64,000 nt of DNA from Alphaproteobacteria bacterium (GTDB lineage: Bacteria > Pseudomonadota > Alphaproteobacteria > Micropepsales > Micropepsaceae). The translations under genes and the position numbers were made by a program. This document shows, one piece after another, positions 1 to 64,000 of the stretch. A model generated the notes under the pieces. The model was given only the letters and a program-made list of their open reading frames with translations. It had not been told where the DNA came from and ran no database searches. Within the stretch, counting starts at the first letter, position 1. Each line of letters opens with the position of its first letter. The DNA lies in NCBI GenBank assembly GCA_028871345.1, contig JAGWNK010000005.1:1-64000 (forward strand). Direction: 5' to 3'.

Positions 1-219
1 ATCTCACGGGTCAGACCACTCTATTCCGAAAAGCGCATCATGCTTTTCGCACGCAGAGTTGGCGTGCACCCAGGCCTTGTCGTTGGCCAACTGCACCGTC
101 GTAAAGAGATTCCATATACCCACCTCAACAGATTGATGGCGAAAGCAAGGGATGTGATCACATCATCTGCCTTGACGGATGGCTGGGGCAATGTTCCCGC
201 CATTCCGAGTGGAGCGTGA
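1..219 (+). CDS. C-terminal fragment of an ImmA/IrrE (HigA-like) family protein, truncated by the window start
   Basis: Open frame from base 1 (not in the ORF track): ISRVRPLYSEKRIMLFARRVGVHPGLVVGQLHRRKEIPYTHLNRLMAKARDVITSSALTDGWGNVPAIPSGA*. The FARRVGVHPGLVVGQLH..IPYTHLN pattern resembles C-termini of HTH/ImmA-IrrE fusion proteins. Confidence 0.6.
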   Translation: MSRVRPLYSEKRIMLFARRVGVHPGLVVGQLHRRKEIPYTHLNRLMAKARDVITSSALTDGWGNVPAIPSGA

Positions 220-220
220 A

Positions 221-685
221 ATGGCGACCTTTAACGAGCAGCTTGTCAAAATTGTAGAAGATTATCGGGCTGCAGGGATGCCGTGGCCTGCGTCCAAGAC
301 GGAGCTTGGGGAATGGGCCGTAGCGAATGACCGCTACCAACTGACACGAGGTATGGCGGTCGCCCAAGCCGCTGAACGCATTGGACGCGCTATGGGGTTA
401 GAGCATGTGCGCGACAACAAGGGACGCAGTGTCAGAAAATACTATGCGGCGAGGCTACGTGAGAATGGCCAACTTGTGATGAAGTGGGACGATTGGAATG
501 CCCCACGACCATTCATGGAAGTGGCCGCAGCCAATCGGCGTAACCAGATTCTGGGGGAGTGTAAGCAACTGAAAACGGACATGGACAGCTATAGCGAACG
601 CCTTTGCCCCGAGCAGCCAATTCAGATTGACTTCAATTTCAATGTCGATCTTGAGGAATTGGAACAACTTGACGACGTGGGCTAG
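221..685 (+). CDS. hypothetical protein, likely translationally coupled to the upstream ImmA/IrrE-like gene
   Basis: ATG at 221 lies one base after the TGA at 217-219; 154-aa product MATFNEQLVKIVEDYRAAGMPW... Confidence 0.65.
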   Translation: MATFNEQLVKIVEDYRAAGMPWPASKTELGEWAVANDRYQLTRGMAVAQAAERIGRAMGLEHVRDNKGRSVRKYYAARLRENGQLVMKWDDWNAPRPFMEVAAANRRNQILGECKQLKTDMDSYSERLCPEQPIQIDFNFNVDLEELEQLDDVG

Positions 686-923
686 GACGACTTCTTCCAT
701 CTCGCCGTGGCTGCGACTTTTGCAATTTCCGCACGCTGCGCATGCGTCAATTTTGCGGCCCTAGATGGGCCGCCCTTCTTGCCGCCAGCCTTGCCACGTT
801 TGACTGCTGCGGCTGATTTTCGTTAACCCGTTCTTCCACTTGCCCTCTAGCAATCCGCATGACGTGAACGGCGTTACCGATCACGTCTGCTGGGCGCTTC
901 TCTCCGCGAGGGCCTTTAGGCAT
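682..923 (-). pseudogene. frameshifted small basic protein (MPKGPRGEKRPADVIGNAVHVMRIA... / ...AKLTHAQRAEIAKVAATARWKKSS)
   Basis: N-terminal frame starts at 923; the C-terminal frame with the AKLTxxQRAEIAxxAAxARW motif ends at 682. The two frames join by a 1-nt shift at the tttt run 817-820 (AAAA on the coding strand). Confidence 0.5.
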
Positions 924-1101
924 CACGCCGCTCCGACCAAATTTCAGCGCCGCTTCCGTCTACGTCGATAATTCGGGCGAAGTCACAGTCATGGCGAATT
1001 AGGCCATCCCGCGCGACCTTCTTGGTTTCTTCAAAGGTGCCATTCCAGGGGGTGTCCCCAGCTTTGACCCCTTCTTTGTAATATTCTATCAAATAGGCCA
1101 T
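916..1101 (-). CDS. small hypothetical protein upstream of the MPKGPRG gene
   Basis: MAYLIEYYKEGVKAGDTPWNGTFEETKKVARDGLIRHDCDFARIIDVDGSGAEIWSERRDA*; its TAA overlaps the next start context (ATGCCTAA). The frame extends upstream without a convincing start. Confidence 0.4.
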   Translation of the reverse strand: MAYLIEYYKEGVKAGDTPWNGTFEETKKVARDGLIRHDCDFARIIDVDGSGAEIWSERRDA

Positions 1102-1302
1102 ATGCCAAAGATAGGGCCGCCCCACGTCATATTCTAGCCCCGTCGAGAACAGCGCAGCCGCAATCTGTAACAGTGCCGCGCCGCCGGCGAAGCCGGCAGA
1201 CGGAGCCGCGGCAGGCCCGCCGGCGGGATCAGGCCCGCGCATTGCCGCGGCACGGCGAACCCGTCGCGCCCGCCGCTGTGGGACGCTATAGGATCGACTC
1301 GC

Positions 1303-1391
1303 GGCCCCGTGGCGGAATTGGTAGACGCAACGGACTTAAAATCCGTAGTTCCGAAAGGAACGTGCCCGTTCGAGTCGGGCCGGGGCCACCA
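1303..1391 (+). tRNA. tRNA-Leu(TAA), CCA encoded
   Basis: Acceptor GGCCCCG/CGGGGCC, D-arm GCGGAATTGGTAGACGC, anticodon context ACTTAAAATCC, long variable arm, T-arm GCCCGTTCGAGTCGGGC, terminal ACCA. Confidence 0.93.
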
Positions 1392-1594
1392 GCCGAGCAT
1401 CGCAAGGTCCCTTCGCGGCGCCGCCGATGAATTTCATGGGGCGACCGAAACCGATCCCGAGGCGGCAACCTGACCGCAAGAGACATTTTCAAATCGGCGC
1501 GCCTCTCAAGCGGCGGCGGGCGTGAGGCGGCGCCTGCCCAACATTTGCCGCGGGTTTTGCGATAGGCTCTGCGGTCCAGGGAAGGGAGCAGACC

Positions 1595-2287
1595 ATGCGC
1601 ATGCTTTCGCTGCCGGCCGCCGTCGCGGCCCTGGCGGTCGCAGGAGCGGCCTTCGCCGCCGACGCGCCGCCCACCATCACCGTCACCGGCCAGGGCACCG
1701 TCCAGGCGGCGCCCGATGAGGCCAATTTCTCCACCGGCGTCGTCAGCCAGGCGCCCACCGCCGCCGCGGCGCTTGCCGCCAATTCGCGCGCCATGCGCGC
1801 CGTGTTCGATACGCTGCACCGCGTCGGCATTGCCGACAAGGACATCCAGACCTCGGACTTCGCGGTGTCGCCGCAATACCAGACGTGCAAGCCGGGCGTG
1901 GCGTGCGCCCAGCGCATCGTGGGCTATCAGGTTTCCAACAACGTCGCGGTGACGGTCGAGGATCTGACCAAGGCCGGAGGGGTGCTCGATGCGCTCGTCG
2001 CTTCGGGCTCCAACCAGGTCGGCGGCATCGGATTTTCGATCCACGATCCCAAGCCGCTGCTCGCCAAGGCGCGCGCCGAGGCGGTGGCCGATGCCGTCGA
2101 TCGCGCCACCACCATCGCCCGCGCCGCCGGCGTAGCGCTGGGGGCCATCCAGTCGATCAAGGAAGGCGGCCTCGCCGAGCCGCGCCCGCTCTATGCCATG
2201 AAGGCGGTGATGGAGAACAGCGTGCCCATCGCCGGCGGCCAAGAGACGCTGTCGGCCAGCGTCACCATCACCTGGGTGCTGAAATAA
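1595..2287 (+). CDS. SIMPL-domain (DUF541) exported protein
   Basis: Signal peptide then PPTITVTGQGTVQAAPDEANFSTGVVSQ..., C-terminal SASVTITWVLK, typical of SIMPL proteins. Confidence 0.85.
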   Translation: MRMLSLPAAVAALAVAGAAFAADAPPTITVTGQGTVQAAPDEANFSTGVVSQAPTAAAALAANSRAMRAVFDTLHRVGIADKDIQTSDFAVSPQYQTCKPGVACAQRIVGYQVSNNVAVTVEDLTKAGGVLDALVASGSNQVGGIGFSIHDPKPLLAKARAEAVADAVDRATTIARAAGVALGAIQSIKEGGLAEPRPLYAMKAVMENSVPIAGGQETLSASVTITWVLK

Positions 2288-2400
2288 CTCTCTCCCCCGG
2301 GGGAGGCTCCAACGCATTCCCTCCCCGGAAAGGGGAGGGGTGAACGCGCAGCGCGTTCGGGCAGGGGTCAGGCCACAGACCCCCACCCGCGTTGCGTCCC

Positions 2401-4275
2401 TTACTTCTGCTTCTCCAGCGCGTCGATCTCGTCCATGAGGTGGTTCATGCGCGCGATCAGCGCCTGGTAGGGCTTGGGCGTCGCCATGTCGAGCCCGGCC
2501 TTCTTGTAGAGCACATAGGGATAATCCGAGCCGCCCGCCTTCAGCATGGCGATGAAGCGGTCGCGCGTGCCCGGCTTCTTGTCCTCGATGTCGCGCGTGA
2601 AGGCCGCGGCGCCCGCCATCGATGTGGCGTACTGGTAGACGTAGAACCCGTAATAGAAGTGCGGGATGAACGCCCATTCGATGCAGTAGCCGGGATCGAT
2701 CTTGGTGACGCCCTTGTCGTCGCCGTAATAGTGCTTGAGGAGGTCGCAATAGATCTGCGTCATCTTCTTGCCCGACAGCGCCTCGCCCTTCTCCACCGCC
2801 TCGTGCAGCTTGAGCTGGAATTCGCCGAACATCGTCTGGCGGAAGAAGGTGGTGCGGATCAGCTCGAGCCCCTGGCCCAGATAGTAGAGCTTCTCGGCCT
2901 TGGTCTTGGCATGCGCCACCATGTAATCGTTGAGCAGCATCTCGTTGGAGATCGACGCCGTCTCGGCGATGAAGGTGGAGTAGTTGGAGGTCTCGTAGGG
3001 CTGCGTCTCGTCGTCGAGCAAAGTGTGCACCGCATGGCCCCATTCGTGCACGAAAGTCGACAGCGATTCGTAGTCATAGGTGTGGTTGAACAACAGATAG
3101 GGATGCACGTCGTAGGCCGCCGGGTTCATGTAGGCGCCAGAGGCCTTGCCGTCGCGGTGCAGCACGTCCATCCAGCGCCCCGAGAAGCCCTTCTTCAGCA
3201 TGGCGGTGTATTCGGGGCCGTAGACCTTGGTGACGTCGAGCGCGATCGCCTCGGATTGCGGCACGTCGAAGTGCAGCTTCTCGTTCAGCGTGAACATCGA
3301 GGGATACATGTCGTAGTAATGCAGGTCGCCCTTGATGCCGAGCAGCTTCTTGCGCAGCTTGAGGTAGCGATAGAAGGTCGGCAGTCCGGCATTGGCCTGC
3401 GCCACGAGCTGGCGGTAGACGCTCTCGGGCATGTTGTCGGCGAACAGCGCATCCGACAGCGCGTCGGGATAATGGCGCACCTTGGCGTCGAACTCCTCGC
3501 CGAGCACCTGCGAATTGAGCGAGGCGCCGAAGGTGCCTTCGTATTTCGACCAGGTGCTCCAGAAGGCGTCGAACACCGCCTTGCGGTCCTCGCGGTTGGG
3601 CGAGATGCGGTACTGGGAATAAGCCGCCTGGTCGAGCTTCTTGATCACTGTGCCGTCGCTCAGCGTGATCGAGGGGAAAGGCAGCTCGCCGTTCGACAAC
3701 TGGCTGTAGATGTTGTCGGGCTGCATCAGCACGTTCGAGGCCGAGGCCATGACGCTTTCGGCTTCCGCGCCGAGCGTGTGCGGCGCCCCGCGCAGGATGT
3801 TCTCCAGCATGAAGCCGAAGCGCTTCTTGAGATCGGGCGACTGCGCTTCGAAGGCCTTCACCTTCTCGGCGCCCACCGCCAGCACTTCGGGCGTCAGCCA
3901 CGAGGTCTTCTCGGCCACGGTCGAGGCCAGGTCCTGCGCCAGCTGGCGGCGTTCCTGGTTGGGCGCCACACGCACGTCTTCGTCGCCCTTGAGGGTGGCG
4001 TAGGCGCCGAGGCGGTCGGTCTCCTTGCGCACGGCGCTGATGGCATCGAGCGCCGCCAGCATGTCCTGGGCGCTCTTGCCCAGCGTGCCCTTGTAGCTTT
4101 CCAGCTTGGCGGCGGCGGCGGCGGTCTTGTCCTTCGCCGCGGTCCAGGCCTCCGGCGAGGCATAAAGATCGCCCAGATTCCATTCATAGGCGGCCGGGAC
4201 CGGCGCTTCGGCCGCACCCGCGGCAACCAGCAGCGGCAGCACGGCGACCGCCGCCGTCCATACGAATCTCTTCAT
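2401..4275 (-). CDS. pepF: oligoendopeptidase F family M3 metallopeptidase with N-terminal signal sequence
   Basis: STFVHEWGHAVHTLL (HExxH-like zinc site) and PepF-type C-terminus; MKRFVWTAAVAVLPLLVAAGAAEA signal peptide. Confidence 0.88.
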   Translation of the reverse strand: MKRFVWTAAVAVLPLLVAAGAAEAPVPAAYEWNLGDLYASPEAWTAAKDKTAAAAAKLESYKGTLGKSAQDMLAALDAISAVRKETDRLGAYATLKGDEDVRVAPNQERRQLAQDLASTVAEKTSWLTPEVLAVGAEKVKAFEAQSPDLKKRFGFMLENILRGAPHTLGAEAESVMASASNVLMQPDNIYSQLSNGELPFPSITLSDGTVIKKLDQAAYSQYRISPNREDRKAVFDAFWSTWSKYEGTFGASLNSQVLGEEFDAKVRHYPDALSDALFADNMPESVYRQLVAQANAGLPTFYRYLKLRKKLLGIKGDLHYYDMYPSMFTLNEKLHFDVPQSEAIALDVTKVYGPEYTAMLKKGFSGRWMDVLHRDGKASGAYMNPAAYDVHPYLLFNHTYDYESLSTFVHEWGHAVHTLLDDETQPYETSNYSTFIAETASISNEMLLNDYMVAHAKTKAEKLYYLGQGLELIRTTFFRQTMFGEFQLKLHEAVEKGEALSGKKMTQIYCDLLKHYYGDDKGVTKIDPGYCIEWAFIPHFYYGFYVYQYATSMAGAAAFTRDIEDKKPGTRDRFIAMLKAGGSDYPYVLYKKAGLDMATPKPYQALIARMNHLMDEIDALEKQK

Positions 4276-4377
4276 GCTTGCCCCCTTTGCAATGGCGGCG
4301 CACCTTACGCCGGTGGACAGGGCCGCGGCATTCACTTTTTTGCGGGTGCGCCCCGGCAGATGGGGATGGGACAGATC

Positions 4378-4881
4378 ATGAAGGCGGGATGGCTCGTTCT
4401 GGCAATGTTCATCGCACCGGCCTGGGCCTTGCCCGCGCCGGCCCTGTCGATCAGCGACCTGAAGGCCCTGCCGGTGGTCGAGCGTACGCCCTATGACGAG
4501 GCGGCCAACGCCAAGGCCGACGTCGATGCGGCCTTCGCCCGCGCCAGGAAGAGCCACAAGCGCGTGCTGATCGACATGGGCGGCAACTGGTGCGGCGACT
4601 GCATCGTACTCGCCAATTTGATGCAACTGCCCGAAATGAAGCGCTTCCTGGCGGCGCATTTCGAGATCGTGACCGTCGATGTCGGCCGCTTCGACAAGAA
4701 CCTCGACATCCCGGCGCGCTTCGGCGTGGCGGACAAGCTGAAGAGCGGCGGCGTGCCGTCGATCATCATCGCCGAGCCCGATGGCAAGATGGTCAACAAG
4801 ACCGACCTGTCGGCCCTGGAGGACGCCCGCCACATGTCGCCGCAGGCCATCGCCGCCTGGCTGGCGCAGTGGGCGAAGTAG
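4378..4881 (+). CDS. exported thioredoxin-fold protein
   Basis: MKAGWLVLAMFIAPAWALPAPA signal; RVLIDMGGNWCGDCIVL active-site CxxC; GGVPSIIIAEPDG cis-Pro loop. Confidence 0.8.
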   Translation: MKAGWLVLAMFIAPAWALPAPALSISDLKALPVVERTPYDEAANAKADVDAAFARARKSHKRVLIDMGGNWCGDCIVLANLMQLPEMKRFLAAHFEIVTVDVGRFDKNLDIPARFGVADKLKSGGVPSIIIAEPDGKMVNKTDLSALEDARHMSPQAIAAWLAQWAK

Positions 4882-4912
4882 GACCGCCATTTGCCGAGTG
4901 GCGCGCCCGCAT

Positions 4913-5599
4913 CTACGGCGTGCAGTCGATGCCCGTGCCGTCACGACGCGCCGTGCATTGGCGCGCGCTCACCGACCGATACAGCATGAAGGCGCCCGGC
5001 TGGCCGCCGAGCCGGTAATAGCAGGTCAGAATCGAGCCGCTGAAATGCGGCGGATTGGACGCATCGAGATCGGCCTGGAATTCGCCGTCGTTGGCGCTCC
5101 AACCGGCGACCGGCTGGCTCAGGGACAATCGGACCGTGACCTGCGCGGGACAGACGTAGGAGGTCACGGGCGATGCCGCCGGCGGCGTTGCGGACGCTGC
5201 GTTCGCGACATTGGCGGGCGGCGGGGCGGCCGGCGGCGGAGCCTCCGGTGCGCTGGGCGCCGCGCCGTTGCTCGATTGGGTCGCGCTCCAATGAAATTCA
5301 TGCTTGCGCCAATGCTTGTAGTCTTCGCGGTCGCGCCAGCGCAGCCACTCGTTGCGGTCGCGGAAGATGAAGTCGCCGTCGATATAGGCGTTGACGCCCC
5401 AGCTGCCCTGGAACTCGACGAGGCAGCGCGCGGGGGCCGGCAAGTGGCGCACGAGATAGTACCGGCACGGACGATTGTAATCGTAGTCGCCGCTCGGGGC
5501 CGCATCGCCCGACGCAGCCTCGCTTTGCGCCAAGGCGGGCGGCACGACCACCGCCGCCAGCATCACAACCGCATGGAACACGCGCTTCAGCGATGGCAT
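4913..5599 (-). CDS. exported hypothetical protein, Pro/Ala-rich linker
   Basis: MPSLKRVFHAVVMLAAVVVPPALAQ signal peptide; paired Cys residues; PEAPPPAAPPPA linker. Confidence 0.6.
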   Translation of the reverse strand: MPSLKRVFHAVVMLAAVVVPPALAQSEAASGDAAPSGDYDYNRPCRYYLVRHLPAPARCLVEFQGSWGVNAYIDGDFIFRDRNEWLRWRDREDYKHWRKHEFHWSATQSSNGAAPSAPEAPPPAAPPPANVANAASATPPAASPVTSYVCPAQVTVRLSLSQPVAGWSANDGEFQADLDASNPPHFSGSILTCYYRLGGQPGAFMLYRSVSARQCTARRDGTGIDCTP

Positions 5600-5909
5600 C
5601 GATTCCCCCTCGAACGCATTGCCAATTGATATTTTTACGAGCCTGCCGCCACGGTGTCGCCGGACGCGCCGATGAATACGAATGCAGGCGGGCGCGGTTG
5701 CGCCTGCGAACAGGACACGGCCGGCGTGCATCCGGCGGATATCCGGGAGGATTCGGCGACGGCGGGCGCGCCACACATCCGGATCGGACAGCTTGTCGCG
5801 GAATACCGGCGAGACGCCGCATCGATCCCCCGGCCATCCCGCGGGGCATGCCCGGAAGCCGGAAGCCGCCGTGCTAAAGTCAAATCGGACCCTGCGGAGA
5901 AGCTGGACC

Positions 5910-6197
5910 ATGAACGAGACCGAACTCGCCTGCCGGAAGGGGAGCAACGCCCGCTTCGTGCGCCTGATCCGCCAGGACGACGGCACGATCAGGATGGAGA
6001 CGCAGGACCTCGGCGGCGCGGCGATCGCCGGCGAGGACGAATACGAATTCTGGGTCACCGTCGCCCCCGACGAGCTTGCCACGCTCGCCTTCGAACTCCT
6101 GCGCGAACGGTTTGCCGGCCGGCTGGACGCGGTCGACGCCTTCCGGGATTGGTGCAAGGCGCACGCCATCGCGCACAAGTTCGACAACTGGATCTGA
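5910..6197 (+). CDS. hypothetical protein
   Basis: MNETELACRKGSNARFVRLIRQDDGTIRMETQDLGG...; ordinary codon-position GC bias. Confidence 0.6.
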   Translation: MNETELACRKGSNARFVRLIRQDDGTIRMETQDLGGAAIAGEDEYEFWVTVAPDELATLAFELLRERFAGRLDAVDAFRDWCKAHAIAHKFDNWI

Positions 6198-6264
6198 AGC
6201 TCGCCCGCGCGCCATCACGGCGGGCGTACCGCCCGCGTCGGATTTTCTCCTTCGGGCGCGTTCC

Positions 6265-6341
6265 CTAGTGTCGTGGCTCCAACGTTCGCCGCATCGCCGA
6301 TATCAGCCGCTCGGCGAACTTTGGAACCAAGACGACACTAG
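6265..6341. repeat. 77-bp CTAG-bounded imperfect inverted repeat
   Basis: CTAGTGTCGTGGCTCCAACGTTCGCCG ... CGGCGAACTTTGGAACCAAGACGACACTAG. Confidence 0.8.
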
Positions 6342-9300
6342 CGCCGCTTCAGCAGCGCCTCGGCGCGGGCCTTGAGCGCCTGCCAGGCCGTCAGCTGCGC
6401 CTGAAGCTGCGCGTGCAGGTCGGCATAGGTCTTGGTCTCCTGCACCGTCGGCGCGGTATCGGCATCCTCGAGCTGGGCGGAGAAGGCATAGATCTGCTCG
6501 TTCAACATGTCGGGGAATCCGAGATTGGCCTCGGACCCCTTGGCGTTGACCTGCATCAGCCGGCCTTCGATGCGCGCGGCTTCGGCGGCCACAGCGCCCT
6601 CCTCTGTCGTGCCGCCGGGCTTCTTCTCCAGCGCGGCCTTGACGGCGCGGATGTCGTTCACCGCGCGGTCGAGCGCGTCCTGGTCATGATAGGCCTGCAT
6701 CGCCAGGGCGAATTTCTGCTCGAGGCCGCTCATCGGGCCTTTCACCCGCGGATCGCGTTCGATGAGGAGCCGTGCCGTGCGCGATTTTCCGCGATAGGTG
6801 AGCTTCACCGTGTAGGTGCCCGGCAGGACGAGCGGCCCACGCGGCGGCTCGCCTTCGTAGAAGGCGCCAGGAATCTCCACCGGATCGTCGTAGCGCAGAT
6901 TCCACACGAAGCGGTTCATGCCTGCTTTGGCCGGCAAGGTGTTGTCGACCTTCACCTGGTCGGGCCATTCGGGCGGCTGCTCCGCCTTCGTCGGCTTGGC
7001 GCTGGTGAGATGGCGCACCAGTTTGCCGCGGACATCGAGGACGTCGATCGTCAGGTCGCCTTTCGGCTTGGTCGCGAAATAATAGTCGATCAGCGCGCCG
7101 GCCGGCGGGTTCTTGCCATAGGGGCCGCGCGTATCGACGCTGTCGGGATAATACTGGCGGTACGCGGTCTGCGGCGCATAGAGGAAGTCGCCCTTGGCCG
7201 CCCTGGCCGCCGCCATCTGGCGCAGCGGCGTGACGTCGTCGAGAATCCAGAACGAGCGGCCATGCGTGGCGACCACCAGGTCGTCGCCCTTGACGACGAG
7301 ATCGTGCACGGGGGAGCGCGGCAGGTTGAGCTGCAGGCCCTGCCAATGCGCACCGTCGTCGAAGGAGACGAACACGCCGGTCTCGGTGGCGGCATAAAGC
7401 AGTCCGCGCTTCACAGGGTCCTCGCGGACGGCATGAACGAAGGCGCCGTCCGGCAGCCCCGCATCGATGCGCGTCCAGCTCTTGCCGCCGTCGGTCGTGC
7501 GGAAGGCATACGGGCGGATGTCGTCGAGCTTGTGGCGGTCGACGGCCACATAGGCGGTGGCGGCCGAGAAATGCGACGGCTCGATCATGCTGATCGTGCT
7601 CCAGGCCGGCAGGTCGCGCGGCGTGACGTCCTTCCAGCTCGCGCCGTCGTCGGCGGTGAGGTGGATCAGGCCGTCGTCGCTGCCCGCCCACAGCATGCCC
7701 TTCTTCAAGGGCGATTCCGCCAGCGCGAAGATGGTGTCGTAATACTCCACGCTGGTGATGTCCTTGGTGAGCGGCCCGCCCGAGGCGGTCTGCTTGGACT
7801 TGTCGTTGCGCGTGAGATCGCCGCTGACGGGCGTCCAGCTGTTGCCGTCGTCGGTCGACTTGAAGACGCGTTCCATGCCGACATAGAGCGTGTTGGGATC
7901 CTGCGGCGACATGATCATCGGCGAGGTCCAGTTGAAGCGGTGCTCGAGGTCTGAGGCGGGATGGCCGGCGGCCTCCAGCGGCCACACCGAGATGGCGCGG
8001 GTCTGATTGGCATGCCGGTCGAAGCGGCCCACCACGTTCTCCGACGTCGCATAGACGATGTCGGGATCGCGCGGGTCGGGAATCACGAAGCCGCACTCGC
8101 CGCCGAAGACGTCGTACCAGTCGTGCGCGGTGATCGTGCCCTCGTAGCCGCTGCTGGCCACCGCGACGCTCGAATTGTCCTGCTGGGCGCCGTAGACGTA
8201 ATAGGGGAAGCGGTTGTCGACCGCGACGTGATAGAACTGCGCCGTGGGCTGGTTGTCCTGGCTCGACCAGGTCTTGCCGCCGTCGACGGAGATCGAGGCG
8301 CCGCCGTCGCTGCCCTCGATGATGCGGTCGGGATCGGTGGGATCGATCCACAGCCCGTGATGGTCGCCGTGCCGGGCGGGAAGAAGCTCGAAGGTCTTGC
8401 CGCCGTCGGCCGAGCGGAACAGGCCCGTGTTCTCGGCGTAGACGACATCGGCGTTCCTGGGATCGGCAAGGACGGTCGAGAAGTACCAGGCGCGCTGGCG
8501 CAGCCGGCCGTCGTCGTTGACGCGCGTCCAATGCGCGCCCGCATCGTCGGAACGGTAGAGGCCGCCCTCTTCGGCTTCGATCATCGCGTAGATGCGCCTG
8601 GAATCCGCACCCGAGACCGAGACCTCGATCTTGCCGAGGATGCCGGCCGGCAGGCCGTTGCCGGAAAGCTGCGTCCAGGTCGCTCCGCCGTCGGTCGAGC
8701 GGTAGAGGCCGCTGCCGGGGCCGCCGCTCGAGAAATTCCACGGCTGGCGGCGCGCCTGCCACAGCGAGGCATAGACGATCTGCGAATTGTGGGGATCGAA
8801 GGTGACATCGATGGCGCCGGTGTCGTCGTCCTTGAACAGCACCTTGTTCCAGGTCCTGCCGCCGTCGGTGGTGCGGAAGACGCCGCGCTCGGCGTTCGGC
8901 CCGAAGGCATGGCCGAGGGCCGCGACCAGGACGATGTCGGGATTGTTGGGGTCGACGATCAGCGCGCCGATCTGGCGGGTGTCCTTCAGTCCGACGAAGG
9001 ACCAGGTCTTTCCCGCATCGACCGACTTGTAGACGCCGTCGCCATAGGTGATGTCGCCGCGCGGCGCGGCTTCGCCGGTGCCGACATAGATGACGTCATG
9101 GTTGGACGGCGCCACCGCGATGGCGCCGACCGAGGCGATGGGCGTCTTGTCGGTGAGAGGCTGCCAGCTGGCTCCGCCGTCGGTCGTCTTCCACACGCCT
9201 CCGGCCACCGCGCCGAAATAGAACGTGTACGGATCACCGGGAATGCCGGTGACCGCCAGGGCGCGCCCGCCCCGGAAGGGGCCGATGTCGCGCCATTGCA

Positions 9301-9406
9301 TGGCGTTGAACAGGCTCGGATCGACGCCGGCCCCTCGCGCTTGGGCCGCCGTCGCAAAGGATGCCGCAACGAGGAGGCCCGCGGCGGCTAAGGTTGAAAA
9401 TCGCAT
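6338..9406 (-). CDS. BNR/VPS10-type beta-propeller (sialidase-like) exported protein
   Basis: Signal peptide and many TTDGGxxW / SxDGGxTW Asp-box repeats; typical C-terminal FnIII-like region (RFVWNLRYDDP). Confidence 0.85.
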   Translation of the reverse strand: MRFSTLAAAGLLVAASFATAAQARGAGVDPSLFNAMQWRDIGPFRGGRALAVTGIPGDPYTFYFGAVAGGVWKTTDGGASWQPLTDKTPIASVGAIAVAPSNHDVIYVGTGEAAPRGDITYGDGVYKSVDAGKTWSFVGLKDTRQIGALIVDPNNPDIVLVAALGHAFGPNAERGVFRTTDGGRTWNKVLFKDDDTGAIDVTFDPHNSQIVYASLWQARRQPWNFSSGGPGSGLYRSTDGGATWTQLSGNGLPAGILGKIEVSVSGADSRRIYAMIEAEEGGLYRSDDAGAHWTRVNDDGRLRQRAWYFSTVLADPRNADVVYAENTGLFRSADGGKTFELLPARHGDHHGLWIDPTDPDRIIEGSDGGASISVDGGKTWSSQDNQPTAQFYHVAVDNRFPYYVYGAQQDNSSVAVASSGYEGTITAHDWYDVFGGECGFVIPDPRDPDIVYATSENVVGRFDRHANQTRAISVWPLEAAGHPASDLEHRFNWTSPMIMSPQDPNTLYVGMERVFKSTDDGNSWTPVSGDLTRNDKSKQTASGGPLTKDITSVEYYDTIFALAESPLKKGMLWAGSDDGLIHLTADDGASWKDVTPRDLPAWSTISMIEPSHFSAATAYVAVDRHKLDDIRPYAFRTTDGGKSWTRIDAGLPDGAFVHAVREDPVKRGLLYAATETGVFVSFDDGAHWQGLQLNLPRSPVHDLVVKGDDLVVATHGRSFWILDDVTPLRQMAAARAAKGDFLYAPQTAYRQYYPDSVDTRGPYGKNPPAGALIDYYFATKPKGDLTIDVLDVRGKLVRHLTSAKPTKAEQPPEWPDQVKVDNTLPAKAGMNRFVWNLRYDDPVEIPGAFYEGEPPRGPLVLPGTYTVKLTYRGKSRTARLLIERDPRVKGPMSGLEQKFALAMQAYHDQDALDRAVNDIRAVKAALEKKPGGTTEEGAVAAEAARIEGRLMQVNAKGSEANLGFPDMLNEQIYAFSAQLEDADTAPTVQETKTYADLHAQLQAQLTAWQALKARAEALLKRR

Positions 9407-9636
9407 GGCTGTCCAGACCCCCGGCATGTTCGCAACCGCCGTGTCCGGCGACGCGGCGCCGCGAACATGCATCAAAGCGGATTGCACGGCGAGCACCGAT
9501 GACAATTGCGTGATCGTGCGGCGGTGCCCCAGCGTCGGCCGGCCGATCCATGCGGACGACGACCGCGTGCCGGCGCAGTCTCAGACCGGGGGCAACGGGA
9601 TCGAAGCGTCCTTCCCGCCGTGACCGGCGCCGCGAA

Positions 9637-9759
9637 TCATTCCGGCGAGAGCCGGGAAGCCAGGTGAATCGAGCCACGCGCCACCGGCAGGCGGGAGGCA
9701 GCTTCAAACACCAGATCGACAGCAAGGGGCGTGCCTGGCATCAACTTCATGGGCCCGCC
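9637..9759 (-). pseudogene. remnant of HipA-type kinase N-terminus; coordinates approximate
   Basis: MKLMPGTPLAVDLVFEAASRLPVARGSIHLASRLSPE*, overlapping the 3' end of the HipB-like gene; first residues resemble a HipA start, the rest of the kinase is absent. Confidence 0.4.
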
Positions 9760-10067
9760 CTTTTGCGGGGAGCACGTTTCAGCAGCTTCTGGCCTGCTGC
9801 CTCGGCTTGTCTCCAGAGAAGCTCGTCCATGCTTGACGCGGCGGGCGGCGGAAAGAGTTGGTCGAAACCTTCCTCGCAGCTCAACGTAATAGCGGCGTGG
9901 ATGAGGTGTTCGACCGAACTTGGACCGTGCGCCTCCATCCGCTTCCAAGTTGCTATGCCCATTCCGGCCCGCTTGGCGGCTTCCTCCTGAGACAACCGCA
10001 GCGCGATACGGCGCACGCGGACCGCTAAGGCCAACCCTAATCGCACCTCTTCGGCAGTCTTTAACAT
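9747..10067 (-). CDS. XRE-family regulator, HipB-like antitoxin
   Basis: RRIALRLSQEEAAKRAGMGIATWKRMEAHG helix-turn-helix; C-terminal GFDQLFPPPAASSMDELLWRQ typical of HipA-partner regulators. Confidence 0.75.
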   Translation of the reverse strand: MLKTAEEVRLGLALAVRVRRIALRLSQEEAAKRAGMGIATWKRMEAHGPSSVEHLIHAAITLSCEEGFDQLFPPPAASSMDELLWRQAEAAGQKLLKRAPRKRAGP

Positions 10068-10068
10068 A

Positions 10069-10084
10069 GGATCAACAATGATCC
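10069..10084. promoter_or_regulatory. palindromic operator candidate O1
   Basis: GGATCA-ACAA-TGATCC immediately upstream of the HipB-like gene. Confidence 0.7.
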
Positions 10085-10109
10085 TTTAGCTGGAAAATGC
10101 CAATATAAC

Positions 10110-10125
10110 GGATCACCAGTGATCT
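10110..10125. promoter_or_regulatory. palindromic operator candidate O2
   Basis: GGATCA-CCAG-TGATCT, centred 41 bp from O1. Confidence 0.65.
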
Positions 10126-10134
10126 ATTACGAGA

Positions 10135-10211
10135 TGGTGGGCCCGGCAGGACTCGAACCTGCGACCAGACCGTTATGAGCGGTCAGCTCTAACCAACTGA
10201 GCTACAGGCCC
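10135..10211 (-). tRNA. tRNA with CAT anticodon, probably tRNA-Ile2 (lysidine type)
   Basis: Reverse strand GGGCCTGTAGCTCAGTTGGTTAGAGCTGACCGCTCATAACGGTCTGGTCGCAGGTTCGAGTCCTGCCGGGCCCACCA. Confidence 0.9.
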
Positions 10212-10266
10212 ACCGGCGCGCTACTTAGCAGAACGGCCGCGGGGCGGGAAATCAAAGCCTGCGACG

Positions 10267-10785
10267 CTATCGCGTCTGCTGCTGCATCAGGGCCAGCAGG
10301 CCGCCCAGCAGGGCCTTGGGCGGCGGCGGGCAGCCGGGGATGTGCAGATCGACGGGCACGACACCGCCCACGCCGCCCGCCACGCCCTTGCCGCCCGCGA
10401 AGATGCCGCCGTCCAAGGCGCAGGCGCCCACCGCCACCACCCATTTGGGATCGGGCGTGGCCGCATAGCTGCGCTCCAGCGCCTCGCGCATGTTGCGCGT
10501 CACCGGGCCGGTGACCAGCAGCACATCGGCGTGGCGCGGCGAGGCCACGAAATGGAAGCCGAAGCGCTCCAGATCGTGGAAGGCGTTGTTGAGGGCGTGG
10601 ATCTCGAGCTCGCAGCCGTTGCAGGAACCGGCATCGACCATGCGGATGGCAAGGCTGCGCCCCAGGCGCTTGCGGACGGCCGCATCGAGCCGGCCCGCCA
10701 GCGCGGCCAGCGCCTCGTCGTCGGCATCGGGGCCGCGCTCGGTCAGCGGCAAGGTAACGAGGCTCTTGAACAGCAGCTTGCGCAT
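10267..10785 (-). CDS. hyfI: hydrogenase-4-like small subunit (NuoB/HyfI-like)
   Basis: SCNGCELEIHAL, VVAVGACALDGGIF, PGCPPPPKALL: four N2-cluster cysteines retained. Confidence 0.88.
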   Translation of the reverse strand: MRKLLFKSLVTLPLTERGPDADDEALAALAGRLDAAVRKRLGRSLAIRMVDAGSCNGCELEIHALNNAFHDLERFGFHFVASPRHADVLLVTGPVTRNMREALERSYAATPDPKWVVAVGACALDGGIFAGGKGVAGGVGGVVPVDLHIPGCPPPPKALLGGLLALMQQQTR

Positions 10786-12245
10786 CAGAGGTCGTGCCCC
10801 GCATAGGCGCAGTTGAAGGATTTGTTGCAGAGCGGGAAGTCGGCCACGATGGCGCCTTCGATGGCGGCCTCGAGCAGCGGCCACTGGAACCAGGACGGAT
10901 CGCGCAGATGGGCATGGGCCAGCCTGCCGTCGCCCGCCAGGCGCACCCAGGCGAATATGTCGCCGCGGAATCCTTCCACCAGCGCCGCCCCTTCGCCTTC
11001 GCGCGCCGGCACTTCGGCGCGCAGCGGGCCCGCCGGCAGCGCCGCCAGCAGCCGGCGCAGCAGCGCCGCGCTCTGCTCCGCCTCGCGGAAGCGCAGGCGC
11101 ACGCGGGCATCGACGTCGCCGCGCTCCAGCACCGGCACTTCGAACGCCATCGAATCGTAAGGCGCATAGGGCACGTCGCGCCGGGCATCGAAGGGCCGCC
11201 CCGAGGCGCGCCCCACAGGCCCCCCGGCGCCGAATTCCTTGGCCAGGCTGTAGAGCACGATGCCGGTGCGCACGGTGCGGTCCTGCAGCGAGGCGGTGTC
11301 CTCGTAGAGCGCGAACAGCGCCGGCAGCATGTTGTCGATGCGCTTGAAGAGCCTGGCGAGCGCCGCCTCGCCCGCGCCCGCGAGATCGCAGGACACGCCG
11401 CCCGGCACCACGCCGTCCATCATCAGCCGGTGGCCGAAGAGCAGCGCGCAGGTGCGCAGGATGCGCTCGCGCAGGATGGCGCAATGCGTCAGCATCAGGC
11501 TGAAGGCGGCGTCGTTGCAGATGCCGCCGATGTCGCCCAGATGGTTGGCGAGGCGCTCGAACTCGGCCATCACGGCGCGCAAGGCGACGGCACGCGGCGG
11601 CACGACGACGCCGCAGGCGGCTTCGACGGCCTGGGCGAAGGCCAGGCTGTAGGCGACGGTGGAATCGCCGCAGGCCCGCGCGGCCAGCCTGGCGCCACGC
11701 TCGAGCGGCGCGCCCGCCATCAGGCCTTCGAGACCCTTGTGGACATAGCCCAGCCGCTGCTCGAGGCGCACGATGGTCTCGCCCGCCGCGGTGAAGCGGA
11801 AATGTCCCGGCTCGATGATGCCGGCATGCACGGGACCCACCGCAATCTGGTGCAGGCCTTCGCCGTCGACCGGCAGGAAAGCATAAGGCCTCGCCGCGCC
11901 GCGTTCGTCGCGGCCGTGATCGAGCCAAGGGCGCAGATCGGGCGCGCCCTCGGGCTCCAGGCCGGTGAGGTCGCGGATGGTACGCTCGAGGCGCCGCGCC
12001 GGACGGCTGGCGCCCCCCAGCGACGGGAAGCGGCCGTCGACCGCCTCGACGCTGAAGATGCCGGTCGAGCCCGCCGCGTCGCGCAACGCGACGTGCACCA
12101 GCGGCGGCTCGGCCCAGTGGGCGACCAGCGTGAAAGCGCCGCTTTCCAGGCGATCGGCAAGACCCAGCCATTGTTCGGCGGAGATCACCCGGCGCGCCCA
12201 GCGGCGGCTCTGAGGGGGAAAGAGGTCGGCGAGCGTGGTGGTCAT
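10785..12245 (-). CDS. hyfG: hydrogenase-4-like large subunit (NuoCD/HyfG-like) lacking canonical NiFe ligands
   Basis: GPVHAGIIEPGHFRFTAAGE, YVHKGLEGLM, FERLANHLGDIG, DFPLCNKSFNCAYAGHDL*. Confidence 0.88.
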   Translation of the reverse strand: MTTTLADLFPPQSRRWARRVISAEQWLGLADRLESGAFTLVAHWAEPPLVHVALRDAAGSTGIFSVEAVDGRFPSLGGASRPARRLERTIRDLTGLEPEGAPDLRPWLDHGRDERGAARPYAFLPVDGEGLHQIAVGPVHAGIIEPGHFRFTAAGETIVRLEQRLGYVHKGLEGLMAGAPLERGARLAARACGDSTVAYSLAFAQAVEAACGVVVPPRAVALRAVMAEFERLANHLGDIGGICNDAAFSLMLTHCAILRERILRTCALLFGHRLMMDGVVPGGVSCDLAGAGEAALARLFKRIDNMLPALFALYEDTASLQDRTVRTGIVLYSLAKEFGAGGPVGRASGRPFDARRDVPYAPYDSMAFEVPVLERGDVDARVRLRFREAEQSAALLRRLLAALPAGPLRAEVPAREGEGAALVEGFRGDIFAWVRLAGDGRLAHAHLRDPSWFQWPLLEAAIEGAIVADFPLCNKSFNCAYAGHDL

Positions 12246-12249
12246 GGCC

Positions 12250-13698
12250 TCAACCCAACAGCGCCGCGACGTGGCGGAACCAGCTCACCACCGGTCCGGG
12301 AATGAAGAGGCCGACGCTGAGCACCAGGCCCAGATGGAAGAGCAGCGGCAGCGCCGACATGCGGTCGGGACCCATGGCGCCCCTGGGCTCGCCGAAGGCC
12401 ACGCTGTTCAGCCGCAGGAAGAGGGCGCCCAGCGACAGCAGCAGCCCGATCACCAGGATGACGACGAGCAGCGGATGGCGGCCGAAGGCGGAGCTGACCA
12501 CCAGGAACTCGCTGGTGAAGACGCCGAAGGGCGGCAGGCCGGCGATCGCCACGACGCTGGCGACCAGTATCCAGCCGAGCGTGGGATGGCTGGAGGTCAG
12601 CCCCGACAGGTCGGCGACCTTCTGCGTGCCCTTGATGCGCGTGATGTGGCCGATGGTGAAGAAGATGCCCGACTTGGTCAGGCTGTGCATCGCCATGTGC
12701 AGGAGGCCGGCGAAATTGGCCAGCGGTCCGCCCACCCCGAAGGCGAAGGCGATGATGCCCATGTGCTCGATCGAGGAATAGGCGAAGAAGCGCTTGATGT
12801 CGCGGCGGCGGTAGAGCATCAGCGCCGCGAAGACGACGGAGGCGAGCCCCAGCGCGATCATCAGCGGGCCGGGCGCGATGGTGGCGGGATTGGCGGCCAT
12901 CACCATCTTGAAGCGCAGGATGGCGTAGATCGCCACGTTGAGCAGCAGCCCGGACAGCACGGCGGAGATCGGCGTGGGGCCTTCGGCATGGGCGTCAGGC
13001 AGCCAGGAATGCAGCGGCACCAGCCCGGCCTTGGTGCCGTAGCCGAGCAGGATGAAGACGAAGGCGATGTTGAGGATGGTGGGATCGAAGCGGGCGGCGT
13101 TCTCGGTCATCGTCGTCCAGGTCATGGCCGGCAGGCCGTTGCCGACCACCGGCTGGGCGACCGAATAGACGAGGATGGTGCCGAACAAGGCGAGCGCGAT
13201 GCCGACGCTGCCGAGGATGAAGTACTTCCAGGCCGCCTCCAGCGCCTCGTGCGTGCGGTAGATGCCGACCATCAGGATGGTGGTGAGCGTGGCGATCTCG
13301 ATCGCCACCCACATCAGGCCGGTGACGCTGGTGAGCAGCGCCAGGTTCATGGCGCCCATCAGCACCTGGTACATGGCGTGGTAGAAGCGCAGATGCGCCA
13401 GCTTGAGGCGGCCGATCTCGAGTTCGTGGGCGATGTAGCCGCGGCTGAAGACGCTGGTGGTGAAGCCGACCAGCGCGTTGAGGATGAGGAAGACGATGTT
13501 GAGGTCGTCGACCCTGAGCAGGCGGCCGAGATGGGCGGGCTGCCAGACCAAAAGCGCCAGCGCCGAAGCGAAGGTGAGGAAGGCGCCGACGACGTTGATC
13601 CAGGCCGCGGCGCGGTAGCCGGGCATCACCGCCAGGACGAGCGCGGTGACGGCGGGGATGACGAGGACCCCGGCGGCCGGATTGAAGAGACCCGTCAT
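12250..13698 (-). CDS. hyfF: hydrogenase-4-like antiporter subunit (HyfF, NuoL/M/N-like)
   Basis: KAGLVPLHSWLPDAHAEGPTPISAVLSG proton-translocating family motif; polytopic. Confidence 0.88.
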   Translation of the reverse strand: MTGLFNPAAGVLVIPAVTALVLAVMPGYRAAAWINVVGAFLTFASALALLVWQPAHLGRLLRVDDLNIVFLILNALVGFTTSVFSRGYIAHELEIGRLKLAHLRFYHAMYQVLMGAMNLALLTSVTGLMWVAIEIATLTTILMVGIYRTHEALEAAWKYFILGSVGIALALFGTILVYSVAQPVVGNGLPAMTWTTMTENAARFDPTILNIAFVFILLGYGTKAGLVPLHSWLPDAHAEGPTPISAVLSGLLLNVAIYAILRFKMVMAANPATIAPGPLMIALGLASVVFAALMLYRRRDIKRFFAYSSIEHMGIIAFAFGVGGPLANFAGLLHMAMHSLTKSGIFFTIGHITRIKGTQKVADLSGLTSSHPTLGWILVASVVAIAGLPPFGVFTSEFLVVSSAFGRHPLLVVILVIGLLLSLGALFLRLNSVAFGEPRGAMGPDRMSALPLLFHLGLVLSVGLFIPGPVVSWFRHVAALLG

Positions 13699-14351
13699 GG
13701 CCGTTCCCCCCGGAAGCGGTCGAGGACGGCGACATCGACGGTGTCGAAGCGCTCGCGGATGCGGAACAGGAAGATGCCGATGACGATGAAGGCGACCAGG
13801 ATCGAGAAGGCGACCGACGTCTCCACCACGAACGGCATGCCTTTGGCGCCGGTGGCCGACAGGATGAGCCCGTTCTCGATCGACATGAAGCCCACCACCT
13901 GGCTGACGGCGTTGCGCCGCGTCACCATCATGAGAAGCCCGAGCAGGACGACGGAGAGCGCGAACGCCATGTCTTCGCGCGCCACGATGTCGATGGTCGA
14001 GGTGGCGCGCATCATCAGCGCCATGGAGAGGCCGACGAGCGCCATGCCGCCCAGCATGGTGGGACCGATGCCGACCACGGTCTCCACCGTGCGGTGGATG
14101 CGCAGATGGCGGATCAGGCGGTGCAGCACCAGCGGGATGACGACGGCCTTGAAGACGAGCGCGATGCCCGCGGTGACCAGGAGGCGCGGGGCTCCCTGGG
14201 TCTGGGCCTGCTGCGCCACTTCCAGCGACAGGGCCAGCGACTGCAAGGCGTAGAGATTGATGAGCGGCGGCAGCCGGTCCTGGTAGAGCAGCATGAAGCT
14301 GAGCAGCACCAGCCCGCCGGCGAGGAAATGGGAGACGTCGAAGGGACTCAT
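13695..14351 (-). CDS. hyfE: hydrogenase-4-like membrane subunit (HyfE, NuoK-like)
   Basis: VGFMSIENGLILSATG and operon position; overlaps hyfF by 4 nt. Confidence 0.8.
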   Translation of the reverse strand: MSPFDVSHFLAGGLVLLSFMLLYQDRLPPLINLYALQSLALSLEVAQQAQTQGAPRLLVTAGIALVFKAVVIPLVLHRLIRHLRIHRTVETVVGIGPTMLGGMALVGLSMALMMRATSTIDIVAREDMAFALSVVLLGLLMMVTRRNAVSQVVGFMSIENGLILSATGAKGMPFVVETSVAFSILVAFIVIGIFLFRIRERFDTVDVAVLDRFRGERP

Positions 14352-15308
14352 CTACAGGCTCCGCGACACAAGCTGGAGAAGGGCCGCGAGCAGCCCGAGC
14401 ATCAGCGCCGTGCCGATGTATTGCGGCACCCGGAACACCCGCATCTTGGCGGTCGTCACTTCGAACAGGCCCAACAGGCAGCCGCCGGCGACGAGCTTGG
14501 CGCCGTAGAAGGCGACCGCCAGGGCGCCTTGCGCCAGGCCGGCGCCCAAGGGAGCGATGCCCCAGGGCAGGAAGACGGCGCCGATCAGCGAGACGTAGAG
14601 CAGCAGCTTCACCGAGCCCGCATATTCGATCAGCGCCAGATGGCGGCCGGAATATTCCAGCACCATGGCCTCGTGCACCATGGTGAGCTCGAGATGCGTC
14701 GCCGGGTTGTCGACGGGGATGCGTCCGTTCTCGGCGACCGCGATCATGACGAAGCCGACGAAGGCCAGGAGCAGCGAGATGTGCAGGCCCAGCCCCGGCG
14801 ACTGCACGACGAGAGCGATGTCGGGCAGCCGCGTCGAGCCGGCGATCAGCGCCAGGGAGAAGATCAGCATCAGCATGGCGGGCTCGGCCACGGCGGCGAT
14901 CATCATCTCGCGGCTCGAACCGATGCCGCCGAAGCTGGTGCCGATGTCGAGGCCCGCCAGCGCCAGCGCGAAGCGCGCGGTGGCCAGCAACCCGACGATG
15001 GCGATCAGGTCGGCGGCGGCGCCGAGACCAGCATCGAAGGTGAAGCTGGGAATGAGGACCGCCGCCACCACGGTGGTGGCGAACACGACATAGGGCGCGG
15101 CAACGAAAAGCCACGACGCATTGGGCGCAATGACGACCTCCTTGCGCAGCAGGCGCGAAAGATCGCGATAGACCTGGAACAGGCCGGGACCGCGGCGGCG
15201 CTGCAGCCGCGCCTTGGCCGTGCGCACCACGCCGGTGAGGAACGGCGCCAGCGCCAGCACCAGCACGAGCTGGAGAACGGTGGCTAAGACGGCGGCGATC
15301 AGGCCCAT
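14352..15308 (-). CDS. hyfC: hydrogenase-4-like membrane subunit (HyfC, NuoH-like)
   Basis: RRGPGLFQVYRDLSRLLRKE, ENGRIPVDNPATHLELTMVHEAM characteristic of NuoH/HyfC. Confidence 0.9.
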   Translation of the reverse strand: MGLIAAVLATVLQLVLVLALAPFLTGVVRTAKARLQRRRGPGLFQVYRDLSRLLRKEVVIAPNASWLFVAAPYVVFATTVVAAVLIPSFTFDAGLGAAADLIAIVGLLATARFALALAGLDIGTSFGGIGSSREMMIAAVAEPAMLMLIFSLALIAGSTRLPDIALVVQSPGLGLHISLLLAFVGFVMIAVAENGRIPVDNPATHLELTMVHEAMVLEYSGRHLALIEYAGSVKLLLYVSLIGAVFLPWGIAPLGAGLAQGALAVAFYGAKLVAGGCLLGLFEVTTAKMRVFRVPQYIGTALMLGLLAALLQLVSRSL

Positions 15309-17305
15309 AGCGCCAGCACCGTCAAGAGCAGAACGAGGGTGAGGAACACGATGCCGAGATAGCGCCGGATGGTGAGGAACTGCAGGAAATTGAGCCTGTC
15401 GGCGGCGAAGCCCACCGCCTTGGCGACCGGCAGATAGAGCGCCTCCCAGGCGCGATCGTGCAGCTGAAGGCTGAAGCGCGCCGCGGCGGTGTCGCCCGGT
15501 TCGGGCATCACGACCGTCTCGCGCACGCGATAGGCGATGGTCGCGAACGTGCGCCGGATGGGCTGGGCGAAGCTGCCGGCGGTGTATTGGGTCGCAGGGC
15601 TCGCATCAGGGAAGCCGCAATCCCAGGCGGCGCCGAGGCGCGTGGCGCGGCTGGCGACGAGGCGTACGACCAGGACCGTGGCGGCGCCCGCCAGCACCAG
15701 CAAGGCCATGACGGCGAGCGCGCCGTAGGTGTTGTGGCTGGCGGCGACGGGCGCCAGGGGCAACAGCGGCCCAGCCGCCGGCATGCGCCCTCCGGTGAGA
15801 AGCTGCGTCGCCGGCGCCAACAGGTCGGTGAAGACGCCCGGGAAGATGCCGGCGATGGCGCAACCCGCGGCGAGCCCGAACATGGCGGCGAGCGAGGCCT
15901 TGTCGGTCTCCTGGGCACTCGCGGCCTCGTGGCTGCGGGCGCGGCCGAGGAAGGTGATGCCGAAGGCCTTGACGAAGCAGGCGGCGGCGAGTGCGGCGGC
16001 GAGCGCCAACAGCGCGCCGGTGGCCGGCGCCAGGAAGCGCAAGCCCCATTGCGGCAAATCCGGGCTCAAGAACACCGCCTGGAAGGTCATCCATTCCGAC
16101 GCGAAGCCGTTGAGCGGCGGCAGCGCCGAGATCGCCGCCGCGCCGATCAGGAAGGTGAGGGCCGTCGCCGGCATGACGTGGATCAGGCCGCCCAGACGAT
16201 CCATGTCGCGCTCGCCGGTGGAGACCTGCACGGCGCCCGCCCCGAAGAACAGCAGACTCTTGAACAGCGAATGGTTGAAGACGTGGAACAGCGCCGCGGT
16301 GGCGGCGAGCGCGGCCGCAGCGGCCAGACCGTCGGCGCGGAAAGCGAGCGCCAGGCCGAGCCCCGCGAAGATGATGCCGATGTTCTCGACCGTGTGATAG
16401 GCAAGCAGGCGTTTCAGGTCGTGCTGCATCAAGGCGTAGAGCACGCCCAGGAGCGCGGTGATGCCGCCCGCGGCGATCACCACCATCGACAGGCGCCAAT
16501 CGACCGGGCCCAAGAGATCGAAGGCAATGCGGATGAAGGCGTAGACCGCAACCTTGGTCATGACGCCGCTCATCAGCGCCGAGACCTGGCTCGGCGCGGC
16601 GGGATGGGCGAGCGGCAGCCAGGCATGCAGCGGAAAGATGCCGGCCTTGGAGCCGGCGCCGATCAGCACCAGCAGAAGGACCGCCATGGCGGCGGCACCA
16701 TCGAGGCCGTGGGCGCGCATGGAATCGAAGGCGTAATGGCCGCTCGATCCCGCCATGACGCCGAAGGCCAGAAGCAGCGCCAGCGTGCCGATGCCGGCCA
16801 TGACGATATAGACGTAGCCGGCACGCAGATTGTCGGCCGCCCGATCATGGCCGACGACGAGCGCCCACGACATCAGCGACATGAACTCCCACGACAGCAG
16901 GAAGCTGAAGGCGTCGTCGGCCAGCACCACGAGATTCATCGCCGCGAGGAAGGCGGCATAGAACGGCAAGATGCGCTGCGGCGCGGATTCGTGGCGGCCG
17001 TAGCCCAGAGCGAAGACGCTGGAGGCCAGGCCCCCCAGGTTCACCACGGCGAGGAAGACCGCCGACAAGGCGTCGATGCGGAAATGGGCGCCGATCCAGG
17101 GCAGGCCCAAGGGCAAGGTGACGGTCGAAGGCGCCTCGGCAGCGAGAGCGGCGACGGCGATCGCCAGCCCTGCCGCGCAGACGATCGCAGAAGCGCCATA
17201 GACGAAAGTGAGGGCCTTGCGCGCGTTGAAGGCGGCGATTGCCCCGACGCCCAGCAAGGCGCCGACACACAGCAACGCATCGATGACCGGGGAATTCATG
17301 GGCAT
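15299..17305 (-). CDS. hyfB: hydrogenase-4-like antiporter subunit (HyfB, NuoL-like)
   Basis: KAGIFPLHAWLPLAHPAAPSQVSALMSGVMTKVAVYAFIR motif; polytopic; overlaps hyfC. Confidence 0.88.
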   Translation of the reverse strand: MPMNSPVIDALLCVGALLGVGAIAAFNARKALTFVYGASAIVCAAGLAIAVAALAAEAPSTVTLPLGLPWIGAHFRIDALSAVFLAVVNLGGLASSVFALGYGRHESAPQRILPFYAAFLAAMNLVVLADDAFSFLLSWEFMSLMSWALVVGHDRAADNLRAGYVYIVMAGIGTLALLLAFGVMAGSSGHYAFDSMRAHGLDGAAAMAVLLLVLIGAGSKAGIFPLHAWLPLAHPAAPSQVSALMSGVMTKVAVYAFIRIAFDLLGPVDWRLSMVVIAAGGITALLGVLYALMQHDLKRLLAYHTVENIGIIFAGLGLALAFRADGLAAAAALAATAALFHVFNHSLFKSLLFFGAGAVQVSTGERDMDRLGGLIHVMPATALTFLIGAAAISALPPLNGFASEWMTFQAVFLSPDLPQWGLRFLAPATGALLALAAALAAACFVKAFGITFLGRARSHEAASAQETDKASLAAMFGLAAGCAIAGIFPGVFTDLLAPATQLLTGGRMPAAGPLLPLAPVAASHNTYGALAVMALLVLAGAATVLVVRLVASRATRLGAAWDCGFPDASPATQYTAGSFAQPIRRTFATIAYRVRETVVMPEPGDTAAARFSLQLHDRAWEALYLPVAKAVGFAADRLNFLQFLTIRRYLGIVFLTLVLLLTVLALWA

Positions 17306-17306
17306 G

Positions 17307-17594
17307 CTAGCGGCGAAGCGGAATCGACGCCGGGCCCATTGAGGCACTGCGCTCCTTCAGGCGCACGCCGCGCCCTTGGCCGTGGCCCGTCACGCCTTCG
17401 TTGAGGAGTTCGACGCCTGCGGTTTCCAGCGCCGCCACCAGCTTGGTGAGGGAATCGATATTGCCGCGGATCGCGCCGTCGCTGGCTTCCATGCGCTGGA
17501 TGGTCGGCAGCGAAAGGCCTGAGCGGTCCGCCAAGGAGCGCTGGTCCAGGCCGGCCAAGGCCCGGGCGGCGCGCAGTTGGGCTGCAGTGATCAT
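17307..17594 (-). CDS. small XRE-type HTH regulator
   Basis: RAARALAGLDQRSLADRSGLSLPTIQRMEASDG; TAG is one base from the hyfB ATG. Confidence 0.8.
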   Translation of the reverse strand: MITAAQLRAARALAGLDQRSLADRSGLSLPTIQRMEASDGAIRGNIDSLTKLVAALETAGVELLNEGVTGHGQGRGVRLKERSASMGPASIPLRR

Positions 17595-17618
17595 GATCAG
17601 TCACGCGCTCTAGTGGAT

Positions 17619-17643
17619 GTGCAGAATATCGAGCTATATGCAC
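17619..17643. promoter_or_regulatory. inverted repeat GTGCA-N15-TGCAC upstream of the XRE gene
   Basis: gtgcagaatatcgagctatatgcac, about 25 bp from the XRE start. Confidence 0.4.
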
Positions 17644-18014
17644 TATACAGCAATACTAAGGCAAGAAGCGCGAATTCTGAGAAACCCATGCCGAAGACCG
17701 GGCAGAACGCCTCTTAATGCAACCGCGCCCTAGGCGCACTGTAATGTATTTCACGAATAGTTACATCGCGTTAACGCGCCATCGAAGGATACACGGAAAT
17801 CGGGCCAAAACGGCCCAGAATCATCGAAACAGTTTGTTTACGTCACAACGCATCATGTTGTTGCCATGCAAAAGACGATTTCGTATAGCCATATGCAGTA
17901 TCCGATAGCCATAAATGATGTATTAACCATCACTTCTAACGGCATTGCGGATATCAGCGGGACGCTGCGCGGGAATCTGCGACGGCGGCCGGCTGCGTCA
18001 CGAAGGCGAATGCC

Positions 18015-18389
18015 ATGTTGTTGCGTAGAGTTGAGACAACGAATCCTACCCCGGCCCCCCGCAGTGCGTGCTCTCTGTCGGAAGCCGGCCTGACGACCTA
18101 CCAGAAGGCCCTGAAAGAGCGCCTGCCGCTGGCGCATATCGCCGAACAATCCGAGCGGCCGCAGTTCTGGTTCGCCAACAACATCCTCCAGATCCTCGGC
18201 GTGCAGGCGAAGGCGCCAGGCGGGGACGACTTCGTGCACCTGACGCGCGAGACCACCAACGGCCTCAAGCTCGCCGACGACATGACGACGCTGGCGGCCC
18301 CCGACGAAATCCAGCCGCGCTATACCGAATTGCGCATCACCAGCGCCGATCTCGAGCGCTACATGGAGTGGGCCCGCACGGTCTACTGA
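18015..18389 (+). CDS. hypothetical protein
   Basis: 124-aa ORF MLLRRVETTNPTPAPRSACSLSEAGLTTYQKALKERLPLAHIAEQ...; no family recognised. Confidence 0.5.
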   Translation: MLLRRVETTNPTPAPRSACSLSEAGLTTYQKALKERLPLAHIAEQSERPQFWFANNILQILGVQAKAPGGDDFVHLTRETTNGLKLADDMTTLAAPDEIQPRYTELRITSADLERYMEWARTVY

Positions 18390-19345
18390 GCCGGGCGCGC
18401 CGCATAGCGCCGGGCCAGCACGGCGCAGGCCATCAGCTGCATCTGGTGATAGAGCATCAAGGGCAGGATCATCGGGCCGAGCAACGTCGGCGGAAACAGC
18501 ACGCCAGCCATGGGAACGCCCGAAGCCAGGCTTTTCTTCGAGCCGCAGAACACCACCGCGATCTCGTCCTCGCGCTTCAGCCCCGCCCAGCGCGCAACCA
18601 GGCGCGTCAGCGTCAGCGCCAGCGCCAGCAGCACGGCGTTGAGCGCCACGGTCCAGCCCAGGTCGCTCCAGGAATATTTGTGCCACAGCCCCTCGATCAC
18701 CGCGGCGCTGAAGGCGGTGTAGACGACGAGCAGGATCACGCTGCGGTCGACCTTGCCGATGACGCTGCGATGGCCCTCGAGGAACGCCTTGGTCAGCGGC
18801 CGCGACAGATGCCCCAGCACGAACGGCAAGAGGAGCTGCAGCATGATCGCCTCGACGGCATGCAGCGAGAAGCCGCCGCGCGGGCCGCCGAGCAGCAACA
18901 GGCCCGTCAACAGCGGCGTGATGAAAATGCCTATCAGGTTCGAAGCCGAGGCGCTGCACACCGCGGCGGGGACATTGCCGCGGGCGATGGAGGTGAAGGC
19001 GATCGAAGACTGCACGGTGGAGGGCAAGAGGCAGAGGAACAGGAGCCCGTCGGCGATGGCGGGATTGAGCCAGCCATGGCTCAGCGCCCGCAGGACGAGC
19101 CCCATCGCCGGAAACAGGACGAAGGTCGATCCCAGCGCCAGCCCATGGATGCGCCAGGCGCCCAGCCCCGCAAGAATCGCCTCGCGCGACAGCCGCGCCC
19201 CGTGCAGGAAGAACAGGAGCGCAATGGCGCCGTCGGTCACCCAGCCCATGACGCGCGCCCCTTCGCCATAGCAGGGCAGCAGGCTCGCCAGCACGACCGT
19301 CGCCACCAGGGCGACGAGGAACGGATCGAGTCGAAGAGCCTTCAC
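18383..19345 (-). CDS. bile acid:sodium symporter family (SBF-like) membrane protein; GTG start assumed
   Basis: VTDGAIALLFFLHGARLSREAILAG, LPSTVQSSIAFTSIARGNVPAAVCSASASNLIGIF, FCGSKKSLASGVPMA motifs. Confidence 0.85.
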   Translation of the reverse strand: MKALRLDPFLVALVATVVLASLLPCYGEGARVMGWVTDGAIALLFFLHGARLSREAILAGLGAWRIHGLALGSTFVLFPAMGLVLRALSHGWLNPAIADGLLFLCLLPSTVQSSIAFTSIARGNVPAAVCSASASNLIGIFITPLLTGLLLLGGPRGGFSLHAVEAIMLQLLLPFVLGHLSRPLTKAFLEGHRSVIGKVDRSVILLVVYTAFSAAVIEGLWHKYSWSDLGWTVALNAVLLALALTLTRLVARWAGLKREDEIAVVFCGSKKSLASGVPMAGVLFPPTLLGPMILPLMLYHQMQLMACAVLARRYAARPAQ

Positions 19346-19456
19346 GCGAAGCACCGGGTGGCGACGCGCGATGCAAACAGGGCGCACCCTCCGGTTCAAG
19401 CACAATTGCCAAAGGCGGACTGGATGGAGGCGCGGCGGCGGAGTAGGTTGCATTAC

Positions 19457-19464
19457 TCAGACAG
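19457..19464. promoter_or_regulatory. arabinose-locus motif, site 1 (TCAGACAG)
   Basis: GCATTACTCAGACAGAAAC, about 20 bp upstream of the GH29 start. Confidence 0.6.
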
Positions 19465-19484
19465 AAACTCCCGGGACCAGCAAC

Positions 19485-21122
19485 ATGCCTCTTTCACGCC
19501 GACAAATACTGTTGCGCGCCGCGGCGCTGGCCGCGCTGCCCTCGTCCGCCCTGGCGCGCCCGCGCAGGCGCGCCAAAGGGCCGTTCAAGGCGAGCTGGCA
19601 ATCGCTCGCCTCGCAGTATCGGGCGCCGGCGTGGTTCGCCGACGCCAAGTTCGGCATCTGGGCGCACTGGTCGGCGCAATGCGTGCCGGAGATGGGCGAC
19701 TGGTACGCCAGGCGCATGTATATGCAGGGCGACAGCGCCTATGACGACCATCTCAAGCGCTACGGCCATCCTTCCGAAGCCGGTTTCATGGAGATCGACC
19801 ATCTGTGGAAGGCCGAGAACTGGAACCCGGAAGAGCTGCTTTCGCTCTATGAGAAGGCGGGCGCCAAGTATTTCATGGCGCTCGCCAACCACCACGACAA
19901 TTTCGACAACTACCGCTCGCGCCACCATGCCTGGAATTCGCTGCGCGTCGGGCCCAAGCGCGACATCATCGGCACCTGGGAAAAGCTGGTGCGCGAGCGC
20001 GGCCTGCGCTTCGGCGTCAGCAACCACTCTTCCCACGCCTGGCACTGGTTCCAGGTCGCCTACGGCTATGACGCGGTCGGCCCCAAGGCCGGCGTGCGCT
20101 ACGACGCCTACCGCCTCACCAAAGCCGACGGCAAAGGCAAATGGTGGCAGGGGCTCGACCCGCAAGAGCTCTACACCGGACGCAACATGGTGATCCCCGA
20201 CGGCATCAACTCGATCGAGGCGATGAAGCAGTGGCACGACCAGAACGACGGCGTGTGGCACGAGGACATACCGCCCCACAATCCCGCCTTCGCGCGCAAA
20301 TGGTTCCTGCGCTGCAAGGACCTGATCGACAGCTACAAGCCCGACATGATCTATTTCGACGACACGGGCCTGCCGTTCGACCGTTATGGGCTTGAGATCG
20401 CGGCGCATTTCTACAACGCCAGCATGGCATGGCACGGCGCCAACGAAGCCGTGGTCACGGCGAAGAAATTGCCGCCGGCGCACGCGCCGGGCGTCGTCGA
20501 GGACATCGAGCGCGGCCTGGCGTCCGATATCATGGAGAGGCCATGGCAGACCGACACCTGCATCGGCGACTGGCATTACAATCGCGCCGTGTTCGAGGAG
20601 CACCGCTACAAGACGGCCGAGAGCGTCGTTCAGATGCTGTGCGACATCGTGAGCAAGAACGGCAACCTGATGCTGAACATTCCGGTCAAAGGCGACGGCA
20701 CCATCGACAGCGACGAGCGCGCCATCCTGGCCGACCTGGCCCGGTGGACGGCAACCAACGGCGAAGCGATCTATGCGAGCCGCCCCTGGAAGACGTTCGG
20801 CGAAGGCCCCACCAAGGTGCAAAGCGGCATGTTCGGGGAGAGCAACCTGAAGGGCTTCACCGGTCAGGACATCCGCTTCACCCGCAAAGGCGACGTCCTC
20901 TATGCAGCCGTGCTGGGCCAGCCGGCGGCAAACGCGGTGACGATCGCTTCGCTGGCGCAAGGCTCGCACCTCGTCGGCGGCACGATCGAGCGCGTCACGC
21001 TCCTGGGCGCCGGTCCGATTGCCTTCACCCGCGACGCCGCGGGCCTGTCGGCCACCTTGCCGCCGGCGCCCAAAGGTGTCTTCGTTCCGGTCCTCAAGAT
21101 CGAAGGAAACAACCTGGCCTGA
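19485..21122 (+). CDS. GH29-type alpha-L-fucosidase-like exported enzyme (Tat-like leader)
   Basis: MPLSRRQILLRAAALAA leader; AKFGIWAHW, MALANHHDNFDNYRSRHHAWNS, DMIYFDDTGLPF, SKNGNLMLNIPVKGDGTI. Confidence 0.88.
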   Translation: MPLSRRQILLRAAALAALPSSALARPRRRAKGPFKASWQSLASQYRAPAWFADAKFGIWAHWSAQCVPEMGDWYARRMYMQGDSAYDDHLKRYGHPSEAGFMEIDHLWKAENWNPEELLSLYEKAGAKYFMALANHHDNFDNYRSRHHAWNSLRVGPKRDIIGTWEKLVRERGLRFGVSNHSSHAWHWFQVAYGYDAVGPKAGVRYDAYRLTKADGKGKWWQGLDPQELYTGRNMVIPDGINSIEAMKQWHDQNDGVWHEDIPPHNPAFARKWFLRCKDLIDSYKPDMIYFDDTGLPFDRYGLEIAAHFYNASMAWHGANEAVVTAKKLPPAHAPGVVEDIERGLASDIMERPWQTDTCIGDWHYNRAVFEEHRYKTAESVVQMLCDIVSKNGNLMLNIPVKGDGTIDSDERAILADLARWTATNGEAIYASRPWKTFGEGPTKVQSGMFGESNLKGFTGQDIRFTRKGDVLYAAVLGQPAANAVTIASLAQGSHLVGGTIERVTLLGAGPIAFTRDAAGLSATLPPAPKGVFVPVLKIEGNNLA

Positions 21123-21174
21123 CCAGCCCCCAGAGGTCCGGAGGCGGACGGAGAGTTCCAGTTCCCATTTCCAA

Positions 21175-21182
21175 TTGTCTGA
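21175..21182. promoter_or_regulatory. arabinose-locus motif, site 2 (TTGTCTGA)
   Basis: CCAATTGTCTGACTTAATATC upstream of the aldose epimerase. Confidence 0.65.
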
Positions 21183-21229
21183 CTTAATATCGGTGCCATA
21201 ACCGGCGCCGCCAGACGGGAGGATCCTTC

Positions 21230-22387
21230 ATGTACCGCATCGATTTCGTGAAAGCGTGTGTCACCGGGCTATCCCTGGCCGCCCTGATGGGCGCTGCGGC
21301 GCCCGCCTATGCCAAGGACGCCATGAGCCATATTCAGAAGACCGTGTTCGGCCACGCCCCCGATGGCGCCGCCATCGACGCCTACACCCTGACCAACAAG
21401 ACCGGGATGGAAGCCCGCATCATGACCTGGGGCGCCACGCTGGTGTCGCTCAAGACGCCGGACCGCCACGGGCATCTGGCGAACGTGGTGCTCGGCTTCG
21501 ACAACGCGACGCCCTATATCACCGGCGTACCGTTCTACGGCGCCACCATCGGCCGCTTCGCCAACCGCATCGCGGGCGGCACGTTCAAGCTGGACGGCAA
21601 GACCTATCAACTGCCGCGCAACGACGGCACCAACAGCCTGCACGGCGGCACCCAGGGCTTCGACAAGCGGCTGTGGAAGGCCGAACCGTTCGAGACCGCC
21701 GAAGGCCCCGGCGTCAAGCTCACCTATGTCAGCGCCGACGGCGAAGAAGGCTATCCGGGCCAGCTGACCGCGCATGTCAGCTACCAGCTGCGCAACGACG
21801 ACGCCCTGGACATCAAATACGAGGCGACCACCACCAAGCCGACGCCGCTCAACCTGACGAACCACGCCTATTTCAACCTGTCGGGCGACTTCAACAAGCC
21901 GATCCTCGACGAGGTGATCCGCATCGACGCCGACCGGTACACGCCGGTGAACGACAAGCTGATCCCGACGGGCGAACTCGCCCCGGTCGCCGGCACGCCC
22001 TTCGATTTCCGCAAGCCGATGGTGATCGGCGCGCGCATCAACGAGGACAACCAGCAGCTCAAATTCGCCCACGGCTATGACGACAACTGGGTGCTGAACA
22101 AGCCCCATGCCGGCGCCATGACGCTGGCGGCGGTCGTCAGCGACCCCGGCACGGGCCGGTCGATCGAAGTCAAGACCACCGAGCCCGGCATCCAGTTCTA
22201 CACGGGCAACTTCATGGACGGGAAACCCGCCGGCAAGGGCACGGTCTTCCAGCACCGCACCGGATTGACGCTGGAGACCCAGCACTTCCCGGATTCGCCC
22301 AATCAGCCAACGTTCCCCTCGACGATCCTGAAGCCGGGACAGACCTTCCGGTCGCAGACCGTGTACCTCTTCCGCACGGTGAAATAG
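21230..22387 (+). CDS. galM: aldose 1-epimerase, exported
   Basis: Signal peptide; ATIGRFANRIAGGTFKLDGKTYQLPRNDGTNSLHGG, NLTNHAYFNLSG, GIQFYTGNF. Confidence 0.93.
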   Translation: MYRIDFVKACVTGLSLAALMGAAAPAYAKDAMSHIQKTVFGHAPDGAAIDAYTLTNKTGMEARIMTWGATLVSLKTPDRHGHLANVVLGFDNATPYITGVPFYGATIGRFANRIAGGTFKLDGKTYQLPRNDGTNSLHGGTQGFDKRLWKAEPFETAEGPGVKLTYVSADGEEGYPGQLTAHVSYQLRNDDALDIKYEATTTKPTPLNLTNHAYFNLSGDFNKPILDEVIRIDADRYTPVNDKLIPTGELAPVAGTPFDFRKPMVIGARINEDNQQLKFAHGYDDNWVLNKPHAGAMTLAAVVSDPGTGRSIEVKTTEPGIQFYTGNFMDGKPAGKGTVFQHRTGLTLETQHFPDSPNQPTFPSTILKPGQTFRSQTVYLFRTVK

Positions 22388-22402
22388 CGTTTCCCCGAAT
22401 GC

Positions 22403-22428
22403 GGGCGGCGCCGCAGCGCCGCCCTTTT
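22403..22428 (+). terminator. intrinsic terminator after galM
   Basis: GGGCGGCGC-CGCA-GCGCCGCCC-TTTT. Confidence 0.8.
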
Positions 22429-22460
22429 ATTCTGCCCGTGCGCCGCTTCGTTCGCACACC

Positions 22461-22490
22461 AAAAAAATGGCGGGGCCGCGGCCCCGCCAT
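22461..22490 (-). terminator. intrinsic terminator after the GH51 gene
   Basis: Perfect 24-bp palindrome ATGGCGGGGCCGCGGCCCCGCCAT followed by T7 on the minus strand. Confidence 0.8.
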
Positions 22491-22512
22491 CGCATTGGAG
22501 CGGACCTGGCCT

Positions 22513-24099
22513 TTACCGCAGGCTGAGGACCACCACCGACTTGGGCGGCAGGGTGACGCTGAGACTGTTGCCCGAGAGGCGGGCGCTGTCGAAGGCCACG
22601 GGATGCACGGCGTCGGGGTTCTCGAAGGTGTTGTGGGCGTCCATCGTGTCGCCCGTCAGCAGCCGGCCCTTCACCTGCCCTTCATGGGCGCCGGCGATCA
22701 CCGCCGAGACCTGCGCCGGACGGTGCGGATCGAGGTTGGCAAGTCCCACGACGATCGAGCCGTCGCTGGCGCGCGCCGCCGAGGCGCTCACCTGCGGCAC
22801 CGACCATTTGCCGTACTTGTAGGTGCCGGTCTTGAGGTCGAGCGGCAGCGAGGTCGCCTCCTGGAACGGCTGGTACATGTCGTAGACCCAGTAGGTCGGC
22901 GTCTTCAGCATCTTCGGCCCGTCGGTGAGAATCATCGCCTGCAGCACGTTGACCGTCTGGGCGATGGCGGTCATCCGCACGCGGTCGGCGTATTTGTGGA
23001 AGATGTTGAAGTTGGCCGCCGCCAGCACCGCGTCGCGGATGGTGTTCTGCTGCACCAGGAATCCCGGATTGGAGCCGGGTTCGGGCTGGTACCAGGAGCC
23101 CCACTCGTCGATGTAGAGGCCGACCTTCTTGTGCGGGCCGGGTCCCTGCCGATGCAAGGCCTCGTACTTGTCCATGATGGCGATGTGCTGCCGGATGAAG
23201 CCGTCCATCTTGAGCGTGTTGGCCAGCATGTTGATCCAGCCCGCTTCGCCGAAGCCGGTGGCGGTGTCCTTGTTCTCCCACTGCGGCCCCAGGATCGTGT
23301 AGTAGTGGAAATCGATGGCATCCAGGCCGCCGCGCGCGTTCTTCATCAGCGATTCGGTGAAGTCCGTCGTGGTGTCGTGGTCGCCGCTGGCGATGACCTG
23401 CGGACGCGCCTCGGGCTTGGTGCGCACGAAGGTGGCGTACTGCTTGAAGAGGTCGGTGTAGTAGGCCGCGGTCATGCTGCCGCCGCAGCCCCAGGTCTCG
23501 TTGCCGACGCCGAGCATCGCCAGCTTCCACGGCTTGTCGCGGCCGTTGGCCTTGCGCAACCGCGCCAGCGTCGTGTCCTGGTCGGAGGTCATGTACTCGA
23601 TCCAGTCCATGGCTTCCTGCACCGAGCCCGAACCGACATTGAGGCTGACATAGGCGTCGGCCCCGATGAGATCGAGGAACTCGAAATATTCATGGGTGCC
23701 GAAGGCGTTGGTCTCGGGCACGCCGCCCCAATTGTGGTTGACGCGGACGGGGCGCTGGGCCTGCGGACCGATGCCGTCGCGCCAGTGGTACTCGTCGGCG
23801 AAGCAGCCGCCCGGCCAGCGCACGACGGGGACGTGCAGATCCTTGAGCGCCGCGATCACGTCGTTGCGGAATCCGTCGGTGTTGGGGATCGGCGAATCCT
23901 TGCCGACATAGATGCCGCCATAGATGCCGCTGCCCAGATGTTCGGAGAACTGGCCGTAGACATCCTTGTTGATGACGGCACCCGGGCGGTCGGCGTGGAT
24001 AGTCAGGGTCGTGGCGGCGGGCTGCGGCGCGGGCGCCGCGGCCGCCGGCAGGGCGGCCGACAGCAGGGCCACAAGGCCGAGCAGTTTGAGATTCTTCAT
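22513..24099 (-). CDS. abfA: GH51 alpha-N-arabinofuranosidase, exported
   Basis: VVRWPGGCFADEYHWRDGIGP, LGVGNETWGCGG (acid/base), VGLYIDEWGSWY (nucleophile). Confidence 0.92.
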   Translation of the reverse strand: MKNLKLLGLVALLSAALPAAAAPAPQPAATTLTIHADRPGAVINKDVYGQFSEHLGSGIYGGIYVGKDSPIPNTDGFRNDVIAALKDLHVPVVRWPGGCFADEYHWRDGIGPQAQRPVRVNHNWGGVPETNAFGTHEYFEFLDLIGADAYVSLNVGSGSVQEAMDWIEYMTSDQDTTLARLRKANGRDKPWKLAMLGVGNETWGCGGSMTAAYYTDLFKQYATFVRTKPEARPQVIASGDHDTTTDFTESLMKNARGGLDAIDFHYYTILGPQWENKDTATGFGEAGWINMLANTLKMDGFIRQHIAIMDKYEALHRQGPGPHKKVGLYIDEWGSWYQPEPGSNPGFLVQQNTIRDAVLAAANFNIFHKYADRVRMTAIAQTVNVLQAMILTDGPKMLKTPTYWVYDMYQPFQEATSLPLDLKTGTYKYGKWSVPQVSASAARASDGSIVVGLANLDPHRPAQVSAVIAGAHEGQVKGRLLTGDTMDAHNTFENPDAVHPVAFDSARLSGNSLSVTLPPKSVVVLSLR

Positions 24100-24137
24100 G
24101 GCTTTCCTCTCAGAGCGCGAAGCGGACGGTGATGTTA

Positions 24138-24145
24138 TCAGACAA
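24138..24145. promoter_or_regulatory. arabinose-locus motif, site 3 (TCAGACAA)
   Basis: TGTTATCAGACAAATCAGAG, 38 bp upstream of the GH51 start. Confidence 0.6.
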
Positions 24146-24146
24146 A

Positions 24147-25199
24147 TCAGAGTATAGCCGTGGGCCAGCCGTCCTGCGACCAGACGAGCGGGGCGATGCG
24201 CAAGGTCGGCGTGCCGTCGCGCCGCGCGTCATAGGCGTGATAGACGATGTAGTCCTGCCCGCCGTCGCGCAGGATGGAGGCCCCGCCCGGCCCGCGCCAG
24301 CGCGACGAGGGATCATTCGCAAGCACGACCGTGCCGTTGCCGTCGCTCATGGCATAGCGGTTCTTGTCGCCATAAGGACCGGTGACCCGGGCACAGCGCC
24401 CCACCACCGTGTAGTAGTTCGAATCGGCGCCGCGGCAGCAGAAGTCGAACGAGCAGAACAGGTAGTAGTAGCCGCCGTGCTCGACGATGTAGGAGGCCTC
24501 GATGGCATCGAGGCCCGGATCGTCGGTCGGCCGCTTGGCGAGGGAGTAGATCGTCGGGCGATCCATCGCCGGCTTGCCCGTCGCCGGATCGAGCTGGATC
24601 AGCTTGAGCCCGCCCCAGAAGCTGCCGAAGGCGAGCCAGTGCTGGCCTTCGCGATCGACCACGTGGTTGGGATCGATGCAGTTGTAATCGTCGCCGGGCT
24701 TGGATTCGAACACCAGACCCTGGTCCACCCATTTGAATTGCGGCGACTTGGGGTCGAGCGTCGCGTTGGTGAGAAGGCCGATCACCGAGCGGTTCTTCCC
24801 GAACGTCGAGCAGGCGTAATAGAGAAGGTAGCGGCCGCCGGCGAACGAGATGTCGGGAGCCCAGACGCCTTCGGCGCCCGACACGCGGTCGCTCACCCAT
24901 TGGGGCAGATCGTCCATCACGTAGCCTCCCTTCTCCCAAGACAGCAGGTCCTTGGAGAAGCGCCAGGGAATCTGTTGTCCGCCGCCGCCCGGCTGGTTGG
25001 TCGAGAAGACGTAATATGTGTCGCCTTCGCGGATGGCGCAGGGATCGTGCACCGGCGAGAGGCTGCCGGAGAGCCGGCTGTTCATCGACGCCGTCTCGGC
25101 GCGCCCCGGCGAGGCGGGAATGGCCGCGGCCATGCCCGCGGCGCAGGCGCCCTGGAGCGCCCTGCGGCGGCTCCACGGGCGCATGGTCCATTGCGTCAT
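24147..25199 (-). CDS. GH43 arabinan endo-1,5-alpha-L-arabinosidase-like
   Basis: SPVHDPCAIREGDTYYVFST, GVWAPDISFAGGRYLLYYACS, DAIEASYIVEHGGYYYLFCSFDFCCRG. Confidence 0.9.
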   Translation of the reverse strand: MTQWTMRPWSRRRALQGACAAGMAAAIPASPGRAETASMNSRLSGSLSPVHDPCAIREGDTYYVFSTNQPGGGGQQIPWRFSKDLLSWEKGGYVMDDLPQWVSDRVSGAEGVWAPDISFAGGRYLLYYACSTFGKNRSVIGLLTNATLDPKSPQFKWVDQGLVFESKPGDDYNCIDPNHVVDREGQHWLAFGSFWGGLKLIQLDPATGKPAMDRPTIYSLAKRPTDDPGLDAIEASYIVEHGGYYYLFCSFDFCCRGADSNYYTVVGRCARVTGPYGDKNRYAMSDGNGTVVLANDPSSRWRGPGGASILRDGGQDYIVYHAYDARRDGTPTLRIAPLVWSQDGWPTAIL

Positions 25200-25209
25200 G
25201 ACGAATGCC

Positions 25210-26328
25210 TCAGACGATAGCGGTGGGCCAGCCGTCCTTCGACCAGACGAGCGGCGCGATCCGCAGATACGGTTCGCCCACGTGGTTCTTCTTTCTCTGT
25301 TCGTCGTTCATCTGGAACACGCCGTCGGGCTTGTAATAGGCGTGATAGACGATGTAGTCCCGCCCGTCCTTGTCGCGCAGGATGGCGCAGTGCCCCGGGC
25401 CGCGCCAATGCTCCTTCTCCTCCTGGTCGGCCTTCAGGATGACGGAGCCGTAGCCGTCGGTCAGCTTGCGCCCCTGCTTGTCGACATAGGGTCCCGTGAC
25501 CGAGCGCGACCGCCCCATCGCCGTGTAATAGGTGCTGAAGATCCCCTTGCAGCAATAGTCGTAAGAGGCGAAGAAATAGTACCAGCCGTTGCGCTCGAAG
25601 ATGTAGTTGGCCTCGATGGTGTCGAGACCGCCTTGCGGCGTCGGGCGCGCGGCAAGGTTGATCAGCTTGTGATCTCCTGGCACGGGCTTGCCGGTCCTGG
25701 GATCGAGCCTGAGCATCATGATGCCGCCCCAGAAGCTGCCGAAGGCCAGCCAGCGTTCGCCCTGCGGCGTGACGACATGGGTGGGGTCGATGCAGTTGTA
25801 GTTGTCGCCAGGCTTGGATTCGAAGACGAGCCCCTTGTCCTCCCATTTGTACTTGGGCGACTTGGGATCGAGCGTGGCGTTGGTGGCCAGCCCGATGATC
25901 GAGCGGTTCGAGCCGAAGCTCGACAGGGCGTAATAGAGACAGAAGCGGCCGTCGATGAACGACAGGTCCGGCGCCCAGATGCCGGGCGTCTCGGGGATCA
26001 TCTTCAGCGCCCAGTCCGGGATGGCGGGGAATGCGTTGCCGATCGACTGCCACGTTGCGAGGTCCTTGGACGTGCGCATCGGAATCTGGCCCTGGCGCTT
26101 CTGGTCCATGGTCGTGCAGCAGACGTAATAGGTGTCGCCGTCGCGAATGATGCAGGGATCGTGGACGGGCGTGATGTCGCCGTTCATGCGGTCGTTGATC
26201 GATTTGGGCGGCTGCGCCCAGGCGGCGACGGACGGCAGCGAGACGGCCGCGAGCCCGATGAGCGAGCCGTGCAGGGCGCCGCGGCGGCTGATGGCTTCTT
26301 CAAGGATCTTCTGCATCTTGGACCCCAT
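25210..26328 (-). CDS. GH43 arabinan endo-1,5-alpha-L-arabinosidase-like (second copy)
   Basis: TPVHDPCIIRDGDTYYVCCT, GIWAPDLSFIDGRFCLYYALSSFG, DTIEANYIFERNGWYYFFASYDYCCKG. Confidence 0.9.
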   Translation of the reverse strand: MGSKMQKILEEAISRRGALHGSLIGLAAVSLPSVAAWAQPPKSINDRMNGDITPVHDPCIIRDGDTYYVCCTTMDQKRQGQIPMRTSKDLATWQSIGNAFPAIPDWALKMIPETPGIWAPDLSFIDGRFCLYYALSSFGSNRSIIGLATNATLDPKSPKYKWEDKGLVFESKPGDNYNCIDPTHVVTPQGERWLAFGSFWGGIMMLRLDPRTGKPVPGDHKLINLAARPTPQGGLDTIEANYIFERNGWYYFFASYDYCCKGIFSTYYTAMGRSRSVTGPYVDKQGRKLTDGYGSVILKADQEEKEHWRGPGHCAILRDKDGRDYIVYHAYYKPDGVFQMNDEQRKKNHVGEPYLRIAPLVWSKDGWPTAIV

Positions 26329-26445
26329 TCCAGGGAAACGGGCGGCAGCAGATCCAAGCGATCCGCTGCCGTCCATCCGGAGAGAACTACGTCATGCTAA
26401 ACCACCGGGAGCGGTTGAAGGCAGCCGCCCCCGGATTCGTCAAAC

Positions 26446-29142
26446 TCACAACCGATAGCGCAGGCCCAGCGAGATCGTCTGGTCGAAGCGCCGCGTGTCG
26501 CGCGGATAGACCGCACACAATGCCCCGGCTCCAAAACAATCCTGGAAGTAGCTGTTCAGCAGGTTGGTGGCGTCGAGGGTGAAGGTCAGGCTGTCGGTGT
26601 ACCTGTAGCTGGCCGACAGATCGAGCCAGGGCTGGGCCTTGGCATAGATCGTTCCCGGATTCTGGCCGCCGCCGGGCGCCGGGCCTTCATTGAAGCCGGA
26701 ACGCCAGTTGTAGGCGGCGCGGAAGGAGAACGGTCCCTTCTCGTAGATGCCGACGACGTTGTAGGACCAGTGGGAGATGTTCTGGAAGGCGCCGCCGACA
26801 TAGGTGGCGTTGGTCTGCAGGCCCAGCCCGCTCCACAAGCCCGGCAGGAAGTCGAAGAACTGCGTATAGTCGGCCTCGAAACCGTCGATGTGGCCGGCCG
26901 GCGAGTTCGATGGACGGCTGATCTGGTAGACGATGCCGCCGATCGTCTCGGCCACCACCGAACCGCCGATGTAACCGTCGACGTCGCGATGGAAGTAGGT
27001 GCCGCTCAGCAGGTTCGACGGACCGAAGTAGTACTCCAGCGAAACGTCGATGTTGTTGGACTTCTCGGGCGTCAGGTCGGGATTGCCGCTCGAGCCGGAA
27101 CCCAGGAGCGTCGCCGTCGAAGCCGACAGGTTCAGACCCGGATTGAGCTGGGCGAAGGTCGGACGCGTCACCGTGCGGCTCAGCGCCAGGCGGAAGAACA
27201 GGTCATCCTGGAGCATGAAGCGCATGTTGAGGCTGGGCATCCAGTCCACCGTATCCTTCGAACTCGCCGTCGGCGTGTAGGTGAAGGAATAGGTGTTGGG
27301 CGGCGGCGTCGGATTGGTCTGGGTGATGACGAGCGTGTTGCCGCGCATGTCGGCCTGGGTGTCGACGACCCGCAGGCCGATATTGCCGTCGACCGGCGTG
27401 CCGCCCAGCATGAAGGCGTACTTCGCCATGAAGTAGCCGGCATAGCTCTGTTCGCGGTCGTCGAAGGAGTTCGACGGGTCCGCGGCTGGTGCCGCCGCCG
27501 GCTGTCCGAACAGCGTCCGCACCAGGCCGACATTCTTGACGAGCCAGTTGGGGTCGGCGTCCATCCACTTGGTGATGCCGAACTTGCCGTCGAACTGGCT
27601 GCCGCTGGTGATGTGGAACGAGCCGGGATAATCGGCGAGCGTCACGCCAGGCCCCGGATTGCCGTGATAGCCGCCGCAAGCCACCGAGGCGTCGCGGGCG
27701 AGCTGCTGGGCATAGAACGGGCTCGAAGGATCGGGGAAACTGTCGCAATCGAGGCCGCCCGCGTTGTCGGCGCGGTTCCGGGCGAACCGGTTCGCATAGC
27801 GGAAGCCGACGTCGAACGACCTGATCAGGCTGTCTGCGCCGACGTCGTAGTGCAGATCGGCGCGCCAGTCGACTTCGTTGCCCGTCTGCTTGGTCCACTG
27901 GTCGTACCACTGCCGCCAGACCATGTTGGCGGGGTCGGTGACCGAAGCCAGCGGCACGTTCATGTAGGGCGTGCCGGTGTTCTTGTAGTTGAAGTCCGCC
28001 ACATAAGCCGGAGGCGGGCCCGGGAAATAGTGCGTATCGAGAATGTAGCCGGTCTGCGCGAAGCGGCTGTCGGTGTAGTCGACTTCGGTGGAGAGCGTGA
28101 CGTTCTCGCCCGTCCAGGTGGCGCCGCTGGCCAACTGGTAAGTGTCGGTCTTGGCGCGGAAGGACTGATTGCTGGTCAGATCATACCAGCCGGCATTCAC
28201 GGTCTTCACTTCATTGGTGCCGGGGAACACGGTTGCGGTCGCGGGATCCGCGCCGATCCACGGCAGGCCGACGAAGAAGTCGACCGAGTTCGGGTTGCGG
28301 TAGCGCGTGTAGAACGCCTCGGCGAAGACTTCGACGTTCTGGTTCGGGCGCCACTGCATGGAAAAATCAAGAGCGCCGCGCTCGCGGGCCCCAGGAATGG
28401 ACTGGGCGCCTTCCGTCAGCGGAATCCACGACGGATTGGGGGCGCCCGGAATTCCGAACAGCGGGATCACCGAGATGTAGTTGTCGAGGATCTCTTCCTT
28501 GTAATGGTCCTTGGAATAGGACACGTCGAGCAGGACGCCGATCTCGCCGATGCCCGTCTGGAAGCGGTCGCTGATAAGGACGCTGGCCAAGGGATCGACA
28601 TGACCCGACAGGGAACTGTATGTGCCGCGCGCCGTGCCGGCGATCTCGAGTCCGTCGAAGTCGAAGGGGCGATGCAGGCGCACGTCGATCAAGCCGGCGA
28701 TGCCGCCTTCCAGATCCTCGGCCGTGGCGGATTTGTGGACGTCGACGCGCGCCAAAAGCTCGGCAGGGACGTCCTGCAAGGTCATGAAGCGGCCGGTGGA
28801 CGTGAAGATCTCGCGCCCGTTCATCAGGGTCGCGATGTCGGGCAGGCCGCGGATCAGGAGCTGGTTCGCCTCGGCGGCGTTGCGGCTGATCTGCACGCCC
28901 GTGACGTGCTGCAAGGCCTCGATGACGTTGTTGTCGGGCAGCTTGCCGATGTCTTCGGCCACGATCGAATCCATGATCTGGCCCGAATTCTTCTTCACCT
29001 CCTGCGCCGACTGCAAACTGGCGCGGACGCCGGTGACGACAACGGTTTCCATCGTCTGATCCGACTGCGCCAGCGCCGGGCCGGACGCCAAAATCAGCGC
29101 CACGACGGACGCCGAACCGCTAAGCGCCTTCAAGCATTTCAT
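26446..29142 (-). CDS. TonB-dependent receptor
   Basis: Signal peptide; METVVVTGVRASLQSAQEVKKNSGQIMDSIVAEDIGKLPDNNVIEALQHVTGVQISR plug; C-terminal QTISLGLRYRL. Confidence 0.94.
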   Translation of the reverse strand: MKCLKALSGSASVVALILASGPALAQSDQTMETVVVTGVRASLQSAQEVKKNSGQIMDSIVAEDIGKLPDNNVIEALQHVTGVQISRNAAEANQLLIRGLPDIATLMNGREIFTSTGRFMTLQDVPAELLARVDVHKSATAEDLEGGIAGLIDVRLHRPFDFDGLEIAGTARGTYSSLSGHVDPLASVLISDRFQTGIGEIGVLLDVSYSKDHYKEEILDNYISVIPLFGIPGAPNPSWIPLTEGAQSIPGARERGALDFSMQWRPNQNVEVFAEAFYTRYRNPNSVDFFVGLPWIGADPATATVFPGTNEVKTVNAGWYDLTSNQSFRAKTDTYQLASGATWTGENVTLSTEVDYTDSRFAQTGYILDTHYFPGPPPAYVADFNYKNTGTPYMNVPLASVTDPANMVWRQWYDQWTKQTGNEVDWRADLHYDVGADSLIRSFDVGFRYANRFARNRADNAGGLDCDSFPDPSSPFYAQQLARDASVACGGYHGNPGPGVTLADYPGSFHITSGSQFDGKFGITKWMDADPNWLVKNVGLVRTLFGQPAAAPAADPSNSFDDREQSYAGYFMAKYAFMLGGTPVDGNIGLRVVDTQADMRGNTLVITQTNPTPPPNTYSFTYTPTASSKDTVDWMPSLNMRFMLQDDLFFRLALSRTVTRPTFAQLNPGLNLSASTATLLGSGSSGNPDLTPEKSNNIDVSLEYYFGPSNLLSGTYFHRDVDGYIGGSVVAETIGGIVYQISRPSNSPAGHIDGFEADYTQFFDFLPGLWSGLGLQTNATYVGGAFQNISHWSYNVVGIYEKGPFSFRAAYNWRSGFNEGPAPGGGQNPGTIYAKAQPWLDLSASYRYTDSLTFTLDATNLLNSYFQDCFGAGALCAVYPRDTRRFDQTISLGLRYRL

Positions 29143-29217
29143 GAAGTCCCTCCCTCGCATCATCCGTCGTGGCAACCCCTGCGCATCTCGGATGAGGTCA
29201 AATTATGTTGGTATTAC

Positions 29218-29225
29218 TCAGACAA
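29218..29225. promoter_or_regulatory. arabinose-locus motif, site 4 (TCAGACAA)
   Basis: GGTATTACTCAGACAATTAAAC, 75 bp upstream of the TonB receptor start. Confidence 0.65.
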
Positions 29226-29337
29226 TTAAACTATTGAGATTCCGGCAAAGGTGCAAGTCATGCCTGATCTGCGTTGGAATTTGCCCAGACGGTGTGGCGT
29301 TTCGGCTGCGGTAAGCGATTTCTTAACAACGCACTAC

Positions 29338-29345
29338 TCAGACAA
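29338..29345. promoter_or_regulatory. arabinose-locus motif, site 5 (TCAGACAA)
   Basis: CGCACTACTCAGACAAGAATT, upstream of the GntR-type gene. Confidence 0.65.
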
Positions 29346-29483
29346 GAATTTGCGACTCGGCAAAGCGCGCACCGCCGCGTCCGCGCGCCACAAAGAAGCG
29401 GTCAGGGTGTGTGGCTGAGGCGCATTGGCGTTGCGCAGGCGTATTCTGTAGTGTCCCCGACCGGTTGCGGCAGAGTCGATTCC

Positions 29484-30251
29484 ATGAACAAGACACCAGC
29501 GAGCCGTCGGCGCCAGCGCCCCGCCAGCAAGGCCCTTCGGCTGCACGGAACGATCGCCCAGGATCTCGGCATTGCCATCATGAGTGGCAGGTACCAGCCG
29601 GGCGACATTCTCGTCGGCGAAGTGGCGTCCAGCGAACGCCTCGCGGTGTCGCGCACCGCCTACCGCGAGGCCGTGCGAATCCTCGCGGCCAAGGGGCTGG
29701 TGGAATCCAAGCCCAAGATAGGCACCAAAGTGAGCCCGCGGGAGACCTGGCATCTTCTGGACCCCGACGTGCTGGCCTGGGCGTTCGCCGGCGAGCCGGA
29801 CCTCAAATTGCTCGAGAGCCTGTTCGAACTGCGCAACATCGTGGAATCGGCGGCAGCGGCGCTTGCCGCAACCCGGCGATCGACGGAGCATCTGGACGCC
29901 ATGCGCGACGGCATCGAGCGCATGAGCCGGTACACCCTGGCGACGGAAGCGGGGCGGCAGGGCGACCAGGCGTTCCATTCGGCGCTGCTGCAGGCCACCG
30001 ACAATCCCTACATCATGTCGCTGACCAGCGGCGTCAGCGCCGCCGTCGACACCACGACCATGTTCAAGCAGCGCGAACGGCCCCTGCCGCGCGATCCGGT
30101 TCCCGATCATCTGCGCGTGTTCCAGGCGATCGCCGACCGCGATCCGCAGCGGGCCGAAAAGGAAATGTCCAACCTGATCAAGCTGGCGCTGCAGGACACG
30201 CCGGTGCCGCGGCGCACCAAGCCCGCCACGGACAAGCGCAAGCGCGCCTGA
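29484..30251 (+). CDS. FadR-subfamily GntR transcriptional regulator, candidate regulator of the arabinose locus
   Basis: GRYQPGDILVGEVASSERLAVSRTAYREAVRILAAKGLVESKPKIGTKVSPRETW wHTH; FCD-type effector domain. Confidence 0.9.
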   Translation: MNKTPASRRRQRPASKALRLHGTIAQDLGIAIMSGRYQPGDILVGEVASSERLAVSRTAYREAVRILAAKGLVESKPKIGTKVSPRETWHLLDPDVLAWAFAGEPDLKLLESLFELRNIVESAAAALAATRRSTEHLDAMRDGIERMSRYTLATEAGRQGDQAFHSALLQATDNPYIMSLTSGVSAAVDTTTMFKQRERPLPRDPVPDHLRVFQAIADRDPQRAEKEMSNLIKLALQDTPVPRRTKPATDKRKRA

Positions 30252-30326
30252 ACAGAAAGGGGCGGGCCCGTCGCGACGCCGGTTCCCGTCGCGGCGTTTC
30301 GCTGCGCTGCGGCAGGCTGCGGGCAA

Positions 30327-30334
30327 TTGTCTGA
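30327..30334. promoter_or_regulatory. arabinose-locus motif, site 6 (TTGTCTGA)
   Basis: GGGCAATTGTCTGATTTTTGG, 63 bp upstream of araA. Confidence 0.65.
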
Positions 30335-30397
30335 TTTTTGGCGTGCCTCGCCCGGCGCCCTGTGTTACGGTCGCGGCGGAAGAAAACAACAACGACA

Positions 30398-31909
30398 ATG
30401 CCCATGACCCCGCTGAAGAATTTCGAAGTCTGGTTCGTGACCGGCAGCCAGCACCTCTACGGACCCGAGACCCTCAAGCGCGTCGCCGCGGATTCGCAGG
30501 AGATCGCCAAAGGCCTCGGCGCCGCCCTGCCCGTGCAGGTGATCTTCAAGCCCGTGCTGGTATCGCCCGAATCCGTGAGCGAACTGGCGCAGGAGGCCAA
30601 CACGGCCAAATCCTGCATCGGCCTGGTCATCTGGTGCCACACCTTCTCGCCGTCGAAGATGTGGATCAACGGGCTGAAGCAGCTGCGCAAGCCGGTGGCC
30701 CATCTGCACACGCAGTACAATCGCGACATTCCGTGGTCGTCCATCGACATGGACTTCATGAATTTGAACCAGGCGGCGCACGGCGACCGCGAGCACGGCT
30801 TCATCTGGAGCCGGCTGCGCCTGAACCGCAAGGTGATCGTCGGCCACTGGCAGGAAGCTTCAGTCCAGAACAAGCTCGGCGCCTGGGCGCGCGCCGCGGC
30901 GGCCTGGAACGACTGGCAGGACGCCAGATTCGCCCGCTTCGGCGACAACATGCGCGAAGTCGCGGTCACCGAAGGCGACAAGGTCTCGGCCCAGTTCAAG
31001 TTCGGTTATGCGGTCAACGGCTACGGCGTGGGCGATCTCGTCGCCCGCATCAATGCGGTCTCGGACAAGGAGACCGACGCCCAGGTGCGGGAATACGAGG
31101 ACCTCTACGACGTGACGGGCGATCTGCGCCAGGGCGGCGGCCGCCACCGCTTCGTGCGCGAGCAGGCCCGCATCGAAACCGGCATGCGCGCCTTCCTCAA
31201 GGAAGGCGGCTTCAAGGGTTTCACCACGACCTTCGAGGACCTGCACGGGCTCGAGCAGCTGCCCGGTCTCGCCGTGCAGCGGCTGATGGCGGAAGGCTAC
31301 GGCTTCGGCGCCGAAGGCGACTGGAAGACCTGCGCGCTGTTGCGCGCCGTCAAGGTGATGACCCACGGACTGAAGGGCGGCGCCTCGTTCATGGAGGACT
31401 ACACCTACCACCTCGATCCGGCCGGCAAATGCGTGCTGGGCGCCCACATGCTGGAGGTCTGCCCCACCATCGCCGCCGGCAAGCCCAAGCTCGAGGTCCA
31501 TCCGCTCGGCATCGGCGGCAAGATGGATCCGGCGCGCCTGGTGTTCAACGCCGCCACCGGGCGGGCGCTCAACGCCACGCTGATCGACCTCGGCAACCGC
31601 TTCCGCATGCTGGTGAACGAGATCGAGGTCATCGCCCCGCCGCAGCCCATGCCGAAACTGCCGGTGGCGCAGGCCGTGTGGAAGCCGAAGCCGAGCTTCG
31701 AGGAATCCTGTGCGGCGTGGATCTACGCCGGCGGCGCCCATCACGCGGCGTTCAGCCAGGCGGCGACCAGCGAGATGATGGAAGACTTCGCCGCCATGGC
31801 CGACGTCGAATTCCTCCTCATCAACGACCAGACGAAGGTGGACGAGTTCCGCAAGGAGCTGCGCTTCAACGAAGTCTATTACGCATTGAATCGGGGCTGG
31901 GCCATCTGA
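30398..31909 (+). CDS. araA: L-arabinose isomerase
   Basis: [57 protein letters not shown]. Confidence 0.96.
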
Positions 31910-31940
31910 GGCCCGGGCCGTCCAACCAGGCGGGTTCGCC

Positions 31941-33614
31941 ATGAGCCAATACACGATCGGTCTCGATTACGGGACCAATTCGGTCCGTGCGCTACTGGTC
32001 GATGCGGCCGACGGGCGCGAAGCGGCCGCCGCGATCTGGGGCTATGAGCACGGCCACCAGGGCGTCGTCTTGGGGCGCGATCCCAACCTCGCGCGCCAGC
32101 ATCCCGGCGACTACCTGAAAGGCGCGGAGATCACGATCCGCGAGGTTCTGGCGCAAGCCAAGAAGACGGTGCCCGGGTTCTCGCCGGACGACGTCAAGGG
32201 CATCGGCGTGGACACCACCGGCTCGACGCCGATGCCGGTCGATGCCGACGGCCTGCCGCTGGCCTTCGACGAGCGCTTCGCCGACAACCCCGCGGCGCTG
32301 GCCTGGCTGTGGAAGGACCATACCGGCTACGCCGAAGCGGGCGAGATCACGGCGCTGGCCAGGAAGATGCGCCCGCAATACCTCGCCAAATGCGGCGGCG
32401 TCTATTCGAGCGAATGGTTCTTCTCGAAGATCCTGCACTGCCTGCGCACGGCGCCGGACGTGTTCGCCGCCGCCTATACCTGGGTGGAACTCGCCGACTT
32501 CGTGCCGGGCGCGCTGTCGGGGACCTTGGCGCCGGGCAAGTTCACGGCGGGCATCTGCGCCGCCGGCCACAAGGCGATGTACAACGCGGCCTGGGGCGGC
32601 TACCCCGACGAAGAGTTTCTTTCGGCGCTCGATCCCAAGCTGGGCGGATTGCGCGAACGCCTGACCAAACGCGTGCGCTCCATCGACAGCCGGGCGGGAA
32701 CCCTGACCGAAGAATGGGCCGCCAAGACCGGATTGCCGGCCGGCGTGCCCGTGGCGGTCGGGGCCTTCGACGCGCATCTGGGCGCCATCGGCGCGGGCAT
32801 CGGCCCCGGCACCCTGGTCAAGATCATGGGCACTTCGACCTGCGACATCACCGTGAAGGGGAACACGGAAGCGCTGGCGGACGTTCCGGGCCTGTGCGGA
32901 ATTGTCGATGGCAGCGTGCTGCCCGGTTTCTTCGGCCTCGAAGCGGGCCAATCGGCGGTAGGAGACATCTTCAATTGGTTCGTCGACTACATCCGCCCCG
33001 GCGGCAAGGAACCTCTGTCGCACGAGCAGCTGCAGCGCGAGGCGGCGGCGCTGAAAGCCGGCGAGTCCGGCCTGGTGGCGCTCGACTGGAACAACGGCAA
33101 CCGCACCATCCTGGTGGACCAGCGCCTCACCGGCCTGCTCGTCGGCCAGACGCTCTACACCACGCCGGCCGAGATCTACCGCGCGCTGATCGAAGCCACG
33201 GCGTATGGGGCGCTCGCCATCATCAACCGCTTCGAGGAATACGGCGTCGAAATCGCCGAGATCGTCAACTGCGGCGGCATCGCGGAGAAGAGCCCGCTCA
33301 CCATGCAGATCTATGCCGACGTCACGGGACGGCCGATGAAGGTGTCGCGCTCCGCCCAGACGCCGGCCCTGGGCGCCGCCATCGCCGCGGCGGTGGCCGC
33401 CGGCGTGCACAAGAACTTTGCCGCGGCCCAGAAGGCGATGACGGGACTCAAGGCGCAGGTCTACGCGCCCGACGCGGAGGCCCATGCGGTGTACCGCAAT
33501 CTCTACGAGATCTACCGCACGCTGCACGACGCCTTCGGCACGCCCAGTTGGCAGGGCAACCTCTACGACGTGATGAAGCGGCTGATCGACATCCGCGCCC
33601 GCGTGCGCACATAG
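31941..33614 (+). CDS. araB: ribulokinase
   Basis: YTIGLDYGTNSVRALLVD, GVDTTGSTPMPVD, GTSTCDI, EATAYGALAI; FGGY family. Confidence 0.94.
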   Translation: MSQYTIGLDYGTNSVRALLVDAADGREAAAAIWGYEHGHQGVVLGRDPNLARQHPGDYLKGAEITIREVLAQAKKTVPGFSPDDVKGIGVDTTGSTPMPVDADGLPLAFDERFADNPAALAWLWKDHTGYAEAGEITALARKMRPQYLAKCGGVYSSEWFFSKILHCLRTAPDVFAAAYTWVELADFVPGALSGTLAPGKFTAGICAAGHKAMYNAAWGGYPDEEFLSALDPKLGGLRERLTKRVRSIDSRAGTLTEEWAAKTGLPAGVPVAVGAFDAHLGAIGAGIGPGTLVKIMGTSTCDITVKGNTEALADVPGLCGIVDGSVLPGFFGLEAGQSAVGDIFNWFVDYIRPGGKEPLSHEQLQREAAALKAGESGLVALDWNNGNRTILVDQRLTGLLVGQTLYTTPAEIYRALIEATAYGALAIINRFEEYGVEIAEIVNCGGIAEKSPLTMQIYADVTGRPMKVSRSAQTPALGAAIAAAVAAGVHKNFAAAQKAMTGLKAQVYAPDAEAHAVYRNLYEIYRTLHDAFGTPSWQGNLYDVMKRLIDIRARVRT

Positions 33615-33622
33615 GACCCGCG

Positions 33623-34315
33623 ATGCTGGAAAAACTGAAGCAGCAGGTGTGGGAAGCGAACCTCGAGCTGGTGCGCGAGGGTCTCGTCATCCAGACCTTC
33701 GGCAACGTCTCGGGCATCGATCGCGACAAGGGCATCGTCGTCATCAAGCCTTCGGGCGTGGCCTATGACGCCATGAAGCCCGAGCACATGGTCTGCGTGA
33801 CGCTCGACAGCTGCGAGACGGTCGAGGGCGGTCTGCGCCCCAGTTCGGACACGGCGACCCATCTCGTGCTCTATCGCGCTTTCGCGGCCATCGGCGGCAT
33901 CACCCACACCCACAGCCTGCACGCCACGGCCTGGGCGCAGGCCAGGAAGAGCCTGCCGGCCCTCGGCACGACGCAAGCCGATACCTGGCACGGCGCGGTG
34001 CCCTGCACGCGGCTGATGCGCGACGGCGAGATCAAGGCCGACTACGAAGCCAACACCGGCCATGTCATCGTCGAGACCTTCGCCGACAGCGATCCGATGC
34101 ACCGCCCCGCGGTGCTGGTGGCGAGCCACGGCCCCTTCACCTGGGGCAGGGACGCCAAGGACGCCGTGCACAACGCCGTGATCCTGGAATACGTGGCGCG
34201 GCTGGCCAGCGAGACGCTGCGCATCGCGCCGGACACCGAGCCCATGCAGGCGACGCTGCTCGACAAGCACTTCCTGCGCAAGCACGGACCCAAGGCGTAT
34301 TACGGACAGAAATAA
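33623..34315 (+). CDS. araD: L-ribulose-5-phosphate 4-epimerase
   Basis: TFGNVSGIDRDKGIVVIKPSGV, THTHSLHATAWAQA, HGPFTWG. Confidence 0.95.
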   Translation: MLEKLKQQVWEANLELVREGLVIQTFGNVSGIDRDKGIVVIKPSGVAYDAMKPEHMVCVTLDSCETVEGGLRPSSDTATHLVLYRAFAAIGGITHTHSLHATAWAQARKSLPALGTTQADTWHGAVPCTRLMRDGEIKADYEANTGHVIVETFADSDPMHRPAVLVASHGPFTWGRDAKDAVHNAVILEYVARLASETLRIAPDTEPMQATLLDKHFLRKHGPKAYYGQK

Positions 34316-34339
34316 GGCAACGACCAGGAAACCCGACGT

Positions 34340-36073
34340 ATGAGTATCAGCGCCGCGGCCGCCAGACCGATCGTTACCGCATCGCCGATCGATATCGCGA
34401 TCGTGGTGATCTATTTCATCTTCGTCATCGGCATCGGCATCTACCTGAAGAAATACACCAAGACCGGCGAAGACTTCTTCATGGCCGGCCGCGAGATGAC
34501 GGCTTGGATCGCCGGGCTGAGCTTCCTGTCGGCCAATCTCGGCGCCCTGGAGCTTTTGGGCTGGGCCGGATCGGCCTACGAATACGGCATCCTGGCCGTG
34601 CACTGGTACTGGATCGGCGCCATCCCCGCCATGATCCTGCTCGGTCTGGTGATGATGCCTTTCTACTACGCATCGCGCACGCATTCGGTGCCGGGCTATC
34701 TGCAGCTGCGCTACGGCCGCGCCGCCAGCGGACTTTCCGCCATCAGCTTCGCCGTGATGACCATCCTGATGAGCGGCGTGAACATCTTCGCCATGGCCGC
34801 CGTGATGCAGGTGGTGCTCGGCTGGAACATGAACTTCAGCATCTGGGTGTCCTCGGCCAGCATGGGCGCCTATGTCGTGCTGGCGGGGCTGCTGTCGGCG
34901 ATCTTCAACGAAGTGCTGCAGTTCGTGCTGATCTGGCTGGGTTCGCTCTTGATCCCCATCCTGGGTCTGTTCCAGGCGGGCGGCTGGAGCGGACTGAAGC
35001 AGCACATCATGACCAATCTGACGCATTTCGGGGTCGCCAATCCCGACAGCTACATGCATGTCTGGACCACGCTGGGCAATTTCAAAGACAACCCGATGGG
35101 CATCAACTGGATCGGCATCGTCTTCGGCCTGGGTGCCGTCATTTCGATGGGATACTGGACGACCGACTTTCTCGTGGTGCAGCGCGTGATGTCGGCGCGC
35201 GACCTGCGTTCCGCCAAGATGGCGCCCCTGATCGGCGCGGCGTTCAAGATGTTCGTTCCGGTCATCGTCATCCTGCCCGGCCTCCTGGGCCTGGGACTGC
35301 TCGACGTCCACCTGGTGTCGCAGACCGCGGTCAGCGCCGCGGCGGCGCACGGGGCGACGCTCTACAGCTACAACGACGTCCTGCCCCTGATGCTGGCCAA
35401 GTATTGCGGGCCGGCGCTTCTCGGCCTGGGCATCACCGCCCTGATCGCAGGCTTCATGTCGGGCATGGCCGGCAACGTCACCGCCTTCGCGACGGTTTGG
35501 ACGCACGACATCTACAAGCCGATGATGAATCCCAACGCCTCGGACGGCCACTATCTCGCCATGGGGCGCTGGAGCACGGTGCTGGGCATCCTCGTCAGCA
35601 TCGGCACCGCCTATTTCGTCATGCAGTTCGCCAGCATCATGGACTACGTGCAGGCGCTGTTCAGCTTCTTCATCGCACCTCTGTTCGGCACGGTGATCCT
35701 GGGCATGCTGTGGAAGCGCACCACGCCGGCCGGCGGATTCTGGGGGCTGCTGGCGGGGACCGTCGGCTCGATCGCCATGTATTTCTGGGTCGATCTGCAG
35801 CCCTCGGCGCTGCGCTACATCGCCTTGTCGCCCGACGCCATGCCGATGGCCGCGGACATGTTCCGCGCGCTGTGGAGCTTCGTCATCGTGGTGCTCGTGA
35901 CCGTGGGCGTCACCCTGGTGACGCCCCCCAAGCCCCAGAGCGAGCTGAAAGGCCTGGTGATGGGATGCACCGACATCCCGTCGGAAGGCAGCTATCCGCT
36001 GATCCACAGGCCGGCGTTCTGGGCCGTGGTGATCTTCGCCGTCTTCGCCGCACTCAACTGGTATTTCCGCTGA
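34340..36073 (+). CDS. SSS-family sodium:sugar symporter
   Basis: GEDFFMAGREMTAWIAGLSFLSANLGALELLGWAGSAYEYG; polytopic. Confidence 0.9.
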   Translation: MSISAAAARPIVTASPIDIAIVVIYFIFVIGIGIYLKKYTKTGEDFFMAGREMTAWIAGLSFLSANLGALELLGWAGSAYEYGILAVHWYWIGAIPAMILLGLVMMPFYYASRTHSVPGYLQLRYGRAASGLSAISFAVMTILMSGVNIFAMAAVMQVVLGWNMNFSIWVSSASMGAYVVLAGLLSAIFNEVLQFVLIWLGSLLIPILGLFQAGGWSGLKQHIMTNLTHFGVANPDSYMHVWTTLGNFKDNPMGINWIGIVFGLGAVISMGYWTTDFLVVQRVMSARDLRSAKMAPLIGAAFKMFVPVIVILPGLLGLGLLDVHLVSQTAVSAAAAHGATLYSYNDVLPLMLAKYCGPALLGLGITALIAGFMSGMAGNVTAFATVWTHDIYKPMMNPNASDGHYLAMGRWSTVLGILVSIGTAYFVMQFASIMDYVQALFSFFIAPLFGTVILGMLWKRTTPAGGFWGLLAGTVGSIAMYFWVDLQPSALRYIALSPDAMPMAADMFRALWSFVIVVLVTVGVTLVTPPKPQSELKGLVMGCTDIPSEGSYPLIHRPAFWAVVIFAVFAALNWYFR

Positions 36074-36079
36074 GGGACC

Positions 36080-36301
36080 ATGCACAGCCACGTCAATTCC
36101 ATCTGGTTCCTGATCGGGCTGCAGCTTCTGATCTACGGCGCCCTGATCACCGGGACCGGTATCTGGGAGCTCTTCTATCCGCCCGCCCGGGTCGTGGACC
36201 TCGCCTGGATGCATCCCGCGATCTGGTGGGGCGCCATCCTGGTGGGGCTCGGCCTGTTCTACGTCATCCACTATCGCCCGTCCCGGACCATCAGCAACTG
36301 A
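36080..36301 (+). CDS. small (73 aa) two-TM membrane protein between two SSS symporter genes
   Basis: MHSHVNSIWFLIGLQLLIYGALITGTGIWELFYPPARVVDLAWMHPAIWWGAILVGLGLFYVIHYRPSRTISN; 6 nt after the preceding stop. Confidence 0.75.
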   Translation: MHSHVNSIWFLIGLQLLIYGALITGTGIWELFYPPARVVDLAWMHPAIWWGAILVGLGLFYVIHYRPSRTISN

Positions 36302-36399
36302 GCGCCATGCGACGAAGCGCAGACCAGACAGGGAGTGCGGCACCTACCTAACATCCGGGACAGCCGTCCTCGGACCACAGCTTGAAGGGGGCAATCTTC

Positions 36400-38220
36400 A
36401 TGAACAGCAACACGGTCAACAAGGCCGCCGGCGATATCGCCGGATTCTTCAACGCACCGCCGCCGGGCCACGGCCCGGTGTTCGATGCGACCGACTGGAT
36501 CGTGGTGGCGGTGTTCATCGCCGTCATGCTGGCGGTCGTGGTGGCCTCGATGCTGAAGAAGGCCGAGTCCGGCAAGGATTACTTCCTGTCGGGACGCGAT
36601 TCGGGATGGCTGCAGATCGGCTCGTCGATCTTCTCCTCCAACATCGGTTCCGAACATCTCGTCGGCCTGGCCGGCGCCGGCTTCGCCACCGGCATGGCGA
36701 TGGCGCACTGGGAGATGCAGGGCTGGATCATCCTCGCCCTGGGCTGGGTCTTCGTGCCGCTGTACGATCGCATGAAGATCTTCACCATGCCGGAGTTCCT
36801 CGAGCTGCGCTTCAGCCGCGGCTCGCGCAACGTGCTCAGCCTGCTCACCATGGCGAGCCTGGTGCTGACCAAGATCGCGGCCACCATCTACGCCGGCGAC
36901 GTGGTGGTGCGCACGCTGCTCGGCATCAACAGCGTCAGCATCTTCGGCTTCGAGATCGACGTGTTCTGGGCCATCGCGCTCGGCCTCGCCTTCACCACCG
37001 GCCTCTACACCGTGCTGGGCGGGCTGCGCGTCATCATGTACACCTCGGTGCTGCAGGCGCCGGTCCTGATCTTCGGCTCCCTCTGCATCCTCTATTCCGG
37101 CCTCAGAGTGCTGGGCCACGGCGACCTTCTCGCCGGCTGGCACGCCACCGTCGTGGCGGCTGGCGCCAACATCCACCTGATCCGCTCGTTCCACGATCCG
37201 GAATGGTCGTGGGCGGCGGTGCTGCCGAGCTCGATGATCATCGGCTTCTGGTACTGGTGCACCGACCAGTACATCGTCCAGCGCGTTCTCGCCGGGCGCA
37301 ACCAGCAGCAGTCGCGGCGCGGCGCCATCCTGGCGGCGTACTTCAAGCTGACGCCGGTCTTCATCTTCCTGGTGCCGGGCATGGTGGCCTTTGCGCTGAC
37401 GCACGACCCGGCGGCCAACTTCACCACCAACGGCGACGCCGCCTATACCTCGCTGGTGGCCCAGATCCTGCCACACGGCCTGCGCGGCATGGTGGCCTGC
37501 GCCATGATCGTGGCGCTGATGGCCTCGCTGGGCTCGAAGTTCAACGCCTCTGCCACGCTGTTCACCATGGACTTCTTCCGCGAATGGTACCCCGACGCGT
37601 CGGGGCGCACGGAAGTCGTGGTGGGGCGCATCGCCACCGCGGTGATCGTCGGCATCGGCATCTGCTGGGTGCTGGTGATCAAGAGCCTGAGCTCGAACCT
37701 CTACACCTACCTGCAAAGCGTGCAGAGCTACCTGTCGCCCGCCATCGTGGTGCTGTTCGTGCTGGGCGTGTTCTGGAAACGGGCCAACGCCAAGGGAGCC
37801 TTGATCGCCTTCGTCGTCGGCGTCATCGGCGGCTTCGCGCGGCTGGCGGCCGACATCTATATGCGCGCCGAGGACACGCTGGTGCTGGGGCTGAAGCGGC
37901 AGCTCTTCAACCACCAGATCACCCAGGCCCAGTTCGACGCGGCGATCGCGCCCATCCAGGCGAAGTACGGCTTCATCTTCACCATGTGGGACATCAACTG
38001 GCTCTACTATTGCCAGATCCTGCTCGTGGTCACGGCCGTGCTGATGGTCGGCATCAGCCTGATGACCAAGGCGCCCCATCCCAGGACAGTCAAGTACACC
38101 TGGTACGGCGCCACGCCCGAGGAGAAGGCGGCCACGCGCGCCAGCTGGAACGCGGTGGACGTCATCCTCAGCGCCATCGTCGTCGCCGCGGTGATCGTCT
38201 TCTACTACAGCTTCTGGTGA
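36400..38220 (+). CDS. SSS-family sodium:sugar symporter (second)
   Basis: GKDYFLSGRDSGWLQIGSSIFSSNIGSEHLVGLAGAGFATGMA. Confidence 0.92.
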   Translation: MNSNTVNKAAGDIAGFFNAPPPGHGPVFDATDWIVVAVFIAVMLAVVVASMLKKAESGKDYFLSGRDSGWLQIGSSIFSSNIGSEHLVGLAGAGFATGMAMAHWEMQGWIILALGWVFVPLYDRMKIFTMPEFLELRFSRGSRNVLSLLTMASLVLTKIAATIYAGDVVVRTLLGINSVSIFGFEIDVFWAIALGLAFTTGLYTVLGGLRVIMYTSVLQAPVLIFGSLCILYSGLRVLGHGDLLAGWHATVVAAGANIHLIRSFHDPEWSWAAVLPSSMIIGFWYWCTDQYIVQRVLAGRNQQQSRRGAILAAYFKLTPVFIFLVPGMVAFALTHDPAANFTTNGDAAYTSLVAQILPHGLRGMVACAMIVALMASLGSKFNASATLFTMDFFREWYPDASGRTEVVVGRIATAVIVGIGICWVLVIKSLSSNLYTYLQSVQSYLSPAIVVLFVLGVFWKRANAKGALIAFVVGVIGGFARLAADIYMRAEDTLVLGLKRQLFNHQITQAQFDAAIAPIQAKYGFIFTMWDINWLYYCQILLVVTAVLMVGISLMTKAPHPRTVKYTWYGATPEEKAATRASWNAVDVILSAIVVAAVIVFYYSFW

Positions 38221-38262
38221 TCGAGAACGGCAAGGCGGCGAACCCTCCGCCGCCGTGTCCTT

Positions 38263-40080
38263 TCAGCCGACGGTCGCCTGATAGAGCCGCGTCGATTCCT
38301 GCGCCACGGCAAAGAAGGGCTTGAAGGTCTGCGCCCCTTCCGGCGTCGTCACCCGCCATTCGGGGCCGGACGATGCCTGCTTCACCGCCATCAGCTCGTC
38401 GCGATGGAACGGCAGGAAGCGCGGGCCGACGGCGAACAGCGCCAGCGGCCCCTGCACCACCGCCAGGTGCCCCGGGTGCTTGTCGTCCACCGCCTCGAGC
38501 CGCAGGGGCGCCTCGAGGGTCAGCGCGATGCGGTCGCCGTTGCGCCAGGTGCGCCGGATGGCGAAGAATTTTCCGGGCTGCGGCCCGTCGGCGAAGCGCC
38601 GGCCGTTGACCGCGATGCGCGTGCCTGCCCCCGCCCAGGCCGGAATGCGCAGCATCACCGCGAAAGTCTCCTCGTGCGGCGTGGCGACGGCGATCTCGAT
38701 GTCGGGCGCCAGCGGATATTGCGTCGTCTGGCGGAGCGTGACGGTGCGCCCGCCCCGCTTCCAGGTGAACTGCGACGGCGCGTAGAGATTGATCGCCACC
38801 GCATCGGGCCGCGTCAGATAGGCCGAGATGCCGTAATCGGCGACCACCTGGCCGATGGTGCCCGAGCAGCAGGTGCAGTGGTACTCGTGATAGAACTTGG
38901 CGCCGATATTGTTGTAGTCGGAATAGTAGAATGCGGTGCCGTCGGACTTCATCGGCAAGGCGCCCAGGATCGCGTTGTAGAGCACGCGCTCCATCGAATC
39001 CCCGAAGCGGCTTTCGCCGGTCACCGACATCAGGTAGCGCGCCGCCTTGAAGTGGCCGTATGAGCCGCACGGCGTCTCGAAGCTCGCGTGCGTCGTGTCG
39101 AGGCTGTCGCCCAGCGCTCCCGAGCCGGGCGCGACGAACGCTTCGTTGGGACCCCAGCCGCCGGTGGCGAAGCTTTGCGCCACGATGAGGTCGAAGCCGT
39201 TGGCGGCCGCGCCCAGATGCATGGCGCTGCCGTCGGTGATGTAGGCCTGCATGGCGGAGCTCAGGGCGTTCATGTGGCTGTAGGCATGCTTGCCCGGCAG
39301 GACATTGTCCCCGCGCGCCAGCGGAGCGAAATAAGCCTGATCGAGCAGAAAGCGCCGCGCCAGGGCGCGGTAGCGGTCGCCCGCGCCGCGCTTCCACGCC
39401 AGATAAAGGTTCTCCGGCAAGGTGTAGGACTCGTCCCAGCCGAACGCCACGTTGGGATGGGGCCGCGCCGCCATCTCGGGCCGCGTCAGCGCCTTCTCGG
39501 GCAGATGGGGAAGTGCCGCATCGGTGGCGCGGTTGAGAACGTCGAGCGCATTCGAAACACCAGCGAAGCTGTAGGCGTCGAGCAGGCCGATGTTGATCTT
39601 GTCGAAGGTGTAGGCCGGCAATGCGTAGTCGTCGTAGAACTTCGCCGTGATGGTCGGTGCGAAGCCGGCCACGAGGCGCGCCACCTTCTCGGCCGTGGCG
39701 CGGTCGCCCGTGACGGCATGTGCGCGGGACAAGGCGGAGACGTATTGCCCGAAACAATGGCCGGGAATGAAGCCGCGGAAGTCGGCCGGGATGTTGTACT
39801 TGCGGACCCAGTTGTACCAGCCTCCGAGATCGGGCCCGGGCGCCGCCAGGCCGGCGCGCTGGCGGAACGGCTTGAGCAGCGCATCCTCGTCCATCGCCAT
39901 CAAGGTGTCGTGCTGGCGGCGGAACTGTTCGAGCATCGGTCCGTCGAGCAGCGTCACATCGCCGTAAGAGGCGGGCGTCAACGCCACGGGCGCGTGCGGC
40001 GCGCCTGCGACGGGATCGGCCATGAGGCCGGCAGCCAGCGTGGAGCCGGCCAATTGCAGGACCGTTCGACGCGTTTCCAT
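38263..40080 (-). CDS. GH127 beta-L-arabinofuranosidase-like (DUF1680)
   Basis: Leader METRRTVLQLAGSTLAAG; EYHCTCCSGTIGQVVADYG Cys motif; GH127 C-terminal region. Confidence 0.87.
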   Translation of the reverse strand: METRRTVLQLAGSTLAAGLMADPVAGAPHAPVALTPASYGDVTLLDGPMLEQFRRQHDTLMAMDEDALLKPFRQRAGLAAPGPDLGGWYNWVRKYNIPADFRGFIPGHCFGQYVSALSRAHAVTGDRATAEKVARLVAGFAPTITAKFYDDYALPAYTFDKINIGLLDAYSFAGVSNALDVLNRATDAALPHLPEKALTRPEMAARPHPNVAFGWDESYTLPENLYLAWKRGAGDRYRALARRFLLDQAYFAPLARGDNVLPGKHAYSHMNALSSAMQAYITDGSAMHLGAAANGFDLIVAQSFATGGWGPNEAFVAPGSGALGDSLDTTHASFETPCGSYGHFKAARYLMSVTGESRFGDSMERVLYNAILGALPMKSDGTAFYYSDYNNIGAKFYHEYHCTCCSGTIGQVVADYGISAYLTRPDAVAINLYAPSQFTWKRGGRTVTLRQTTQYPLAPDIEIAVATPHEETFAVMLRIPAWAGAGTRIAVNGRRFADGPQPGKFFAIRRTWRNGDRIALTLEAPLRLEAVDDKHPGHLAVVQGPLALFAVGPRFLPFHRDELMAVKQASSGPEWRVTTPEGAQTFKPFFAVAQESTRLYQATVG

Positions 40081-40098
40081 GGCGTGTCTCCGCGTTGT

Positions 40099-40106
40099 TT
40101 GTCTGA
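40099..40106. promoter_or_regulatory. arabinose-locus motif, site 7 (TTGTCTGA)
   Basis: GTTTGTCTGACATATATAG, 18 bp upstream of the GH127 start. Confidence 0.65.
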
Positions 40107-40304
40107 CATATATAGCATGCGTCAATCCGCCGTTCCGTAGGGAAAGCAAACGGCCCCGACGGCCGGCCGCCCGCGACCAAGCGGCACGGGCGGCCCCCGG
40201 CCGAGGCCGTTTTGCGCCTGTGCCGGCCGCCGCAGCCATTCCGCCGCATTGCTGGAGCCAGCCGCGCCACCCATCGTGGAGCCGGTGGGCACAACGGCAA
40301 TCAG

Positions 40305-41024
40305 ATGCTGCAGGACGTCGAACAACTCGGAGGACCGGCGCGCTTCACCTATTGTGAAGACGCCAACATCCCCGACTATCTCAACCGCCACTATTGGTGG
40401 GCCTATGTCCATCCCAAGGCGGTCCACTTCTTCGACCGGGGCTGGGTGATCAATCTCATCCTGCTCGGCAACTACCACCGCCTGCGCGACGCGGCGCTGG
40501 CGGAATTCTCGGAACGCCCGCTGGGGCGGATGCTGCAGATCTCCTGTGCCTACGGAGATCTTTCGGCCCGCCTGGCACGGCGCGCGGCCAAGCTCGGCGG
40601 CACGCTGGAAGTGGTCGACGTGCTGCCCATCCAGCTCAAGAACCTCAAATGGAAGCTGCCGTCGCGCACGCCCGCGCGGCTGCTGCGCATGGACTCCACC
40701 GACCTGCGCCTTCCCGATCAGTCCTATGAGCAGGTGCTGCTGTTCTTCCTGCTGCACGAACAGCCCGCCGATATCCGCTCCAAGACGCTGCGCGAGGCGC
40801 TGCGGGTGCTGAAGCCCGGCGGCAAGCTCGTGATCGTCGAGTTCGCCAAGCCCAAGTGGTGGAATCCAATGCGCTATCTGCTGCGTCCGCTGCTGGGCAC
40901 GCTGGAGCCTTTCGCGCTCGACCTGTGGGACAGGGACCTCGTCGAGATGCTGCCGCCCTTCACCGGCGTGCGGCGCTCCCTTTATTATGGCGGGCTGTAC
41001 CAGAAGCTGGTCGTCACGCGCTGA
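40305..41024 (+). CDS. rquA: RquA-like rhodoquinone biosynthesis methyltransferase
   Basis: NIPDYLNRHYWWAYVHPKAVHFFDRGWVINLILLGNYHRLRDAAL, LQISCAYGDLSARLA (YGD in place of a canonical SAM motif I), QVLLFFLLHEQPADIRSKTL, GGLYQKLVVTR. Confidence 0.85.
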   Translation: MLQDVEQLGGPARFTYCEDANIPDYLNRHYWWAYVHPKAVHFFDRGWVINLILLGNYHRLRDAALAEFSERPLGRMLQISCAYGDLSARLARRAAKLGGTLEVVDVLPIQLKNLKWKLPSRTPARLLRMDSTDLRLPDQSYEQVLLFFLLHEQPADIRSKTLREALRVLKPGGKLVIVEFAKPKWWNPMRYLLRPLLGTLEPFALDLWDRDLVEMLPPFTGVRRSLYYGGLYQKLVVTR

Positions 41025-41098
41025 GCGCCGCGGCGACAGTCTGCGACGGACTTGTCACGTCTTTCGGTGTAAGATGCACCCAGTATTGGGAGGGCAAC

Positions 41099-41365
41099 AT
41101 GCATCCGTTCTTCATCATCGGCGCCGTCTACCACATGCTTGCCGTGGCGGTGCTGGCGTTCTTCGTTCTCTTCGCGGCCAGCAGGGCCGACGGCTTCGTC
41201 AAGATACTGGGCAATGTGCTGGGCTGGCTCTTGTTGATTGCCGCCTTGCTGGTGCTGGTCTGCGGCGTGATCGGCGGGCCCTACGCCCACCCCTTCGGCG
41301 CCATGGGCTGGGGCGTGCATACGGACGCACCAAGCATCGCCGGACCGCCGCCGGCCGCAAAATAG
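41099..41365 (+). CDS. small membrane protein
   Basis: MHPFFIIGAVYHMLAVAVLAFFVLFAASRADGFVKILGNVLGWLLLIAALLVLVCGVIGGPY..., two TM helices. Confidence 0.6.
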   Translation: MHPFFIIGAVYHMLAVAVLAFFVLFAASRADGFVKILGNVLGWLLLIAALLVLVCGVIGGPYAHPFGAMGWGVHTDAPSIAGPPPAAK

Positions 41366-41372
41366 CAAACGG

Positions 41373-42776
<1,404 letters not shown>

Positions 42777-42847
42777 GACGAAATCTTCCGTGTTGAGGGC
42801 CGCGCATACTTAGAGCAAGTTGGAACGGGTTTAAACCGCCACGGCGC

Positions 42848-44293
42848 TCATGGCTGATGACCGCCGGCCGGGGTGCGCGGCCCCTCCACGCGATAGACCA
42901 CATAATGGGCGATGGGAATGCCGCCGCGTTCGCGGTCGATGCGGGCAACGAGCGTGACCTTCCCGAAATAGGCGCGCACCACATCGGCCCGGTCGCGGCG
43001 GAGTTCCGCGACGTAGAGCGCGGGACGGGCGAACAGCGCCGGTGACGCGACAGGGGCTGAGTCCCAGCGGTAATCCTCGCCCAACTGGACGACGGGCGCC
43101 TTGTCGTAGAAGGCAAACCATCCCGTCGTGGCGTAATCGGTGGTGAGGATCGCCCCCGCATGCTGGCGCAGACGCAAGGCATCGAGCGTCGCCGTCACCT
43201 GCGGCATGCCCACCGCCAGGAGGCGGGCCAGCGGATCCTTGCGCCCCATCGGCACCACGCCGACCAGAGCCTGGGCATAGCCGGCGACCAGCAGCGCGGC
43301 CGCCACCGGCGCGGCAAGCTTGGAAGACCACAACGCCAGGCGGGCCTTGATCCCCTGCCAGTCCCGGCGGACGACGGCATCGGCGGCGGCGGCGGCCAGC
43401 ACGGGATACAGAAAACAAGGCCAGTTGCCCTGCACGCGGTCGTGCAGGGAGTGGATCACGAAATAGGCGATGGACGGCCACAACAGCGAGGCGATGAGGG
43501 CGCGGCCGGGCCGGTCGGGTGCGCCGGCGAGCGTGAGAACGCCGAGCAGCAGCACGAAAGGCGAGGCGAGCAGGAGCTGGGCGCCGAGGAACTCGAAGAG
43601 AAAGCGCGCCGTCAGCGAGCCGCTTGTGATGCGCCCCAACTGGAAGGCGAAGGTCTCCCAGCCATGCGAGGCATTCCACAGAAGATTGGGGGCAAACAGC
43701 ACCAGCGCCAAGGCGCCGCCCAGGTACGGCCAGGGCGTGGCGAGCCAGCGGCGCTGGCGGGCCATCAGCCACACCAGGATGCCGACACCAAGAAACAATC
43801 CGGTGTACTTGGACAGCAGCGCGAGGCCGGAGGCGGCGCCGACCGCCAGCCACCAGCGGCCGTCGTTGCTTTCGCCCACCTTGGCCAACGCCCAGAACAC
43901 GGCGGCGGAGGTTGCGATGGAGGGCGCATCGGGCGTGGCCGCCAGCGCCTCGACAGAGACCAGCAGCGTCAGGTTGAAGAACAGACAGGCCCAGGCACCC
44001 GCCTTCTCGCTGGCCGAGACAATGGCGGCGGCCCGCCACACGAACCAGCCGGCCGCAAAGGACAACAGAATGGAGCCGATGCGCACGCCGAACGCCGTGT
44101 CGCCGAACAGCAAGGTGCCGGCGCGAATGACGAAAGCGATCGCGGGAGGATGGTCGAAATAGCCCGCCGCCAGATGGCGCGACCACAGCCAGTAATAGGC
44201 TTCGTCGGCCGACAGCGGCAGCAAGGCGCCCGCGATCAGGCGCAGGCCCGCAAGCGCCGTCAGCGCAGCGACGAGCCGCGCATCTCGGTTCAT
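42848..44293 (-). CDS. GT39/ArnT-like membrane glycosyltransferase
   Basis: ADEAYYWLWSRHLAAGYFDHPPAIAFVIRAGTLLFG; polytopic. Confidence 0.85.
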   Translation of the reverse strand: MNRDARLVAALTALAGLRLIAGALLPLSADEAYYWLWSRHLAAGYFDHPPAIAFVIRAGTLLFGDTAFGVRIGSILLSFAAGWFVWRAAAIVSASEKAGAWACLFFNLTLLVSVEALAATPDAPSIATSAAVFWALAKVGESNDGRWWLAVGAASGLALLSKYTGLFLGVGILVWLMARQRRWLATPWPYLGGALALVLFAPNLLWNASHGWETFAFQLGRITSGSLTARFLFEFLGAQLLLASPFVLLLGVLTLAGAPDRPGRALIASLLWPSIAYFVIHSLHDRVQGNWPCFLYPVLAAAAADAVVRRDWQGIKARLALWSSKLAAPVAAALLVAGYAQALVGVVPMGRKDPLARLLAVGMPQVTATLDALRLRQHAGAILTTDYATTGWFAFYDKAPVVQLGEDYRWDSAPVASPALFARPALYVAELRRDRADVVRAYFGKVTLVARIDRERGGIPIAHYVVYRVEGPRTPAGGHQP

Positions 44294-45417
44294 CGCGTAC
44301 GCCAGATGAACATGCTCGACATGGCGTAGTTCCACAGCACGCCCATCACCGCGCCGGCAAGACCCGCCACCCACCACACTTCATGGTCGGCATAAAGCTG
44401 CGAGGCCAGACCGATGTCTGTGAGCGCGCCCACCGTGCCGATCAGGCAGAAGCCGGCGAAGCCGCGCACCATGGCCAAGCCCTTCAGCCGGCGGTCGCGG
44501 TAGGTGAGGCTGTTGTTGAGGATGAAGTTCGAGGTCATGGCAAAGAACGTCGCCACCGACTTGGCCAGAGCGAAGCGCAACGGCCAGGCGATCAGCGCCA
44601 GATTGAGGACCGCCAGGTTCACCGCGATGCCCATGGCGCCGACGATGGCGAAGAAGATGAAGCGCGGATCCACCAGGCCCTTCGACAGCTTGGCCAGCAG
44701 GAGACCGAGGAATTCCAGCCCGATCTGGACATTGAACTTGCTTTCGCCTTCGTGGCGCTCGCCGAAGGAATAAGGCTGCTCGGCGATCCTGAGCCCGTCG
44801 CTGGCGGTGGCGATGTCGACGAGGATCTTGAAGCCGACAGGCGACAGGCGCGGCGCCATTTCTTCGAAGACGTCGCGGCGAAGCATGAAGAAGCCGCTCA
44901 TGGGATCCGACAGCTTGGTGCCGAGAAGGCGCTGCGTGATCTGGGTCGCGGCCCTGGAAATGCGCCCGCGGCTTTCGCTGAAGGAGCTGGCGCTGCCGCC
45001 CTCGACATAGCGCGTGGCGGCGACGAGGTCGAACTGTCCGGACTGGAGCTTGGCCAGCATCGCCGGCAGCACGCGCTCGTCGTGCTGCAGGTCGGCATCC
45101 ATCACCGCGACATGGGGCGCGCTCGACGACAGCATGCCTTCGATGCAGGCGCCGGCGAGCCCGCGCCGGCCGACCCGGCGGATGCAGCGGATGCGCTGGT
45201 CCTGCCGCCCGATGGCCTTCACCGCATCGGCGGTGCCGTCGGGCGAATTGTCATCGACGAAGATGGCTTCCCAGGCGATGCCGGCCAGCGCGAGGTCGAG
45301 GCGGCGCACCAACTCGGCGACGTTGCCGCGCTCGTTGAAGGTCGGCACGACGACCGACAGGACCGCCCCGGTCTCCGGAACAACATCGCGATTCGCTTCG
45401 ACAGCCGTAAGGTTCAT
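44290..45417 (-). CDS. dolichyl-phosphate-mannose synthase-like GT2 fused to a GtrA-like domain
   Basis: SVVVPTFNERGNVAELVRRLD, FVDDNSPDGT, VMDADLQHDE; C-terminal four-TM GtrA-like region. Confidence 0.9.
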   Translation of the reverse strand: MNLTAVEANRDVVPETGAVLSVVVPTFNERGNVAELVRRLDLALAGIAWEAIFVDDNSPDGTADAVKAIGRQDQRIRCIRRVGRRGLAGACIEGMLSSSAPHVAVMDADLQHDERVLPAMLAKLQSGQFDLVAATRYVEGGSASSFSESRGRISRAATQITQRLLGTKLSDPMSGFFMLRRDVFEEMAPRLSPVGFKILVDIATASDGLRIAEQPYSFGERHEGESKFNVQIGLEFLGLLLAKLSKGLVDPRFIFFAIVGAMGIAVNLAVLNLALIAWPLRFALAKSVATFFAMTSNFILNNSLTYRDRRLKGLAMVRGFAGFCLIGTVGALTDIGLASQLYADHEVWWVAGLAGAVMGVLWNYAMSSMFIWRTR

Positions 45418-45628
45418 GCGTGCGCTCCTTGGGGGCGCCTTGGTGAGCGTCCGGGGCCGTTCCGTCAAGTGTCCGCCGGACGCAGGACGATGTGCAAGGA
45501 AAATGAAGCACTTGCAATAGCTTAAGGAACCCGGCCGGAACCTGCCGGGCTGCCGCAACGCCGGTGGGCGTACTCCTCAAGTCGCCGGCCGGCTATAATC
45601 GCAGGGCGAGCGGTGGCGCGGCTGATCT

Positions 45629-46801
45629 GTGATGAATCCGATTGCAGATTCCCTGATCGAGAAGCAGTGGTACGAAGCCTTGTCGCATCTGGCCTGCGGC
45701 TGCCTCGAATTCGTGGCGCCCAACGGCGACGTCCACGTCTTCCGCGGCGCCAGGCCGGGACCCAAGGCGCATTTCGCGGTTCACGACTGGGATGTTCTGC
45801 GTCACGTCGCGGCGCGCGGCGACGTCGCGCTCGGCGAGGACTATGTCGACGGCGCCTGGGAGACGGACGACATCGAAACCTTGATCTCGCTGTTCCTGAT
45901 GAACATGGATGCGCTGGAGCCGCATGCGCGCGGGACGTTCCTGTCGCGCCTGGCGCTGGTCATCAGCGACCGCTTCCTGCGCCGCAATTCGCTGGCGGGC
46001 TCTCGCCGCAACATCCAGTCCCATTACGACGTCGGCAACGAGTTCTACGCGCTGTGGCTCGACCAGAGCATGACCTACTCTTCGGGGCTCTACGCAGGCA
46101 CGGCCGGTTCGCTGGAAGAGGCACAGGGCAACAAGTACCGGCGCATCCTGAACCGCTTCACCAAGCCGTGCGCCGCGGTGCTGGAGATCGGCTGCGGCTG
46201 GGGCGGCTTCGCCGAGCGCGCCATCGAGGCCGGCCACCGGCTCACCGGCCTCACCATCTCGCCGTCGCAATACCGCTACGCGGTCGAGCGGGTGAAGGGC
46301 GCCGCCGACATCCTGCTCGAGGATTACCGCAAGGCGCGCGGGCTGTTCGATGTGATCGTCTCGATCGAGATGTTCGAAGCGGTGGGCGAGCACTACTGGC
46401 CGCGCTATTTCCAGGCCGTCGCCGACCGGCTGACGCGCGGCGGCAAGGCCGTGATCCAGACCATTACCATCCGCGACGACCTGTTCGCGGCCTATCGCGT
46501 GCGCAGCGACTTCATCCGTCGCTACGTGTTCCCGGGAGGCATGCTGCCGTCGCTGCGCCGCTTCCGCGACGAGGCCGAGCACGCCGGGCTCAAGGTGGCG
46601 GACCAGTTCGCTTTCGGACGCGACTATGCCAGGACCTTGCGGGAGTGGGGCGGGCGCATGCGCGCCAAGAGCGAAGCCATCAAGGCCATGGGCCACGACG
46701 AGCGTTTCCTGCGCAACTGGCAGTACTACCTCGCCATCTGTGCGGCCTCCTTCCAGGTCGGGCGCACCGACGTGGTGCAGGTCGAACTGGTGAAGACGTA
46801 A
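45629..46801 (+). CDS. cyclopropane-fatty-acyl-phospholipid synthase family methyltransferase
   Basis: QSHYDVGNEFYALWLDQSMTYSSGLY, VLEIGCGWGGFAERA, IEMFEAVGEHYWPRYF. Confidence 0.92.
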   Translation: MMNPIADSLIEKQWYEALSHLACGCLEFVAPNGDVHVFRGARPGPKAHFAVHDWDVLRHVAARGDVALGEDYVDGAWETDDIETLISLFLMNMDALEPHARGTFLSRLALVISDRFLRRNSLAGSRRNIQSHYDVGNEFYALWLDQSMTYSSGLYAGTAGSLEEAQGNKYRRILNRFTKPCAAVLEIGCGWGGFAERAIEAGHRLTGLTISPSQYRYAVERVKGAADILLEDYRKARGLFDVIVSIEMFEAVGEHYWPRYFQAVADRLTRGGKAVIQTITIRDDLFAAYRVRSDFIRRYVFPGGMLPSLRRFRDEAEHAGLKVADQFAFGRDYARTLREWGGRMRAKSEAIKAMGHDERFLRNWQYYLAICAASFQVGRTDVVQVELVKT

Positions 46802-46952
46802 ACCGGCCTGCGGTCGTGCCGCCTGCGATTTCCTTCGAACGAAGAGCGAACGCGGAATCGGTGGACGCCGGCCGCCGGCTGTGCCAATCCGCAGTCTGGA
46901 GCGTGGCGGATATGGTCCTCAGGTTCCCGACGCAGATCGGTACCGATACCTT

Positions 46953-48497
46953 ATGAAAGTGTCCTGGAAGAACGACTGGCCAGCGGCCTTGCTGGTGCTG
47001 GCCGCGGCGATACTGATCGTTCCGCTGTGGACGGTGCGAAGCCCGGGCATGCCGGACTATCCTGCCCATATCGCGGGATTCTTCCTCGTCGCCCATCCTA
47101 CGCCCTATTACAGCGTCCATTGGGTGCTCGTTCCCAACCTGGCATCGGAGATGGCGGTGCCGGTGCTGGCCAAGCTGTTTGCCCTGGAAACAGCGACCAA
47201 GCTGTTCCTGAGCCTGGCGGTGGCGATGTGGGTGCTGGGCCCCGGCGCCATCCAGCGCGCGCTGACCGGCAGGATCGGCGTTACCTCTCTGGCCGGCGCT
47301 CTCTTCGCCTATAACGCCAACTTCACCTGGGGCTTCTTCAATTATTACTTCTCGGCCGGGCTGTGCTTCGTGATCTTCGCCGCCTGGATCGTCGCCGCCA
47401 AGCGGCGCGGCCCGCTGACGCTGGCGACCTTCGCCGCGGCGGTGGTGGTGCTCTATGCCTGCCATCTGTTTGCGGTCTGCATCCTGGTGACGCTGATCGC
47501 CTGTTTCGAGGCATCGCGCGCCTTGGACGAGCGCCTTACCGACCTGAAGACCCTGGCGCGGCGCGCCGCGGAAAGTGCCGCCGTGTTCGTGCCGGCAGCG
47601 ATCGTGTATGTGGCCGTCCATCCTGCCGGCGGCGCAGGCGATCTCGAATTCAACTATGCCGACACGATCGGCGACCGGCTGGCGAGCGCCATCCAGGTCA
47701 ATTTCAGCGATCCGGCCTATCTGATGATCGGCGGCCTCGCCATCCTGGTGCTGGCGGGACTGATCTATCGGCGGATCCGCGTCCACCGTCTGGCGAAGAT
47801 CCTGGTGCTGGTCCTGGCCACGCTGACGGTGGCGGCGCCGGAATGGGCGATGGGCGGCTGGGGTGTGGATTTGCGCCTGCCTGCCGTGCTGGAGGCCGTC
47901 CTGTTCGCGGGCATGGAGGTGCGCCTGGGAGCGCGCTTCATGAAGGGGCTGGCGGCGCTGTTGCTGGCGGCGGCGGCGGCCAACGCGGCCCAGTTGGCCG
48001 ATGCGTGGCGCGGCTACGACCGTCAGTACGGCGAATTCCGCGATGCCATCCGCAGCCTGCCGAGAGGCGTGCGCCTCCTGACGGTGCTGGACGGCGACGC
48101 GCTGGGCGACACGGCGGATCCGCCCTATTGGCACATGGCCGAATTCGCCATCGTCGACAAAGGCGCCTTCACGCCGCTGATGTTCGCCACCAAAGGTCAG
48201 CATATCGTGCGCGTGAACCCGCCCTATGACCGATGGGCCGCGGCCAGCGCCCAGCAGGGTTCGCCGCCGGATGTCACCGAACTCACGGACCTCTCGATCG
48301 GTCGCGACGACGAGGACACCGACATCAAGGACGTCTTCCCCTACCTCAAGCACTTCCAGTGCCACTACGACGTCGCCGTGGTGATCAGCGGCAATTCGGA
48401 AGAGAGCACCGTGCCGCCCTTCATGGAGCTGCGCCATTCGGGAAGCTTCTTCTCGCTCTACGACATCCACCCGACCCACGCCTGCGTCCGCCGATGA
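46953..48497 (+). CDS. polytopic membrane protein, possible glycosyltransferase
   Basis: MKVSWKNDWPAALLVLAAAILIVPLW...; many TM segments. Confidence 0.65.
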   Translation: MKVSWKNDWPAALLVLAAAILIVPLWTVRSPGMPDYPAHIAGFFLVAHPTPYYSVHWVLVPNLASEMAVPVLAKLFALETATKLFLSLAVAMWVLGPGAIQRALTGRIGVTSLAGALFAYNANFTWGFFNYYFSAGLCFVIFAAWIVAAKRRGPLTLATFAAAVVVLYACHLFAVCILVTLIACFEASRALDERLTDLKTLARRAAESAAVFVPAAIVYVAVHPAGGAGDLEFNYADTIGDRLASAIQVNFSDPAYLMIGGLAILVLAGLIYRRIRVHRLAKILVLVLATLTVAAPEWAMGGWGVDLRLPAVLEAVLFAGMEVRLGARFMKGLAALLLAAAAANAAQLADAWRGYDRQYGEFRDAIRSLPRGVRLLTVLDGDALGDTADPPYWHMAEFAIVDKGAFTPLMFATKGQHIVRVNPPYDRWAAASAQQGSPPDVTELTDLSIGRDDEDTDIKDVFPYLKHFQCHYDVAVVISGNSEESTVPPFMELRHSGSFFSLYDIHPTHACVRR

Positions 48498-49888
48498 GCC
48501 GGAACGCCAGCAAACCTGTCTATCTCGCGGTCGTCGCGGCCCTGGCGATGCTCTGCCTGCTCGGCCTCGTCAAGGCGGCGGCCGCCATCGGCCTGCACGT
48601 GCCGCTCGATCCCAACGAGGGCTGGAACGCCTATCATGCGGCCGCGGCGATGGGCGCCGGTCCGCTCTATCCCGCCGCCGGCAGCTACCTCGTCAACAAC
48701 TATCCGCCCCTGTCCTTCTATCTGGTGGGAGCGCTGGCCCGGCTTGTCGGCGACGCCATCGTGGCGGGACGCCTCGTCTCGCTCGCCTCCTTCGTCTTCC
48801 TCCTCATTGCGCTCTTTGCGGCGGCGCGGCGGATGGGCGCGAACCTTGCCGCGGCGCTGTTCGCGCCGCTGCTGTTTGCCGGCATCCTCCTCGTCTTCAG
48901 CGACTATGTGGCGATGGACGATCCCCAGATGCTGGCGCAGGCGCTGGCGATGGGCGGTTTCCTGATCCTGCTGCGCGAACCGCGGCGCGCGCCTGCCGTC
49001 CTGGCTGCGGCGCTGCTGTTCGTGCTGGCGGCGTTCGTCAAGCACAATGTGGTGGCGCAGGCGGTGGCGTCGACGGCGTGGGTGGCCTTGTTCGACCGGC
49101 GCAACGCCTTGCGTCTGGCTGCTGCGGGCATCGGTTTCCTGGTGATCGGGCTGGGCCTGTTCCACGCCGTGTACGGCACGGGGCTGCTGGCGCATCTCAT
49201 CACGCCGCGCGGCTATTCGCTGGAAGACTTGCGCCTGCTCTTGTCGGGCTGGCTCGAAGGCTGCGCCGTGCCGCTGGCAGGGCTCGCAGGCCTTGTCGTG
49301 CTCGGCCGGCGCGACCGCCATGTGCAGTTCTGCGCGCTTTACGCCGGCCTGGGACTGGCCATCGGCGTGGTGTTCCTCGGCGGCGCCGGCGTGGACATCA
49401 ATGTGCTGTTCGACGCGGACCTCGCCTTGAGCCTTGGCGCCGCCCTGCTGCTCGGCAAATTCGCCGAAGGCTGGAGGGCGCCCGCCGCGGCGGCGGCGAT
49501 GGCTTTGCCGCTGCTTGTACCCGTGGTCGCCAACGCCGAGGCGCACGAGGCGTGGCTGCACCCCCTGAACCAGGACAGCGAAATGGCTTCGGCCGACGTC
49601 GCCTTCCTGGCGCGGCACAAGGGACCGGCGATCTGCGAAATGCTGTCCTTGTGCTACTGGGCGGCAAAGCCGGCGGCCGTGGACGTCTTCAACACGGGGC
49701 AGGCCTTCGACACGGGCGCGCGCAGCGACCGCGAGCTGGTGAGCCGCATTGTGGCGCAACGCTACGCGGTCATCCAGTTCGATCCCGATTCACCCGAGCC
49801 CTTGGGCGACAACGTGCGCGACGCGATGCAGCGCGCCTATCGCCTCGACCACGAAGACGACCTGGGAAGCTTCTACGTGCCGCGGTAG
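48494..49888 (+). CDS. GT39-like membrane glycosyltransferase
   Basis: DPNEGWNAYHAAAAMGAGPLYP...NNYPPLSFYLVGAL; ATGA overlap with the upstream gene. Confidence 0.75.
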   Translation: MSRNASKPVYLAVVAALAMLCLLGLVKAAAAIGLHVPLDPNEGWNAYHAAAAMGAGPLYPAAGSYLVNNYPPLSFYLVGALARLVGDAIVAGRLVSLASFVFLLIALFAAARRMGANLAAALFAPLLFAGILLVFSDYVAMDDPQMLAQALAMGGFLILLREPRRAPAVLAAALLFVLAAFVKHNVVAQAVASTAWVALFDRRNALRLAAAGIGFLVIGLGLFHAVYGTGLLAHLITPRGYSLEDLRLLLSGWLEGCAVPLAGLAGLVVLGRRDRHVQFCALYAGLGLAIGVVFLGGAGVDINVLFDADLALSLGAALLLGKFAEGWRAPAAAAAMALPLLVPVVANAEAHEAWLHPLNQDSEMASADVAFLARHKGPAICEMLSLCYWAAKPAAVDVFNTGQAFDTGARSDRELVSRIVAQRYAVIQFDPDSPEPLGDNVRDAMQRAYRLDHEDDLGSFYVPR

Positions 49889-52800
49889 CTCTTGGCCGCA
49901 GGCTTGGCCGCGCCGGCCTTGACCGTACCCGTCCTCTCCAGCTTGCCCCAGCCGACGAAGACGCCGCGGAACGCCGTGGTGATCGACCGCACCACGACGT
50001 AGTACATCAGCTGGCGGTAGCCGAAGCGCTGCAGCATCAGCCACCACATCAGGCTCCAGTTCTCGCGCCGCTCCATCAGGAAGCCGACCGCCGCCGCCAG
50101 GAGATCCACCACCATGAAGACGGCGTAATAGATGCCGACGGTCACGAGGTTGTGGTTGGAGAACTCGGCGCCGTGCTGCACATAGGCGATCCATTGCGTC
50201 AGAAGCTGCCACAGGAGCAGCAGGTCGGCGACGGGCGCCAGCGCGGTGAGCAGGATCTGGAACATCCACACCTGCGGCAGCGCGATCATGCCCATGGCGC
50301 CGTAGCGCGGGTTGAACGTCATGTCGCGGTACTTCCACAGGCATTGTAGCGTGCCGAAAGCCCAGCGGAAGCGCTGCATGGCAAGGCCGCGCACGGTGGA
50401 CGGCGCCTCGGTCCAGGCAACGGCGGTGGGATCGAAGCGCACCACATAGCCCGCGCGCTGCATGCCGATGGTGAGATCCTGGTCTTCGGCCAGCGTGGCG
50501 GAGGCGAAGCCGCCGCAGGCCGTCAGCGCCGAACGCCGCCAGGCGCCGACGGCGCCAGGAACGACGGTGAGCGTGTCGAGCGCCGCCAGGGCGCGGCGTT
50601 CCAGGTTCTGCGCCACGATGTATTCCAGCGCCTGCCAGCGCGTGATCATGTTGAAGCGGTTGCCGACCTTGGCGTTGCCGGCGACGGCGCCCACCTTGGG
50701 ATCGCCGAACCAGCGCACCAGGCGGGAAATCGTATCGGTGTCGAATTCCGTGTCGGCGTCGAGCGCCACGACGACCTCGCCCTTGGCGCGGGCAAGCCCG
50801 AGATTGAGGGCGTTGGCCTTGCCGCCGTTGGCCACGCTGATCAGCGTGACCGAGGGGCTGTCGGCAAAATGCTCGCGGATGACCTCGGCCGTGCGGTCCC
50901 TGGAGCCGTCGTCGATGACGATGATCTCGAGGTCCTTGTAGTCGCTCGCCAGGATGCGCGAGACGGTGGAAGCGATCACCCGCTCTTCGTTGAAGGCCGG
51001 GATGATCACCGAGACCGGGATGTGCGCAGCGTCGGCGGGCGCCGCCAGCGCGCGTTCCTTGCGGCGGTTGATTACGGCAAGGCCGCACAGCAACAGGAGC
51101 CGGCCGATGCCGAGGAAGATCGCCGCCAGGAAGCAGTAATAGAGGAAGCTGCCGAACCAGCTGAGCGCCAGGAACACCATCTTGTCGGCATAGAGCGTGA
51201 AGCTCGGCGCCAACCGCGGCATCGCCTGGTCGCGCGTCAGGCCGGCGAGCTTGGAGACCAGCACGAAATGGTAGCCGCGCGCCCTCAGCCCGTCGATGAG
51301 GCTCGGCAACAGCTCGATCGTGCGCGTGCGGTCGCCGCCGGAATCGTGCATCAGGACGATGTTGCCGCGCAGATCCGGGTTGGGGTCCGTGATCGCCTTG
51401 AGCACGTTCTGCATCATCTGCTGGGGCGTCGGCTGCTGCCAGTCGAAGGTGTCGACGTGGACGCCGACCGTGACGTAGCCCATGTCCTGGGCGATCTTCA
51501 CGGGGGCGATTTCGTCCTCGGTCGCAGGTTCGGCGTCGCCCAGATAGGGCGGCCGGAACAGGCGCATCGAGCGGCCGGTCAAAGCCTCGAACAGCCTTTG
51601 CGTCGCGTTGTATTCGAGCTTGTCGGCTTCCGGCGAGGTCTCGGCCAAGTTGGGGTGGGTGAAGGTGTGGTTGCCGATCTCGTGGCCTTCGGCCAGTATC
51701 CGCTGGATCAGCCCCGGATGCGCCTCGGCGTTGGCGCCGATGACGAAGAACGTCGCCTTGACGTTCTTCTCCTTGAGGATGTCGAGGATCGCCGGCGTGT
51801 AATCGGGATCGGGGCCGTCGTCGAAGGTCAGCGCCAGGGTGTGGGGCACCGCGCCGACGCGGCGGATGACGTAGCTGGTCGGCAGCTTGGTGTAGGTCTC
51901 GTCGTCGATGTCGCCGTTCTGCGGATCGACTTCGAACGTGCGCGCTCCGGTCTGCGGCGACGCCTCGATGCGCAGGATCTCGCCTTCGCCTTCGAAGTCC
52001 ACGTCCTGGTTGTCGGGGATGGCGCCGAGCGCCGCAGGGGCCGGCGCGCCGTAGGGCCGCGCCATCACCGACCAGACCGAGGGGTCCTCGCTTCCCAGGC
52101 GCCATAAGGCGTAGCCGGCCGGCTGGTAGACGTCGGCGGCATGGATCTCGTTGAACGTCGTGACGCCGTCGAGAAACCACACGTCGTGCTTCACATTGTC
52201 GTTTTCGATGTAGGAGAAATGCGGATTGTTGCTGTCGGGATCGAAGTCGACGCGGGCGCTCGAATCGCGGGCGGCAATCGCGGCATCCTGGAAGCTGAGG
52301 TCGTCGGCGGTGTCCGCGCCATACCAATCATAGGCGTAGTTGCCCAGCGCGATGATGGTGTGATTGGGCGACAGCTGCTTCATGCGCTTGTCGAGCGTGG
52401 ATTCGAACCACGGCTGGCTGGCGATGGCGCCCGCCTCGCCCGTCTCGTCGTGCTCGTCATAGGCCATCAGCATCGTGTAATCGATGGACTTGGCGAACGC
52501 GGCGTAGGGCCACTTCTCATCGTCATAAGGCGCGGCCTGAACCACGATCCAGTGGTGCGGGGCGAAGGCCGTCGACAATTCCTGCAGGAAGGCGCCGAGA
52601 TCGTCGTACGCGGATTCGGGCAGGCTCTCGAAGTCGATGACCACGCCCTGAAGCTTGTAGGTGCCCAGGAAGGAGACGATGCCCTTCTCGACGGACTGGC
52701 GGCGCACCGGATCGGCCAGCAGATTCGCCAGGCCCGGCCCGTCCCAGGTGCCCTGGTCGGCATTCTGGATCACCGGCAGGATCGCCACGCTCGGCCGGTC

Positions 52801-53313
52801 GCCGCGCACGAGCTTCAGCGCCTTGGCGTCCATCGTGATCTTGAGCGCCATGTCGTTGCCGGCCAGTTCGAGCCAGCTGGGCAGCACCCAGTCGAGCTTG
52901 GGCAGAGCGCGCTTGAGCGCCGGATAGCTGGCGTCGTCCCAGTTGACGTAGAAGCCGATGGTGATGGGACGGCCGGCCTGGGGGCGCAGGATCGCCGACA
53001 ATTCGCGCGACGGCAGCTTCTCGCGCGCGTTGCGCAGCTTCCAGGCGCGCGCGATCTGCTCGCGGGCCCGCGCCTCCTCGGCCAGCCTGGCCGCGGATTT
53101 GAGGAGCGCGGGGTCGGCCGCCTTGCGCACGAGCGCATTGTTGGCCGTCAACTTGACCGGCAGGTCGGGCCCGCTGACGCGCTGGGTGGCGAGAATGCTG
53201 GCCACGAAGGCGATGCCGAGCACGGTGGAGAGCACCGCTCCGGCCCAGCCAAGGGCGGACAGCCGCGCGGCGCGCCGTCCGGTCTCGTCGAAGAAGATCT
53301 GCTTGTCTGACAT
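49873..53313 (-). CDS. tri-domain protein: GH18-like domain, NodB polysaccharide deacetylase, membrane GT2
   Basis: GVVIDFESLPESAYDDL...DYTMLMAYDEHDE (GH18-like); LALTFDDGPDPDYTPAILDILKEKNVKATFFVIG...GNHTFTHP (NodB); VSVIIPAFNEERVI...IDDGSRDRT...MQRFRWAFGTLQ (GT2). Confidence 0.9.
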   Translation of the reverse strand: MSDKQIFFDETGRRAARLSALGWAGAVLSTVLGIAFVASILATQRVSGPDLPVKLTANNALVRKAADPALLKSAARLAEEARAREQIARAWKLRNAREKLPSRELSAILRPQAGRPITIGFYVNWDDASYPALKRALPKLDWVLPSWLELAGNDMALKITMDAKALKLVRGDRPSVAILPVIQNADQGTWDGPGLANLLADPVRRQSVEKGIVSFLGTYKLQGVVIDFESLPESAYDDLGAFLQELSTAFAPHHWIVVQAAPYDDEKWPYAAFAKSIDYTMLMAYDEHDETGEAGAIASQPWFESTLDKRMKQLSPNHTIIALGNYAYDWYGADTADDLSFQDAAIAARDSSARVDFDPDSNNPHFSYIENDNVKHDVWFLDGVTTFNEIHAADVYQPAGYALWRLGSEDPSVWSVMARPYGAPAPAALGAIPDNQDVDFEGEGEILRIEASPQTGARTFEVDPQNGDIDDETYTKLPTSYVIRRVGAVPHTLALTFDDGPDPDYTPAILDILKEKNVKATFFVIGANAEAHPGLIQRILAEGHEIGNHTFTHPNLAETSPEADKLEYNATQRLFEALTGRSMRLFRPPYLGDAEPATEDEIAPVKIAQDMGYVTVGVHVDTFDWQQPTPQQMMQNVLKAITDPNPDLRGNIVLMHDSGGDRTRTIELLPSLIDGLRARGYHFVLVSKLAGLTRDQAMPRLAPSFTLYADKMVFLALSWFGSFLYYCFLAAIFLGIGRLLLLCGLAVINRRKERALAAPADAAHIPVSVIIPAFNEERVIASTVSRILASDYKDLEIIVIDDGSRDRTAEVIREHFADSPSVTLISVANGGKANALNLGLARAKGEVVVALDADTEFDTDTISRLVRWFGDPKVGAVAGNAKVGNRFNMITRWQALEYIVAQNLERRALAALDTLTVVPGAVGAWRRSALTACGGFASATLAEDQDLTIGMQRAGYVVRFDPTAVAWTEAPSTVRGLAMQRFRWAFGTLQCLWKYRDMTFNPRYGAMGMIALPQVWMFQILLTALAPVADLLLLWQLLTQWIAYVQHGAEFSNHNLVTVGIYYAVFMVVDLLAAAVGFLMERRENWSLMWWLMLQRFGYRQLMYYVVVRSITTAFRGVFVGWGKLERTGTVKAGAAKPAAKSYRGT

Positions 53314-53492
53314 GGATTGGGCGGACGCTTCAGTCCCAGTATACCGTGCTTTGGCCCCTGCCGACTGACATGAAGCAATCGGAGGCGGGGTGCAAGAGGC
53401 CAGACTACCTATCGCAAACCCGGTTGCCGCGGATCGCAGATCGGGATGGCCCAAGACTGTTGCGGCGGCAAGACCTCTGCAAAATCAGGCGA

Positions 53493-54257
53493 TTAACCCA
53501 GCACGCGATCGCCGAGACCACGGCGGTCGGCCAGCCTTTCGCGGACAGCGGGCGGCTCGTAATGGAACTGCGCGATCTCGCGTTCGGCGAGCAGGCCGAT
53601 CAGCTCGATGTCCTGCGGCGACAGGAATTGCGCGGCTGTCGCCGTGACGGGACGAAGTCCCGCCTTGGCCCGGATGGATGCGAACGCCTCGCTCAAAGCA
53701 TCCCCCAATCCGAGCCTGACGCCCAGCGCACGCACCTCCTCGCCCAGATTCTCGTAGCGCAGGACGGCATCGACGATCACCTGGTTGCCGTCGGTGTACA
53801 CCGGCCAGTTGGACTGCACGAGTTGCGGCTCCGACAGCAGCAGGTCGTGCACGCTGGGGCGCGCGCCGTGCGGCGCGTGGCGCTGGTCGTAGAAATACTG
53901 GCTGACCAGGCGGTCCCACGGGTTGCGCACGATCGTGAACTTATAATAGGCGTTCCATACCGACTCTCCGACGATCGCCCGGATGCGCGATGCGGGAATG
54001 TGATTGAAGAAGAATTCCGGCTTCTGCCTGATCGCCAAGAAACGTTCGAAATCGCGCAAGGTCCATTGCCGCAGGGGCGTCGTGTAGTTCTGCGCCCCCC
54101 TGTATTTCAGCCTCTTTCGGGTCGCTTCGTCCTCGTCCGAGATGGGAGTGAGGATGTCGTCCGGACCGCAGAACTTCGACAGGGCAATCTCGAGCGATGT
54201 CCCCGCCGTCTTCTTCGTCTTGACAAAAATGAACTTATGCCGATGCGAAACGATCAT
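53493..54257 (-). CDS. sulfotransferase family 2-type protein
   Basis: FIFVKTKKTAGTSLEIALSKF (PAPS-binding-like), YYKFTIVRNPWDRLVSQYFY. Confidence 0.8.
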   Translation of the reverse strand: MIVSHRHKFIFVKTKKTAGTSLEIALSKFCGPDDILTPISDEDEATRKRLKYRGAQNYTTPLRQWTLRDFERFLAIRQKPEFFFNHIPASRIRAIVGESVWNAYYKFTIVRNPWDRLVSQYFYDQRHAPHGARPSVHDLLLSEPQLVQSNWPVYTDGNQVIVDAVLRYENLGEEVRALGVRLGLGDALSEAFASIRAKAGLRPVTATAAQFLSPQDIELIGLLAEREIAQFHYEPPAVRERLADRRGLGDRVLG

Positions 54258-54437
54258 GGCATTCCGTTGGACTGATGCGAGGCACACCCATTACTGCCCC
54301 GCAGCATCATTGCTGCCCGCCGGAGAACTTTCCAGCAAAACATCTTTCATGTTGGCAAATGACGCGAAAGCCGCCGTGGCGGCAGCGTCAGCCATGACGG
54401 CCATGCGCAATTTCGGACGAGGGCCTGACGGCGAGAT

Positions 54438-54514
<77 letters not shown>

Positions 54515-54944
54515 ACTTGTTCGCTTGGACATCCGTCCGCGAAGGGTGCGCGGATATAGGACATCGTCTCCGCCCTGTCCACCCCGCGCATTTCCGCCCG
54601 CGAGCGGCGCAATTGGGCGCCGGAGCGGCGGCGAAGTCGGCAGCGCGCGCCATCCCCGGCGCTGTTTCCAGGGTGGTTTCCGGGGCTGTTTCGGCAGGGT
54701 CCGCGCGCCATTTTCGACGGCCCGCCGGATCGCCCCGAGGCCGCCAGGATGCGTCGGCGAGCAGGACCGCGGGCTCGGCCGATCCTCCCACGTCAACCTT
54801 TGCCACAGTCTCTAAAATGTCATTAAGCTGTTGATAAAGGACCCCATTTCGAACTTAACACCGTTGCCGAATCTTGATTGAAGCGTAACCAAGAGGCCGC
54901 TATAACCCCCCGCCATCGAGCGGATCTGTGCCAAGGGAGAGTGC

Positions 54945-55361
54945 ATGGGTACCCAACTTCCGTCCGGCTACATGCCGTCGGAAAGCGAGCCCTTCATGAA
55001 TGAGCGACAGCGCGAATATTTTCGCCGCAAGCTTCTCAACTGGAAAGATGAGATCCTGCGCGAGAGCCGCGAGACGATCCAGAACCTGCAGGCTGAAACC
55101 GTGCCGCACGCCGATCTCGCGGACCGCGCCTCGACCGAGGCGGAGCGCCAGCTGGAACTGCGAACACGCGACCGGCAGCGCAAACTGATCGCCAAGATCG
55201 ACGCGGCGCTGCGCCGGATCGAGGACGGCTCCTACGGTTTCTGCGAAGAGACGGGCGAGCCGATCTCGCTCAAGCGCCTGGACGCCAGACCGATCGCCAC
55301 GCTGTCGATCGAGGCGCAGGAGCGCCATGAGCGGCGCGAAAAGGTCTATCGCGACGATTAG
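54945..55361 (+). CDS. dksA: DksA-family transcription factor (reduced-cysteine type)
   Basis: RREYFRRKLLNWKDEIL-type coiled coil, DLADRASTEAERQLELRTRDR, GSYGFCEETGEPISLKRLDARPIATLSIEAQERHE. Confidence 0.92.
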   Translation: MGTQLPSGYMPSESEPFMNERQREYFRRKLLNWKDEILRESRETIQNLQAETVPHADLADRASTEAERQLELRTRDRQRKLIAKIDAALRRIEDGSYGFCEETGEPISLKRLDARPIATLSIEAQERHERREKVYRDD

Positions 55362-55450
55362 ATCGAATTGGCATCGGGTCGATCCGCTGCGCCGCAGATT
55401 GTCGGGGACGCGAGAAGGACGCGACCCGGGTTTCGCCCAAGTCCCGGCAT

Positions 55451-56836
55451 TCAGTCCGGTGCTAGCCAAAGAGAAATGGAGGCGCCGCCGCCTTCGGTCT
55501 CCCCGATTTCGATGCGACCACCGTGGGCTTCCGCGATGCGGTTGACGATCGCAAGGCCCAATCCGCTGCCGCCGGCGCGGCTGCGGTCGCCGCGCCAGAA
55601 CCGTTTGAGCACCAGCGCCCGCTTGTCGACCGGAATGCCCGGGCCATGGTCGCGCACGGTGATCACCGCGCCGGGACCAGCCGTCACCTCCACCGCCGTC
55701 GCCGGCGGCGTATGCATCAGGGCGTTTTCCACGAGATTGCGCACGGCACGTCCGATGGCCTCGGCGTGACCTTCGATCGACGCCGGACGTTCGTCGCGGA
55801 AAACGATGTTGCGGCCCTTGTCCAAGGCCAGCGGCGTCAATTGGGCGACGACATGGGTGCTGATCGCAGCAAGGTTCACCGTGCTATGCGAGGCTGTCGT
55901 CAGCGCGTCGGCAGAGGCCATGTCGAGCATCTGGCCCACCGAGCGGGTCATGGCGGCAATGTCGTCCTGCATCTTGGTCTTTGCCGGGCCGGCGGGCAGT
56001 TCATCGGCCTGCATCGACAGCACCGCGAGCGGCGTGCGCAATTCATGGGCCGCGTCCGCCGTGAAGTTGCGCAAGGCCGCGATGGCACCATCGATCCTGT
56101 TCAGCGCATTGTTGAAGGCGCGAACAAGCCGGCGAACCTCCCCCGGCCATTTGGGAACGGTGAGGCGCGCCTCGATCCGGGATGGTACCAGCGCCTCGAC
56201 CTCGTGCGCCGCCGCCGACAGCGGCGCCAGCGTGCTCCGCACCACGGTGACGTTAAGCGTCAGCAGCAACAGCACGAGCGGAAGAAGCGGAACACCGACA
56301 TGCTGGATCATTTCGTTCGCAACCACGGGCCAGAACGGCCGCAGGCCCTTCCCCTGCACCACCATCACCACCCAGACCGGCTCACCGGCCGCGATTTCCC
56401 GACGCACACCGCGCAGCTCGAAGCCGGCGGCATGATCATCGCGCCGCGTTTCCGAATCGACCGAGGTGATCGGCGGCGTCAGTGTGTGGGCAAGCGCGCA
56501 GGGGCCGTCCACGGCGATCTCGCGGCCCTGGCGTTCGTACACCGCAAACGCCAGCACCGCCGAGCCGATCGGTTCGCGATGGAGCCGCCCGGGCACGAAA
56601 TGCAGTTGCGCACCGTCGCTCTCGACAGCCTCCGCAATCTCGTCGGCCTGCAGCGACAGAAGATGCTGACCAAGTCCTTCCTTGTCGCTGGTGTAGGTCA
56701 CGAGCACGAATGCGATATCGAGAAGCGCAAACAGAACCACGACGGCCAGCAGTCTTCGCGCCATGATCGCAGCCATGCCGTCGCCGCCGAAGATAGACCA
56801 CGCACCTGCCTTCGCGCCTGCCAGCAAGGTTCTCAC
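55451..56836 (-). CDS. sensor histidine kinase, QseC/PmrB-like
   Basis: NFTADAAHELRTPLAVLSMQADEL H-box; RNLVENALMHTPP; VRDHGPGIPVDKRALVLKRFWRGDRSRAGGSGLGLAIV. Confidence 0.93.
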   Translation of the reverse strand: MRTLLAGAKAGAWSIFGGDGMAAIMARRLLAVVVLFALLDIAFVLVTYTSDKEGLGQHLLSLQADEIAEAVESDGAQLHFVPGRLHREPIGSAVLAFAVYERQGREIAVDGPCALAHTLTPPITSVDSETRRDDHAAGFELRGVRREIAAGEPVWVVMVVQGKGLRPFWPVVANEMIQHVGVPLLPLVLLLLTLNVTVVRSTLAPLSAAAHEVEALVPSRIEARLTVPKWPGEVRRLVRAFNNALNRIDGAIAALRNFTADAAHELRTPLAVLSMQADELPAGPAKTKMQDDIAAMTRSVGQMLDMASADALTTASHSTVNLAAISTHVVAQLTPLALDKGRNIVFRDERPASIEGHAEAIGRAVRNLVENALMHTPPATAVEVTAGPGAVITVRDHGPGIPVDKRALVLKRFWRGDRSRAGGSGLGLAIVNRIAEAHGGRIEIGETEGGGASISLWLAPD

Positions 56837-57522
56837 CGTTCTCCGCCCTTCCTCATCGGCATCAAGGCGTAACCGATGCCATGCGCGGTGTGCAGCACGA
56901 CGTCGGCGCCTGCAGCGGCCAGACGGCGGCGGAGCCTGGAAATCGCCGCTTCCAGGGCGTTCGGCGTCACCTCTTGCCCCAAGGAATAGAGCCCGTTCTC
57001 GAGTTGCGCCCGCGCCACCACCTGGCCGGCGCGGCGCATCAGCATTTCGAGGAGCGACAGCTCGCGCGGAGGAAGGTCCAGGTGAATTTCAGCGACCCGC
57101 GCGTCGCGACCGGCCGTATCGAACGAAAGATTGCCTGCCACGAGAACGTTGCCCAGGATGCCGCCGGGCCTGCGCAACAGCGCGCGGCAGCGCGCCGCCA
57201 ATTCCGCAGTGGCAAAAGGCTTCACGAGATAATCGTCGGCGCCGAGATCGAGCCCCGCGATGCGGTCATCCAACCCGTCACGCGCGGTCATCACCATGAT
57301 AGGCACGGCGACGGATCGGCGGCGAAGGGTGCGCACCAAAGCGAGGCCGTCGCCATCGGGCAGGCCAAGGTCAAGCAGGATCAGGTCATATTTGGCGGCA
57401 TCAAGGAACTCCTCGGCTGCCAGAAGGGTTGCCGCCCGGTCGACGGCGAAGCCATCCGCTTCCAGGGCACGGCAGACCAGCTCGGACAGCCGTGCATTAT
57501 CTTCGACCAGAAGCAGTCGCAT
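56833..57522 (-). CDS. OmpR-family response regulator, QseB/PmrA-like
   Basis: MRLLLVEDNARLSELV, DLILLDLGLPDGDGL, GADDYLVKPFATAEL, C-terminal wHTH. Confidence 0.94.
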   Translation of the reverse strand: MRLLLVEDNARLSELVCRALEADGFAVDRAATLLAAEEFLDAAKYDLILLDLGLPDGDGLALVRTLRRRSVAVPIMVMTARDGLDDRIAGLDLGADDYLVKPFATAELAARCRALLRRPGGILGNVLVAGNLSFDTAGRDARVAEIHLDLPPRELSLLEMLMRRAGQVVARAQLENGLYSLGQEVTPNALEAAISRLRRRLAAAGADVVLHTAHGIGYALMPMRKGGER

Positions 57523-58105
57523 GATCGACGTCGCTCCCGCTGGACGCCCGCTTGCGCCCGGTGATCATAGACCAGATCAGGTTTTCGCGGTGGCGCACAC
57601 TCTCCCGAACTGCGGCGAATATGTGCAGACCGGCCAGTACCATGATGATGTTGGCCGCCGCTTCGTGAAGGTCTTGGACCCAGGGCACGCCCCAAAAAGC
57701 GTCCAAGGTCTGCATCCAGCCCGTTACTCCGCAGACGGCCAGGAGCACGATGAGGGCGATCATCATGACGGCGCCCGCCGGATTGTGGCCGACATATCGA
57801 GGCTCGCGCCGAGCCAGCAGCGCCTTGGCATAGGACCAGAGGCGGGCCGGCCGAGGCACAAAGTCTGAGAAGCGCGCGTGTCGCGTCCCCACGAGGCCCC
57901 AGACCAGCCGCACCGCGACGGCAACCAGCACGAGATAGCCGATCCGATGATGGGCGTGCTTGCTGCCTTCGGCCAGGAAGAGATTCGCCGTCACGCCGGC
58001 AACGACGGTCCAGTGGAAGACCCGCACGACGATATCCCAGATCATGATACGTTGCGGGGGGACGGCGGCCGCGCCCGGAGCGGCCACAGGCCATGCCTGG
58101 GACAT
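57497..58105 (-). CDS. cytochrome b561-type membrane protein
   Basis: MIWDIVVRVFHWTVVAGVTANLF, HRIGYLVLVAVAVRLVWGLVGTRHARFSDFVPRP, VQDLHEAAANIIMVLAGLHI haem His pattern. Confidence 0.9.
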   Translation of the reverse strand: MSQAWPVAAPGAAAVPPQRIMIWDIVVRVFHWTVVAGVTANLFLAEGSKHAHHRIGYLVLVAVAVRLVWGLVGTRHARFSDFVPRPARLWSYAKALLARREPRYVGHNPAGAVMMIALIVLLAVCGVTGWMQTLDAFWGVPWVQDLHEAAANIIMVLAGLHIFAAVRESVRHRENLIWSMITGRKRASSGSDVDHATASGRR

Positions 58106-58116
58106 CGGGCAGCCTC

Positions 58117-58407
58117 CTATTCGCCGTCGACATTCTTCTCGACGACAGCGCCGGTGACCGGGTTGAAATAGACCTCGGCCTTCTTGTTGTCGGCCGTAAA
58201 GCCATAAATCTCGTAGCAGCCGCTCATCGTCTTCTGGAAGACGCGGATATTCTTGTAGCCCATCTTGGCGATCTTGGCCTTCATGACCGCCTCGCTGAGC
58301 CATCTGCTCTGGGGCTCTGACGTGCATTTGGGGCTTGCCCAGGCCGGAACGGCAAGGACAGACATTGCAGCAACAACAGGAATCAGTTTTCGCATTTCCG
58401 TCTCCAT
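58117..58407 (-). CDS. exported PepSY-domain protein
   Basis: Signal peptide; KAKIAKMGYKNIRVFQKTMSGCYEIYGFTADNKKAEVYFNPVTGAVVEKNVDGE. Confidence 0.85.
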   Translation of the reverse strand: METEMRKLIPVVAAMSVLAVPAWASPKCTSEPQSRWLSEAVMKAKIAKMGYKNIRVFQKTMSGCYEIYGFTADNKKAEVYFNPVTGAVVEKNVDGE

Positions 58408-58445
58408 GAGAAGCGATTTATCGAACGCCGAGATGCCGCCCAGGG

Positions 58446-58506
58446 CCTGACGAAGTCCTGACGGCGCGCTGAAAAAGAAGCTGATCTTCGTCAGGACTTC
58501 GTCAGG
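58446..58506. promoter_or_regulatory. perfect 18-bp inverted repeat built from 11-bp-phased half-sites in the divergent intergenic region
   Basis: CCTGACGAAGTCCTGACG (58446-58463) and its exact reverse complement CGTCAGGACTTCGTCAGG (58489-58506). Confidence 0.85.
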
Positions 58507-58561
58507 CGGCGCAACGATGGTCGCGGGCGTTGCGGATGGCGCAACCAACCGGAGAACAGGA

Positions 58562-59041
58562 ATGATGCAATTATCACGAACACTCGCGGGCGCTGCGGCT
58601 CTCGTACTCGGACTTGCCGTCGCGGGCTCGGCGGCGGCAGGCGAGTTGAGCGCAAGGACCAAGCAGAACCTCGACAAGGCGATGCACGGCGAGGCGTTCG
58701 CCAGCCTCAAGTACCGCGCCTATGCCGAGGCGGCGCGCGACAGCGGCAAGCCGGAGCTTGCCAAGATCTTCGAGCAGGCCTCCAACGTCGAGGCGAGCGA
58801 GCATTTCGCGCGCGAAGCCGATGCACTCAAGCTTGCCAAGAGCAATCTTGCCAATCTCGAGGATGCCGCGGCGGGCGAGCACTACGAGAATGTCACGATG
58901 TACAAGGAGTTCGCCGCTCAGGCGCGCCAGGACGGTGATCTTGCCGCCGCCAAACTGTTCGACCAGATTGCGGCGGACGAAGGCGACCACTACGCCGCAT
59001 ACGAGGCGCAGATCAAGCTTCTTCGAACGTCGCGCAAATAG
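58562..59041 (+). CDS. exported rubrerythrin/ferritin-like protein
   Basis: MMQLSRTLAGAAALVLGLAVAGSAAA signal; GEAFASLKYRAYAEAARDSG, SNVEASEHFAREADAL, IAADEGDHYAAYE carboxylate/His pattern. Confidence 0.85.
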   Translation: MMQLSRTLAGAAALVLGLAVAGSAAAGELSARTKQNLDKAMHGEAFASLKYRAYAEAARDSGKPELAKIFEQASNVEASEHFAREADALKLAKSNLANLEDAAAGEHYENVTMYKEFAAQARQDGDLAAAKLFDQIAADEGDHYAAYEAQIKLLRTSRK

Positions 59042-59126
59042 GCCTGATGCCGCGCCAATCGCGCTCTCCAGCGCGTGGGAACGGGCTGCTGCGGCTAGCG
59101 GCGGCCCGTTCGCATTTCGCCGACCA

Positions 59127-59852
59127 TCACCACGGCATCAGGATGTCGAAGAGCTGGCTGCCGAGCCGGGGCTGCTGCACGTCGCTGACCGTGCCGCGCC
59201 CGCCATAGTTCAACCGCGCTTCGGCGATCTGCGACAGATCGACGGTGTTGTCGCTGGTGATGTCTTCGCTGCGCACGATGCCGGAGATCTGCAGGTCCCT
59301 GAGTTCGCCGTTGACCTTCAGCTGCTGATGGCCCGCGATTACCATGTTGCCATTGGGCAGGACCTGGGTGACGAGCGCGGCCAGCGTCAGCTTGATGGTC
59401 TCGGAGCGGTCCACGACGCCCGCGCCGACATTGGAGGTGTCGGATCCCATCTTCACCAGGCTTGATGGATCCATGTGCGAGGCGGCGAGGTATTTCTCCA
59501 GCCCGAACAGGTTCGACATGCTGGCGTCGTCGGAATTCGTCCGCGAACGGCTGGTGCTGTCCGACAGCTTCGCGGCGTCGGCGACCGTGATGTCGACCGT
59601 CAGGATGTCGCCGATGCGGCTGGCGCGCGGATCATGGAAAAAGCTGCGCGCCCCGGGCTGCCACAGCGAGTTGGCGCCGCTCGGCTCGGTGGGCGGCTGG
59701 GGCATGGGTACGGCCACGGGCTGGCGCGGTCCCGGATCGGTGATCGGCGACAGCTTGGGGCCGGAACCCAGCTCGGACAGGCGCTGATAGGTCGAGCAGC
59801 CCGACAGGAGACTTGCGGACAGGCCGGCCAAAAGGAGATGTCGGAGTTTCAT
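59127..59852 (-). CDS. flgH: flagellar L-ring protein FlgH
   Basis: Lipobox-like LLSGCSTY; SLWQPGARSFFHDPRASRIGDILTVDI; VNGELRDLQISGIVRSEDI. Confidence 0.95.
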   Translation of the reverse strand: MKLRHLLLAGLSASLLSGCSTYQRLSELGSGPKLSPITDPGPRQPVAVPMPQPPTEPSGANSLWQPGARSFFHDPRASRIGDILTVDITVADAAKLSDSTSRSRTNSDDASMSNLFGLEKYLAASHMDPSSLVKMGSDTSNVGAGVVDRSETIKLTLAALVTQVLPNGNMVIAGHQQLKVNGELRDLQISGIVRSEDITSDNTVDLSQIAEARLNYGGRGTVSDVQQPRLGSQLFDILMPW

Positions 59853-59861
59853 CGCGCGCTC

Positions 59862-60332
59862 CTATGGATGGTCGGCGCTGGCAAGGCGCGGCGCGGCGGC
59901 CGCGGCGCGCACCTGCCCCGGAGCCACCACGATGGCGCTCACCTGGCGGTAGGATGCGGGATTCTGTACCGTGATGGTGTCGCCAAGGCCGCCTTCGTTC
60001 ATGGCGCGGCCCATGGCCGTCAACGTGATCCCGGGTGCCTCGAAGGTCATGGTGACCGTCGAGCCCCTGGTGACGAGGATGGGGCGGCGCACGTCGTCGA
60101 GCCGCAGGCTTTCGCCGGCGCGCAGCACACGCCTTGTCTGCATGCCGATTACGTCGCTCATCGACACCACCGTGCCCGTCATCAGGTTGTCGGGCGCCGT
60201 CGCATAGGTGAGATCGGATTGCTCGAGCATGGCGCCGCGCGGGATATCGTGCGCGGGAACCACGATGCGAACGCCGCCGAAGGCCGGCCAGCACAGCAGC
60301 AGCGCCCAGGCGATGAGGATCAAGCGCGTCAT
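59862..60332 (-). CDS. flgA: flagellar P-ring chaperone FlgA
   Basis: VVPAHDIPRGAMLEQSDL, RVLRAGESLRLDDVRRPILVTRGSTVTMTFEAPGITLTAMGRAMNEG. Confidence 0.92.
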   Translation of the reverse strand: MTRLILIAWALLLCWPAFGGVRIVVPAHDIPRGAMLEQSDLTYATAPDNLMTGTVVSMSDVIGMQTRRVLRAGESLRLDDVRRPILVTRGSTVTMTFEAPGITLTAMGRAMNEGGLGDTITVQNPASYRQVSAIVVAPGQVRAAAAAPRLASADHP

Positions 60333-60334
60333 GA

Positions 60335-61123
60335 TCAGCCTCCCAGCTTGGCGGTTTCGGACAACATCTCGTCGGCGGCGGAAATCACCTTCGAGTTCAT
60401 CTCGTAGGCGCGCTGGGCGGTGATCAGCGAGGTGATCTCGTCGACCGCGTTGACGTTGGAGGTTTCCAGATAGCCCTGCTGGATCGTGCCGTAGCCCGTC
60501 GAGCCGGGGACGCCGGACTGCGGCGAGCCGGACGACGCCGTTTCCTTGTAGAGGTTGTCGCCCAAGGCCTGCAGCCCGGCCTCGTTGGGAAAGCGTACCA
60601 GTTCGAGCTGGCCCACGGTCTGCGGCGCCGTCTGGCCCGGGATGCTCGCCTGGACCTGTCCCTGGGCGTTGATGGTCACGGCCGTCGCATTGGCGGGAAT
60701 GGCGATGCCCGGCGCCACGGTATAGCCATCCTGAGTCACGAGCTGGCCTTGCGGCGACAGCGCGAAGTTGCCGGCGCGCGTATAGCTGTCGGTGCCGTCG
60801 GGCATGGTGATGTGGAAATAGCCGGCGCCGTTGATCGCCAGGTCGTAGGGATTCTGCGTGGTCTTGAGGTCGCCCTGGCCGGTGACGCGGTAGACCGCCG
60901 CGGTGCGCACGCCAGCGCCGAGCTGGATGCCGGAGGGCACGACGGTGCCGGTGTCCGAGGACTGGGCCCCGACCTGCATGATGTTCTGGTAGAGCAGGTC
61001 CTGGAACTCGGCCCGCTGCTCCTTGTAGCCGGTGGTGTTCATGTTCGCCAGGTTGTTGGCGATGACTTCGACGTTGGTCTGCTGGGCCAGCATTCCGGTC
61101 GCTGCGATGCTGAGGGCGCGCAT
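60335..61123 (-). CDS. flgG: flagellar distal rod protein FlgG
   Basis: MRALSIAATGMLAQQTNVEVIANNLANMNTTGYKEQRAEFQDLLYQ...; C-terminal SLITAQRAYEMNSKVISAADEML. Confidence 0.97.
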   Translation of the reverse strand: MRALSIAATGMLAQQTNVEVIANNLANMNTTGYKEQRAEFQDLLYQNIMQVGAQSSDTGTVVPSGIQLGAGVRTAAVYRVTGQGDLKTTQNPYDLAINGAGYFHITMPDGTDSYTRAGNFALSPQGQLVTQDGYTVAPGIAIPANATAVTINAQGQVQASIPGQTAPQTVGQLELVRFPNEAGLQALGDNLYKETASSGSPQSGVPGSTGYGTIQQGYLETSNVNAVDEITSLITAQRAYEMNSKVISAADEMLSETAKLGG

Positions 61124-61135
61124 TGGTCTGTCTCC

Positions 61136-61873
61136 TTATCCCTGTACCGAGCCGAGCTGCTGGATGGCTTGGCGTTTGAGGTCGCTCTCGCTCTGGGCGA
61201 GGCTGGCGGTCATCTGGTAGGCGCGGCTGACCTCGATCATGTTGGCGATCTCGATCACCGGCTGGACGTTCGAAGCCTCGATCATGCCCTGCTCGATGGA
61301 AGCGTCGCTGGCCGTGACGGGCTGCTGCGAGGTCGTATAGAGGCTCGCCCCCTGCTTGATGAGCTGGCGCTCGTCGGCGAAATCCACCACGCGCAGCTTG
61401 GCAAGCTGTCCCTGCTTGCCGGTGACGGTGCCGTCGGCCGCTATGGTGATGTTGCCGTCGTCGGGGGAAATAGTGACGGCGCCGCCGTCGCCCATCACGG
61501 GGTCGCCGTTGCTGGTGACGAGCTGGCCTTCGGCGTTGAGCATGAAGTGGCCGTCGCGGGTATAGCGGTCGCCCGCTGCCGTCTGCACGACGAAATAGCC
61601 GTTGCCGTTGATGGCGAGATCATAAGGAGCTCCGGTGGTCTCCAGGCGCCCCTCGCTCAAGTCGCGCACCAGCCCGACGTTCTGGACAAAGCTCACAGTT
61701 TGCGGGCCCGTCTGTCCTTCCGCCGGCGCCGATGTCTCGACATATTCCTCGAATTTCATCTCCTCGCGCTTGAAGGCGGGCGTCGAGATGTTCGCAAGAT
61801 TGTTCGCGATCGTGTCCATCGACTGGAACGACGCGAGCTGCTGCGAAAGACTGACCAGTACTGTGTTGTCCAT
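61136..61873 (-). CDS. flgF: flagellar proximal rod protein FlgF
   Basis: MDNTVLVSLSQQLASFQSMDTIANNLANISTPAFKREEMKFEEY; flgFGAH order. Confidence 0.94.
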   Translation of the reverse strand: MDNTVLVSLSQQLASFQSMDTIANNLANISTPAFKREEMKFEEYVETSAPAEGQTGPQTVSFVQNVGLVRDLSEGRLETTGAPYDLAINGNGYFVVQTAAGDRYTRDGHFMLNAEGQLVTSNGDPVMGDGGAVTISPDDGNITIAADGTVTGKQGQLAKLRVVDFADERQLIKQGASLYTTSQQPVTASDASIEQGMIEASNVQPVIEIANMIEVSRAYQMTASLAQSESDLKRQAIQQLGSVQG

Positions 61874-61912
61874 GGGCCGGGATCCTTTCTGGTCCTCGCC
61901 GTTGCATGGCGT

Positions 61913-61928
61913 TGCACGGCGCGTGCCA
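61913..61928 (-). promoter_or_regulatory. sigma-54-type -24/-12 promoter candidate for flgF
   Basis: Minus strand TGGCACGCGCCGTGCA (TGGCAC-N5-gTGCA), about 40 bp upstream of the flgF ATG. Confidence 0.6.
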
Positions 61929-62081
61929 GCACCAGGACCGCGCTTTGTGCGGCTTTTCCGGGGGCGCCGATGCGTCGCCCGGCAAGCCTTGCCGGGTGAA
62001 GCCTGCCGCAGGTGGGTATTTGAACCACTCCTTAACCACGCCGGCCTAACGTCGCTCCACTTTCAGGGATTGCGACTGGCG

Positions 62082-62645
62082 ATGGCGAAGGAAGACAAGC
62101 AAGCCGTTGACGAGGACGAGCCCGAAGCGGGCGAGGACGGCGAGAAGAAAACGGAAACAGGGCAAGGATTCGTCAAGAAACTTCTGGGCAACCGCAAGCT
62201 TCTGATGATCGCCGGAGGCGGCGCCCTGGTGCTGCTGCTGCTGATCGGGGCCGGGCTCTATTTCTTCGTCTTCAGCGGCTCGGACCACGCCGCCGACGCC
62301 ACCACCGCCGCCATCCCGGAGATGCCGGCGACGCCGCCGCAGGTCGCCTTCTATGACGTTCCCGACCTCATCGTGAACATCCAGACGTCCGACGGCACCT
62401 CGGCCTACCTCAAGCTTTCGCTGTCCCTCGAGCTCTACAGCGGCGACGAAAAGGCCGGACTGCAGGTGCTCATGCCGCGCATCGTCGACCAGTTCCAGGG
62501 TTACCTGCGCGAATTGCGCGTCGACGATCTCAAGGGATCGGCGGGCATCATGCGCCTCAAGGAAGAACTGCTGCGGCGGACCAATGTCGCCGCCGCCCCG
62601 TACCGCGTCCGCGACGTGCTCCTCAAAGAAATGATCGTGCAGTAG
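62082..62645 (+). CDS. fliL: flagellar basal-body protein FliL
   Basis: Single TM; VAFYDVPDLIVNIQTSDGTSAYLKLSLSLEL; upstream of fliM. Confidence 0.92.
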   Translation: MAKEDKQAVDEDEPEAGEDGEKKTETGQGFVKKLLGNRKLLMIAGGGALVLLLLIGAGLYFFVFSGSDHAADATTAAIPEMPATPPQVAFYDVPDLIVNIQTSDGTSAYLKLSLSLELYSGDEKAGLQVLMPRIVDQFQGYLRELRVDDLKGSAGIMRLKEELLRRTNVAAAPYRVRDVLLKEMIVQ

Positions 62646-62649
62646 AACC

Positions 62650-63708
62650 ATGGCCGACGAAACAGAGAAAACCGAATCCGCCGCCGACCCCGCCATCGAC
62701 CCCATCGCGATCGAACCGATCGCGGGAGGCCCCGGCGAGCGCATCCTGAACCAGGAGGAAATCGACTCCCTTCTCGGTTTCGACGTCAACGACGACCAGC
62801 TGCAGGACACCTCCGGGGTCCGCGCCATCATCAATTCGGCGCTCGTCTCCTACGAGCGCCTGCCGATGCTGGAAATCGTCTTCGACCGCCTGGTGCGGCT
62901 GATGACAACGTCGCTGCGCAACTTCACCTCCGACAATGTCGAGGTCAGCCTCGACAACATCACGTCCATCCGCTTCGGCGACTACCTCAACTCGATCCCG
63001 CTGCCGGCGATCCTGGCGGTGTTCCATGCCGAACAGCTCGACAATTACGGGCTGTTCACCGTCGATTCCAACCTGATCTACTCCATCGTCGACGTGCTTC
63101 TCGGCGGACGGCGAGGCTCCTCGGCGATGCGCATCGAGGGACGCCCCTATACGACGATCGAGCGCACCCTGGTCCAGCGCATGGTCGAAGTCATCCTCCA
63201 GGACATGTGCCAGGCCTTCGATCCGCTGGCGAGCGTCAATTTCCGCCTCGACCGGCTCGAGACGAACCCGCGTTTCGCCGCCATCGCGCGCCCGGCCAAC
63301 GCCGCCATCCTCGTCAAGCTGCGCGTCGACATGGAGGACCGCGGCGGACGCACCGAGCTGCTTCTGCCCTACGCCACGCTGGAGCCCATCCGCAAGCTGC
63401 TGCTGCAGCAGTTCATGGGCGAAAAATTCGGCCGCGACTCCATCTGGGAGAGCCATCTGGCGACCGAATTGTGGTCCACCAAACTCGAAATCGACGCCAT
63501 CCTCGATGAGCAGATCATGCCGCTGAACAAGATCATGAACCTGCAGGTGGGCGAGACGGTGATGCTCAACGCCTCGCCGGAGTCCAAGATCGAGCTGCGC
63601 TGCCGCGGCGTGCCGCTGCTGCGCGGCCGCATGGGACGCGCCGGTTCCTCGGTCGCCGTGCGCGTCGAAGAAGCCATCGAACGCACCGACGCCTCGAAGG
63701 CGCTCTAG
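62650..63708 (+). CDS. fliM: flagellar motor switch protein FliM
   Basis: ILNQEEIDSLLGF, MLEIVFDRLVRLMTTSLRNFTSDNVEVSLD, C-terminal SpoA-like domain. Confidence 0.97.
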   Translation: MADETEKTESAADPAIDPIAIEPIAGGPGERILNQEEIDSLLGFDVNDDQLQDTSGVRAIINSALVSYERLPMLEIVFDRLVRLMTTSLRNFTSDNVEVSLDNITSIRFGDYLNSIPLPAILAVFHAEQLDNYGLFTVDSNLIYSIVDVLLGGRRGSSAMRIEGRPYTTIERTLVQRMVEVILQDMCQAFDPLASVNFRLDRLETNPRFAAIARPANAAILVKLRVDMEDRGGRTELLLPYATLEPIRKLLLQQFMGEKFGRDSIWESHLATELWSTKLEIDAILDEQIMPLNKIMNLQVGETVMLNASPESKIELRCRGVPLLRGRMGRAGSSVAVRVEEAIERTDASKAL

Positions 63709-63711
63709 GAG

Positions 63712-64000
63712 ATGACGACCATGACGCTCGGCACCGGTCTTGAAATGGCATTGTGCCTGCTGCTTGCGGCCACCCTCGCCTACTGCATCGTGCTCGAACG
63801 CCGGCTGCGCGCCGTGCGCAAGGGCCAGGAAGGACTGAGGAAGACCATCGGCGACCTCAACGGCGCCATTGCCGGCGCCGGCGCCTCGCTGCGAGCCCTG
63901 AAAGCCGCCGCCGCAGACGCCGCCGAAACGCTCGACGACCGCCTGAAGCGCTCGCGCGCCCTGGCCGATGAGCTGTCGCTCTTGACGGCGTCGGGCGAAC
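63712..64000 (+). CDS. DUF6468-like flagellum-associated protein, truncated by the window end
   Basis: Open frame to the window end (not in the ORF track): MTTMTLGTGLEMALCLLLAATLAYCIVLERRLRAVRKGQEGLRKTIGDLNGAIAGAGASLRALKAAAADAAETLDDRLKRSRALADELSLLTASGE; N-terminal TM plus coiled coil, after fliM. Confidence 0.65.
   Translation, partial: MTTMTLGTGLEMALCLLLAATLAYCIVLERRLRAVRKGQEGLRKTIGDLNGAIAGAGASLRALKAAAADAAETLDDRLKRSRALADELSLLTASGE

Follow-up and report, generated by a model that had tools for sequence, protein, structure and literature searches.

The window, that is, the whole 64-kb stretch of DNA analysed here, carries an arabinose locus. Its left part includes, on the plus strand, a GH29 alpha-L-fucosidase-like gene (19485–21122) and galM, encoding an aldose 1-epimerase (21230–22387), and, on the minus strand, genes for a GH51-type arabinofuranosidase (22513–24099), two GH43 enzymes (24147–25199 and 25210–26376) and a TonB-dependent receptor (TBDR, 26446–29163). 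On the plus strand there follow the gene of a 255-aa regulator (29484–30251), araA for L-arabinose isomerase (30398–31909), araB for ribulokinase (31941–33614), an araD-type class II aldolase/epimerase gene (33617–34315) and two sodium:solute symporter genes (34340–36073 and 36400–38220). A GH127 beta-L-arabinofuranosidase-like gene (38263–40080, minus strand) completes the locus. The identities given to araA, araB and araD in a preliminary description of this DNA were borne out by profile matches (NF002795, 805 bits with a cut-off of 622; TIGR01234, above cut-off; and PF00596, respectively). For GH51 the only model was NF051901, at 242.8 bits and below its cut-off of 625.

The regulator matched a GntR winged helix-turn-helix (HTH) at the N-terminus (PF00392, 44.4 bits, cut-off 27) and an FCD/FadR ligand domain at the C-terminus (PF07729, 77.5 bits, cut-off 24.3), and is thus predicted to be a FadR-subfamily GntR regulator, the class first given to it; we propose that it is a repressor. 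Its best sequence match among solved structures was E. coli DgoR (7c7e, E 3e-28), whose metal triad D146/H150/H195 and Arg102 are conserved as D161, H165, H209 and R117. The recognition helix reads S-R-T-A-Y-R-E and HTH position 28 is a Val; orthologs carry Val or Ile there, with few exceptions. Arg at this position correlates with G in the operator (PMC4494728). Val instead of Arg would therefore suit TTGT rather than TGGT.

A recurrent word upstream of the locus operons

The 8-base word TTGTCTGA occurs seven times in the window against 0.85 expected, a number reached in none of 100 shuffles. Six exact copies lie at promoters of the locus, at positions 21175, 24138, 29218, 29338, 30327 and 40099. 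The seventh, at 53303, had been overlooked in the preliminary description; it lies within a long, well-biased reading frame of the minus strand, hence coding, and looks accidental. The copy that had been counted as seventh instead, before GH29, is CTGTCTGA (19457–19464, minus strand) and carries one mismatch. In the window, one-mismatch matches are about as frequent as chance predicts (19 in all, 22.8 expected), so that the case for this candidate operator comes down to a longer 12-base match, ATTACTCAGACA, common to the GH29 and 29218 sites. A gap of 4 bp separates this site from the start of an SBF-like transporter gene (18383–19453), which is divergent from GH29 and may be under the same candidate operator.

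The predicted operators stand before galM (TTGTCTGACTTAAT, 21175–21182, plus strand), GH51 (24138–24145, minus strand), the TBDR operon (TTGTCTGAGTAAT, 29218–29225, minus strand), araA (TTGTCTGATTTTTG, 30327–30334, plus strand) and GH127 (TTGTCTGACATA, 40099–40106, plus strand and thus inverted relative to the gene, whose start codon was picked below the operator). A second one in the TBDR/GntR divergent region (29338–29345, minus strand) may serve autoregulation, the TBDR operon or both. The operons behind the motif are accordingly GH29, galM, GH51, TBDR-GH43-GH43, the GntR gene, araA-araB-araD-symporters and GH127. Distances to the start codon (GH29 -28, galM -55, GH51 -46, TBDR -62 and -182, GntR gene -146, araA -71, GH127 -26) are about those first reported, within some 140 bp.

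The probability of six copies in 18.9 kb is about 1e-8 for one interval and, once the number of intervals is corrected for, about 2e-6. Across the whole 3.9-Mb genome, a pattern search returned 30 copies of TTGTCTGA and 26 of the reversed control. The concentration is therefore a property of the arabinose locus, and the proposal that the motif might be equally frequent before unrelated genes, raised earlier as an argument against a regulon, gave a result in favour of one.

Conservation among congeneric genomes and relation to the regulator

Orthologs of the regulator (about 62–79% identity) were found in 14 other congeneric genomes; in our search, the nearest named relative of the genus was a Rhizomicrobium MAG. 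Where TTGTCTGA is present in these genomes, it precedes araA at -66 to -71, galM, the TBDR gene at -42 to -53, GH51 at about -53 when this gene is transcribed from a promoter of its own, and GH127, inverted, at -29 to -33. Seven of 10 other loci have an exact galM site, and the TBDR site is kept in four of four other genomes; the GH51 site is kept in G016, G021 and G052, where the gene has a separate promoter, and is missing where GH51 comes after the TBDR operon. The inverted arrangement at GH127 recurs in three other genomes. In G016 and G052, the araA motif is still kept with araA and the regulator on separate contigs. Only mismatched forms occur at the araA and galM promoters of G017 and G020 (one mismatch at the G017 araA site).

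When 8-mers were ranked in the upstream regions of 50 operon-leading genes of the other genomes, TTGTCTGA came first (29 of 50), and the ten words ranked next below all overlap it. In the upstream regions of 24 operon-internal genes (araB, GH43, symporter) it was never present. Since araA is practically absent from our sample of the class (at E <= 1e-100, one of 385 Alphaproteobacteria, the window's own genome), the araA loci of the phylum sample served as control: araA was found at the same threshold in 16 other genomes, and TTGTCTGA at none of these 16 loci. The motif is conserved at orthologous promoters, where its lack had been named as evidence against a regulon. A clustering due to shared ancestry or composition, devoid of regulatory meaning, might be suspected as the compared genomes are congeneric. 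However, the araA and galM promoters that hold the motif show no variation in its columns, against an average of 0.47–0.65 in flanking columns, the reversed control is flat and the word is absent upstream of operon-internal genes; we give this explanation almost no credit.

We also considered that TTGTCTGA could be a promoter element, the -35 box of a sigma factor of this lineage, instead of an operator. In the GH51 promoters of G016, G021 and G052, TTGTCT stands 17 bp before TATGAA or TATGAC, and conservation there could partly reflect promoter function. Nevertheless, the word shows no genome-wide enrichment, araA promoters lack the 17-bp spacing and the number of copies follows the regulator group (see below). 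The word moreover stands in the opposite orientation to GH127 in four genomes, and to GH29 as well. Because of the inverted copies we rejected the promoter element as a full account, and judge it improbable overall.

The number of copies was compared with the regulators present. The extended form WTTGTCTGABWWW averaged 6.2 per genome where an ortholog of at least about 62% identity is present (15 genomes), 4.4 in the seven genomes with 49–61% homologs and 0.62 in the 47 others, the reversed control being flat at 0.36–0.73 (Mann–Whitney P ~8e-10, uncorrected for relatedness). The count tracks the regulator and its close paralogs alike, as would be expected of an operator used by this FadR-type group, within which the tree has weak backbone support.

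This raises the question of which group member uses the sites. The word is also found upstream of, or close to, paralogs of 42–56% identity: it stands before the gene of a 52% paralog, near 41–45% paralogs beside TBDR/GH43 genes, and in genomes holding only 49–56% homologs. The recognition-helix residues of these proteins are nearly identical, and in G024, a MAG 92% complete, the word stands before araA with no regulator ortholog found. The word could then be a subfamily operator, which a paralog such as C46:37507 binds too or instead, rather than one private to the product of the 29484 gene. On the other hand, the arabinose-locus sites cluster around this gene and its orthologs, an ortholog is present in 12 of 13 araA genomes, and the C46 paralog has a single site, next to itself, and a Glu at HTH position 28. 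Sharing is thus a serious possibility, though one we hold to be the lesser. The earlier proposal that the regulator controls the locus through this operator accordingly keeps its support from conserved promoters and from copy number, whereas its sole use of the operator does not follow.

Several other occurrences were recorded. In the window's genome (G000), C46:37507 (52% identical) has TTTGTCTGACCAA ~140 bp upstream (C46:37367-37374; L164:10368-10375) and adjoins a LytTR/histidine-kinase pair and a TonB receptor gene. In the TBDR promoters of loci L151 and L158 the main site is preceded 25 bp upstream by a near-copy, TTTGTCTGC; the two may form a tandem operator. Further copies in G017, G020, G061, G064 and G068 (L227–L249) precede GH39, GH54, GH3, GH31, GH127, GH51, TonB-receptor and transketolase genes. 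G043 and G056 (L217–L226), which lack araA and have only 51–53% homologs, show 7–13 motif copies near genes for esterases, CBM35-like and other secreted proteins, possibly a sister regulon.

Form of the predicted operator and the pathway beneath it

The 41 curated sites were chosen by TTGTCTGA, which is hence fixed among them, the right arm being free. This arm differs between promoters: ATTTT at araA (exact word followed by T's in all 12 curated sites), A[CT][AT]TA at galM, AGT[AT]AT at TBDR and ACAT or ACAA at GH127. A partial fit to the T-N-G-T-N3-A-C-N-A operator had been claimed; the left half, TTGT, is present, but only one of the 41 sites fits the full palindrome. Operators of the FadR subfamily are typically TKGT-N3-ACMA palindromes, with NanR and BioR as exceptions; given these exceptions, the misfit does not exclude the regulator from the subfamily. 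We therefore describe the predicted operator as asymmetric, TTGTCTGA with a promoter-specific right arm. The invariant half would be TTGTC with the central TGA, and the right half would be degenerate and differ characteristically between promoters; judging from the sequence, the likeliest reason is an overlap with elements of the respective promoter.

Distant orthologs (about 53–62% identity) provided 78 loci, almost all from sphingomonads. A related word, TATGTCGGAGTAAT, lies upstream of the sphingomonad orthologs in arabinan clusters, and ATGTCGGA upstream of the regulator in 59 of the 78 loci, mostly as AATATGTCGGAGTAAT or AATATGTCGGAGTAAA; AATATGTCGGAGTAAT matches TTTGTCTGAGTAAT at 12 of 14 positions (~1e-4 by chance, 40 registers). 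TKGT-N3-ACMA and TTGTNTGA were hardly ever found when searched for upstream of the sphingomonad genes; a de novo word list gave ATGTCGGAGTAA instead. The 78 loci contain GH51 (60), GH43 (50), galM (64), a Gfo/Idh oxidoreductase (62) and GguC/AraD1 (64), from which we infer arabinan use with an oxidative L-arabinose route. In G049 and G066, which lack araA, the operon behind the motif consists of aldehyde dehydrogenase and GguC genes, followed in G049 by one for a Gfo/Idh protein. Among 69 congeneric genomes, araA (13) and GguC (16), taken as a marker of the oxidative route, never occur together (3.0 expected, P = 0.02, uncorrected for relatedness).

An already resident regulator seems to have gained control of the isomerase pathway, araABD being presumably of lateral origin. 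A regulatory capture could account for this, and we consider the chances about even: a FadR-type arabinose regulator of older alphaproteobacterial origin would, together with its asymmetric operator, have taken over laterally acquired araABD in part of the genus, its relatives controlling the oxidative route in sphingomonads and in G049/G066. The old route would have been lost, the operators kept or re-formed on the new operon, and the right arms set by the promoter they overlap. This would be a case where regulator and operator type stay constant while the catabolic pathway beneath is swapped, and such a swap narrows the inducer to something common to both routes.

Proposed regulation and known systems

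Taken together, the positions and conservation of the sites, their co-occurrence with the regulator and its domain content lead us to propose, with a probability of about 0.8, that the FadR-subfamily protein encoded at 29484–30251 uses the copies of TTGTCTGA as operators, most likely as a repressor of the locus promoters and of its own promoter that is released by an arabinose-derived ligand. A dimer would repress TBDR-GH43, GH51, galM, araABD-symporter, GH127, probably GH29 and its own promoter by occupying core promoter elements, and would leave when the ligand binds the FCD domain, a mechanism proposed by analogy with FadR-subfamily repressors. Elsewhere in the genus the word is also found before GH43/TBDR genes, and sequence evidence suggests a regulon wider than the locus, for arabinose and hemicellulose. 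As for the inducer, a DgoR-type FCD pocket would otherwise suggest a sugar acid. The relatives, however, serve two pathways whose only early compound in common is L-arabinose, which is therefore likelier than ribulose or ribulose-5-phosphate; L-arabinose is our best guess, on roughly equal odds.

Among the papers searched, none described this regulon. The locus offers a concrete pairing of regulator and operator, open to testing, for the use of arabinan by sphingomonads and by a soil lineage that has been little studied, and an operator common to paralogs makes cross-talk directly testable.

Among known systems, B. subtilis AraR is also a regulator of an arabinose/arabinan regulon with a GntR-type winged HTH, but its C-terminal domain is of the GalR/LacI type, where the product of the 29484 gene has FCD. 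Halomonas AraR2 is a predicted GntR regulator of L-arabinonate/L-arabinose genes (PMC5507952); it serves an oxidative pathway, and the likeness considered here is that of family and sugar genes. E. coli DgoR, a FadR-subfamily regulator responding to D-galactonate, shares the TTGT half-operator, the metal triad and Arg102, and its operator IR1 contains TTGTAGTACAA (PMC12288454). In contrast, DgoR controls D-galactonate genes through two inverted repeats and its sugar-contacting loop aligns poorly; the locus studied here holds araABD and arabinan hydrolases instead of D-galactonate catabolism. The nearest experimental support for the word comes from LhgR of P. putida W619, a GntR regulator responding to L-2-hydroxyglutarate, for which a DNase I footprint was obtained on TTGTCTGACAA (PMC8206213). 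This operator contains TTGTCTGA, and the comparison made here concerns the operator: LhgR has another effector and target, and its operator a palindromic right arm that is missing from most sites described here.
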